DNA from: Betaproteobacteria bacterium HGW-Betaproteobacteria-4
GTDB taxonomy: Bacteria > Pseudomonadota > Gammaproteobacteria > Burkholderiales > Rhodocyclaceae
Assembly (NCBI GenBank): GCA_002840785.1
Contig: PHCH01000019.1
Span: 1-44,025, forward strand
Direction of reading: 5' to 3'
DNA length: 44,025 nucleotides
Shown here: positions 1-44,025 of the stretch, piece by piece
Layout: every line of letters begins with the position of its first letter
How positions within the stretch are numbered: position 1 is the first letter of the stretch
Translations under genes and position numbers: made by a program
The notes under the pieces: model-generated
Database searches by the model: none
Seen by the model: only the letters and a program-made list of their open reading frames with translations
What the model was told of the DNA's origin: nothing

Positions 1-423
1 CAGTCGTGCCTTCTCGATATTATTGAATTCCAGTTCCACATCATCTTTTTCCAGACGCAGACCAACCTTGCCATCCTTGCAACCGAGCAGCTCACCCTGA
101 AAATTGCGGCGACCGCCGTGCGGAATACGCAACTTGATCTGAACATCCTGACCGGCAAAACGCTCGAAGTCCTCAGCCTTCTTGACGACGCGATCGAGCC
201 CCGGAGAGGAAATCTCCAGGCGGTCGAAGTCGAAGTTTTCCACCTCGAAAACCCGGGTCAGCTGATTGGAGACCTTGGCGCAATCTTCGACATCGATCCC
301 GGTATCGCGCCCCGGAGCATCGATGAAGACGCGAATCGTCCGCCCACGCGGCGACATCTCGACATCAACGAGTTCATAACCAAGACCGACAACCGTCGTT
401 TCAAGCAGTGCGTTTAAATCCAT
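1..423 (-). CDS. rimP: Ribosome maturation factor RimP (partial, 3' end outside window)
   Basis: This encodes the N-terminal 141 residues of RimP, which assists late maturation of the 30S subunit. The minus-strand reading starts MDLNALLETTVVGLGYELVD and continues through VDVEMSPRGRTIRVFIDAPG and FDRLEISSPGLDRVVKK, the typical RimP N-terminal domain followed by the start of the C-terminal SH3-like domain. The reading frame is open to the window edge, so the last residues are missing. In proteobacteria rimP usually heads the rimP-nusA-infB operon; those genes would lie left of the window. No clear Shine-Dalgarno is visible close to the ATG. The leader instead holds a strong terminator-like hairpin (see separate entry). 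Confidence 0.95.
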   Translation of the reverse strand, partial: MDLNALLETTVVGLGYELVDVEMSPRGRTIRVFIDAPGRDTGIDVEDCAKVSNQLTRVFEVENFDFDRLEISSPGLDRVVKKAEDFERFAGQDVQIKLRIPHGGRRNFQGELLGCKDGKVGLRLEKDDVELEFNNIEKARL

Positions 424-433
424 AGCCACAAAT

Positions 434-454
434 AAAAAATGGGCGAAACGCCCA
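434..454 (-). terminator. Intrinsic terminator / possible attenuator in the rimP leader
   Basis: On the minus strand the hairpin TGGGCG-TTT-CGCCCA (440-454) is followed directly by six T residues (434-439), a textbook Rho-independent terminator. It lies downstream of the rimP promoter and ends only 11 nt before the rimP start codon. It could simply end the scp-rluB transcript, but any rimP transcript from the promoter at 507-535 must also cross it. A second hairpin (473-490, seven pairs with one G-U, loop TTTT) followed by T6 five nt later lies just upstream. Confidence 0.75.
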
Positions 455-506
455 CCTCATGAAAAAAGATGCCCTGCCGAAAACGACAGGAGGAACAAAC
501 CCGTGA

Positions 507-535
507 ATTATAACGGATTTATTCCCTATCGACAA
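507..535 (-). promoter_or_regulatory. Sigma-70 promoter for rimP
   Basis: On the minus strand a TTGTCG box (530-535) and a perfect TATAAT box (507-512) are separated by exactly 17 bp. The predicted start is near 500, giving a leader of about 77 nt before the rimP ATG at 423. The promoter sits just after the rluB stop codon, so rimP is transcribed separately from the upstream scp operon. Confidence 0.7.
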
Positions 536-540
536 TCGAT

Positions 541-1566
541 TTAGGTGCTCTCAGAGCCCTTTCGGGGCGCCGGCACCCGGTTTTCGAGGTCGCGCAGCAG
601 CATTTTGATTTCGACCTCCTTAAGCTCGCGCGCCATGCCGCGTTTCAATTGCGGCGGCAGCACGAACGGGCCGTAGCGAACGCGGATCAATCGGCTGACC
701 GTCACGCCGACCGCCTCGAACATGCGACGCACTTCGCGGTTGCGGCCTTCAAAGATGGTAACGCGATACCAGTGGTTGGCGCCTTCGCCGCCGCCGTCAT
801 GCAGCGTCCCGAAATTGGCCCGGCCGTCCTCGAGTTCGACGCCATGCAGCAACTGCTGTTGCGCTTCGAGCGTCAGTTCGCCGAGCACGCGAACGGCGTA
901 CTCGCGGACCAGTTCCGAACTCGGGTGCATGAGTTTGTTGGCCAGATCGCCGGAGGTCGTAAAAATGAGCAGACCGGAGGTGTTGAAGTCGAGACGGCCG
1001 ACGTTGATCCAGCGACCGCCGCGCATGCGGGGCAGCGCTGCAAAGACTGACGGACGGCCATCCGGGTCGTCGCGCGAGACGATTTCGCCTTCCGGCTTGT
1101 GGTACATCAGGACGCGCGGCGGACGGGTGCTGCCGGTGAAGCGGATGTTGATCAGCCGGCCGCCGATCTTGACCTTGTCGGTCGGCACGACTGACTGGCC
1201 GATAGTCGCCACGACGCCGTTGACGGTGACCTTGCCGGCCGAAATCCACTCTTCCATTTCGCGGCGCGAACCGACGCCGGCCTGGGCCAGAATCTTCTGC
1301 AGACGTTCCGGCTTGGCTTCGACGACCGCCTTGCCGTTGCGGGCGATGTTGCCACGACTGGCCCGGCCGGTTGCCGGCAACGCGGCGCGGCGGCGCGGCT
1401 TGGGAGCCTCGACCACTTCTTCGGCCTCGGGCGCCTCATCGCGTGCATTGCGGGCGGTACGGCCGCGCGGCGCCGGATTGCTACGGTCAACCGGAATTTC
1501 CGGCCTTTTTTGAAATCCGCCGGGCTTGCTGGCGGAACGGAGAGGTGTGCGTTTATTGGTTTTCAT
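541..1566 (-). CDS. rluB: 23S rRNA pseudouridine synthase (RluB family)
   Basis: Isomerises a uridine in 23S rRNA (U2605 in E. coli for RluB) to pseudouridine. The 341-residue protein has a long, basic, low-complexity N-terminal extension (about residues 1-85). An S4 RNA-binding domain follows ([20 protein letters not shown], about 87-140), then the catalytic domain with the motif [14 protein letters not shown], whose Asp is the family nucleophile, and a C-terminal [15 protein letters not shown] motif typical of RsuA/RluB/E/F. The start overlaps the end of scpB by 14 bp, so translation is probably coupled. The linker around residues 16-31 is encoded by a copy of the dispersed 43-bp repeat read on the opposite strand. 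RluB is preferred over RluE/F because of the scpA-scpB-rluB order, but the exact target base is inferred. Confidence 0.93.
1476..1518 (+). repeat. Dispersed 43-bp repeat, copy A (inside rluB)
   Basis: The first 24 bases match the consensus exactly, starting GATTGCTACGGTCAACCGG and continuing AATTT. The middle (CCGGCCTTTT) diverges, and GAAATCC is kept at the end. It lies in the disordered N-terminal linker of RluB, antisense to the gene. The preceding CCGG allows a CCGG(a)TTG/CAACCGG hairpin with one bulged A. Confidence 0.8.
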
Positions 1567-2098
1567 AATTCAGCTCCAGTGTCTGGGCGATTTGTTCGAG
1601 CGGCGGCAATTCGCTGACGCTGCGCAGTCCCAGATCATCGAGAAATTGCTTGGTGGTGGCAAACAGGGCCGGCCGACCTGGTGTTTCGCGATGGCCGACA
1701 ACGTCGATCCAGCCGCGCTCTTCGAGTGTTTTGACGACATTGGTATTGACCGCGACACCGCGAATTTCCTCGATATCGCCGCGCGTCACCGGTTGACGAT
1801 AGGCGATGATGGCCAGCGTTTCGAGGACGGCACGCGAGTATTTCGGTGGCCGTTCCGGATTCAGGCGCTCGAGGTAAGGCAGATACTCGGCACGCGTCCG
1901 GAAGCGCCAACCGGAGGCAAGCTGGATCAGTTCGACCGGACGTTCAGCCCATTCCTCGCGCAACTCGTCGAGCAACTTGCGCAGGGTATCGGACGACAGA
2001 TCCTCATCGAACATCTTTTTCATTTCGCTGGGCGACATCGGCTCGCGCGCTGCGAGCAACGCGGCCTCAAGCACTCTCTTGACCTGACTCGGTTCCAC
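1553..2098 (-). CDS. scpB: Segregation and condensation protein ScpB
   Basis: Kleisin-associated (Kite) subunit of the SMC-ScpAB condensin-like complex, which compacts and helps segregate the chromosome. The 181-residue protein consists of two winged-helix domains. The second carries the conserved signature [20 protein letters not shown] followed by EEIRGV and [19 protein letters not shown], diagnostic of ScpB. Its 5' end overlaps scpA by 32 bp and its 3' end overlaps rluB by 14 bp, so the three genes are almost certainly cotranscribed and translationally coupled. Length is normal for the family and nothing is missing. Confidence 0.96.
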
Positions 2099-2906
2099 CT
2101 TGATGCACTCGGACGTAAATGGGTTGAAAGGCTTCGGTCTGGGTGATTTCGATCAGTTTTTCCCGACCCAGCTCGAGCATGGCAATGAAATGGACGACCA
2201 GCCCTTGTACGCCCATATCCGGGTCGAACAAGGTCTCGAACTGGACAAAACCACCTTTGGCCTGCAGGGCGCGCAGAATGATGCCCATGTGCTCGCGCAC
2301 CGACAATTCTTCGCGCCCGATCTGGTGATGCTTTTTCAGGCCGGCCTGACGAACGACGGCCATCCAGGCCTCCTTGAGATCATCGACCGAGACTTCCGGC
2401 TGGCGCACCAGCAGCGACTTTTCGACCAGCGTCTCGACCCAGAAAAACTCGCGCTCGGCCTGCGGCATCGCGTTCAGATTCTGGCCGGCGAGCTTCATCT
2501 GCTCGTATTCCATGAGCCGGCGAACCAGCTCGGCGCGCGGATCTTCCGCCTCGTCGCCCTCGCCCAGCTTCGGCCGGGGCAACAACATGCGCGACTTGAT
2601 CTCGATGAGCATCGCCGCCATCACGAGGTAATCGGCAGCCAGTTCGAGATTGCTCGCCCGCATCGCCTCGACGTAATCAAGATACTGCCGGGTCAGCGGC
2701 GCCATCGGGATATCGAGAATATCGATATTGGCGCGGCGAATCATATAGAGCAGGAGGTCAAGCGGCCCCTCGAAGGCATCGAGCATGATGGCCAGCGCAT
2801 CCGGCGGGATGTACAGGTCGAGCGGCATCTGCTCGAGCGGCTGCCCGTAAACGCGGGCAACCGGCTCGACTTCGCCCTCCGGAAGCACTTCAAGGACGTC
2901 GCTCAT
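2067..2906 (-). CDS. scpA: Segregation and condensation protein ScpA
   Basis: Kleisin subunit that bridges the SMC heads and recruits ScpB. The 279-residue protein shows the ScpA hallmark [20 protein letters not shown] near residues 45-64, then [18 protein letters not shown], and a C-terminal winged-helix region beginning near FVQFETLF. The N-terminal 40 residues before the first hallmark are variable in this family, so the start is the least certain part. The ATG chosen lies 4 nt after the stop of the upstream LAB_N gene, and the 3' end overlaps scpB. Confidence 0.95.
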
Positions 2907-2910
2907 GCGC

Positions 2911-3201
2911 TCAGGAGGCCGCGGCGCGGCCCTTGCCCTTGTAATGCAGATGCAGATTGCGGAAGTAGATGATCAGCCCGAGCCCCTGCCCGAAGATGAA
3001 TACAGGGTCATTGCGGTGCACGGCATAGATCGTCAACACAACGCCACCCAGAATACTGAAATACCAGAAAGCAACCGGCACGACGACCTGTTTGGCTTTC
3101 TCGCTCGACCACCACTGGACGACAAAACGCATCATGAACAGGCCCTGGCCACCGAAGCCGATGCCGATCCAGATCAGCGTTTCCCAATCGTAGCCGAACA
3201 T
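2911..3201 (-). CDS. Lipid A biosynthesis N-terminal domain (LAB_N) membrane protein
   Basis: Small integral membrane protein (96 residues) with about three hydrophobic segments. The pattern MMRFVVQWWSSEKAKQVVVP, followed by AFWYFSILGGVVLTIYAV and FIFGQGLGLIIYFRNLHLH, is characteristic of the LAB_N domain. That domain is found alone or at the N-terminus of lipid A-modifying glycosyltransferase-like proteins; its own biochemical role is not established. The start codon overlaps the trpS stop (TGATG), so it is coupled to trpS. It is followed after 4 nt by scpA. Confidence 0.85.
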   Translation of the reverse strand: MFGYDWETLIWIGIGFGGQGLFMMRFVVQWWSSEKAKQVVVPVAFWYFSILGGVVLTIYAVHRNDPVFIFGQGLGLIIYFRNLHLHYKGKGRAAAS

Positions 3202-4403
3202 CAGTGGTATTCCAGCCCCATCGATTCGCGCACGTCACGCATGGTTTCGCGGGCGTATTCACGCGCTTTCTCGCAACCATCGGCGATGATGTTCTTGACC
3301 AATGTCGGATCGTCCAGATAAACCTGTGCCCGTTCGCGCATCGGCGCCTGTTCCTTGAGGATGGCATCGATCACCGGCTGTTTGCATTCGATGCAACCAA
3401 TACCCGCGGTGCGGCAGCCCTGCTGCACCCATTCCTTGCAAGCATCGTTCGAATAGACTTGGTGCAACTGCCAGACCGGGCACTTGGCCGGCTCACCGGG
3501 ATCGGTACGGCGCACGCGGGCCGGATCGGTCGGCATGCTGCGCACCTTCTTGGTGACCGATTCCTCGGATTCGCGCATCGTGATCGTATTGTTGTACGAC
3601 TTGGACATCTTCTGTCCATCCAGCCCCGGCATCTTGGAAGCTTCGGTCAGCAGGTAGCCCGGCTCGACCAGGATCATCTTGCCGGTACCTTCGAGGTAGC
3701 CGAACAGACGCTCGCGGTCGGCCATCGACAGGTGCTGCACTTCGTCGAGCACGGCCTTGGCCTGCTCGATGGCATCGCGGTCGCCATTCTGCTGGAAGCG
3801 GGTACGCATCTCTTCGTACAAACGCGCCTTCTTGCTGCCCAGTTTCTTGACGGCTTCGCGCGCCTTGTCCTCGAAGCCCGGTTCGCGGCCATACATATGA
3901 TTGAAGCGACGAGCCAGCTCACGGGTGAATTCAACGTGCGGAATCTGGTCCTCACCAACCGGCACCTTGTCGGCGCGGTAGATCAGGATGTCGGCGCTCA
4001 TCAGCAGCGGATAGCCGAGAAAGCCGTAGGTCGTCAGATCCTTGCCGGCCAGCTTTTCCTGCTGGTCCTTGTAGGTCGGCACGCGCTCCAGCCAGCTCAG
4101 CGGCGTCATCATCGACATCAGCAGATGCAGCTCGGCGTGCTCGGGCACCCGCGACTGGACGAACAGCGTCGCCTGATTGGGATCGACGCCGGCGGCCAGC
4201 CAGTCAACCACCATGTCCATCGACGCCTTCTCGATACCTTGCGGGTTGTCGTATTGGGTGGTCAGCGCATGCCAGTCGGCCACGAAGAACAGACAGGGGT
4301 ACTCGTGCTGGAGTTCGATCCAGTTTTTGAGAACGCCATGGTAGTGGCCAAGATGCAGCGACCCGGTCGGGCGCATGCCGGAAAGAACACGTTCTGCGTA
4401 CAT
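3201..4403 (-). CDS. trpS: Tryptophanyl-tRNA synthetase
   Basis: Class Ic synthetase that charges tRNA-Trp. The HIGH-like motif is LHLGHYHG (residues 17-24) and the KMSKS motif is at 265-269. At 400 residues it is longer than the ~330-residue E. coli form because of an insertion (about 175-250) before KMSKS. The C-terminal part has a cysteine pattern C-x21-C-x6-C-x2-C, beginning at KCPVWQ and ending CIEC. This closely resembles the [4Fe-4S] cluster motif known from Thermotoga maritima TrpRS (see findings). It belongs to the long housekeeping run between the site-2 protease gene and scpA; its stop overlaps the next start. Confidence 0.97.
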   Translation of the reverse strand: MYAERVLSGMRPTGSLHLGHYHGVLKNWIELQHEYPCLFFVADWHALTTQYDNPQGIEKASMDMVVDWLAAGVDPNQATLFVQSRVPEHAELHLLMSMMTPLSWLERVPTYKDQQEKLAGKDLTTYGFLGYPLLMSADILIYRADKVPVGEDQIPHVEFTRELARRFNHMYGREPGFEDKAREAVKKLGSKKARLYEEMRTRFQQNGDRDAIEQAKAVLDEVQHLSMADRERLFGYLEGTGKMILVEPGYLLTEASKMPGLDGQKMSKSYNNTITMRESEESVTKKVRSMPTDPARVRRTDPGEPAKCPVWQLHQVYSNDACKEWVQQGCRTAGIGCIECKQPVIDAILKEQAPMRERAQVYLDDPTLVKNIIADGCEKAREYARETMRDVRESMGLEYH

Positions 4404-4412
4404 ATTATTTAT

Positions 4413-5069
4413 TCAGTAGAGACCAAAAATGAGTGCGATAAGTCCGGCTGAGGTATTGACCAGCGGAGTCATGATTGCGCCGAGGATACCGGTGAACAAC
4501 AGCACCAGCAAAATCGGAAAGCCCCAACGTTCGAGCTGCGCGAACTTCCAGGCCATGGCATGCGGCAACAGGCTGACGGCAATCCGCCCGCCATCAAGCG
4601 GCGGCAAGGGAAGCAGGTTGAGCACCATCAAAACGCAGTTGATCTGGATGCCCATCTCGGCCATGCGGGCCAGCGGCGTGCTGAAAAATTGCGGCAGCAG
4701 CCACGAAAGCTTGAAGGCCAGCGCCCAGGCAAAAGCCATCAGCAGATTGGCACCCGGACCTGCAGCGGCAACCCAGAACATGTCTTTTTTTGGCTCGCGC
4801 AGGCGGCTGAAATCAACCGGCACCGGCTTGGCGTAGCCGAACAGAAAATTGCCACCGGAAAAGAGCAGGATACTCAGTGGAATCACGATGGTGCCGACCG
4901 GATCGATATGGCGCAGGGGATTCAGGCTGATTCGTCCCTGCTGCCAAGCGGTTGGATCGCCAAAATGCCGGGCCGCATAGCCATGTGCAGCTTCATGCAG
5001 CGTAATGGCAAATACCAGCGGCAGGGCGAGAATCGCAATGGTCTGAATGATGGCGTTGATATCCAGCAT
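4413..5069 (-). CDS. Site-2 protease family (M50) membrane metalloprotease
   Basis: Polytopic membrane zinc peptidase of the M50/S2P family (rhomboid-like in topology, unrelated in mechanism). The first transmembrane helix contains the zinc motif HEAAH (in AITLHEAAHGYAARHFGD), and a later helix contains the LPLPPLDGGR motif that supplies the third ligand Asp. No PDZ domain is present, so this is the short, RseP-unlike subgroup, whose substrates are unknown. The ATG giving MLDINAIIQ is preferred because it starts just after the stop of the upstream yciO-type gene; an ATG five codons earlier would overlap it. Confidence 0.9.
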   Translation of the reverse strand: MLDINAIIQTIAILALPLVFAITLHEAAHGYAARHFGDPTAWQQGRISLNPLRHIDPVGTIVIPLSILLFSGGNFLFGYAKPVPVDFSRLREPKKDMFWVAAAGPGANLLMAFAWALAFKLSWLLPQFFSTPLARMAEMGIQINCVLMVLNLLPLPPLDGGRIAVSLLPHAMAWKFAQLERWGFPILLVLLFTGILGAIMTPLVNTSAGLIALIFGLY

Positions 5070-5070
5070 C

Positions 5071-5697
5071 TCAGTCCAGACCAAAGAGTGCCAGCGGACC
5101 GCGCCCGGCCCGAACCAGTTCCGGCGCGGCCCCGGTCAGGTCGATGATCGTCGTCGGCTCGGTGCCACAAGGACCGCAGTCGAGAATCAGCTCCAACTGG
5201 TCGTCGAGGCGATCCAGGATTTCCCAGCCTTCGGTCAGGGAAAATTCGTCACCCGGCAGTTGCAGGGTCGTCGTCAACAACGGCTCATTCAATTCTTCGA
5301 GCAAGGCCAGCGCCACCGGATGATCGGGAACGCGCAGGCCGATGGTCTTGCGCTTCGGATGCATGACCCGGCGCGGCAATTCCTTGGAGCCTTCGAGAAT
5401 GAAAGTGTAGCTACCCGGCGTCGCCGCCTTGAGCAAACGATACTGGGCGTTATCTACGCGGGCAAAATGGGCGATTTCGGATAGGTCGCGGACCATCAGC
5501 GTCAAGTGATGGCGCTCGTCCATCTGGCGGATCAGGCGGATACGATCAAGCGCTTCTTTGTCGCCGAGATGGCAGCCAAGGGCGTAGCACGAGTCGGTCG
5601 GCAGGGCGACGATGGCACCTTTCCGAATGAACTCGGCAGCCTGGACGAGCAGACGTTGCTGCGGCGATTCCGGGTGAATATTGACGACGCGGGCCAT
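5071..5697 (-). CDS. L-threonylcarbamoyladenylate synthase family protein (YciO-type)
   Basis: Member of the Sua5/YciO/YrdC family. The motif KGAIVALPTDSCYALGCHL near the N-terminus and KRKTIGLRVPDHPVALALL in the middle form the double-stranded RNA/nucleotide-binding fold. True TsaC/Sua5 makes the threonylcarbamoyl-AMP used for tRNA t6A. The YciO subgroup resembles this protein in length (208 residues) and sequence, and its cellular role is less certain. The start is placed at the ATG of MARVVNIHP, 2 nt after the stop of the PHP gene; an ATG seven codons upstream would overlap it. Confidence 0.88.
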   Translation of the reverse strand: MARVVNIHPESPQQRLLVQAAEFIRKGAIVALPTDSCYALGCHLGDKEALDRIRLIRQMDERHHLTLMVRDLSEIAHFARVDNAQYRLLKAATPGSYTFILEGSKELPRRVMHPKRKTIGLRVPDHPVALALLEELNEPLLTTTLQLPGDEFSLTEGWEILDRLDDQLELILDCGPCGTEPTTIIDLTGAAPELVRAGRGPLALFGLD

Positions 5698-5699
5698 GT

Positions 5700-6587
5700 T
5701 CAGACCACCAGACGCCAAACCGGCTTGAGGTCTTCCGGCAACGGGGGAAGCTTGCCGAGATCGACATAGCTTTCTTCCGGCCCGTGGAAATCGGAGCCGC
5801 GCGAGGCGTGAAATGCGTAATGCCGCGCCAGACGGGCAAAATGCATGACATGGTCGGGCGAATGGCTGCCACAGGTCACCTCAATGCCCTGCCCGCCGAC
5901 ATCCTTGAAATCATCGAGGAAACGGCGCATGTCGGCGCCCGACATCTTGTAGCGCCCCGGATGGGCGACAACCGCCACGCCGCCGGCACCAGTGATCCAG
6001 CCGACAGCTTCTTCGAGCGTTGCCCAGCGATGATCGACATAACCCGGCTTGCCCGCTGCTAGGTAATGCTGGAACACCCCCGGCACGTCGCGGGCAATGC
6101 CGATCGACACGAGATAGCGGGCGAAATGGGCGCGGGAGATCAGGCTCGGATTGGTCACGAAGCACAGGGCGCCCTCATAGACACCGGGAATGCCGATGGC
6201 AGCCAGCGCATCGCCCATTCGTTTGGCCCGTTCGATACGTCCGACGCGCAACTCGTCGAGGCCGCCGCTCAACGCCGGGTTGGCCGGATCGAAGCCGAGA
6301 CCGACGACATGGATCGGCACGCCGCGCCATTCGATGGAAATTTCGACACCATTGACGAAGCCCATGCCGGCTTCTTCTGCCGCAGCCCTGGCTTCGGCCA
6401 GACCACCGAGGTCGTCGTGATCGGTCAGCGCCCAAAGATCAACGCCATTTCCTGCCGCACGCCCGGCCACGACCCGAGGCGGCAGAATGCCGTCGGAAAC
6501 GATGGAGTGGCTATGAAAATCGAAATTGGCAGGAGTCACAGGTAAGCAGTTGAAGGCAAACGAAGATTCTAGCACGAACGAGGCCAT
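5700..6587 (-). CDS. rnm: PHP-domain phosphoesterase (RNase AM / 3',5'-nucleotide phosphatase, YciV-like)
   Basis: PHP-superfamily metal-dependent hydrolase of 295 residues. Visible metal motifs are DFHSHS near residues 23-28, LTDHDD, the Glu of NGVEIS, VVAHPGRYKM and the final RGSDFHG. Its closest characterised relative is E. coli YciV (RNase AM), which removes 5' nucleotides from RNA and hydrolyses 3',5'-bisphosphonucleotides. It is the first gene of a minus-strand run continuing with yciO-like, S2P, trpS, LAB_N, scpA, scpB and rluB with gaps of 0-10 bp. In many proteobacteria the same neighbours (PHP, YciO, S2P, TrpS, ScpA, ScpB, RluB) are found together. Confidence 0.9.
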   Translation of the reverse strand: MASFVLESSFAFNCLPVTPANFDFHSHSIVSDGILPPRVVAGRAAGNGVDLWALTDHDDLGGLAEARAAAEEAGMGFVNGVEISIEWRGVPIHVVGLGFDPANPALSGGLDELRVGRIERAKRMGDALAAIGIPGVYEGALCFVTNPSLISRAHFARYLVSIGIARDVPGVFQHYLAAGKPGYVDHRWATLEEAVGWITGAGGVAVVAHPGRYKMSGADMRRFLDDFKDVGGQGIEVTCGSHSPDHVMHFARLARHYAFHASRGSDFHGPEESYVDLGKLPPLPEDLKPVWRLVV

Positions 6588-6616
6588 GCCCTGAGCCCCT
6601 TGTGCGGTGCAGCAGG

Positions 6617-6645
6617 TTGATCAGACCGCAGCATCCCGTTATAGT
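6617..6645 (+). promoter_or_regulatory. Sigma-70 promoter of the gcv operon
   Basis: TTGATC at 6617-6622 and TATAGT at 6640-6645 are separated by 17 bp. The predicted start near 6652 coincides with the 5' edge of the first glycine aptamer. Confidence 0.65.
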
Positions 6646-6652
6646 GCCACCC

Positions 6653-6822
6653 GTTCCGTGGGAGAGCGCAGATCCGTCTGCCGCCGAAGGCGCAAATCCA
6701 CCCGAAAACGCTCAGGCAAAAGGACCGCGGAACAAGGCGCAAGCCAAAAAACTCTGGAGAGCGATGGCGGCTATTGCCGGCGTCCACCGATGGGGCAAAT
6801 CTCTCAGGTATCGAGGACAGAG
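6653..6822 (+). ncRNA. Tandem glycine riboswitch (two aptamers)
   Basis: Aptamer I is closed by GTTCCG (6653-6658) pairing with CGGAAC (6728-6733). It contains the class-typical strings GGGAGAGC, GCCGAAGGCGCAA and CTCAGGCAAAAGGACCG. Aptamer II is closed by CTCTG (6752-6756) pairing with CAGAG (6818-6822), with GGAGAGCGA, CCGATGGGGCAAA and CTCTCAGGTATCGAGGACAG. These are the conserved core strings of the gcvT (glycine) riboswitch, and the double-aptamer arrangement with a short linker is the common form. It lies in the 5' leader of gcvT and should sense glycine to control the cleavage operon. Confidence 0.95.
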
Positions 6823-6861
6823 GGGTGAAACGAAAGGCCATTCTTTCGTTTCACCCTTTTT
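6823..6861 (+). terminator. Intrinsic terminator of the glycine riboswitch expression platform
   Basis: A perfect 14-bp stem, GGGTGAAACGAAAG (6823-6836) with CTTTCGTTTCACCC (6843-6856), loop GCCATT, is followed by TTTTT. It begins at the base directly after the P1 helix of aptamer II, so aptamer folding and terminator formation are plausibly coupled. Known gcv riboswitches are usually on-switches, but the direction cannot be proved by reading alone. Confidence 0.85.
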
Positions 6862-6905
6862 CCGTTTCTAGAACCGACGTTAACAAACGCTCGTAAAGGA
6901 TTGAT

Positions 6906-7997
6906 ATGCTGAAGAAAACGGTTTTGAATGCCGCTCACCGCGCAATGAATGCCCGGATGGTCGATTTCGGTGGTTGGGACATGCCGGTCAATTACGGCTC
7001 GCAGATCGAGGAGCACAACGCGGTTCGCAGCAACTGCGGCATGTTCGACGTTTCGCACATGTGCCCGGTCGATGTCGTCGGCGCCGACTGCCGCACCTTT
7101 CTCTCCCGTCTGGTCGCCAACGATGTGGCCAAGCTCAAGGTTTCCGGCAAGGCGCTCTACGCCGCCATGCTCAATGAGGCCGGCGGCGTCATCGACGACC
7201 TGATCATCTATTTCCTGACCGACACGCGCTTCCGCATCGTCGTCAATGCCGGCACGGCCGAGAAGGATCTGGCCTGGATGCAGGCCAAGGTCGCCGAATG
7301 GAAGCTGGATGTAACCATTACCCAGCGCCGCGACGGCGCCAACAACCTCGGCATCATTGCCGTGCAGGGCCCGAATGCCCGCGCCAAGGTTTGGGAAGTG
7401 CTGCCGCAGGCCAAGGTGGCGACGGAAGGTCTGAAGGCTTTCTTTGCCGCTGAAGTGGATCAGTACTTCATCGCCAGCACTGGCTACACCGGTGAGGACG
7501 GCTACGAAATCATGCTGCCAGCTGGCGAAGCCGAAGCGCTGTGGAACAAGCTCAACGCCGTCGGCGTCGCGCCTTGTGGCCTCGGTGCCCGCGACACGCT
7601 GCGCCTGGAGGCCGGCATGAATCTTTACGGCCAGGACATGGACGAGACGGTTTCGCCGCTCGACGCCGGTCTGGCGTGGACGGTTTCGCTCAACACCGAC
7701 CGCGATTTCGTCGGCAAGCCTGCATTGCTCGCCAACGGCCAGCAGAAGCAGTTCCTCGGCCTCATCCTGCTCGACAAGGGCGTGCTGCGCGGCCATCAGA
7801 AGGTCATGACCCCGCACGGCGACGGCGAAATCACCTCCGGCAGCTTCTCTCCGACGCTCCAGCAATCCATCGCCCTCGCCCGCCTGCCGCTCGGCGTGCA
7901 GATCGGCGACGAAGTCGAAGTCGATATTCGTGGCAAGGCGCTCAAGGCCAAGGTCACCAAACCCGTATTCGCCCGCAACGGCAAAGCAGTCATCTAA
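6906..7997 (+). CDS. gcvT: Glycine cleavage system T protein (aminomethyltransferase)
   Basis: Transfers the methylene group from aminomethyl-lipoyl GcvH to tetrahydrofolate, releasing ammonia. The 363-residue protein is full length. Recognisable stretches are [14 protein letters not shown] at the N-terminus, the folate-domain signature [20 protein letters not shown], and [20 protein letters not shown] near residues 225-245. The ATG at 6906 is preceded by AAAGGA. It is the first gene after the riboswitch and terminator, and gcvH follows after 23 bp. No sign of decay is visible in this gene, in contrast to gcvH and gcvP downstream. Confidence 0.97.
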
Positions 7998-8020
7998 TTC
8001 ACCCCATTCAGGAGAAAACC

Positions 8021-8312
8021 ATGTCCAACGTCCTCGCCAACCTCAAGTACACCGCCTCCCACGAATGGATGCTGCTCAACGCTGACGGCTCCGTCACCGT
8101 CTGTCGTCGAATCCGTCAAGGCTGCCGCTGACGTGTACGCGCCGATCTCCGGCACTGTCACCGAAGTCAATCAAGCGGCTGCCGATGCGCCGGAATCGGT
8201 CAATCAGGACGCCTACGCGGCCTGGCTGTTCAAGATGACGCCGGACAACGCCGCCGACCTCGACAAAATGCTCGACGCCGCTGCTTACCAGGCCGTCGCT
8301 GACGCCGCCTAA
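8021..8312 (+). pseudogene. gcvH: Glycine cleavage H protein, internal deletion with frameshift
   Basis: The lipoyl carrier of glycine cleavage. The frame starting at 8021 reads [20 protein letters not shown] and is in register up to GSVTV. It then shifts frame near 8100-8104, where the sequence jumps to [19 protein letters not shown], read to a stop at 8312. About 30 codons normally holding GIT..AQ..LGD..FVELP are missing, and the remaining 292 bp is not a multiple of three. The lipoyl lysine motif ESVKAAADV is retained but out of frame with the ATG; translation from 8021 would stop after about 36 residues. It could be a real lesion or an assembly error. The flanking sequence is otherwise well preserved, and an AGGAGA Shine-Dalgarno precedes the ATG. 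Confidence 0.88.
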
Positions 8313-8331
8313 GCATCATCAGCATTTAAAG

Positions 8332-8427
8332 CTCCTCCCCCGTCAAGGGGGAGGCTGGGAGGGGGATGGGTTCGGTTTGCGCCATGAACCCATCCCCACT
8401 CCGGCCCTCCCCTTGAAGGGGAGGGAG
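8332..8427. repeat. Long GC-rich palindrome (REP/MITE-like), copy 1, between gcvH and gcvP
   Basis: Two 42-bp arms (8332-8373 and 8386-8427) are imperfect reverse complements around a 12-bp centre. Each arm has its own smaller hairpin (CCTCCCCC..GGGGGAGG and CCCTCCCC-TTGA-AGGGGAGGG). A related element lies at 32607-32709. It lies inside the gcv operon and would fold into a very stable mRNA hairpin 28 nt before the gcvP ATG. Confidence 0.85.
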
Positions 8428-8455
8428 TTAACAGCAACCGTTTTCAAGGATTCCC

Positions 8456-11333
<2,878 letters not shown>

Positions 11334-11334
<1 letters not shown>

Positions 11335-11876
11335 TGACCGTCGATCTCTCTGCCATCGCCAAGTGGCCCAACGTCCCCGCCTGTTACGACTGGCTGTCGC
11401 TCGACCGGCGGGGCGACTGGCGATTACAGGGAGAGCGCGTGACGCACAGCGGCCTGATCAACTTCATCAACCGGCAGTATGGTTGTGACGAATCAGGCTG
11501 CTGGTTTTTGCAGAACGGCCCGCAACGGGTGTTCGTTGAACTGGCCTATACCCCTTGGGTTTTCCGCCGCGAAGGTGAATCCTTCATCAGCCATACCGGC
11601 GCACCGGCCGGCGACATCAAGGCCATTTACCTCGATGAAGAAGGCAGCATCCTGCTCGAAACGAGCCTGGGCATCGGCCTGCTCGACGACCGCGACCTGA
11701 CCCGATTTCTCGCCGAATGCCATGACGGCAACGGCCAGCCAGCCAGCGACGAGGCCCTGACCAGCCTCATGGAAACCGGTTCCGGCGATATCCGCTGGCA
11801 AAACCGGCCACTCCAGTCGATTGCTACGGTCGACACGAAAAAACGCTTTAATTTCAACCCGCACCCGCAGCCCTGA
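11334..11876 (+). CDS. Conserved hypothetical protein of the gcv operon (DUF2946/DUF2944-like, uncertain)
   Basis: A 180-residue soluble protein with no signal peptide or membrane segment. The start MTVDLSAIAKWPNVPACYDW overlaps the gcvP stop (TGATGA), so it is translationally coupled. Internal stretches such as WRLQGERVTHSGLINFINRQ, CWFLQNGPQRVFVEL and YTPWVFRR resemble an uncharacterised betaproteobacterial family I recall as a DUF29xx family, but the exact Pfam name cannot be confirmed here. No catalytic motif is recognisable. The last 19 residues (from SIATV) are encoded by a degenerate copy of the dispersed 43-bp repeat, so the natural C-terminus may have been rewritten by it. It converges on the DnaJ-like gene 9 bp away. 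Confidence 0.75.
11819..11860 (+). repeat. Dispersed repeat, copy C (degenerate, end of a gene)
   Basis: GATTGCTACGGTC is identical to the consensus; the rest (GACACG, then an A-rich and T-rich stretch ending ATTTCAACC) is diverged. In this copy TCAAC has become TCGAC, and the left flank reads GTCGA. The small hairpin GTCGA-TTGCTACGG-TCGAC is thus preserved by a matching change. Confidence 0.65.
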
Positions 11877-11885
11877 ACGGCCGGC

Positions 11886-12890
11886 TTAGTCCAGGCCGTG
11901 GGCGTTTCGCCAGTCGGAGATCTCCGGCAACGCCCCCGCCGCGTCATCCAGCAAGGCGGCATTGGCCTGCAATAACAGCTTGCGCTGCCGGGCGCTGAGT
12001 TTGCTCGGAAACACCGGCATCAGCTCGACCACCAGATCGCCGGCGTGACTCTTGCCCCGCCCCGGATAGCCCTTGCCGACCAGACGCAACTCACGCCGCT
12101 CAGCCGAACCGGCCGCCAAGCCATGGCAGATCACCCCGGCCAGCGACGGCAGATCGATGTCGCCACCCGCCATCATGGCCAGCGCACTGACCGGCATCCG
12201 AAAATGCACATCCCGGCCGCGCAATTGATAGAGCGGATGCCGCGCGATGACGATGCTCAGGAATAGATCGCCGGCCTTGAGTTCGTCGTCGCCCGGCTCG
12301 CCCTGACCCGCCAGGCGCAGTTCGTCGCCGGGCACCATGCCGTGCGGTACGCGAATGTCCAGGCTGACGTCGGCCAGCTCGCGGCCGCTGCCGCCACAAT
12401 CCTTGCAAATACGCTCGGTAAACAGCCCGCGCCCGCCACACTCCTCGCAACGCACGAGATTGCGCTTGGCATCATGCACCCGGCCGCTGCCGTGACAGGC
12501 GCCGCAAAAACGCGTCCTGGACAAACCGTGTTCGCCCGTACCGGCACAGGTCGGGCAGTCCTTGCCGCGCGCGTAGTGAATCGTCTTGCGGCAGCCGGCA
12601 GCGGCCTCTTCCAGGCTGATTTCAAGGCTGAGGCGAATATCGGCCGCCCGCGCCGCCGCTTCCGTTTCCTCCGGCGCGGCATCGACCTCTTCGCCCTCCG
12701 GATCATCGCCGGCCAGCAGGCGCTCGTAGGCGGCGCCAATCTCCTTGAAACGCTCAGTCGCGTGCGGATGATCGCTGCGATCGGGATGCCAGCGCATGGC
12801 CTGCCGTCGATAGGCGCGTTTCAGCTCGGCCGGCGTCGCGCCAGGCGAAACGCCGAGAATGTCATGAGGATCGGAATTCATTGACTGCAT
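11886..12890 (-). CDS. DnaJ-family co-chaperone with four zinc-finger repeats
   Basis: Hsp40-type protein of 334 residues, expected to stimulate an Hsp70 ATPase. The J domain (about 8-60) has the essential HPD (MRWHPDRSD). Instead of a Gly/Phe linker there is an acidic stretch (about 63-85). A central cysteine-rich domain follows with four CxxCxGxG repeats (CPTCAGTG, CGACHGSG, CEECGGRG, CKDCGGSG), then the C-terminal substrate-binding domains (from VSLDIRVPHGMVPGDELRLA). The organism presumably has a canonical DnaJ elsewhere, so this is probably a paralogue rather than dnaJ itself. Two ATGs (12890 and 12881) are possible; the outer one is reported. Confidence 0.88.
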   Translation of the reverse strand: MQSMNSDPHDILGVSPGATPAELKRAYRRQAMRWHPDRSDHPHATERFKEIGAAYERLLAGDDPEGEEVDAAPEETEAAARAADIRLSLEISLEEAAAGCRKTIHYARGKDCPTCAGTGEHGLSRTRFCGACHGSGRVHDAKRNLVRCEECGGRGLFTERICKDCGGSGRELADVSLDIRVPHGMVPGDELRLAGQGEPGDDELKAGDLFLSIVIARHPLYQLRGRDVHFRMPVSALAMMAGGDIDLPSLAGVICHGLAAGSAERRELRLVGKGYPGRGKSHAGDLVVELMPVFPSKLSARQRKLLLQANAALLDDAAGALPEISDWRNAHGLD

Positions 12891-12983
12891 GGACCAGGCT
12901 GCCCCTCAACAACGCAAAACCGCCGATGCGCCTTGGGTCAAAAGCCCGAACAGACTGCAATTCGCAGGGCACAGAAGGGAGCC

Positions 12984-13011
12984 ATTATAAAAGACCCGGC
13001 CCTGATTCCAG
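12984..13011 (-). promoter_or_regulatory. Possible promoter of the DnaJ-like gene
   Basis: A perfect TATAAT (12984-12989, minus strand) is preceded 16 bp upstream by a weak CTGGAA box. It lies about 95 bp before the start codon, in the 161-bp gap after the phosphoglycosyltransferase gene. Confidence 0.4.
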
Positions 13012-13051
13012 CGCCTTGCCGAAAAAAGCGCAGACCCCGGCGAGAAATGCC

Positions 13052-14473
13052 TCAGTAGGCGCTCGCGTCCTTGAAGACGAGCCAGACAGTACGGAAAATG
13101 ATGTAGATGTCGAGATTCAGGGACCAGTTGCGCAGGTATTCGAGATCGTAGTCGATACGCGCCTGCATCTTGTCCAGCGTTTCCGTCTCGCCACGGTAGC
13201 CGTTCACCTGTGCCCAGCCCGTAATGCCGGGCTTGACCTTGTGGCGGACCATGTAACCCCTGATCAACTTGCGGTACATCTCGTTGTGCGCCACCGCATG
13301 CGGCCGCGGACCGACAATGCTCATGCGCCCCTGCAGCACGTTCACGAACTGCGGCAACTCGTCGAGTGAAGTCCGGCGCAGGATGCCGCCGACCCGCGTC
13401 ACCCGGGCATCGCCCTTGCGCGCCTGGGGAACGTTCGGACCGTCCTCGCAGACACTCATCGAGCGAAATTTATAAACCATGATCTCCTCGCCATCGAGGC
13501 CGTAGCGGCGCTGCTTGAAGATGATCGGCCCCGGCGAGCTCAGCTTGACCAGCAAGGCAACGACAAGCAGGACAGGCGAAATCAGGATCAGTATCGACAA
13601 CGAAAGAACAACGTCGCCCAACCTTTTGACGATCCCGTTCAAGCCCGAAAATGGCGTGTCGCAGACGGCAACCACCGGCACCCGGCCAACCGCATCCATG
13701 CGCGCCTGGATCAGGTCGGTGACGAAAATATCGGGTACGAAATAGACCGAAGCCGTCGTGTCGTTCAGGGATTCCAGCAAGGAAAGAATCCGTGGCTGGG
13801 TCGCCATCGGCAAGGCGAGGTAGATCAGATCTATCCGGTTCTCCTTGACGTAGTCGGCCACCTCGGTAAAACGTCCGATCAAACGGCTGTTGCCCATCTC
13901 GAGCCGGTCGATGTCGCGATCGTCGAAATAGCCGTTGAGCTTGATGCCCTGCATCGGGTGCGCGTCGATCTCGGTGGCCAGATGACGCCCTAATTCGTTG
14001 CAGCCGACCACCACGGCCCGTTTTGGAAAGCCGTTGGCGGCGAGCACGGCCGGCATCGTGACGCGAAACAGGAAATGACCGGCGAGTTGCGCGGCAGGCG
14101 CCATCCATAGCCAGTTGAACAGCACCTCTTCCGGAAAGTGGGTATACAGCCCGGTGGCCAGTCCGAAGAAAACCAGAAGGGCGGAAACGCCCAGCCAGCC
14201 GAAAAGCACTTCGCGGATACTGCCCCGCACGGTTTCCTGAATCAGGCTCTTGCCTGGAAAGGTCAGCGAGAAAACGAGCACGCCAAGCACGGCATAATTG
14301 GCGTACTGATCGTCACGAAACCAGAACATCAAGCCGAACAGCGTGACAAGAACCGAAAACGGATCAACCAGCGACTCAAAAAGTCGAAACAATGCTCCGC
14401 CAACCCGTTCCATTCCAAAAAACGGACGATTCGCAGCAACGCCACCGAAGCGCGAGGAAGACAGAATGTTCAT
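13052..14473 (-). CDS. Undecaprenyl-phosphate hexose-1-phosphate transferase (EPS initiating enzyme)
   Basis: Polyisoprenyl-phosphate sugar-1-phosphotransferase that starts the repeat unit by attaching the first sugar (commonly glucose) to undecaprenyl phosphate. The protein has about five N-terminal membrane segments and a nucleotide-binding-like CoA_binding_3 domain beginning at KRAVVVGCNELGRHL. A membrane re-entrant helix follows, then the catalytic domain: KRLGDVVLSLSILILISPVL, FKQRRYGLDGEEIMVYKFRS, LRRTSLDELPQFVNVLQG, MSIVGPRPHAVAHN. The start is placed at MNILSSSRFGG; the frame is open 38 codons further but that part is AT-rich and unlike coding sequence. It is the last gene of the EPS locus. 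Sugar specificity is inferred from the family only. Confidence 0.92.
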   Translation of the reverse strand: MNILSSSRFGGVAANRPFFGMERVGGALFRLFESLVDPFSVLVTLFGLMFWFRDDQYANYAVLGVLVFSLTFPGKSLIQETVRGSIREVLFGWLGVSALLVFFGLATGLYTHFPEEVLFNWLWMAPAAQLAGHFLFRVTMPAVLAANGFPKRAVVVGCNELGRHLATEIDAHPMQGIKLNGYFDDRDIDRLEMGNSRLIGRFTEVADYVKENRIDLIYLALPMATQPRILSLLESLNDTTASVYFVPDIFVTDLIQARMDAVGRVPVVAVCDTPFSGLNGIVKRLGDVVLSLSILILISPVLLVVALLVKLSSPGPIIFKQRRYGLDGEEIMVYKFRSMSVCEDGPNVPQARKGDARVTRVGGILRRTSLDELPQFVNVLQGRMSIVGPRPHAVAHNEMYRKLIRGYMVRHKVKPGITGWAQVNGYRGETETLDKMQARIDYDLEYLRNWSLNLDIYIIFRTVWLVFKDASAY

Positions 14474-14901
14474 GGCATCAATCACAGACTTTATTGAATT
14501 TACATACAAACTAAATTGTATACCAAATGCAAGAAAATGCCGCGCCGCAGCAATTGAATAATCCGCCAATTTTTCGCCATGAGGCATGTAACGGCCACAG
14601 CGCGATGGCAGCCAGAAACCCTTACCAGAACGGCATTATGCTTCCATGCCAACCCATCATCGACGATGAGCCGAACGTCCGTGGTGAGCCGGGAAGTCCT
14701 GATCAAGAACAGCGTCCAGCATGGCGAAATATTGTGACAAACGCATCAATCACAATAATATTTCATTAAATATCGGAAATTAACGATCAAAACCACGAAT
14801 TGCATGAAATTAAACACGTTTTCTTCCATGCAATGCCCGACCCCGCTTCAAGTGGGGTCATCTGCCTATCCCGGTCAGGCGGGGAAAAGCATGCCTGCCG
14901 A
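14474..14901. other. 428-bp intergenic region between VanZ-like and phosphoglycosyltransferase genes
   Basis: No convincing gene. It is AT-rich around 14500-14530 and 14725-14800. Visible elements are the inverted repeat ATACAA/TTGTAT near 14503-14520, the longer operator-like repeat at 14730-14757 (separate entry), and a GACCCC-GRRRR-type hairpin without a T tract near 14839-14859. It probably carries a promoter for the downstream phosphoglycosyltransferase gene. Confidence 0.5.
14730..14757. promoter_or_regulatory. Operator-like inverted repeat TATTGTGA-N12-TCACAATA
   Basis: Perfect 8-bp arms (14730-14737 and 14750-14757) separated by 12 bp lie in the AT-rich region about 260 bp upstream of the phosphoglycosyltransferase start. 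The arms resemble CRP/FNR half sites (TGTGA/TCACA), but the spacing is not the usual 6 bp, so the cognate regulator is unknown. Confidence 0.4.
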
Positions 14902-15270
14902 TCAACGAGTTCGCGTGCCCAGCCGCCACCAGGCAGCCATGACGATGCCGCACAACCCCGCCAGCCAGTCCTCCAGCCCGGGCTGCCGGCCCGGCAGGAA
15001 AATCTGGTGAAACTCGTCGGCCGCTGAAATCAGTAACGGAATCATCAAGGCCAGCCAGAGCGGCAGGACCAGGGCGCAGTCGAGAATCAGGAAGAGCGCG
15101 CCGAACGCCACGAAATGCGCCAATTTGTCGAATGGCACGGGCACCAGCCCGACGGCGAAGGGCTGCTCGCCGAGTACAAACAGAGCACCAACGCCAAGCA
15201 GCCCGGCCACTAGCCAGAAATAACTGCGCACCCAGGGCTGGTTGGCGGCCAAGCGTTCTGACTCGAGCAT
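14902..15270 (-). CDS. VanZ-like membrane protein
   Basis: Small integral membrane protein (122 residues) with about four hydrophobic helices. The pattern FDKLAHFVAFGALFLIL, followed by ADEFHQIFLPGRQPGLEDWL, is the VanZ-family signature (conserved D-K-xx-H and DE-xHQ..PGR). VanZ-like proteins occur beside polysaccharide genes and, in enterococci, give teicoplanin resistance; their biochemical function is not known. The gene starts 11 bp after manC ends, so it is in the same operon. Confidence 0.85.
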   Translation of the reverse strand: MLESERLAANQPWVRSYFWLVAGLLGVGALFVLGEQPFAVGLVPVPFDKLAHFVAFGALFLILDCALVLPLWLALMIPLLISAADEFHQIFLPGRQPGLEDWLAGLCGIVMAAWWRLGTRTR

Positions 15271-15281
15271 TCGGCTACCGC

Positions 15282-16721
15282 TCAGCTCCGGCCATAGGTG
15301 TCCTCAAAGCGCACGATGTCGTCTTCGCCGAGATAGCTACCCGATTGCACCTCGATCATTTCGAGCGGCACGATGCCGGGATTTTCGAGGCGGTGGGTGA
15401 CGCCGAGCGGAATGTAGGTTGACTGGTTTTCGGAGACGAGGAAGGTCTCTTCGCCCTTGGTCACGCGGGCAGTGCCGCTGACGACGATCCAGTGTTCGGC
15501 GCGGTGGTGATGCATTTGCAGCGATAGCGTGCCGCCCGGCTTGACGCCGATGCGCTTGACCTGGAAGCGTTCGCCGGAATCGACGCCGTCGTACCAGCCC
15601 CACGGGCGATAGACCTTGCGGTGCCATTGGGCGAGGCTGCGTTTGTCGGCTTTGAGGCGGTCGACGATCTTTTTGACGTCTTGCGTGGCGTCGTGATGGA
15701 CGACGAGGACGGCGTCGTCGGTTTCGACAACGACGAGGTTGCTGACGCCGATGCAGGCAACGAGCCGGCTTTCCGAGACAACCAGCGTATCGCGACAGTT
15801 TTCGAGCATGACGTCGCCGCGCGTGGCGTTGCCCTCGCCGCACTTGGGCAGGACTTTCCACAGGGCGTCCCAGGCGCCAACGTCGGACCAGCCGGCGGTG
15901 AGCGGGATGACGGCGGCTTTGGGCAGGCCGGCACCGCCGGTGGTCAGGCGTTCCATGACGGCGTAGTCGATGGAGTCGGAGGGGCAGGCTTTGAAGGCTT
16001 CAACGTCGACGCGGACGAAGTCGCCGTCGGTCTTGCCGCCAGCGAGCGCCTTTTGGCAGGCGGACAGAATGTCCGGGCGACAGAGGCCGAGGGCGGTGAT
16101 CCAGGTTGAGGCCTTCATGACGAAGATGCCGCTGTTCCAAAGGTAGTCGCCGGAGTCGAGGTAGCTTTCGGCGGTCGGGCGGTCCGGCTTTTCGACGAAG
16201 CGGGCCAGGGCGAAGGCGCCGGAGCCATCGGCCAGGGCCTGGCCGCGCTGGATGTAGCCGTAGCCGGTTTCCGGACAGTCGGGGGTGATGCCGAAGGTGA
16301 CGGTGACGCCGGTTTCGGCCAGGGTGACAGCGCGGCTGACGGCGTCACGGAAGGCGGCGCCATCGGCGATGTCGTGGTCGGCGGGCATGACGACGAGGAC
16401 GGGGTCTTCGCCGTCACGCACCGCCCACAGGGCGGCCAGGGCGAGGGCCGGGGCGGTGTTGCGGCCGAAGGGCTCAAGCAGGACAGAACCTTGCAGGCCG
16501 AGGGTGCGGACTTGTTCGGCGACGACGAAGCGATGCTCCTCGTTGCACACCAGCAAAGGCCCCGCCATGTCGGCCAGGCCGTCGAGACGGGCTACGGTCG
16601 CCTGCAACATCGACTGTTCGCCGACCAGCGGCAACAACTGCTTCGGGTATTTCTCGCGGGACAGCGGCCACAGACGCGTGCCGGAACCACCGGAGAGTAC
16701 GACGGGGAGAATCTGGGTCAT
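15282..16721 (-). CDS. manC: Mannose-1-phosphate guanylyltransferase / mannose-6-phosphate isomerase
   Basis: Bifunctional type II PMI/GMP enzyme supplying GDP-mannose. The N-terminal nucleotidyltransferase domain has the pyrophosphorylase signature LSGGSGTRLWPLSREKYPKQ, then NTAPALALAA and FVEKPDRPTA. The C-terminal cupin isomerase domain is visible from RPWGWYDGVDSGERFQVKRI through LSLQMHHHRAEHWIVVSGTA (metal-binding His/Gln/Glu) to GVTHRLENPG. The length of 479 residues is normal. The ATG of MTQILPVVL (16721) is preferred; an ATG four codons upstream is possible. The product could enter the polymer as mannose or feed fucose-type sugars; no GDP-mannose dehydratase lies in the window. Confidence 0.95.
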   Translation of the reverse strand: MTQILPVVLSGGSGTRLWPLSREKYPKQLLPLVGEQSMLQATVARLDGLADMAGPLLVCNEEHRFVVAEQVRTLGLQGSVLLEPFGRNTAPALALAALWAVRDGEDPVLVVMPADHDIADGAAFRDAVSRAVTLAETGVTVTFGITPDCPETGYGYIQRGQALADGSGAFALARFVEKPDRPTAESYLDSGDYLWNSGIFVMKASTWITALGLCRPDILSACQKALAGGKTDGDFVRVDVEAFKACPSDSIDYAVMERLTTGGAGLPKAAVIPLTAGWSDVGAWDALWKVLPKCGEGNATRGDVMLENCRDTLVVSESRLVACIGVSNLVVVETDDAVLVVHHDATQDVKKIVDRLKADKRSLAQWHRKVYRPWGWYDGVDSGERFQVKRIGVKPGGTLSLQMHHHRAEHWIVVSGTARVTKGEETFLVSENQSTYIPLGVTHRLENPGIVPLEMIEVQSGSYLGEDDIVRFEDTYGRS

Positions 16722-16747
16722 GAAAATCCACACCTATAAAAAACGTT

Positions 16748-16790
16748 GATTGCTACGGTCAACCGGAAATTTAGCCCAAAAACAAAATCC
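16748..16790 (+). repeat. Dispersed 43-bp repeat, copy D (rfbC-manC gap)
   Basis: Near-consensus copy in the 127-bp gap between rfbC and manC, beginning GATTGCTACGGTCAACCGG and followed by AAATTTAGCCCAAAA. The left flank GTTGA pairs with TCAAC around the loop TTGCTACGG. Confidence 0.85.
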
Positions 16791-16848
16791 GGATCAGAAC
16801 TTCATCGCCCTCGGGGCCACCTGCCCACGGAGCGGCAACACACCGCGC

Positions 16849-17391
16849 CTACTCCCCAACCGCATCCCTAAACCGCTGCCCAGCCGAATCCTTGGCCGAG
16901 AGCAGCGGCTCGCCTTCAAGCTGCCAGTCAATCGCCAGATCCGGATCGTTCCACGTGATGCAGCGCTCATGCGCCGGGGCGTAGTAGTCCGTCGTCTTGT
17001 AGAGGAACTCGGCCGTTTCGGAGAGCACGACAAAGCCGTGCGCCAAACCGGGAGGGATCCACAGTTGGCGTTTGTTGTCCGCCGAGAGGATTTCGCCAAC
17101 CCACTGGCCATAGGTTTTTGAGCCTTTGCGGATGTCGACCGCGACATCGAAGACCTCGCCCTGCACCACGCGGACCAGCTTGCCTTGCGGCTGCTGGACT
17201 TGATAATGCAGGCCGCGCAGCACGTTGCGGGCGGATTTGGAGTGGTTGTCCTGAACGAAGGTCACATCCAGCCCGGTGGCTTCCTGAAAGACCTTCTGGT
17301 TGTAGCTCTCATAGAAAAAGCCGCGGTCGTCACCAAAAACCTTGGGGTAAAGGGCGATCACATCGGGAATGGCCGTCGCTATCGCGCGCAT
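16849..17391 (-). CDS. rfbC: dTDP-4-dehydrorhamnose 3,5-epimerase
   Basis: Third step of dTDP-L-rhamnose synthesis. The 180-residue protein has the RmlC cupin pattern: PKVFGDDRGFFYESYNQKVF, DVTFVQDNHSKSARNVLRGL followed by HYQ (catalytic His), VQGEVFDVAVDIRKGSKTYG, and WIPPGLAHGFVVLSETAEFL. The start at [11 protein letters not shown] (17391) overlaps the rfbA stop; a longer frame upstream lies within rfbA and is not used. Together with rfbB, rfbD and rfbA it gives a complete rhamnose-nucleotide pathway. Confidence 0.96.
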   Translation of the reverse strand: MRAIATAIPDVIALYPKVFGDDRGFFYESYNQKVFQEATGLDVTFVQDNHSKSARNVLRGLHYQVQQPQGKLVRVVQGEVFDVAVDIRKGSKTYGQWVGEILSADNKRQLWIPPGLAHGFVVLSETAEFLYKTTDYYAPAHERCITWNDPDLAIDWQLEGEPLLSAKDSAGQRFRDAVGE

Positions 17392-18269
17392 CAGAACACC
17401 CTTTCCTTGAGCACGCTCATCAGGTACTGGCCGTAAAGGTTCTTGATCATCGGCTGGGCGAGCTTTTCGAGCTGGCCGGCATCGACCCAGCCCTTGCGAT
17501 AGGCGATTTCTTCGGGACACGCCACTTTGAGACCTTGGCGCTTTTCGATGGTGGCGATGAACTGGCTGGCGTCGAGCAGGCTTTCATGGGTGCCGGTATC
17601 GAGCCAGGCATGGCCGCGGCCCATGACCTGCACGTTCAACTGCTGGCGCTCGAGATAGACGCGATTGACGTCGGTGATTTCCAGCTCGCCCCGCGGCGAC
17701 GGCTTGAGATCGCGCGAGATGTCGAGCACCTGGTTGTCGTAGAAATAAAGGCCGGTCACCGCGTAATTCGACTTCGGCACCTTCGGCTTTTCTTCGAGGC
17801 TGATCGCCTGCCCGGCTTTGTCGAATTCGACCACGCCGTAACGCTCGGGATCATGCACGTGGTAAGCGAAGACGGTCGCGCCGCTGGTCTGGGCGTCGGC
17901 TGCGCCGAGATCGTTGGCAAACTCGTGGCCGTAGAAAATGTTGTCGCCGAGGACCAGCGCGCTGTCGCCATTGCCGACAAAATCGCGACCGATGATGAAA
18001 GCCTGGGCCAGGCCGTCCGGGCTGGGCTGAACGGCGTATTGCAGATTGAGGCCCCACTGGCTGCCGTCGCCGAGCAACTGCTCGAAGCGCGGCGTGTCCT
18101 GCGGCGTCGAGATGATCAGGATGTCGCGAATCCCGGCCAGCATCAGCGTCGTCAGCGGGTAGTAGATCATCGGCTTGTCGTGGATCGGCAGCAGTTGCTT
18201 GGAAACGGCCAGGGTGACCGGGTAGAGACGGGTGCCGGAACCGCCGGCCAGGATGATGCCTTTACGCAT
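17391..18269 (-). CDS. rfbA: Glucose-1-phosphate thymidylyltransferase
   Basis: First step of dTDP-L-rhamnose synthesis (dTTP + glucose-1-P). The 292-residue protein begins with the nucleotidyltransferase signature [20 protein letters not shown] and has [29 protein letters not shown], and [20 protein letters not shown], all diagnostic of RmlA. The length is normal. It overlaps rfbC by one base and follows rfbD after 14 bp. Confidence 0.97.
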
Positions 18270-18283
18270 GATGTGTCCTCAAA

Positions 18284-19171
18284 TCAAAGAATTTGTTGCA
18301 GCACGTGGTCCAGCCCGCTCCGCCAATCAGGCAGTTCCAGCCCGAAAGTCTGGCGCAGGCGGCTGGTATCGAGCCGGGAATTGCTCGGCCGGGGGGCCGG
18401 CAGCGGGTAATCGGCGGTGGTGATCGGCAGGATATCGTCGGCCGTCAGCTTGAGCGGCTTGCCGGCTGCCAAGGCAGCGCGCACCACCGTCTGCGAATAC
18501 TCATGCCACGTCGTGCAGCCACCGGCAACCAGGTGATAAAGGCCAAACGGGAAACCCGCCCTGCCCTCACGCTGGTAGCGCCCGAGCACCTGCGCCGTCA
18601 CGTCAGCCAGCAGCGCAGCCGAGGTCGGTGCGCCGAACTGGTCGGCGACGATCTTCAAGCCATCGCGCTCGGCCGCCAGACGCAGCATGGTCTTGGCGAA
18701 ATTGGCACCGTGCGCACCGAACACCCAGCTCGTGCGAAAGATCAGGCAATCCGCCCCGCTCGCCAGCAAAGCCTGCTCACCGGCCAGCTTGGTCTGGCCA
18801 TAAACGCTTTGCGGGTTGGGCGCATCTGTTTCCAGATAAGCGCCGGGCTTGCTGCCGTCGAAGACATAGTCCGTCGAGTAATGAATGACCAGCGCGCCAA
18901 GACGGGCCGCCTCCTCACCGAAGACGCCGGGCGCCGTGCCGTTGATGGCCCGGGCCTGCGCCGGCTCGGCTTCCGCCTTGTCCACCGCCGTGTAGGCAGC
19001 CGGATTGATGATCACCTGCGGCTTGACCTCGGCTACCAACTTGCGGACGGCGTCCGGGCTGGACAGATCGCAGTCCGCCAGATCAACGGCAACTACCTCG
19101 CCGAGCGGTGCCAAGGCCCGCTGCAGTTCAAAGCCAACCTGGCCGTTGCAGCCTGTCAGAAGAATTTTCAT
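18284..19171 (-). CDS. rfbD: dTDP-4-dehydrorhamnose reductase
   Basis: Last step of dTDP-L-rhamnose synthesis; an NAD(P)H-dependent reductase of the extended SDR family. It shows the nucleotide-binding motif LLTGCNGQVGFEL, INPAAYTAVDKAE, the active-site STDYVFDG with YGQTKLAGE (Tyr-x3-Lys), and RTSWVFGAHGANFAKTML. The 295-residue product from MKILLTG is preferred; it begins 2 nt after the rfbB stop. A start two codons earlier would overlap rfbB. Confidence 0.96.
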   Translation of the reverse strand: MKILLTGCNGQVGFELQRALAPLGEVVAVDLADCDLSSPDAVRKLVAEVKPQVIINPAAYTAVDKAEAEPAQARAINGTAPGVFGEEAARLGALVIHYSTDYVFDGSKPGAYLETDAPNPQSVYGQTKLAGEQALLASGADCLIFRTSWVFGAHGANFAKTMLRLAAERDGLKIVADQFGAPTSAALLADVTAQVLGRYQREGRAGFPFGLYHLVAGGCTTWHEYSQTVVRAALAAGKPLKLTADDILPITTADYPLPAPRPSNSRLDTSRLRQTFGLELPDWRSGLDHVLQQIL

Positions 19172-19173
19172 GA

Positions 19174-20235
19174 TCAAGCGCAGTACTGCTTGCCGACCCA
19201 GTTCTGGTAAGCGCCGCTGGTCACATTGGCCACCCAGGCCTGGTTATCGAGATACCACTGCACCGTCTTCTTGATGCCGGTCTCGAAAGTTTCGGCCGGC
19301 TTCCAGCCGAGTTCGCGTTCGATCTTGGTGGCGTCGATGGCGTAGCGGCGATCATGGCCGGGGCGGTCGGTAACGTAAGTGATCAGCTCCTTGTACGGCT
19401 TGCCATCAGCCCGCGGGCTCAGTTCGTCGAGGATGGCGCACAACGTATGCACGACATCCAGATTCGGCTTCTCGTTCCAGCCGCCGACGTTGTAGGTCTC
19501 GCCGACCTTGCCCGCTTCGAGCACGCGGCGGATGGCGCTGCAATGATCCTTGACGTAGAGCCAGTCACGAATCTGCTGGCCATCGCCGTAGATCGGCAGC
19601 GGCTTGCCGGCCAGGGCGTTGTGGATGACCAGCGGGATGAGCTTTTCCGGAAAGTGGTACGGGCCGTAGTTGTTGGAACAGTTGGTGGTCAGCACCGGCA
19701 GGCCGTAGGTGTGGTGGTAGGCGCGCACCAGATGATCGCTCGCCGCCTTGCTCGCCGAATATGGGCTGTTCGGCTCGTACTGGTGGGTTTCGGTAAAGGC
19801 CGGATCATCCTTGGCCAGAGAGCCATAGACCTCGTCGGTCGACACATGAAGAAAACGGAATTCATTTTTGGCCGTTTTTTCCAGTTGACCGTGGAAAGCC
19901 CGCACGGCCTCCAGCAGACGAAAGGTGCCGACGATATTGGTCTGGATGAAGTCTTCCGGTCCATGAATGCTGCGGTCGACGTGCGATTCGGCAGCAAAAT
20001 TGACCACCGCCCGCGGCTGGTGCTCAGCCAGCAACTTCGAAACCAGATCAAAGTCACCGATGCTGCCCTTGACGAAAATATGCCGCGCATCGCCATCGAG
20101 CGAAGCGAGGTTCTCAAGGTTGCCCGCGTAGGTCAGATCATCGAGGTTGATGACCGGCTCATCGGACTGGGCCAGCCAGTCCAATACGAAGTTACTACCA
20201 ATGAAGCCGGCTGCGCCGGTAACCAGAATAGTCAC
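19174..20235 (-). CDS. rfbB: dTDP-glucose 4,6-dehydratase
   Basis: Second step of dTDP-L-rhamnose synthesis. The 353-residue SDR has the Rossmann motif [50 protein letters not shown] (catalytic Thr-Asp-Glu), [12 protein letters not shown] (Tyr-x3-Lys) and [20 protein letters not shown]. It is the first of the rfbBDAC block. The codons for [11 protein letters not shown] (around residues 131-141) show about 30 of 42 matches to the dispersed repeat, without change in protein length relative to E. coli RfbB. Confidence 0.97.
19862..19904 (-). repeat. Possible degenerate copy H of the dispersed repeat (inside rfbB)
   Basis: Read on the minus strand it has CCACGGTCAACTGGAA followed by six diverged bases and GGCCAAAAATGAATTCC. 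It shares 14 consecutive bases (ttccagttgaccgt, plus strand) with copy G. Because the encoded loop is normal in length for RfbB, convergence by chance is not excluded. Confidence 0.4.
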
Positions 20236-20316
20236 AAATAAGCTCCCTTACTCAATTTCAACGGAATAGCAAAAATTTATCAGCCCTTAAATCAGGTCAT
20301 TGGACAAGCCAAAATA

Positions 20317-21153
20317 TCACGTACGAGAAATCCGCTTAACCCCCGGCGGACAAAACAATGGAATCCGATACTTCTGCCAAAAAATTTTCAAACTGGCGAG
20401 GTGCATCTTTCCTGCCCCACTCAAGGGGCCGGCGCTGCTTGAGCGCTGATGATCGTGAATCAAACGAACATTAGGCATACAAATCACCCGAAACCCCTCG
20501 CCCCAGACCCGCGCGCACAAATCCACATCCTCCATATAGAGAAAATAGGATTCATCCATACGGCCAATCTTTTCAAACAAGGCGCGCCGAATCAGGAACC
20601 CAGTGCCCATCACCCAATCGGCATCAAATGGAGCATCCCTTTCCCATGCCGAAAGCATCATATGCTTCGCAACTATTTCCCTCAGCGGCCAAAAGCGCCC
20701 CAACCGCGAACGTCGGCCGATAATATCCAGAACGCTATAAAAACGCCGCGCGGAATACTGGCGTTTCCCGCTTGGATATGTCAGATCAAGTCCAACCAGT
20801 CCAATACCAGAATCCACAACCAATAAATCAAGTGCTTGCGAAATACTCCGATCAACAAAATAGGTGTCAGGATTTAATACAAGAATGTAATCCCGCTTCG
20901 CATGGAGCGACCCAAAATTAACACCAGCGGAGTATCCTAAATTTTGTTTGGCCACAACGAAGCCAGCGCCATTCGGCAAACTGCTTAGCAATTTGCTCTT
21001 CGAGTCGTCCGGCGAACAGTTTTCCACAACAGTTATATCATCGACCGCAGCTATACCAAGTTTCAATATTGAATCAACACATTTCAAAGTCAATTCTGGT
21101 GTGCCGTAGTTAACAATAACAACGCTCAACTTGCCTACCAAATCGTTAGACAC
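20317..21153 (-). CDS. Glycosyltransferase family 2 (rhamnosyltransferase-like)
   Basis: Inverting GT-A glycosyltransferase of 278 residues, cytoplasmic, likely adding one sugar of the EPS repeat unit. It has the N-terminal VVIVNYGTPELTLKCVDSIL, the metal-binding DxD-type VLNPDTYF, and the acceptor-domain motif GTGFLIRRALFEKIG..DESYFLYMEDVDLC. This WbbL-type pattern is frequent in rhamnosyltransferases, and the rfb genes directly downstream suit that, but specificity is inference. It is noticeably AT-richer than the rfb genes and marks the right edge (in transcription, the last gene) of the variable block. Confidence 0.85.
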   Translation of the reverse strand: MSNDLVGKLSVVIVNYGTPELTLKCVDSILKLGIAAVDDITVVENCSPDDSKSKLLSSLPNGAGFVVAKQNLGYSAGVNFGSLHAKRDYILVLNPDTYFVDRSISQALDLLVVDSGIGLVGLDLTYPSGKRQYSARRFYSVLDIIGRRSRLGRFWPLREIVAKHMMLSAWERDAPFDADWVMGTGFLIRRALFEKIGRMDESYFLYMEDVDLCARVWGEGFRVICMPNVRLIHDHQRSSSAGPLSGAGKMHLASLKIFWQKYRIPLFCPPGVKRISRT

Positions 21154-21178
21154 ATCTTCCCCCTAATACGCTTTAACC

Positions 21179-22462
21179 TTAGTGCTGCCTTACCAAAACC
21201 AATCCGTCTTTTCCTGGGATACTTACCTGCGTAACAACCTGGCCATTGTTAACAAACGAATCTTGCGGACCATAAATATGGCGATACCCAGCAGGCACAG
21301 TAAACGAGATAGATTTATCTGTTGGATTTACAAGGACCAACCCGTTTTCAAATGTGCGCTTATATAAACCACCACCAGTGGGCGCAAGCGGCGGAATTTC
21401 GATTGCACGCCCCAGATTGATATTGTACTCATCAAACCAAGGAGGTATTCCATAAATATCGGAGTTTGCAAATGAAAAATACCCATTTCCCATCAAGCTA
21501 GAAGCAAAGGCATACCTAAAAAACCGATAGTCATTAGGATTCCCACAAACCCCAAAAACAGCGGTTTTTGGAGCGCGAAGATTATTACCAATCGAGCGAT
21601 AAAAATTCATCATCGATTGCCAACCATTTCGGCTTTCCAAAGACCATGGTTTGCCCATTAAGCACTCAAGGAACGCAGCATCCAGAACACCTTTATACTC
21701 TGCTGATGAAAGGTCGTTATCCGTATTGGCCATGAACAGCATATCTGGCGAGAGGCGCTGAGCTTCCTTGAAATGTGCTGCTTGGCCCTTCCGGTATATC
21801 GGCCACAATGCACTATCATCACCGCGCTGATTTTCCCCAATCCCTTTCCAATCAGCCTCTTTTATCCAGGTACGAAAACGGATAGCATCAAAATACCAAA
21901 AATCGAATTCCGGAACCCCTGCGTAATATTCTCGATAAAACCAGTCAGCCGCCCATTCGGGATAGCGCCTGCCTGAAGCATCTGGTTTGGAAAACTCAGT
22001 AAAATTTATTTCCAGCCTACACGTCTTCGGATTCAAGCTGACCCTAGAACCATCTGCCTTTGTCAGCCACCATCGCTGCATATCAAGTATTGCAGTTCGC
22101 TCCTTTGTAACGTCCTTGTATTCAACACATGCCTCGCTAAGAATTGAATAATTTCCCAACAAAATATCCGGATTGATTTTTTTTATTGACCTAACGACGC
22201 TTTGAATTGGAACGTGAGTGGTCTGCCCCCATTTTGGTCTAAACCCCAGAACAACAATATCGTACTTAGCGAGCTGAGCCTGAATTTCTGGGCGATTTAT
22301 CCCCTGCTCCATAAAAGCCATGGCAAATAGCCTGGGAAAACCGGCATTTTGCAAAATATCATTTCGGCGTACCAATTCGACACTATTTGCTGATACGTCT
22401 TGCACGAATAGCATATAGCCAGCCATCAGCACCCACAAACACAATATTCTGACTCTATTCAT
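21179..22462 (-). CDS. Putative secreted glycoside hydrolase (GHL15-like)
   Basis: A 427-residue protein with an N-terminal signal peptide (about 1-25, ending VSANS), so it acts outside the cytoplasmic membrane. The fold looks like a TIM-barrel: IVVLGFRPKWGQ, LLGNYSILSE, WFYREYYAGVPEFDFWYFDA with an acidic FDFWYFDAIRF motif, and DMLFMANTDNDLS. It resembles the GHL15 group of hypothetical glycosyl hydrolases. The C-terminal 80 residues look like a beta-sandwich (NGLVLVNPTDKSISFTVPAG). Substrate unknown; position suggests processing of the polysaccharide made by this locus. Family assignment is from pattern memory and only moderate. Confidence 0.65.
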   Translation of the reverse strand: MNRVRILCLWVLMAGYMLFVQDVSANSVELVRRNDILQNAGFPRLFAMAFMEQGINRPEIQAQLAKYDIVVLGFRPKWGQTTHVPIQSVVRSIKKINPDILLGNYSILSEACVEYKDVTKERTAILDMQRWWLTKADGSRVSLNPKTCRLEINFTEFSKPDASGRRYPEWAADWFYREYYAGVPEFDFWYFDAIRFRTWIKEADWKGIGENQRGDDSALWPIYRKGQAAHFKEAQRLSPDMLFMANTDNDLSSAEYKGVLDAAFLECLMGKPWSLESRNGWQSMMNFYRSIGNNLRAPKTAVFGVCGNPNDYRFFRYAFASSLMGNGYFSFANSDIYGIPPWFDEYNINLGRAIEIPPLAPTGGGLYKRTFENGLVLVNPTDKSISFTVPAGYRHIYGPQDSFVNNGQVVTQVSIPGKDGLVLVRQH

Positions 22463-22505
22463 TTCGCGTCATTCCAAAGAAAACCGCATAATATATTTAT
22501 ATTAA

Positions 22506-23591
22506 TCAAACTCTCTTAAAGCCAACACAGATGTATAACTTTTCCAGCCGTTCAATTACGACTGGTACCGAAAAGTCATTTTCAGCACGAAGCCTGGCAG
22601 CACGCCCCAATTTCTTGGCAAAGGGAAAGTCAGCTCCCAACTTCTCGAAACAATGAGAAAGCGCCGTTATGTCTCCAGGTGAGAAAAGTAGACCATTCAC
22701 GGAATCCTCTATCACATCAGGGATTCCACCGACCCTGCTGCTAACGACAGGTAATCCGGATGCCATCCCTTCAAGTACCGCCATTGGCAAACCTTCAAAA
22801 TATGAGGGCAGCACAAGAACATCGGCAATGCTCAGCAGTTCAGCCTTTTTTTTCGGCCCGACCCACCCCATAAATTCAACTTTGGCACTCAAGCCTAAAT
22901 CATTGGCGAGTTTCCTAGCTCGCTCCAGATCACCGTTTCCAGCGAGTATCAACTTCCATTTTATGGAGGTATTCCGGATAGCCGCAAAAGCCTCAAGCAA
23001 GTCAAAAACACCCTTTTCTTTAGAGAGACGCCCCAGAAAAAGGACGGTAATAGAGTCCGTCTTTCGGCTATCTCGATCAACAACGGGGGTCAATTCCACA
23101 GGATTTGGAATACATACCACAACCGCCTTGGGTGCGATTACTTTCAATTCATCAACCCAACTCTTCGACAACGCGATGACGTATGAGCGTTCAAGAATTT
23201 GTCGTACGAGATACCTGGCAACAACACCACATCGTGACCAATAAAAACTAGAAAACTCACCATCATGAATATGGAATATAACCGGAGCACGTAAAAAAAA
23301 TACCGGCAAAACAATCAAACTCTTTCGCCAAAAACTTGCGCCAGCAGCAACATGAATATGCGCACCAGCAAGCTTTCCACTAGCCGCTTTAATGAGCACT
23401 CGCCACCATGCACCAATTGCCGTTATCAGCTTCAGCCGCTTACTGCCGTCGCGATGTGTCTGCACGTACAGAATTTTCCATTTATCAAGAAGGCCAGACC
23501 TCAGATAGACATTGATTACCGCTGACATCCCCCCCTTGGAACCAAAATCGGTCCCAACCATCAGCACCAATTTTCCCTCGGATTTACTCAT
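22506..23591 (-). CDS. Glycosyltransferase family 4
   Basis: Retaining GT-B glycosyltransferase. The N-terminal part has LMVGTDFGSKGGMSAVINVY. The C-terminal Glycos_transf_1 domain shows VLFLGRLSKEKGVFDLLEAF, then ADVLVLPSYFEGLPMAVLEG and MASGLPVVSSRVGGIPDVIE (the E-x7-E type donor site). The ATG giving MSKSEGKLVLMVG overlaps the stop of the upstream glycosyltransferase by 8 bp; the longer frame is rejected for that reason. Sugar specificity is unknown. Confidence 0.88.
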   Translation of the reverse strand: MSKSEGKLVLMVGTDFGSKGGMSAVINVYLRSGLLDKWKILYVQTHRDGSKRLKLITAIGAWWRVLIKAASGKLAGAHIHVAAGASFWRKSLIVLPVFFLRAPVIFHIHDGEFSSFYWSRCGVVARYLVRQILERSYVIALSKSWVDELKVIAPKAVVVCIPNPVELTPVVDRDSRKTDSITVLFLGRLSKEKGVFDLLEAFAAIRNTSIKWKLILAGNGDLERARKLANDLGLSAKVEFMGWVGPKKKAELLSIADVLVLPSYFEGLPMAVLEGMASGLPVVSSRVGGIPDVIEDSVNGLLFSPGDITALSHCFEKLGADFPFAKKLGRAARLRAENDFSVPVVIERLEKLYICVGFKRV

Positions 23592-24708
23592 ATTGACCCG
23601 CCAAGCCAACGCAATCAGAGCATATTCCCTCGTACACACTAACCGTCATATCAGCGATGCTCATCCATGAAAGAGGGCCAGAGATATTTTCTGCAACCCC
23701 GCGTGTCAAACTCTCATAGGCCGCTGGATTCTCCAGAAGCGTGGCAATAGCATCAGCCAGGGCTTTAGCATTCCTGGGTTCAACAAGCACACCGGTAACG
23801 CCGTCGGAAATCAATTCGGGCAAAGAGCCAACGCGAGTAGCCACAACGGGACGGCCGAAGCCAAACGATAACGCCGCGACGCCACTCTGTGTCCCGTCGG
23901 TATAAGGCAAAACGGCAAGTTGAGCCTGCTCAAACAACTCAAATGACCTGTTCCGCGGTATATACCCTTCAATCAGATCAAAAGCTGATTCATTCAGAAT
24001 TTCAGCGCGATAAGGCGGAAGATCAGAACCTTCGCCAGCGATAACGCCTTTCACCTTAAATCCACGCGCCTTCAAATCCCTTACCGCTTCAATGAAATAC
24101 CGCAGACCTTTGTATGCGTGGATTCTGCCAAAGAACAAAAGATTGCCTGTCTCAGGCTTCACCTTCGGCATAGTCAACGGTCCTAAAGGCCCATGCGGGA
24201 TAACGAATATCCGCTGGCCATCCATTTTTGGCACAGCTGCCTTCAAATCGAGGGCGAGACTTTCGCCATGAACGATAGCCCGGTCATAAAAACTTCTCGA
24301 CCAAGGCTCATAGAACCGATGACGGCTACGAGCATGCCGTTTAGCCTCCAATCCACTATGTGGCGAAGGGTCGTGAACCGTACCGACCAATGGCGCAATT
24401 CGCTTAAGAAACGGCAAGGCGAAAACCTGATAGTCGCGGGTAACTTCCTGCAAATGAATCACATCGGGTTTAAAGGCTTTGATCCTGCGAACCAATTCAA
24501 TGGTATTCCCGAAGATAACCTTGGGCGATATACGGTGTGGCAAGGTCACGAGTGACAGGCGCGGCGGCTTCTCCGGCAAAACACCGTCCAGTTCACCGGA
24601 AAAATTCGGTTGGCTCAATATCAGCAAGACGTCGTGGTTTTCAGCCAACGCAAGTGCCAAACGAGTGGTGTATTCGGCGAAATGGAGTCCAACAAGGCAA
24701 ATGCGCAT
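23584..24708 (-). CDS. Glycosyltransferase family 4
   Basis: Second GT-B enzyme (374 residues from MRICLVGLHFAEYTTRLALA). The C-terminal nucleotide-sugar site is visible as LLFFGRIHAYKGLRYFIEAV, then FELFEQAQLAVLPYTDGTQS and GVAALSFGFGRPVVATRVGS. The start is 11 nt after the end of the preceding GT2 gene; 40 further open codons upstream overlap that gene and are ignored. It presumably adds one sugar to the lipid-linked repeat unit. Confidence 0.86.
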   Translation of the reverse strand: MRICLVGLHFAEYTTRLALALAENHDVLLILSQPNFSGELDGVLPEKPPRLSLVTLPHRISPKVIFGNTIELVRRIKAFKPDVIHLQEVTRDYQVFALPFLKRIAPLVGTVHDPSPHSGLEAKRHARSRHRFYEPWSRSFYDRAIVHGESLALDLKAAVPKMDGQRIFVIPHGPLGPLTMPKVKPETGNLLFFGRIHAYKGLRYFIEAVRDLKARGFKVKGVIAGEGSDLPPYRAEILNESAFDLIEGYIPRNRSFELFEQAQLAVLPYTDGTQSGVAALSFGFGRPVVATRVGSLPELISDGVTGVLVEPRNAKALADAIATLLENPAAYESLTRGVAENISGPLSWMSIADMTVSVYEGICSDCVGLAGQYE

Positions 24709-24719
24709 ATATCGGCTCT

Positions 24720-25742
24720 CTAAGGCTGCTTGACGAAATCTACTGACGAGAAAGCCACGGAAAAAGCCAGCAAGCCCTCGCGTAAACGCCCCTTGACCGC
24801 TGCCTTTGCTCCATCGACCAAAAGCCAAAACCGCGTAGCGATCAACAGATGGGGGAAAAATGTCTTCATAAACCGCAAGCGGCTACGGAACATAAAACCG
24901 AGCGAAAAGAGCGAACCGTTTCCGGCAGCAGCGCCTACCTTGTGGAAAACGTAGCTTCCCGGCGCGTACGCCAATTTGAATTTTCCCGAAGCACGACAAG
25001 CCCAGTCGAGTTCTTCATAGTAAAGAAAATAGTCCTCGCAAATTAGGCCTACGGTCTCAAGAAACGAACGAGAGACCAGCATAGAAGCACCGATTACATA
25101 AGCCGTCTGCTGCTCGATCTCATGTTGCTGTGCAGGAGATATTTCGCGATACAGGGCGCCGATCCCAATTGGCCGAGCGCGGCAGCGCCAAGGAATAAAA
25201 GTTGCCCCCCCCAAAGCCTGAAGCCGTTCCGGGTCGCCATAAAATCGAAGAGTCGACCCTACGATGCCTACATTGTTATCAACAGATGCCCTCTCCACCA
25301 GTTTTGCCAAAGCATCTGAATCGACAACCGTATCATTATTCAATAGCCATACGTAATCAGCACCTTGATCCAACGCATAACGTATCCCCACGTTGTTGCC
25401 GCCAGCGAAACCAAGATTCGACCCGGTTTGAATAAGCGTTAGTTGTGCAGACTGCCCCCTCAATGCCTCATGCTCAGAAGCCAAACGTGAATACTCGATG
25501 TAACTGACCGGCTTTAAAAGAGGTGGAAAAGTCAAGGCAGCCAAAGATGGTGAAGAAAGCGGTGCCGCAAGCTTTCCGTCAGCCCACGCTTTGATCTTTT
25601 CAAGCGATCCATCCTTAGAGTCATTGTCGCAAACCACCACCTCGAAATTGTCGTAATCCAGCCTAAAGACACTTTCCAGGCACTCGACTGTGTCTTCCCA
25701 ACCATTCCAGTTGAGCAAAACGATATGGACTTTTGGATTCAT
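24720..25742 (-). CDS. Glycosyltransferase family 2
   Basis: GT-A enzyme of 340 residues starting MNPKVHIVLLNWNGWEDTVE. Motifs: FEVVVCDNDSKDGSLEKI, NLGFAGGNNVGIRYAL, the DxD-type LLNNDTVVDSDAL, VIGASMLVSRSFLETVG and DYFLYYEELDWACRA. The start overlaps the end of the polymerase/ligase gene (ATGA, start at 25742), indicating coupling. Donor and acceptor are unknown. Confidence 0.88.
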   Translation of the reverse strand: MNPKVHIVLLNWNGWEDTVECLESVFRLDYDNFEVVVCDNDSKDGSLEKIKAWADGKLAAPLSSPSLAALTFPPLLKPVSYIEYSRLASEHEALRGQSAQLTLIQTGSNLGFAGGNNVGIRYALDQGADYVWLLNNDTVVDSDALAKLVERASVDNNVGIVGSTLRFYGDPERLQALGGATFIPWRCRARPIGIGALYREISPAQQHEIEQQTAYVIGASMLVSRSFLETVGLICEDYFLYYEELDWACRASGKFKLAYAPGSYVFHKVGAAAGNGSLFSLGFMFRSRLRFMKTFFPHLLIATRFWLLVDGAKAAVKGRLREGLLAFSVAFSSVDFVKQP

Positions 25743-27172
25743 CGGACTGCTTTCATTGAAACGTGCTTGTCCACTGAAACAAGCAAGCCGATCGCTATGG
25801 CAAAGAACGAGATCCCTGTAGAGACCAACCACTCTGGCTGAGTAAATGAAGTCAATACCGGAACAATAAAAGCAATTAATAATGTGGCTGCAAGGGAGCG
25901 ATATTCTGCTTCATTTGTATTTTTATAAATAATATATGTTTTAGTAACAACCATATAAATAGCTAAAATTGCAGCAAACAAACCAAAAACCCCTAGCTTC
26001 ATCCAAAGCCCCAAATAGGAATTATGGATATAGCGTACCTGCGACCAGTCTGCCATTGGATCCAATCGCGGTTTATAGGCAGTGCCAAAGCCAATTCCTA
26101 CAATCGGACTAGATAAAATCTTGTTAATCGCGAAATTTGCCTCCTCAAACCGCCAACCTAGAGAGGAATTTTTAGCACCTTCACCAGCAGTGCTCACAAC
26201 ACGTTCATACGCTGCCTCAATAACCTGTGGCTTCGCAATAGAAAGACCAACCAAAGCAGTACCAACTCCGATAACCAAAATCACTGAAATCTGCGCTAAT
26301 CCTTTTGATCCTTTCAGCAAAAATGCCAACCCTAAAGAACCAATCGCAGCCGTTATCCAAATAGCACGGCCAAAGCTAACCACAACGCCAGCAGCCAATA
26401 CGGGCAACAAAAAAATCGGGAAAATCAAATTAATGCTCCCCGTCAATACACGGGCAATAAGGTAAAACATTGGGAGCAAAATCAGATAGATTGCACCCCC
26501 GGCTGTGCTGCGGGTGATGTCTTGATAATGTGTAGCACCAGACACCAAATCCTCTACGCGGGCATTTTGAATAATAGTTATACCAGTCAAAAACTGCACG
26601 ACCACCGCAGTGGCAACAGCAACACCAACAAAGACCAGCCCCCAGATAACTCTATTCAATCGGATACGATCAGTTGTCAGGTAAATGACAATAAAAGCAA
26701 TCAGCCAATGCACTTGAGAGCGAGCCTCAGTGAACACATCTTTGATTGCGGAGCCATAGAATTTATTTCCAATGATCATTCCAGAAACAGTTAACAACAT
26801 AAATAGCAGAACAGGGCGCATATACACCCATCTGCCATCTAAATAGCCGGGAAACGCGGATGCTTTCACCAAAGCAACGACGGCCAACCCAAATATTGCT
26901 AGATCAGTGCCCAGCACTTTTCCTGGTCCAACATTAATACTTGGCATTAAGCCTTCAGGGACCAAACCCGAAATCATTAATATCAAAATAATTAGCCCGT
27001 ACTCTGGAAAGAGCACAGCAACTCCGATAAGCATCGGAAGCAATAGAAATGCGACGACCATCCACCAAGGCAATACCGCTGCCAAAAGCCCAAAAAACAA
27101 TGCCACAACTACCAGTCCAATGAAAAGCAATGGTCTTGAATTTGTAGTTCGCAAACCGCTGACAAAAACCAT
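25739..27172 (-). CDS. O-antigen ligase / Wzy-type polymerase family membrane protein
   Basis: Polytopic membrane protein (477 residues, about a dozen hydrophobic segments). The large periplasmic region near the C-terminus contains SSLGWRFEEANFAINKILSS, then PIVGIGFGTAYKP and RYIHNSYLGLWMKLGVFGLF. This is the Wzy_C/O-antigen ligase pattern (H-N-x-Y/L-L). In an EPS locus with a Wzx flippase it is most likely the repeat-unit polymerase. The ATG of MVFVSGLRTTN is used, 4 nt after the FrhB-like stop. It is one of the most AT-rich genes of the window, as is common for Wzy genes. Confidence 0.82.
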   Translation of the reverse strand: MVFVSGLRTTNSRPLLFIGLVVVALFFGLLAAVLPWWMVVAFLLLPMLIGVAVLFPEYGLIILILMISGLVPEGLMPSINVGPGKVLGTDLAIFGLAVVALVKASAFPGYLDGRWVYMRPVLLFMLLTVSGMIIGNKFYGSAIKDVFTEARSQVHWLIAFIVIYLTTDRIRLNRVIWGLVFVGVAVATAVVVQFLTGITIIQNARVEDLVSGATHYQDITRSTAGGAIYLILLPMFYLIARVLTGSINLIFPIFLLPVLAAGVVVSFGRAIWITAAIGSLGLAFLLKGSKGLAQISVILVIGVGTALVGLSIAKPQVIEAAYERVVSTAGEGAKNSSLGWRFEEANFAINKILSSPIVGIGFGTAYKPRLDPMADWSQVRYIHNSYLGLWMKLGVFGLFAAILAIYMVVTKTYIIYKNTNEAEYRSLAATLLIAFIVPVLTSFTQPEWLVSTGISFFAIAIGLLVSVDKHVSMKAVR

Positions 27173-27176
27173 GACA

Positions 27177-28406
27177 TTAATTCCTGAATCTGGTGTTGAT
27201 AACGCGCTTTTGTGTTCTGCGATAAGAGCCAGCAAAATTGCGTAAATTCGTCACCAAACCCATACGTCTGCTGCAAGCAGCAAGCCCCATATTTCGAAAC
27301 CGAGGCAAAGCCCCCGCCTTAAGCCACACGCCAGCCAATCTGGCCAGCAAAGCTGACTTCCGTTCCTTCTGATAAGGCTGCATCAAAGCCACTTGCGCCA
27401 AATCACAAGCCTCGACCGCAATGGCTTGGGACTGCAAGACATCTGCAATCAGTTCTTCCCCGCGCCTGGTGCGCGCCAGAATAAGGCTACGCCCAGCCTG
27501 CTCGTCAAACTCTGGGTAACCGTCTTTTCCATACCAGGCATCAGCGCAGGCAATATCGGCGAACTCGCCGGTACCATCCGGACAGATCTTGCAACGGAAC
27601 TGGAGATGGCGATTCAGGATCGTTCCCCAAGAGGTTGCGTAGTCCATTTCACTGACGCGTCCGTCATGAGTCACTGCTTTTGCCTTGCCGGGCCAACCCT
27701 CGCCACGATAGGAAAACTTGGCCAACTGTTCTCGTTCGACACCGAGCTTTTTCAGCACCTCAAGCGTGCCGTGTTGGCTAGGAACGCCCGCACAAAAAAA
27801 GGCAATACAGAAAGCTGTTTTTTCGCTCACGCGTTTGTCTACTCGGGCAAGATTACGTAAGCCTGCCACGTCGCAGGGCTTGCCGACAAATGCGAATTTC
27901 CCGGGAAGATCGAGCAAGGCAGTCAGATTTTCGAGTGGAGCGGAGGGTGCATAGCGCGAACCCGCACCCTTTAGCACGTCAGCACGGCTACGGCTCAAGC
28001 GCACTTCATTTCTTAGCGGATCAGTTTCAGAGGCCGCAACGTGAGCAACATAGTCGACAGCCCCCGACTCCAGCAAATGGATAAGGAGCGCAGAAATAGC
28101 ACCACCAGAAGACCCTTGGTAACGAACTTCTTCATCGAGCGCAAAACCGGTTCGTACGGTGACAACAGGCCCCCAAAGGGAATCGTATGGAACGTTCCCG
28201 GGCTCGTGCTCCAGATAATTGCCGGGACAGGTTCCGGCTACGAGGGCATTTTCTTCAACGGTAAGTTTCTTGTGAATTTGCGGCCGCAAGAACCCTTCCT
28301 TGCTCATTGCCATCGAGACTTTGTTGTCGGAGATCAATGTCGAACAAAGGCCGCAGCCTGAACACAAGCGCCCGTCAACAATTCCGGAAAGCGTCGTCTC
28401 CGCCAT
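27177..28406 (-). CDS. FrhB-like (coenzyme F420 hydrogenase/dehydrogenase beta subunit) iron-sulfur protein
   Basis: A 409-residue soluble protein of the FrhB/FdhB family: the N-terminal cysteine motif CSGCGLC with CPGN further on, the FAD-binding-like core SSGGAISALLIHLLESGAVD, FVGKPCDVAGLRNL, and a second cysteine group CKICPDGTGEFADIACADAW. Family members bind flavin and Fe-S clusters and oxidise or reduce cofactors, but the versions in polysaccharide loci have no proven reaction. It overlaps the pyruvyltransferase-like gene by one base (TGATG), so both are coupled. This is the same pairing seen in many glycan clusters. Function here is unknown. Confidence 0.85.
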   Translation of the reverse strand: MAETTLSGIVDGRLCSGCGLCSTLISDNKVSMAMSKEGFLRPQIHKKLTVEENALVAGTCPGNYLEHEPGNVPYDSLWGPVVTVRTGFALDEEVRYQGSSGGAISALLIHLLESGAVDYVAHVAASETDPLRNEVRLSRSRADVLKGAGSRYAPSAPLENLTALLDLPGKFAFVGKPCDVAGLRNLARVDKRVSEKTAFCIAFFCAGVPSQHGTLEVLKKLGVEREQLAKFSYRGEGWPGKAKAVTHDGRVSEMDYATSWGTILNRHLQFRCKICPDGTGEFADIACADAWYGKDGYPEFDEQAGRSLILARTRRGEELIADVLQSQAIAVEACDLAQVALMQPYQKERKSALLARLAGVWLKAGALPRFRNMGLAACSRRMGLVTNLRNFAGSYRRTQKRVINTRFRN

Positions 28407-29581
28407 CAGCGCAACTCCGCCAGCGACCGTTCGACAAACGACTCGTAACCCGCTAGACGTTCCACTGCTCGACGATTCCCCTCCTCGACTCTTACGCGAA
28501 GCGCTGGCAGGTTATCCAGGCCATCGAGCACCATCGTTAGCAGCGCTTCGTTGCCGATTTCTCGACAGTCACCAACAACGTCATAACCGACAGACGAAAA
28601 CAGCCCGATGAATTTCCGGCTGTAAGCGATGGGAACAACCGGGACGCCACTTGAAAAAGCCGCGATACACGCATGCATGCGGGCGCCAGAGAAGAAATCA
28701 AAGCCGGCAATATAAGACTTCGCCTCGCTCGGCGTAGAAAACCGAGGCGCCACAGAAACGCCGGGGAACTCCTTGGCGAGAACGAGGCTGGCGGCATAAT
28801 CATCCTCGGCTGCAATGGAATCGGTGAGCACATGAGGAACCAGAGTTACTGCGCAATCGCCCCGCTCCAGAAGCTTTGTCAGCAGCGTTCGAATAAAGAC
28901 CGGATAATCAACCGTCAAACCAAACTGGTTGGTTCCCGTATAACCACCACTAAACATCAATCCCGATACGTTTATACCGACAGCGATTTTCCCCTCCGCT
29001 CGAACCTGATCAATCTTGGTGTAAGGGAGACGGAACGCAACATCAATCGCCTCACCTGAATTACTCACCACGTTCAGCGAAGTCAGATAAGCCTTTGAAA
29101 GATGATCCCTCGCATAGACGCGACGACAACGAGACATGACCATCGAAGCAAGCCGGCGAGTCCAGCCTTTCTCAAATGGGCCTATGGTTTGGGGACTAAG
29201 AATGAGAGGACGACCGCAAGCCAGCACTGAAATTTTGGAAGCAATCTGCAATACGAAACGAACGCCACCGTAGATATCCGTAAAACTGTCACCTTCGCCA
29301 ATATCAAAGACCAGATCGCATTCACGAATCTGTTTCAGAAACTCCGACTGACCCAGCAGAATTCTCTTCGGCTTGAATGGGGCACCAACTTCACAGCGGT
29401 TGTTCAATTCAAGCACGGGCTTTTCGCCCACGGTGCCAAAAATTCGATAGTTAACCGTTACACCCGCGCGTTCAGCTGCGGCGTCAATTATTTTTATTTG
29501 CGATGCGGTAAGCGCAAGAACACCAAGGTTGTCTGATGTTAACGAATGCCATAAAAGACCAACCACTAATTCATTTTTCAC
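28406..29581 (-). CDS. Polysaccharide pyruvyl transferase family protein
   Basis: Member of the PS_pyruv_trans (WcaK/CsaB-like) family, 391 residues. Supporting stretches are SLTSDNLGVLALTASQIKII, DLVFDIGEGDSFTDIYGG, LILSPQTIGPFEKGWTRRLA, VYARDHLSKAYL, TLVPHV and FFSGARMHACIAAFSSGVPV. Characterised members transfer pyruvate from phosphoenolpyruvate as a ketal onto a sugar, adding negative charge. Whether this one is a true ketalase is inferred. It overlaps the FrhB-like gene and follows the flippase after 34 bp. Confidence 0.86.
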   Translation of the reverse strand: MKNELVVGLLWHSLTSDNLGVLALTASQIKIIDAAAERAGVTVNYRIFGTVGEKPVLELNNRCEVGAPFKPKRILLGQSEFLKQIRECDLVFDIGEGDSFTDIYGGVRFVLQIASKISVLACGRPLILSPQTIGPFEKGWTRRLASMVMSRCRRVYARDHLSKAYLTSLNVVSNSGEAIDVAFRLPYTKIDQVRAEGKIAVGINVSGLMFSGGYTGTNQFGLTVDYPVFIRTLLTKLLERGDCAVTLVPHVLTDSIAAEDDYAASLVLAKEFPGVSVAPRFSTPSEAKSYIAGFDFFSGARMHACIAAFSSGVPVVPIAYSRKFIGLFSSVGYDVVGDCREIGNEALLTMVLDGLDNLPALRVRVEEGNRRAVERLAGYESFVERSLAELR

Positions 29582-29615
29582 AGCACTGCCCTGTCATTAA
29601 TTATGAATTTTAAAA

Positions 29616-30905
29616 TCACTTCGTGTTACCTAATATTTGAATCGCAATTGGTGCCAGAAATATAAATATCACGCAAACATTCAGCACATTTATACCTGTT
29701 GGAATACCTTGTCTGTATAGAGCACCAAGATATAGAGCGCCAACCAATAGCGTGGCGCAGACGAAGGCCATCAGCATTCCGACAACGCCATAAATCGGAA
29801 TAGCAATCATGGCTACAACTATTAGAACCACTAACGCCAATCCGTTTGCAAAAACCCGAACAGTTTGCAGACCATGAGCTGTTAGATTTATTCCAAACCC
29901 AGCGGCAACAAATCGCACAATCAGCGCCAAGCCAAACCAAGGTAACAGTATCGAAAGTTGGGAATATTCAACACCAAATAACAGATTAGTAATGAGGATA
30001 TTGCCAACTGCAAAAATGGCTCCGACTCCCCCACCCAACAAACTCATTTTTAGAATCAATTTGGTTACTATCGAACTACAGTCAGCTCGTTGCATCTGTT
30101 GAGACGCGATATGCGGCGTGTAAACGTTACCTACGATGGGTGCAATCGAATTTGCCCCCTGCATCAATTTCAACCCTGCTTGATAAAGGCCTACCGCCTT
30201 CGTCGATGTCATGTAACTGAGCAAAATGACATCCAAGGTCGAGTTAAGCGTACTCACTGCCATATCTGCGGCATACGGAAAGCCATCACGCAAGGTTTTC
30301 CAAACATCGGCGAACGACCAATCGTTCGACTTTTGCATAACGGGCAAAAATGGCAAGGCAAGGCGCCAGCCAAGTAACAAGGTGGCGCAACGCGACAAAA
30401 GAAATCCGACGGCTACCGCAGTTATTGTTCCGAATACCAGTAGCGGTAATAAAACTCCGAAAAAATTCAACGCGGATGTAAACAGCGAAAAACGTGCTTC
30501 TTTATCAAAATAGCCAAGCGCTCGCAGAACGAAATTGATGTGTTCTGCGAATGATTCCGCAAGCGCCATGATAAGCAGCGACCAGAATATGGTCGTTGGT
30601 ACGCTTTCTAGCAGGCCGATAACCAAGCCGACCACGATAATCAGCAAACTCAATACAATCTTTGCCGCCAGAGTGGCTCTGTATACTTTTGCCGCAGAGT
30701 TTGGGTCTCGTCCAATTTCCCGCAGCAATTGGAGGCCAAAACCATAGTTAACCAACAATGCGAGCAAGCTTGAAAATGCGAGCCAGTAAGCCAATTGACC
30801 GAAAATTTCCGGCCCCAGTTTTCGGGCCAGAAAAATAAACAATAAAAAGCCAGCGCCCAGGCGCATTAAAGTCGAAACCGTCATCCAACCGATATTTTTC
30901 AGCAT
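29616..30905 (-). CDS. Oligosaccharide flippase (Wzx/MATE-like)
   Basis: Polytopic membrane protein of 429 residues with roughly 12-14 hydrophobic helices. The N-terminus, MLRLGAGF-type followed by FLLFIFLARKLGPEIFGQLA, and the repeated structure are typical of Polysacc_synt (PST) flippases, which move undecaprenyl-linked repeat units to the periplasm. The helix-linking KAVGLYQAGLKLMQGANSIA is also typical. It is the first gene of the AT-rich variable block after epsI and pairs functionally with the Wzy-like gene. Confidence 0.9.
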   Translation of the reverse strand: MLKNIGWMTVSTLMRLGAGFLLFIFLARKLGPEIFGQLAYWLAFSSLLALLVNYGFGLQLLREIGRDPNSAAKVYRATLAAKIVLSLLIIVVGLVIGLLESVPTTIFWSLLIMALAESFAEHINFVLRALGYFDKEARFSLFTSALNFFGVLLPLLVFGTITAVAVGFLLSRCATLLLGWRLALPFLPVMQKSNDWSFADVWKTLRDGFPYAADMAVSTLNSTLDVILLSYMTSTKAVGLYQAGLKLMQGANSIAPIVGNVYTPHIASQQMQRADCSSIVTKLILKMSLLGGGVGAIFAVGNILITNLLFGVEYSQLSILLPWFGLALIVRFVAAGFGINLTAHGLQTVRVFANGLALVVLIVVAMIAIPIYGVVGMLMAFVCATLLVGALYLGALYRQGIPTGINVLNVCVIFIFLAPIAIQILGNTK

Positions 30906-30927
30906 GGATCAGTTTCAACCGCGAAGA

Positions 30928-31608
30928 TTATTTCAAGCCACCGGAGAGGCGCTGCCTTGACTCCGGAGTTAGGCTTGAAAGTAGCTTTTTAGCGAACTCG
31001 TCTTGTTTTTTAAATGCATTGTTCTGGTCGCGGTCAATACTCGATACACGAACAAGCATCCCATCGGGTACCTCGCCTGTGAGTCCATAGGCAACTTGAA
31101 CGATTTTTTGAGTTATATCGGGGCGTACCACTTTGTCAGCTACCGTGACCCAATAGGTTATTGGTTCGATACGATTTCCTTGAAGTGCAAGTACTCTTTT
31201 GATAGGTAATACGCCTTGATCAAGTATCAGGTTATCCATTCGATGGTCTTCAACCTGAAATCCCTGTGCCGCATAGCAAACTTCGGGTTTGTGAACTTTC
31301 ATGGAGTCACTTTGATCGCTGCCGTAGGCTATCGAAAGCATGATGCGGTAGCCTTGTTCATTCACATAGGTGCGCGAAAGCACCTGGCTATAAATCGTGT
31401 CGAGAAACGCTTTTTGCTGGGGGTCAATTACCTGAATTGAGGGGATGACCTCTTCATGCCATCCCTCCATTTCAACAGGGACCATGCTGGCGAGATCAAT
31501 TTTTGGTCCCTGATCAGCGATCTTGTGCGTTGGCCGCATGGCAATAGCCAAGCCTGCACTGGCCAGCATCAGCACGAGCAGAATGATGTTGCGAATCGGG
31601 AGTTTCAT
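30928..31608 (-). CDS. epsI: Exosortase-associated protein EpsI
   Basis: EpsI-family protein of 226 residues, normally encoded next to or fused with exosortases. It has one N-terminal membrane helix (about 5-25) and a periplasmic domain with the family patterns VPVEMEGWHEEVIPS, YRIMLSIAYGSDQSDSMKVH, KPEVCYAAQGFQVED and ITYWVTVADKVV. The reaction is not known; genetic context links it to exosortase/EPS assembly. It overlaps xrtB by 4 bp (ATGA), so it is coupled. Base composition already falls toward the AT-rich block. Confidence 0.92.
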   Translation of the reverse strand: MKLPIRNIILLVLMLASAGLAIAMRPTHKIADQGPKIDLASMVPVEMEGWHEEVIPSIQVIDPQQKAFLDTIYSQVLSRTYVNEQGYRIMLSIAYGSDQSDSMKVHKPEVCYAAQGFQVEDHRMDNLILDQGVLPIKRVLALQGNRIEPITYWVTVADKVVRPDITQKIVQVAYGLTGEVPDGMLVRVSSIDRDQNNAFKKQDEFAKKLLSSLTPESRQRLSGGLK

Positions 31609-32507
31609 GCTTGCACCTTGTTCGCGACCGCTTGCCCGCGCCAGCGCTTTTCGCCAACCTGCAGCAGCGAATCGACGCCCATGATGATGAGCAGCGCAGT
31701 GATGAACAGCACCATGCCGGCGAAGCCGTGCAGGAAGCCTTGGCCTGCTTCGTCGCCAAAGTGGTAGGTGATGAGCGTGAGGACCATGACGCGGATGACG
31801 TTGGCGGTGAAGGAGATGGGGATGATGAGGATGGCCAGGGCGACGTTGCGGAACAGGGAGTCGTGGCGAACGATGTTGAGGTAGAGCAGGCCGAGGGCTT
31901 CAAGGGTGAACAGGGTTTGCAGGCCGGCGCAGGCGTCGGCGACGAGCAGTTTGTACTGGCCGATCTGCAGGATGACGCCAGTGCGCGAGATGGGGTAGCC
32001 GACCCAGTAGAGGACGTTTTCGGCGACGTAGGAGACGGCCATCTTCATGGGTAGTGTGAGCGCGTCGACGAAGGCGCCGGGCAGCGGGATCATGAAGAGC
32101 AGGAAGAAGAGCGGGAACCAGGCGGCGCCGAGGGCGGACCAGCCGCGCAGGATGAGCAGCAGGCTGGCGATGACGACGATTTGCGAGCCAACTTCAAAGA
32201 GCAGGATGTCTTGCGAGCGGCCGATGGTGTAGAGCAGCAGGCCGAGGATGAAGAGCGGCCAGCCGGCTTTTGAGGGTGCCGCGAGTGTGCTGTGGATGGT
32301 CGGGCCTTGTTTCCAGAAGAACCAGACAGCAACCGCCAGGATGATGGGGCCGTGGGCCTGGGCTTCGGTGGCCCAGATGGTGCTGGAAAGATCGACCCAG
32401 GTGGGGACGTAGAGGGCGATGAGGCCGAGGAGAATGGGGAACCATTCGGCGATGGCCGGGCGGGTTTGCGCCGGGAGTAGCCGGGTGTTTTGTGCGGCGT
32501 GGTTCAT
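31605..32507 (-). CDS. xrtB: Exosortase B (EpsH)
   Basis: Polytopic membrane transpeptidase-like protein (300 residues, about eight helices) that sorts PEP-CTERM proteins. The predicted catalytic triad is complete: Cys193 in VADACAGLQTLFTLEALGLL, Arg239 in ANVIRVMVLTLITYHFGD and His260 in GQGFLHGFAGM. Genes epsI (after) and epsG, F, E, D, L (before) match the exosortase-B EPS locus first described as epsA-R in Methylobacillus. No PEP-CTERM substrate is visible in the window. Confidence 0.95.
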   Translation of the reverse strand: MNHAAQNTRLLPAQTRPAIAEWFPILLGLIALYVPTWVDLSSTIWATEAQAHGPIILAVAVWFFWKQGPTIHSTLAAPSKAGWPLFILGLLLYTIGRSQDILLFEVGSQIVVIASLLLILRGWSALGAAWFPLFFLLFMIPLPGAFVDALTLPMKMAVSYVAENVLYWVGYPISRTGVILQIGQYKLLVADACAGLQTLFTLEALGLLYLNIVRHDSLFRNVALAILIIPISFTANVIRVMVLTLITYHFGDEAGQGFLHGFAGMVLFITALLIIMGVDSLLQVGEKRWRGQAVANKVQA

Positions 32508-32526
32508 GGCCGAGCCTTTGCCGGTT

Positions 32527-32568
32527 GAATGCTACGGTCAACCGGGAATTTTGCCCAAAATTGAAATG
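32527..32568 (+). repeat. Dispersed 43-bp repeat, copy E (epsG-xrtB gap)
   Basis: GAATGCTACGGTCAACCGGG followed by AATTTTGCCCAAAATTGAAAT. With its left flank it forms the longest first hairpin of all copies: CCGGTTGA-ATGCTACGG-TCAACCGG (8 bp). The second hairpin is AATTTT-GCCC-AAAATT. It lies just upstream of the xrtB start. Confidence 0.85.
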
Positions 32569-32606
32569 TTGCAGGGCGCGTGAGAATGATATTTGGGCTT
32601 TCACCT

Positions 32607-32709
32607 TCACCCATCCCGACCCTCCCCTTGAAGGGGAGGGAGGAAGGGCGAAGGGCCCTCCCCTTGTCCAAGGGGATACCGCCCCTGCGGGACATAAAGG
32701 GGAGGGAGT
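32607..32709. repeat. Long GC-rich palindrome (REP/MITE-like), copy 2, between epsG and xrtB
   Basis: Contains CCCATCCC, CCCTCCCC-TTGA-AGGGGAGGG and a second larger stem (CCCTCCCCTTGTCC to AAAGGGGAGGGAG), the same units as the element at 8332-8427. Here the two halves are joined by AGGAAGGGCGAAGGG. It sits in the 283-bp gap between epsG and xrtB beside repeat copy E. Confidence 0.8.
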
Positions 32710-32790
32710 GTGAAACGGAGGAACGCCAGTTCCTTTGGCCGTGACGCGCATCCGAAGAGCACAGCGGGAATGAACGGAACGGCACGCTGC

Positions 32791-33660
32791 CTACCCGTTG
32801 TTGAGCACGGCGCCGACGACGGCGACGCCGCTGTGCTGCAGCGAGGTGACGAAGGCTTGCAGGGCGGGCGCGGAAGACATGTCTTTGCGGGCGACGACGA
32901 CGGCGCCGCGGGTGCGGGCGGCGATGGTCTGGCTGTCGGCGGTTTCGGCGCCGGCCGGAGTGTCGACGATCACGATGTCGTACTGGCCGGCGACGGTGGC
33001 CATGAGCGCGTTGAAGACGGGGCGGGCGAGCAGTTCCTGCGGGTTGGGCGGGGTGGCGCCGGCGGGCAGGACGGACAGGTCGATGAGGCCGGGGATGCGG
33101 GTGATGGCTTCGGCCAGTTCGGCGCGGCCAGCCAGCAGGCTGGAGAGGCCGAGCTTGTTTTCAAGGCGGAAGAGTTGGTGCTGGCTCGGGTTGCGCAGGT
33201 CGGCATCGATCAGCAGCGTGCGTTCGCCGAGTTGAGAGAAGACGACAGCGAGGTTGGCGGCGGTGAAGCTGCGGCCATCTGCCCGGCTCGCGCTGACGAC
33301 GGCCAGCGTCTTGTGGCCGATTTCGGCGTCGAACCAGCGCAGCATGAGCTGGCTGCGCACGGCGCGCAGTTGTTCGACGATGGGGCTGAAGGGCTTGAAG
33401 GCAGCGACGACCTCTTCGCTGACGCGCTCGTCGCCGGGCATCAGGTAGGGGTAGTCGTACTGGCGGGAGAGCGCCTGCTGGATGTCGGCCTCGGAGAGCA
33501 GGCCAAGCTGGATGGCGGCATCGCCAAAGCGCAGGCCCTGCTCCTTTTGCAGCTTGAGGATGCGCTCGGCGGCGTCCGGCGTCAGGCGGCCGTTGTCGAT
33601 GAGAATGGCGCCGATGGAGCGGCCGGCACCGGTGTCGAGTTTGTCGGTCATTGCGTTCAT
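32791..33660 (-). CDS. epsG: Chain-length-determinant tyrosine kinase EpsG (with MshEN-like N-terminal domain)
   Basis: BY-kinase-like P-loop ATPase (289 residues) partnering the EpsF membrane protein. Walker A region: SASRADGRSFTAANLAVVFS (Arg where most P-loops have Lys, as is typical of EpsG); Walker A': TLLIDADLRNPSQHQLF; Walker B: YDIVIVDTPAG. There is no C-terminal tyrosine cluster. Residues 15-70 (SIGAILIDNGRLT to RFGDAAIQLGLLSEADIQQA) form a tandem pattern like the MshEN c-di-GMP-binding motif. Start could be ATG 33660 or, three codons in, 33651. The gene sits between epsF and xrtB, from which it is separated by 283 bp holding two repeats. Confidence 0.9.
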   Translation of the reverse strand: MNAMTDKLDTGAGRSIGAILIDNGRLTPDAAERILKLQKEQGLRFGDAAIQLGLLSEADIQQALSRQYDYPYLMPGDERVSEEVVAAFKPFSPIVEQLRAVRSQLMLRWFDAEIGHKTLAVVSASRADGRSFTAANLAVVFSQLGERTLLIDADLRNPSQHQLFRLENKLGLSSLLAGRAELAEAITRIPGLIDLSVLPAGATPPNPQELLARPVFNALMATVAGQYDIVIVDTPAGAETADSQTIAARTRGAVVVARKDMSSAPALQAFVTSLQHSGVAVVGAVLNNG

Positions 33661-33666
33661 CTCGGA

Positions 33667-35083
33667 TCAGGCCTTCGCTGCGGCTGGCTGATTGCCAATT
33701 TTAAGAGTGGATTCGCGATTGCTACGGTCAACCGGATTTTTTGCCCAAAATCGAAATCCTCTTTTTGCCCTGGGCAGCGCGGAATCGAGTTCGGCCAGCA
33801 CGGGCAGGTCGAGCGCCAGGGCGAGGTCTTCGGCCGAACGGATGCGGCGCTGGCTGAGTTCGACGACGAGCGCGGCGCCGACACCGAGCATGGTGCCGAG
33901 GAAGATGGAAACCAGCACGTTGAGGAAGACCTTGGGCCGGGAATGCTGGGTCGGCTCGGTGGCCGGGCTGAGTACGAGCACGTTGGTCTGCTGCGACTGA
34001 CCTTCGAGATTGGTTTGCATCATGCGCTGGCCAACGGCCTCGTAGGCGCGGCGGGCGGTTTCGACGTCGTTGACCAGCACGGAGAGTTCATCGCGCTGCG
34101 AGCGCAGGTCGAGTACCCGTTTTTTCTGTTCTTCGATCGCCTTCTTGAGTTCGTCCTGTTTGACGATGCCGAACTTGCTGGCGACGGCATTCCCGCCGGA
34201 GATACGGCCGATTTCCTGACGCAGTTGCTGGCGCTGCTCGGCGATCTGGGCTTCGAGCTGCAGGACTTGCGGATGATTCTTGCCGAGGTTGCTGCCGATT
34301 TGCGAAAGCTGCGATTCGGCCCGGGCGATTTCGGCTTTGAGGCCCTGGACCAGCGGGTTCTGCAGGACTTCGAGCGAGAGTTCGCTGGTGCCGCTCTTTT
34401 GCCGACTGGAGGCGTCGGCACGCTGGGCCTGGGTAGCGGAGAGCTGCATGGTCAGGTCGTTGAGGCGCGCCGTTTCGTTGTCCATCATGCGGTCGTCGGT
34501 AACGACGATGCCTTTTTCCTGCTGGTAGGCGGAAAGGCGGGACTGGGCTTTTTCGAGGTTGGCGCGCAGGCCTTTCTGGCGCTCTTCAAACCAGGCGCTG
34601 TATTGGCGGGCCGGCTCGACGCGCATTTCGATGGAGGTGTCGATATAGGCCTGGGCAAAGGCGTTGGCGACGGCGGCGGCAAAAATCGGGTCGGCACCGG
34701 AGAAGCTCACGCTGATCACGTTGCTCTCGCGGGAAGGCTTGATGTCGAGCTTCTTTTGCAGGATCCCGGCGTAGTAGCCTTCCAGCGTGCCCTTGCCTTC
34801 GCTGGCTTCCTTCCAGCTCTCGACGGCCTCGGCACTCTTCTCGAAACCCAGCAGCTTGACGACGCGGGTGGCGACGCGCTCGCTGTTGATGATGTCCATC
34901 TGCGTCGCCATGTAGCCGGGCGCCATCATGCCCTGCATGATCATGCCGGCGATGGGGTCGGGCGGTGTATTCCTTGGGCAGGATCAGGCTGATGGCCAGC
35001 GTGGTCAGCACGGTGACGCCAAAAATCGACAGCGCCAGCTTGCGGCGTGCCCAGAGGATGAGGAGAAATTGCTGAAAAGTCAT
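33667..35083 (-). pseudogene. epsF: Chain-length-determinant protein EpsF, frameshifted by a small internal deletion
   Basis: Wzz/PCP-type inner-membrane protein that sets polymer length and partners EpsG. The N-terminus MTFQQFLLILWARRKLALSI (start 35083) includes TM1 and stays in frame to LPKEYTA. At about 34961 the frame changes and the protein continues DPIAGMIMQGMMAPGYMATQ to the end. About 10 codons, normally holding a T-x-SVVVDVK-type strand, are missing; the remaining 1417 bp is 3n+1. The rest has the long coiled-coil region (about 150-300) and a second TM (FLNVLVSIFLGTMLGVGAAL). The last ~20 codons (RGFRFWAKNPVDRSN...) are encoded by repeat copy F. An internal ATG (34944) could give a product lacking TM1. 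Confidence 0.85.
33717..33759 (+). repeat. Dispersed 43-bp repeat, copy F (3' end of epsF)
   Basis: Near-consensus: GATTGCTACGGTCAACCGG then ATTTTTTGCCCAAAATCGAAATCC. The second hairpin is GATTTT-TTGCCC-AAAATC, a compensated variant of AATTTT/AAAATT in copies E and G. It overlaps the last codons of epsF, antisense to the gene. Confidence 0.85.
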
Positions 35084-35107
35084 GCGGGGCTTTCAGTGAT
35101 CTTCTGT

Positions 35108-35917
35108 TTAGAAGAAGCTTTCCTGGACGTAGAGCACATCGTCGGCTTGAATGAGGTCGGACTTTTCCGGCGAGATAACTTGCACCTTGCCGTCCGGGCC
35201 GCGCCGGTGAATGCGCAGGCCGCGTTCGGTGCCGCGAACGGTCAGGCCGGCGCCCTGGGCCAGGCCCTGGAGCACGGTCATGTTGCGTTCGAGGCGGTAG
35301 GAGCCGCCGCGCTGGACTTCACCGTAGATGTAGAAAACCGGGGCACGATGAACGTAGATGATGTCGCCGCCGGCCACCGGCATATCGAGATCGGTGTCGC
35401 CGCCGAGGAGCATGGCGGGGATGTCGATTTCCCGGCGGAAGGTCTTGCCGTCGCGGACGCCGGAAAGAACGATGACATCGGCGCCGCCGGTGGGGATGGC
35501 GCCGCCGGCCGTGGCCAGCATGTCGGTCAGCCGGGTGTTGCCGGTTTCGATGGGGTAGCGGCCCGGACGATTGACCATGCCAAGCACGGAAACCTGGTTG
35601 CCCTTGAATTGCATGAGCAGGATGTTGACCTGCGGCTTTTGCACGAAGCCGCCGTCGCGCAGCTTGTTGGCGATAGCCCGCTCGGCCTCGGCAATCGACA
35701 GCCCGCCGAGGTGCACGCCGCCGATCAGCGGATAGGTGATGGAGCCGCTTTCGGCAACGCGGGTTTCAACCGTGAGGTCCGGATTCTGGAAGACGCTGAT
35801 CTTGATGGCGTCGCCAGCCCCGAGACGGTAATCGACCGGCTTGCCTTGCGCCTGCGCGCCGGCGATGAGGCCAAAGGTGAGGAGAACGCCGAGGAGAAGT
35901 CTGTTTAGGTAGCTCAT
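35108..35917 (-). CDS. epsE: Polysaccharide export protein EpsE (Wza-like)
   Basis: Periplasmic/outer-membrane polysaccharide export protein of 269 residues with a Sec signal peptide (about 1-23, cleavage near AGAQAQG). The Poly_export domain is visible in VDYRLGAGDAIKISVFQNPD, LTVETRVAESGSITYPLIGG, VHLGGLSIAEAERAIANKL and QVNILLMQF, followed by SLBB domains (QVSVLGMVNRPGRYPIE and YIYGEVQRGGSYRLERNMTV). There is no lipobox cysteine in the leader, unlike Wza. It forms the outer part of the EPS export channel with EpsL; it follows epsD by 18 bp and precedes epsF by 24 bp. Confidence 0.94.
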   Translation of the reverse strand: MSYLNRLLLGVLLTFGLIAGAQAQGKPVDYRLGAGDAIKISVFQNPDLTVETRVAESGSITYPLIGGVHLGGLSIAEAERAIANKLRDGGFVQKPQVNILLMQFKGNQVSVLGMVNRPGRYPIETGNTRLTDMLATAGGAIPTGGADVIVLSGVRDGKTFRREIDIPAMLLGGDTDLDMPVAGGDIIYVHRAPVFYIYGEVQRGGSYRLERNMTVLQGLAQGAGLTVRGTERGLRIHRRGPDGKVQVISPEKSDLIQADDVLYVQESFF

Positions 35918-35935
35918 GGATAGTTGGTTTCCGCT

Positions 35936-36874
35936 TTACTTGAGACCGGCAATGCCTTTGGTGACGGCGGCCTCGGTGGCACTGGGCGCAGCCTTTTCAG
36001 GTTCGGCTGTCGCCGGGGCGGCAGCGACTGCCGGCTCGCTGCGGACAAATTCGCCGACGTATTCGATCTTGGCCTTTTCGCGCAGCTCCTTCATGGCGCC
36101 GCGGGCGGCTTCGGATTTCTGCTTGTTGTTGATGAAGTTTTCAATGAAGGGCTGGGCCTTGACTTCATCCATCGGCTCGGACTTGCTGGCCAGCACGGTG
36201 ATGAGCGCAGCACGCCCCTGGTTTTCGATCATCTGGACCTGACCGTCTTTGACCTGGGACAGCCGCGGCAGCAGTTCAAGAGCCAGTTGCTCGGCCGCCT
36301 TGACGCTGACGCCGCCGGCAACCTGAATCCCCTTCTCCTTGAGTCCGGCGACAACCTCGGCCACCGAGGATTTGCCGGTACCCAGCTGCGCCTTCACGCC
36401 ATCGATGATGTCCTGGCTGGCGGCAAAGGCGATTTCTTCAATACGGTAGATCTTGCGGTTGGCAAACAGCTCGGGGTGATCGTTGTAGAACTTGCGAATC
36501 TCGTCGATGGAGGGCTTGGTCTGCTTGGCAACCTTTTGCTCGATGAAGGCGCGAGCGAGGATGTCGCGGCGAGCGCCTTCGATGGCCTGCATGACATTGG
36601 GCGTGCGCTCGAGCTTGGCTTCCAGCGCCTGCTGCACGGCCAGTTCCTGGTCGATCAGGCTTTCCAGCACCTGGCGCTTGGCGGCTTCAGCCTTGGCGGC
36701 GGGAATGTTGGGGGTGCGCTGCAGCACGAAGTTGATCTGATGAACGGAGATTTCGCCGTCATTCACTTTCGCGGCGACCTGGGAGGCTGCCTTTTTCTCG
36801 GGCGGACGATCACCGCACGCGCCAAGTACCAGGGTGGAAAGAACAACGGCAGAGATTGTTTTGAGCTTGTTCAC
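35936..36874 (-). CDS. epsD: EpsD-family peptidyl-prolyl cis-trans isomerase lipoprotein
   Basis: Outer-membrane/periplasmic lipoprotein of 312 residues: lipobox LVLGAC with Cys20 as lipidation site. The chain resembles SurA/PrsA: an N-terminal helical chaperone part (VAAKVNDGEISVHQINFVLQ, and RQVLESLIDQELAVQQALEA), then a rotamase-like domain (about 140-260). An Ala/Glu/Pro-rich tail follows residue 285. In EpsD the rotamase domain is shortened, so catalysis is doubtful. It probably helps fold the EpsE/EpsL export components; it lies between epsL and epsE in the same transcript. Confidence 0.88.
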   Translation of the reverse strand: MNKLKTISAVVLSTLVLGACGDRPPEKKAASQVAAKVNDGEISVHQINFVLQRTPNIPAAKAEAAKRQVLESLIDQELAVQQALEAKLERTPNVMQAIEGARRDILARAFIEQKVAKQTKPSIDEIRKFYNDHPELFANRKIYRIEEIAFAASQDIIDGVKAQLGTGKSSVAEVVAGLKEKGIQVAGGVSVKAAEQLALELLPRLSQVKDGQVQMIENQGRAALITVLASKSEPMDEVKAQPFIENFINNKQKSEAARGAMKELREKAKIEYVGEFVRSEPAVAAAPATAEPEKAAPSATEAAVTKGIAGLK

Positions 36875-36925
36875 AGGGTCACCTTAAATTTAGTTGGAGC
36901 GGATTCTTGAATGGCTTTGCTCACG

Positions 36926-38176
36926 TCAGAACTGGGCGCTGAGCGAGACATAAGTGGTGCGGTCTTTGTAGTCGTAGCGGTCATCGTTGACGTTGCGCTT
37001 CTCGAAGTTCATGCCGGCCTTGAGTTCAAGCCAGCGCACGGGGCGGTAGCCAAGATCAAGGCCGGCCCGGGAAACCTTGTCTTCGCGCTGCCCAACACCA
37101 GCCGGCAGCGGGGCTATTTCGCCGCGATAGTTGCGCTTGCCGTAGCCCAGGCGGGCGCCGGCCGAGATCTTGTCGGTGGCTGCCCAGCGGGTGCCAAGGT
37201 TGAGTTCGTCCAGCTCGTAGTAGCTGGAGGTGATCAGCCCGAAAGGCGGCTGCGCTTCCCGGTAGCTTCCCTGGAAGCCCACGAGATCGTGCTTGTAGCC
37301 GAAGGTAAAACTGCTCTTGCCGGTGGCGGCATAGACGAGATCGAGATTGCCGGCCCAGCCGCTGTAGTCGCGCGAGACGAAATGGTCGTGCTTACGCTCG
37401 AGGTATTCGACCCGGCTGCGCAACTGAACCTTGCCGGTGAGCAACCAGCTGACATCGAGTTCGACACCGTTATGCGAGAAACCGTTGTCGGACTGCGCAG
37501 CCGCATTGAACGGGCGATTCGAGTAGCTGCCATCGAGCTGTTTGACGCGCAGGGTGACGGTATTGCCGGAAACGGGACGGAAACGGAAGCCGAAGTTGAA
37601 ACCGCTGGCTTCGTAATCGTTTTCGGCCAGAACCGCCTGTTCGTTGGTCACGCTGGTCCGCGACACCCCGACCAGGGCCGCCCAGTTGCTGTGAAACCAG
37701 TAGTTGGCCGTGAACCGCTCGTTCTCGATCAGGCGGACATTACGCGCCCGATAGTCGTTGGTGGTGTAGTCGGAATAGGTGTTGAGCGATTCGGCACGAT
37801 CAAGCGAAAGATCGCCCGTCCACCGGGTGCCAACGGCCCACAGCCACTTGCCGTCGTAGTTCAGGGCCAGGAAATCGAGAAAGCCGCTGCGCTGGTAGCT
37901 GGTGTCGACAAAATTGATATTGCCGATGAGTTGCTGGCGGCCAAGCGTCTTGCTGGCATTGAGCCCCACCGAAGCAATGGTGATGGTGTCGGAACGCCCT
38001 TCAAGACCGTAATTGGCCGGGTTTGCCGAGGGCGACAGGCGGAACATATTGTCGTCATGCATCATCGTCATGGCGGCGCTCAGATTAATGACATCGCCCT
38101 CATTCGCCACCGCAGCGGAGGCATGAACGAGCAGGGAGGCCGCCAATGCGAAAAGGATTTTTTGACATGACATCAT
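36926..38176 (-). CDS. epsL: Outer-membrane beta-barrel EPS protein EpsL
   Basis: Outer-membrane protein of 416 residues, first gene of the EPS transcript. It has a signal peptide (about 1-24, ending ASAAVA). The mature part is a series of alternating hydrophobic/polar strands with aromatic ends (GGYKHD-type turns, e.g. SSFTFGYKHDLVGFQG), ending in an aromatic C-terminal strand TTYVSLSAQF, as in beta-barrels recognised by BamA. It matches the exosortase-B-associated EpsL family, which is thought to work in EPS transport across the outer membrane; the mechanism is unproven. Two adjacent ATGs (38176, 38173) are possible. Confidence 0.85.
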   Translation of the reverse strand: MMSCQKILFALAASLLVHASAAVANEGDVINLSAAMTMMHDDNMFRLSPSANPANYGLEGRSDTITIASVGLNASKTLGRQQLIGNINFVDTSYQRSGFLDFLALNYDGKWLWAVGTRWTGDLSLDRAESLNTYSDYTTNDYRARNVRLIENERFTANYWFHSNWAALVGVSRTSVTNEQAVLAENDYEASGFNFGFRFRPVSGNTVTLRVKQLDGSYSNRPFNAAAQSDNGFSHNGVELDVSWLLTGKVQLRSRVEYLERKHDHFVSRDYSGWAGNLDLVYAATGKSSFTFGYKHDLVGFQGSYREAQPPFGLITSSYYELDELNLGTRWAATDKISAGARLGYGKRNYRGEIAPLPAGVGQREDKVSRAGLDLGYRPVRWLELKAGMNFEKRNVNDDRYDYKDRTTYVSLSAQF

Positions 38177-38554
38177 TCTTTAAATGTTACCACATTGCAC
38201 TGCAGCATTTTTCCTCTAAATTCCGATTTAGCCCATGAATCAAGGATTGCCGACCAAACCGGAATCAATTGCACATTCATTTAACATGAAGCATTGAATC
38301 GGCGTTCATATCCCTGACCTCAGCGAGAAAGAGATCCATTCAGAGTAGCCCGTGATTATCTTCACAATTCCCGGAATGGAGCATCTAAACCACGCGTCAT
38401 TTTGTCGCAGTCAAGTCTGTGAGCTTAGATGAGGTGTGTTGCATTTGAATGACGCCCGACCGCTGCCGGTGGATCGGTGGCGTGGTCGCTGCCCCGCCTT
38501 CAGCGGGAGGCGCCTGTCGCAACGCCATTACGACGTCGCTGACGACCTGAAACG
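38177..38554. other. 378-bp intergenic region before the EPS locus
   Basis: No convincing gene. The first ~200 bp upstream of epsL is AT-rich and presumably carries the EPS promoter, but neither a good sigma-70 nor a good sigma-54 (GG-N10-GC) box was found. The part near 38495-38516 (CCCGC-TGAAG-GCGGG, minus) could be a weak hairpin after the arginase gene, without a T tract. Confidence 0.5.
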
Positions 38555-39451
38555 CTACATGCCGGGTGGCAGCAGTTCCCCGATCAGGTCCGAGATCAGC
38601 CCGGCTGTAGCGCCGTGACGGTCGCGGTCGGGGTTGTATTCGACGATTTCCAGCGCCTTGAGGCCTGGCAGGCCGCCAATCCGGCGCATGGCCTCGACCA
38701 CATCGTGCACGACCAGGCCATCCGGTTCCGGGCTGCCCACGCCGGGCGCCAGACGCGGGTCGATGGCATCGAGGTCGAGCGTGACGCCAAAACCGGCCGG
38801 TGCGCTGGCCACGATGGCAATGGCTTCGTCGAGACAGTCAGCAAAGCCTCGGCGAAGAATTTCATCGCTGTCGATGATGCGGACCTGCATGCCCCGGAGA
38901 AATTCGAGTTCCTCGGGTTCGTAGCTGCGCGGACCGAGAACGACGGTGTGGGCGGCAACGACCTGCCGGCCGGCGAGACCGATGTTGAGCAGACGTTTGT
39001 CGCCGCGCCCGAGCAGGCAGGCCAGCGGCATGCCGTGGATGGCGCCGGAGTAGCTGGTTTCCGGAGTGTGGCTGTCGAGATGGGCATCGATCCAGAGCAG
39101 GCCGACCGGCTCGTTCAGGGCGCGGGCGACACCGCTCCAGGTGCCGATGGCGACCGAATGATCGCCCCCGATGACGACCGGAAATTCTTTGCGGCGCAGG
39201 GCAAGCCCGACTTCATCGGCGAGATTGCGGCACAGGCCGGCGATGCGGGCAGTGGTCGAGGCGCCATCGACTTCGGGGGCAAACAGCGTCCTGCCCCAGT
39301 CGATGCGGGGGTGATGTTCCAGTTCGTGCCAGGCTTGCGAATGATGAAAGGCAACCGGACCATCGGCACAGGCACGATCCTGGGCACCGATGCCGCTGGC
39401 GGCACCGATGATGCGGATGTGGGCAGCGTGTTCCGGGTTGCGCCGTTTCAT
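38555..39451 (-). CDS. Arginase/agmatinase-family (ureohydrolase) protein
   Basis: Dinuclear manganese ureohydrolase of 298 residues. Metal motifs: GGDHSVAIGT, DAHLDSHT (DAHxD), and VTLDLDAIDPRLAPGVGSPE (the D-x-D and S/PE region). It has the HAHAAHxx-type arginase C-terminus rather than the agmatinase one. Arginase (arginine to ornithine plus urea) is most likely, but agmatinase or another guanidino hydrolase is possible. The ATG of MKRRNPEHAA overlaps the yceH stop (ATGA); the frame open upstream is within yceH and is not used. Confidence 0.86.
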   Translation of the reverse strand: MKRRNPEHAAHIRIIGAASGIGAQDRACADGPVAFHHSQAWHELEHHPRIDWGRTLFAPEVDGASTTARIAGLCRNLADEVGLALRRKEFPVVIGGDHSVAIGTWSGVARALNEPVGLLWIDAHLDSHTPETSYSGAIHGMPLACLLGRGDKRLLNIGLAGRQVVAAHTVVLGPRSYEPEELEFLRGMQVRIIDSDEILRRGFADCLDEAIAIVASAPAGFGVTLDLDAIDPRLAPGVGSPEPDGLVVHDVVEAMRRIGGLPGLKALEIVEYNPDRDRHGATAGLISDLIGELLPPGM

Positions 39452-40086
39452 GCTTCGATGGCAGCAAGCCTGGTTTTCATTTCGGCCAGCTCGGTTTCGA
39501 GCGCACTCACCCTCGCCTTCAGCTCCTCGATTTCCTGGTTGGCTGAATGGCTGGCCCTGGCCGGCGGTGCAGCTTCGATTTCCGGCTGGCCGCTGAGCAG
39601 GTGCGCCCAGCGGTTTTCGCGGGCGCCGGGCAGGCGCGGCAATTCGACGACGAGAGCGCCCTCTTCCCGATTGGCCAGTTCTTCGAGGAAGGCTTCGACC
39701 GAGGAGATGTCGGCAAAACGGTGCAGGCGGTCGCAATTGAGGCGCAGCTCACCGGCCGTCTGCGGGCCGCGCAGCATGAGCACGGTAAGCAGTGCCGAGG
39801 CCTGGGTCGGCACGCCGAGTATTTTTTCGAGGCGATGCTCGAAGCGGCTGACGCGGCTGCCGCTGACCTCATTGACCAGCCACAGGCTCTTGAGCGTATC
39901 GAGGGCCTGCACGATGTCGGCTTCGCTGGCTTCGATGACCGGATTGCGGCTGGTCTTTTGATTGCAGCCGGCTTGCAGGGCATTGACCGAAAGCGGGTAG
40001 GTGTCGGGCACGGTGCGCTGTTTTTCGACCAGCGTTGCGAGGACGCGGGTTTCGAGCAGCGAGAGCGGGGGTAGCGGATTGGCCAT
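39448..40086 (-). CDS. yceH: YceH-family protein (DUF480)
   Basis: A 212-residue protein of the YceH/DUF480 family. The N-terminal winged-helix part reads LSLLETRVLATLVEKQRTVP, DTYPLSVNALQAGCNQKTSR and NPVIEASEADI, which is diagnostic. A second winged helix (LTVLMLRGPQTAGELRL) follows, and the C-terminal 40 residues (EIEELKARVSALETELAEMK) form a coiled coil. Function is unknown. It overlaps the arginase-like gene by 4 bp. Confidence 0.93.
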   Translation of the reverse strand: MANPLPPLSLLETRVLATLVEKQRTVPDTYPLSVNALQAGCNQKTSRNPVIEASEADIVQALDTLKSLWLVNEVSGSRVSRFEHRLEKILGVPTQASALLTVLMLRGPQTAGELRLNCDRLHRFADISSVEAFLEELANREEGALVVELPRLPGARENRWAHLLSGQPEIEAAPPARASHSANQEIEELKARVSALETELAEMKTRLAAIEA

Positions 40087-40104
40087 GACGTTTCTTTCCT
40101 GATG

Positions 40105-40782
40105 TTATCGTTGATCGTTGACCGGCGCCTTTTGTTCCGGGTCGCGCAGCCAGGCGCGGTAGATTTGCAGGGCGACGTGGGCATCGTTGGCGGCATAGAG
40201 CAACTGTCGGTCGTTGAGGCGGGTACTGGCCCAGTTGCTGGTGCCGACCTTCTTGGATTTCTGGAGTTTCTGCCCGAAATAGTGGGCCACCGCTACCTTG
40301 GCGCCAACGGTGCCGCGATGCCCCGGCCCGCGCAGCACTTCGCCAAGGTCGAGCACGTTGCTCAGCTCGATGCCCAGGCGCGAACGCAGGGCGCTACGGT
40401 CATTGCCCAGCCCGAAACCGACCTTGAGCAGATGCGGCGCCGCGAGTATCTGACGCAGGACGTCATGGTTGGCGGCGAAAGCGACGGGGAAAAGATAGAC
40501 GTGCTCATCGCTAGCCAGCTGAACGAGGTGCGGCCCGGTCGAAATTTCGCCTTTGAGGAAGGTCGGTTTGGATTCCGTGTCGAATCCGATGGCCGGGGCA
40601 GCCTGCAATGCGGCCAGGGCACGGGCAGCGAGCTGGGCATCGACAACCAGGCTGATCCTGTCCAGACCGATGCCGGGGTAGATCGGCAATTCGCTCTCGG
40701 CGAGTTGACGGCGACTGATCGTGACTTCGCTCAATTGCCTGCACTCCTGGCTGGTTTCATCGTCGTGACCGGCGGCATCCAT
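40105..40782 (-). CDS. 3'-5' exonuclease, RNase D-like domain protein
   Basis: DEDDy-type 3'-5' exonuclease domain without the HRDC domain of RNase D. The acidic motifs are visible: ExoI AIGFDTESKPTF, ExoII VGFGLGNDRSAL, ExoIII YAANDAHVALQIYRAW (Tyr-x3-Asp). 225 residues from MDAAGHDDET. An ATG 14 codons upstream (40824) would overlap the divergent gene at 40815, so the inner start is preferred. The two genes would then be only 32 bp apart. The substrate is probably RNA, but this is inferred. Confidence 0.83.
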   Translation of the reverse strand: MDAAGHDDETSQECRQLSEVTISRRQLAESELPIYPGIGLDRISLVVDAQLAARALAALQAAPAIGFDTESKPTFLKGEISTGPHLVQLASDEHVYLFPVAFAANHDVLRQILAAPHLLKVGFGLGNDRSALRSRLGIELSNVLDLGEVLRGPGHRGTVGAKVAVAHYFGQKLQKSKKVGTSNWASTRLNDRQLLYAANDAHVALQIYRAWLRDPEQKAPVNDQR

Positions 40783-40814
40783 GTATCCTTCAGCATTTAT
40801 CCAGAAGCAAGTGT

Positions 40815-41066
40815 ATGGGATCACGCTGGCTCACGGGCCTTTTCTCGCGCCTCAAGGCGCTGTTTTTCGGCCGCCCCGCCCCGCTTTCCGACTATGCCCG
40901 CGCCCGGCAACTGATTGCCGCTGTCGACCGTGGCGGCATCCCGCTCAATCCGGCCAAGGTCAATGCCATCGCCCGCAGCCTCGGCCTCGAGGTTGCCCGC
41001 CAGGCGCCGGTCGAGGCCACGCTGGAGCGCATCCGCCTCGCCCTCGCGCGCGCCACCGAACCATGA
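40815..41066 (+). CDS. Small conserved hypothetical protein
   Basis: An 83-residue protein with a basic, amphipathic N-terminus (MGSRWLTGLFSRLKALFFGR) and a helical second half (DYARARQLIAAVDRGGIPLN...LEVARQAPVEATLERIRLAL) with no recognised domain. The stop overlaps the start of the GIY-YIG gene (ATGA), so they form a small operon. It resembles proteins found beside RNase D-like genes in related bacteria, but I do not recognise a named family. Confidence 0.7.
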   Translation: MGSRWLTGLFSRLKALFFGRPAPLSDYARARQLIAAVDRGGIPLNPAKVNAIARSLGLEVARQAPVEATLERIRLALARATEP

Positions 41067-41341
41067 GCAAGCCCTGGTTTCTGTACATGATCGAGTGTGC
41101 CGATGGCAGCATCTACACCGGCATCGCCGTCGACGTCGAAAGCCGCTACGCCGCCCACTGCGCCGGAACGGGCGCCCGGTACACGCGCTCGCATCCCCCG
41201 CTCCGCCTGCTCGGCTACGAAAACCATCCGGACAGGTCGTCGGCGTCGAAAGCGGAGTACCGGATCAAGCGACTGACACCCGGCGAGAAGCGACAGTACG
41301 CCGCGTCGCTGCGCCCCGTCGCCGCCAATTTGCCCGGCTGA
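41063..41341 (+). CDS. GIY-YIG nuclease family protein (YhbQ-like)
   Basis: A 92-residue GIY-YIG endonuclease-fold protein. The motif is seen as FLYMIECADGSIYTGIAVDV, with ARYTRSHPPLRLLGYEN and the conserved Glu and Lys in SKAEYRIKRLTPGEK. The small single-domain form (UPF0213/YhbQ-like) has an unsettled role in DNA damage or repair. The start overlaps the previous stop (ATGA). Repeat copy G follows 14 bp after the stop. Confidence 0.92.
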   Translation: MSKPWFLYMIECADGSIYTGIAVDVESRYAAHCAGTGARYTRSHPPLRLLGYENHPDRSSASKAEYRIKRLTPGEKRQYAASLRPVAANLPG

Positions 41342-41354
41342 AAACCGGAAACCT

Positions 41355-41397
41355 CCATTTCAATTTTGGGCAAAAATTCCAGTTGACCGTAGGAGTC
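41355..41397 (-). repeat. Dispersed 43-bp repeat, copy G (after the GIY-YIG gene)
   Basis: Minus-strand reading: GACTCCTACGGTCAACTGG, AATTTTTGCCCAAAATTGAAATGG. The second hairpin AATTTT-TGCCC-AAAATT is perfect. It is the only well-conserved copy in the opposite orientation. Confidence 0.85.
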
Positions 41398-41548
41398 CCA
41401 GGTCGCCGAACGATCCTCCGTCAACCTTGAATGCCAGGGGAATTGCTCTATGCTAACCACATGGAGCATCGACTCATGAGGCGCAGGCGGGCAGCGGTTC
41501 AGCCAACCACGACGGGTGCTCCAATAACGCTGAACAGGAGTCCCGACG

Positions 41549-42178
41549 ATGCCCACCTTCACCAGCCCCGCCACCAAACTTGGTGGCACCGTTACCCTGC
41601 GCCCCCCGTTCCCCCAGTACCGCAACGTCTGGCGAACTGTGACCCTGACCTTTGACGACGTTGCCCATGGCACGGCCGTTGACACGACCTATGCCGGTAC
41701 CGGCGTCACCCTGGCCAGTGTGACCTACCCACCTCGCACCTGGTCGGCATATGCCCGACAAATGCCCTTGGGTGCCGACGGCCAGAGCGGAAAGAATGTC
41801 CTGACGATCATCGAGAGCGATCCAGCCTACCCCTGGTTCGATGCGCGCTACGGCGCCATTGAAGTCACCTTTTCCCAATTGCAGCAATCGGTCAGCGTCT
41901 GGGCCTATGCCATGAATTCACCCGAAGGCGCCGGAAACGCCGACAACCGCCCATTCCTGGAAGCCTACGATGCCAGCGGGAAATATCTGGGGAAAGCGTT
42001 GACACAACTCGGCGTACACGACGCCAATTTCATCGGGCACTGGCATCCATTGAGTTTTTCGTCGGCAAGCCGAAACATCGCGAAAATTCGCCTCTCGTCG
42101 CAGGCAAACGGACTACCGTGGACCTACACCGCCTTCGACAATCTGACGTTTGATCGAAACATATTCGCCAGCCCCTGA
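41549..42178 (+). CDS. Hypothetical protein with a beta-sandwich-like (carbohydrate-binding-like) fold
   Basis: A 209-residue protein with no clear family. The stretch TLTFDDVAHGTAVDTTYAGTG, followed by VTLASVTYPPRTW, has the F-D-D...G-T-x-V...Y-x-G-x-G-V pattern common in secreted PEP-CTERM-type and carbohydrate-binding beta-sandwich proteins. No signal peptide or C-terminal PEP-CTERM tail is visible, so secretion is unproven. It starts after an AGGAG box (CAGGAGTCCCGACG) and ends before a bidirectional terminator. An isolated gene, possibly horizontally acquired. Confidence 0.6.
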   Translation: MPTFTSPATKLGGTVTLRPPFPQYRNVWRTVTLTFDDVAHGTAVDTTYAGTGVTLASVTYPPRTWSAYARQMPLGADGQSGKNVLTIIESDPAYPWFDARYGAIEVTFSQLQQSVSVWAYAMNSPEGAGNADNRPFLEAYDASGKYLGKALTQLGVHDANFIGHWHPLSFSSASRNIAKIRLSSQANGLPWTYTAFDNLTFDRNIFASP

Positions 42179-42196
42179 CGACGAACCGGTGAAATC

Positions 42197-42224
42197 AAAA
42201 AAGCGCCAATTTCGGCGCTTTTTT
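42197..42224. terminator. Bidirectional intrinsic terminator
   Basis: AAAAAAGCGCC (42197-42207), loop AATTTC, GGCGCTTTTTT (42214-42224). It ends the hypothetical gene at 41549-42178 on the plus strand and can also end the DUF4124 gene on the minus strand. Confidence 0.9.
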
Positions 42225-42255
42225 GATGCCAACTTTCGGGACATGAACCCGGAAA

Positions 42256-42618
42256 TCACCGCGTATTGGGAGGCGTAGGCGACTGTCCGGAAGACGAAGG
42301 AGACAAGGGAGTCGGCACCGATGGCGAGCGAGGAGGACTGACGTACTCGGGAAGGATCGCCGGCATAGGCGACGTAGACCTGGCCCGCGCATTCTCGGCA
42401 GCCTGACGCTCGGTGTACGCCTTCTGTCTTTCAAGCTCTTTTTGGGCAGCGACAGGATCGGGGACCGACTCGCTTGGCGTTATCTTCTCGATAACCGCCC
42501 CTTTCCCGCAAGGAAGGTCTGAATAGACGGTATCCCCGGAAGACGTTTGGCACGTAAACACATCGGCATATGCCACATTGAAACAGAGCAGACATGCAGG
42601 AAAGATGCTGTAGCGCAT
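42256..42618 (-). CDS. DUF4124-domain secreted protein
   Basis: A 120-residue protein with a signal peptide (about 1-19, ending CFNVAYA). Next comes the DUF4124 motif (ADVFTCQTSSGDTVYSDLPC, with two conserved cysteines). The helical middle is charged (about 55-80) and the C-terminus is Pro/Ser-rich (about 85-120). The family is widespread in beta- and gammaproteobacteria with unknown function; the cysteines may form a disulfide in the periplasm. An excellent AAGGAGGT Shine-Dalgarno precedes the ATG. The bidirectional terminator lies 30 bp downstream. Confidence 0.82.
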   Translation of the reverse strand: MRYSIFPACLLCFNVAYADVFTCQTSSGDTVYSDLPCGKGAVIEKITPSESVPDPVAAQKELERQKAYTERQAAENARARSTSPMPAILPEYVSPPRSPSVPTPLSPSSSGQSPTPPNTR

Positions 42619-42692
42619 AGATACCTCCTTTCGGCCCCATCAAATCTACGCTCCAAACAGCCACGCTTCAAGTTGGGGATCAAGGCACCGTG

Positions 42693-42794
42693 CTAGTGCC
42701 TGAATTTGCTCCTCAACCAGCTCCAGATAGCCTCGCCAAGGTAGGGCAAAACTGCGATGCAACCAAGCGCAACAAGGGTTTCCGGTTCCAGCAT
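42693..42794 (-). CDS. Possible 33-residue hydrophobic peptide
   Basis: Candidate small protein beginning MLEPETLVALGCIAVLPYL, with an amphipathic/hydrophobic stretch (about 6-27) and a basic tail (SKFRH). The ATG at 42794 has a GAGGTGA Shine-Dalgarno 7 nt upstream. A perfect 8-bp hairpin (42808-42815 with 42832-42839) sits directly before the SD, and another (42683-42688 with 42696-42701) spans the stop codon. Size, single membrane-like segment and structured leader resemble small membrane peptides, including type I toxins, but no homologue is recognised. A longer frame (to 42920) lacks a good start. Confidence 0.4.
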   Translation of the reverse strand: MLEPETLVALGCIAVLPYLGEAIWSWLRSKFRH

Positions 42795-42881
42795 CGTAAT
42801 CACCTCAGCGAGGGAAGTCCGAGACACGATATCCCTCGCATCAGTTATGCCAGCGGCAAAAACGAGCCGGATGAAGGCAAC

Positions 42882-42905
42882 AAAAAAGCGCCCCGAGGGA
42901 CGCTT
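42882..42905 (-). terminator. Intrinsic terminator after tRNA-Ser
   Basis: Minus strand: AAGCGTCCC-TC-GGGGCGCTT (one G-U pair) followed by TTTT, 19 nt after the tRNA CCA. It ends the lysC/tRNA-Ser transcript. Confidence 0.8.
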
Positions 42906-42923
42906 GTTTGCTTGCTGCATTAC

Positions 42924-43016
42924 TGGCGGACACGCAGGGATTCGAACCCTGGATCCAGGTTTTGCCCGGATGCACCCTTAGCAGGGGTGTGCCTTCGACC
43001 ACTCGGCCACGTGTCC
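42924..43016 (-). tRNA. tRNA-Ser (anticodon GCT)
   Basis: 93 nt on the minus strand including an encoded CCA. The acceptor stem GGACACG pairs with CGTGTCC. The anticodon loop is CTGCTAA, giving anticodon GCT for Ser codons AGC/AGT. The long variable arm (after GGGTG, CATCCGGGCAAAACCTGGATC) is typical of class II tRNA-Ser, and the T arm is GGTTCGAATCC. It starts only 6 nt after the truncated lysC coding end. Confidence 0.97.
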
Positions 43017-44025
43017 TTGCCTCTTTTCGTCGATGACAACGGAAATCTTGATCTCGGAGGTCGAGATCATCTGGATGTTGATGCCTTCGTCAGCCAGGGC
43101 CTTGAACATCTTGGAGGCGACACCCGGGTGCGAGCGCATGCCGACGCCGACGGCAGAGACCTTGCAGATCTTGTTGTCACCGGCAATTTCGCGGGCGCCA
43201 AGCTTGGTCTTGACGGTTTCGAGAATGGCCTGCGCCTTGGCGAAGTCACCGCGATTCACCGTGAAGGAGAAGTCGGTGGTGCCGTCGTGGCCGACGTTCT
43301 GGATGATCATGTCGACGTCGATGTTGGCATCGGCGATGGTGCCCAGGATCTGGTAGGCGATGCCCGGGGTATCCGGGACGCCGGACAGGGTCAGCTTGGC
43401 TTCATCGCGGTTGAAGGCGATACCGGAGATGATCGGTTGTTCCATGTTCTTGTCTTCCTCAACAGTGATCAGCGTGCCTTCCCCTTCATCCTGGAAGCTG
43501 GATTTGACCTTGTACTTGCCGGCGAATTCGACCGAGCGGATCTGCAGCACCTTGGAGCCGAGGCTGGCCATTTCCAGCATCTCTTCGAAGGTGATGGTGT
43601 CGAGCTTCTTGGCTTCGGGCACGACGCGCGGGTCGGTGGTGTAGACGCCATCGACGTCGGTGTAGATCTGGCACTCGTCGGCCTTGAGCGCAGCCGCCAG
43701 GGCGACGCCCGAGGTGTCGGAACCGCCGCGACCGAGCGTGGTGATGTTGCCGTGCTCGTCGACACCCTGGAAACCGGCAACGACGACAACGTGGCCAGAA
43801 TCGAGATCGCGCCGCATGTTGGCTTCGTCGATCGACAGGATGCGTGCCTTGGTGTGCGTGCTGTCGGTCAGTACCTTGACCTGGCCGCCGGTGTAGCTCT
43901 TGGCCTTGCAGCCGATGTCCATGAGCGCCATGGAGAGCAGGCCGGTGGTGACCTGTTCGCCGGTGGACATGATGGCATCCAGCTCGCGCGGATCGGGAGT
44001 GGCCTGAACTTCCTTGGCCAGCGCG
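42978..44025 (-). CDS. lysC: Aspartate kinase, partial at window edge and with an abnormal 3' end
   Basis: First enzyme of the aspartate family of amino acids. The 5' end lies beyond the window; the visible part starts ALAKEVQATPDPRELDAIMS and contains STGEQVTT, SDTSGVALAAALKADECQIY and TDVDGVYTTDPR, followed by two ACT domains (LTLSGVPDTPGIAYQILGTI; AVGVGMRSHPGVASKMFKAL) that bind the feedback inhibitors lysine and threonine. Normal proteins continue after ISVVIDEK with about 15-20 residues (xxELAVRxLHxAFGLD). Here the frame runs from DEK through 6 nt directly into tRNA-Ser and stops within it (42978). The last helix of the second ACT domain is therefore lost, apparently by a deletion that also removed the spacer. 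Confidence 0.9.
   Translation of the reverse strand, partial: ALAKEVQATPDPRELDAIMSTGEQVTTGLLSMALMDIGCKAKSYTGGQVKVLTDSTHTKARILSIDEANMRRDLDSGHVVVVAGFQGVDEHGNITTLGRGGSDTSGVALAAALKADECQIYTDVDGVYTTDPRVVPEAKKLDTITFEEMLEMASLGSKVLQIRSVEFAGKYKVKSSFQDEGEGTLITVEEDKNMEQPIISGIAFNRDEAKLTLSGVPDTPGIAYQILGTIADANIDVDMIIQNVGHDGTTDFSFTVNRGDFAKAQAILETVKTKLGAREIAGDNKICKVSAVGVGMRSHPGVASKMFKALADEGINIQMISTSEIKISVVIDEKRQGHVAEWSKAHPC

What the first reader, a model, noticed from the sequence alone, without database searches (positions are those of the whole stretch)
1476..41397. A dispersed ~43-bp repeat family, core GATTGCTACGGTCAACCGG, at least seven copies in 44 kb
Copies at 1476 (A), 9055 (B), 11819 (C), 16748 (D), 32527 (E), 33717 (F) and 41355 (G, reverse) share 13-19 identical core bases, followed by a region related to AATTTTTGCCCAAAATTGAAAT. 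An average of one per ~6 kb would mean several hundred per genome. I recognise no named repeat family (not REP/BIME, ERIC or CRISPR). Density, precise length and spread over unrelated genes suggest a mobile, transposase-dependent or protein-binding element.
Basis: seen in the sequence. Interest (0 to 1): 0.8.

Follow-up and report, generated by a model that had tools for sequence, protein, structure and literature searches.

The report
Likely DNA-uptake signal, new bacterial family
The repeat is real and occurs hundreds of times per genome, but it does not look like a jumping element: it looks like a "self" tag by which these environmental bacteria recognise DNA of their own kind when they take up DNA, a kind of tag known so far from two other bacterial families.

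Summary
In detail: all seven copies are present (none in 100 shuffles), an eighth lies at 19857-19899 (-), and the host genome has 678 matches against 31 for a reversed control. The mobile-element reading is not supported. Relatives mostly carry a copy at the same sites in register, often in another spelling. At the three aligned coding sites where a relative lacks it, the length differs by 0, 0 and +1 bp, and no pair shows a clean 43-bp gain. The unit is a GC-rich core (TGCTACGGTCAACCGG) followed by A/T tracts about one helical turn apart. It occurs in both orientations without replication polarity, is often translated, and has no tail of decayed copies. About half the species of one genus (probably the Dechloromonas/Azonexus group, Rhodocyclales) carry it, in at least four dialects; other genera of the family stay near background. 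Two acquired islands are almost free of it. This is the profile of a DNA uptake signal (USS/DUS), described as known only from Pasteurellaceae and Neisseriaceae. Function is inferred: no uptake data, no receptor, and comEC occurs in carriers and non-carriers alike. Main rival: sites of a chromosome-organising protein.

The parts
1476..1518 (+). copy A, perfect core; near the predicted start of a pseudouridine synthase gene (541-1566, minus)
9055..9097 (+). copy B, inside gcvP (8456-10924), read as [15 protein letters not shown]034 has its own dialect in register
11819..11861 (+). copy C, inside the 3' part of a DUF2946 gene (11334-11876), read as IATVDTKK
16748..16790 (+). copy D, perfect core, intergenic upstream of a manC-like gene (minus strand)
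19857..19899 (-). additional copy X, inside rmlB (19174-20235, minus), read as [13 protein letters not shown]; absent in G083 without length change
32527..32569 (+). copy E, perfect 15-nt core, just upstream of the exosortase gene (31605-32507, minus)
33717..33759 (+). copy F, perfect core; a copy in one of five spellings is present in all 8 relatives aligned there
41355..41397 (-). copy G, intergenic

Best explanation
The repeat is a DNA uptake signal of one genus: a short tag bound by a surface DNA receptor of the natural-transformation machinery (most likely a minor pilin of the type IV pilus), so that cells preferentially take up DNA of their own kind. The GC-rich core TGC(T/C)(A/G)CGGTC(A/G)ACCGG is read by sequence; the A/T tracts at about +15..20, +26..31 and +33..36 probably help to bend or kink the DNA at entry. 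Copies are not inserted; they arise by point mutation and persist and spread in place because DNA that carries them is taken up and recombined more often. When the receptor's taste drifts, copies drift with it and dialects form. Shown here: abundance, anatomy, in-place origin at a few sites, dialects, lack of polarity, scarcity in two islands, comEC through most of the genus, a minor-pilin region in the host. Inferred: receptor, preferential uptake, the drive.
For: 678 places against 31; most over-represented 10-mer found blind, 39 against 0.55. Core plus phased tracts; a pattern for the tracts alone finds 24 places, 22 with the core in register. Perfect copies exceed degenerate ones: 36 perfect, 20 one-mismatch (control 5), 53 two-mismatch (control 49). 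In register at orthologous sites, other dialect, no clean insertion; RmlB gap-free against two solved chains. Dialects found blind and counted in all 76 genomes of the genus held, clustered on a ComEC tree (9 changes, shuffled mean 16.1, 0 of 200 as low). 30 leading, 30 lagging. One copy in a 107-kb integrase-bearing island, none in a 34-kb insert. ComEC in 71 of 76; minor-pilin region in the host. Pasteurellaceae USS show the same layout, dialects and non-insertional origin (PMC1626085).
Against: No uptake experiment and no receptor. ComEC and GspH pilins occur in carriers and non-carriers alike, and 11 of 30 tree genomes are motif-less with ComEC. Spacing is not more regular than random, whereas USS/DUS are reported as somewhat more regular. 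Density is about 1 per 4-6 kb, lower than the about 1 per kb of USS/DUS. No excess of close inverted pairs (3 of 63 spacings under 500 bp). Most of the 40 aligned pairs are with relatives that also carry a copy and so do not test insertion; strictly informative coding pairs number three. Intergenic sites often differ in length (-28, +107, -19, +35, +18), and GcvP is 4 residues longer than solved chains at copy B. In G002, a strong carrier, comEC appears split.
Confidence: 0.78

Rival explanations
1. A binding site of a chromosome-organising or nucleoid-associated protein (in the manner of parS, matS or Noc sites). Selection keeps hundreds of sites and they change together when the protein changes.
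For: Protein-site anatomy with phased A/T tracts; hundreds of dispersed in-place sites; dialects could follow a drifting protein.
Against: 38 of 69 copies are wholly inside predicted genes with a preferred reading frame (18 of 23 sense copies); about half the genus does without (38 of 76 have at least 40 copies of one of four forms; my count); no polarity; acquired islands tolerate its near absence. None of these excludes it.
Confidence: 0.13
2. A mobile repeat (MITE, REP-like or another transposase-dependent element).
For: High and very variable copy number between close species.
Against: 0 of 40 pairs in the clean-insertion range; gap-free coding sites against motif-less relatives; no decay tail; in-register dialect replacement; no consistent terminal repeat or hairpin in the profile.
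Confidence: 0.03
3. A transcription signal: promoter with UP element, operator of a global regulator, or terminator.
For: 31 of 69 copies are intergenic or at gene edges, more than the gene cover of 0.81-0.95 predicts; TTGACC follows A/T tracts on the reverse strand.
Against: 38 of 69 copies inside genes in both orientations; no conserved -10 partner; consensus does not pair into a hairpin; no Rfam match at any copy.
Confidence: 0.03
4. A polar guide or recombination motif (KOPS- or Chi-like).
For: Hundreds of short dispersed in-place copies.
Against: 30 leading, 30 lagging by GC skew, 60 of 69 copies counted; near-equal forward and reverse totals, for example 155 and 161 in single-contig G030.
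Confidence: 0.02

Closest known systems
Uptake signal sequence (USS) of Pasteurellaceae (Hin AAGTGCGGT, Apl ACAAGCGGT(C))
   Same: Core followed on its 3' side by two AT-rich motifs about one helical turn apart; not insertions; lineage-specific types; perfect copies common; both orientations (PMC1626085, passages, section 7). The CTG dialects share GCGGTC with the Apl type.
   Different: Other core, longer (about 15 bp), first tract about 8 bp from GCGGT rather than next to it, a third short tract, about 1 copy per 4-6 kb instead of about 1 per kb, no extra regularity of spacing, another class of bacteria. Uptake not tested.
DNA uptake sequence (DUS) of Neisseriaceae (GCCGTCTGAA and dialects)
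   Same: Betaproteobacteria; several dialects in one group; some members without a motif (PMC3630211, passages).
   Different: Unrelated core; DUS has no flanking motifs (PMC1626085).
REP/RAYT and MITE-type dispersed repeats
   Same: Short, hundreds of copies, variable between relatives.
   Different: Those insert or are palindromic; here no insertion was seen and the unit is not palindromic.

Membership tests
DNA uptake signal (general kind, USS/DUS) | Hundreds or more copies, far above chance, both orientations | tested here: met
   678 vs 31, 358 forward and 320 reverse
DNA uptake signal (general kind, USS/DUS) | Copies arise by substitution, not insertion | tested here: met
   Few informative sites: 0, 0, +1 bp against relatives without the copy; 0 of 40 pairs with a clean insertion; RmlB gap-free
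DNA uptake signal (general kind, USS/DUS) | Lineage-specific dialects | tested here: met
   Four counted forms in 76 genomes; tree
DNA uptake signal (general kind, USS/DUS) | Scarce in acquired DNA | tested here: met
   1 copy in 107 kb of C40, 0 in 34-kb insert of G002; islands noticed after the fact
DNA uptake signal (general kind, USS/DUS) | Spacing somewhat more regular than random | tested here: not met
   CV 1.20 against 1.24 simulated, P 0.47; a trend in known cases rather than a definition
DNA uptake signal (general kind, USS/DUS) | Competence machinery in the host | tested here: inconclusive
   ComEC in 71 of 76, host included; minor-pilin region; comEA, dprA, pilQ not searched; carriers and non-carriers not separated
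DNA uptake signal (general kind, USS/DUS) | Preferential uptake of DNA with the motif and a specific receptor | not testable with these tools
   needs experiments
Pasteurellaceae USS | Core AAGTGCGGT or ACAAGCGGT | tested here: not met
   Core is TGC(T/C)(A/G)CGGTC(A/G)ACCGG
Pasteurellaceae USS | AT-rich motifs 3' of the core, about one turn apart | tested here: met
   W fraction 0.9-1.0 at +16..20 and +27..30
Neisseriaceae DUS | GCCGTCTGAA-type core without flanking motifs | tested here: not met
MITE / transposase-dependent repeat | Clean presence/absence as an insertion, target duplication | tested here: not met
   0 of 40 pairs at -30 to -50 bp
REP/RAYT | Palindromic unit | tested here: not met
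   consensus profile
REP/RAYT | RAYT transposase gene in the genome | not tested
   no search made
KOPS / Chi | Orientation bias with replication | tested here: not met
   30 leading, 30 lagging

The most novel reading that the evidence does not exclude
A third, independently evolved self-DNA recognition code for natural transformation, outside Neisseriaceae and Pasteurellaceae, with at least four dialects within one genus of environmental betaproteobacteria, and with a Pasteurellaceae-like layout (core plus helically phased A/T tracts) reached by convergence. That would mean the phased tracts answer a general physical need of DNA entry through the outer membrane, and that dialect change can be followed species by species in a free-living genus.
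Probability: 0.7. Interest if true: 0.9.

Novelty: new variant of a known kind. Interest (0 to 1): 0.82.

Why it matters
[quoted passage not shown] A third family, of environmental rather than host-associated bacteria, would show that self-recognition in transformation is not a peculiarity of commensals and pathogens, would give an independent test of what the flanking A/T tracts do, and would supply a genus with several dialects and motif-less species in which the receptor can be mapped by comparison. It would also predict barriers to gene flow between these species.

Tried and rejected
Promoter reading (TTGACC after A/T tracts on the reverse strand): no conserved -10. Hairpin in the A/T half: pairs in some copies only; the consensus does not pair. 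Mobile element: see rivals. Receptor: I searched PF11773, which I misremembered as a ComP family; it is ComGE, so its 0 of 76 says nothing about ComP. GspH pilins occur in 26 of 27 genomes and do not separate carriers from non-carriers; the sequence comparison took wrong frames for many loci and is discarded. The first ComEC tree had wrong frames for three rows and is replaced. Greater regularity of spacing: not found.

Rows dropped before the 40-pair count: 8 window sites against 10 genomes and 11 sites of contig C64 against 12 genomes were tried, 212 pairs; 40 pairs at 16 of 19 sites could be aligned under the anchor rule. 32 of the 40 orthologs hold CGGTC(A/G)AC exactly. Two of the 8 'no core' rows (copy F in G014 and G034) are mapping cuts, one search shows a copy there; one (43000 in G095) keeps most of the core. 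Random sites: 242 of 275 without length difference, 10 of 275 above 12 bp; motif sites 29 of 40 and 8 of 40.

Literature: searches returned 0 papers; one search returned 2 unrelated papers (listing); two searches returned 479 and 62 papers on partial term matches, of which I saw only 15 and 12 in the listing, none pairing an uptake-sequence term with this group; one search found the string CGGTCAACCGG in 3 unrelated papers (listing).
Full report
OBSERVATION. The repeat finder returns six as one 43-nt family and the seventh as an inverted partner. A further copy lies on the minus strand at 19857-19899 inside an RmlB gene. In the host assembly (4.07 Mb, 174 contigs, 93% complete) GCTACGGTCAACCGG with at most two mismatches occurs 678 times against 31 for the reversed pattern. 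[quoted passage not shown]

ANATOMY. From 69 copies in 444 kb the unit is a core, TGC(T/C)ACGGTC(A/G)ACCGG in this genome, followed by A/T tracts at about +15 to +20, +26 to +31 and +33 to +36 (G of GCTACGG = 0), with a GC-rich spacer between the first two; there is little signal outside about -4 to +36. A and T replace each other in the tracts. Core and tracts belong together: a pattern for the tracts alone (written from the consensus) finds 24 places in 464 kb, 22 with the core in register upstream. In the same sample the 12-mer CTACGGTCAACC has 36 perfect places, 20 with one mismatch (control 5), 53 with two (control 49) and 331 with three (control 391): no tail of decayed copies, and 15 of the 20 single mismatches are T2>C, A9>G or A3>G, the positions that differ between dialects.

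PLACE IN THE GENOME. With a home-made gene finder (predicted genes cover 0.81-0.95 of the six pieces), 38 of 69 copies are wholly inside predicted genes, 15 at gene edges and 16 intergenic: enriched outside genes, common inside. Of 23 sense copies 18 are read in one frame, giving peptides of the type IATVN(R/P); of 15 antisense copies 11 share one frame. Orientation shows no relation to GC skew (30 leading, 30 lagging; 9 copies in pieces of weak skew not counted), and spacing is like random (CV 1.20 against 1.24, P 0.47), which differs from the somewhat regular spacing reported for known uptake sequences.

IN PLACE, NOT INSERTED. Window copies and copies on contig C64 were compared with syntenic stretches of relatives. 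Of 212 pairs tried, 40 at 16 sites aligned. Of these, 29 have no length difference, 2 differ by at most 3 bp, 1 by at most 12, 8 by more; none lies in the 30-50 bp range of a clean insertion. Random sites give 242 of 275 without difference and 10 above 12 bp, so motif sites vary more. Most of the 40 pairs are with relatives that carry a copy and so do not test insertion. Informative are those without a copy: in coding sequence 0 bp (RmlB, G083), 0 bp and +1 bp (36821 and 29027 of C64 against G035, which lacks the motif genome-wide), and 0 bp at 29383 against G035, which keeps part of the core; in an intergenic site -28 and +107 bp (34586, G095 and G002), neither a clean 43. RmlB aligns without a gap across the copy with the two closest solved chains; the third chain is longer there by eight residues. 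GcvP is four residues longer than the two chains shown at copy B, that is 12 bp. At many sites relatives carry another spelling in register: copy B is CTACGGTCAAC in the host and CTGCGGTCGAC in G034; copy F occurs in all eight relatives aligned, in CTA, CCA, TGA, CTG and GCG forms.

DIALECTS AND DISTRIBUTION. Blind k-mer counts give TGCGGTCAAC in G014, TGCGGTCGAC in G083 and CCACGGTCAA in G002, and no such motif in G035 and G071; in the small samples of G034 and G079 other repeats rank first. Exact counts, forward plus reverse, in the 76 genomes of the genus held, host included: CTACGGTCAAC 468 in the host, 439 in G076, 324 in G078; CCACGGTCAAC 537 in G002, 461 in G090, 405 in G088; CTGCGGTCAAC 307 in G014, 301 in G067; CTGCGGTCGAC 646 in G075, 390 in G083. 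By my count 38 of 76 have at least 40 copies of one of the four; the rest have at most 25. G005 and G029 are low for all four but have 77 and 126 places of the 15-mer with two mismatches, and G031 and G085 have 277 and 653 CYRCGGTCRAC, so further spellings exist. In 297 genomes of the family (68 genera) hundreds of copies occur only in this genus (10 of the 12 drawn); elsewhere at most 78 (control 49), with a mild excess in some genera, for example 71 against 19 in G201. On a ComEC tree of 30 genomes the dialect labels need 9 changes against 16.1 when shuffled (0 of 200 as low), and the 11 motif-less genomes need 6, which suggests several losses.

FOREIGN DNA. The first 107 kb of host contig C40 hold one copy against 68 in the other 337 kb of the sample; ten proteins scanned there include a phage-type integrase and several catabolic enzymes, and GC is lower in most of it. 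In G002 comEC appears split by a ~34-kb insert (its short first piece is below the family cut-off) with a large serine recombinase, a CHAT protein and a type ISP restriction enzyme; it holds no copy, while five lie in the ~26 kb fetched around it. The polysaccharide island of the window (20.2-31.3 kb, no listed match above 300 bp in the eight relatives compared) also has none, which alone would be unremarkable. The islands were noticed because of low counts, so probabilities would be too strong.

EXPLANATION. [quoted passage not shown] Dialects and motif-less members are described for Neisseriaceae (PMC3630211, passages). ComEC is found in 71 of 76 genus genomes and the host has an ispH - GspH pilin (fimT) - pilin - pilW - pilX region. 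I infer that a surface receptor, probably a minor pilin, binds the unit. Not shown: uptake, receptor. Neither ComEC nor GspH pilins separate carriers from non-carriers.

NOVELTY. [quoted passage not shown] My searches found no report for this group, but the lists were seen only in part and the library lacks most subscription journals and preprints. If confirmed this is a third, independently evolved code; the class is known, hence 'new variant of a known kind'.

Noticed in passing
L275-L277 (G002:C33, about 109.6-143.3 kb) and L278-L279 (G068:C1, about 2218.7-2251.2 kb): In two species comEC appears split by inserts of about 34 and 32 kb of lower GC, both with a large serine recombinase next to comEC and defence-like genes (type ISP restriction enzyme, CHAT protein; AAA_13 protein). 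comEC may be a regular target of a family of defence islands.
   Followed up: partly
window 8332-8427 and 32610-32642: A second, palindromic G+C-rich repeat (CCCTCCCCTTGAAGGGGAGGGAG type), unrelated to the finding; similar stretches match in many genus genomes.
   Followed up: no
window 20229-31300: Polysaccharide-type gene block without a listed match in the eight relatives compared and without any copy of the motif; next to an exosortase gene at 31605-32507.
   Followed up: partly
window 6649-6830 (+): Tandem glycine riboswitch aptamers upstream of the gene at 6906 and of gcvP.
   Followed up: no
G000 contig C40, 1-107000 (L111-L116): Integrase-bearing island with catabolic genes (PQQ dehydrogenase, DUF1302, ETF-QO, FAD enzymes) and almost no copies of the motif.
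   Followed up: partly
   Followed up: partly
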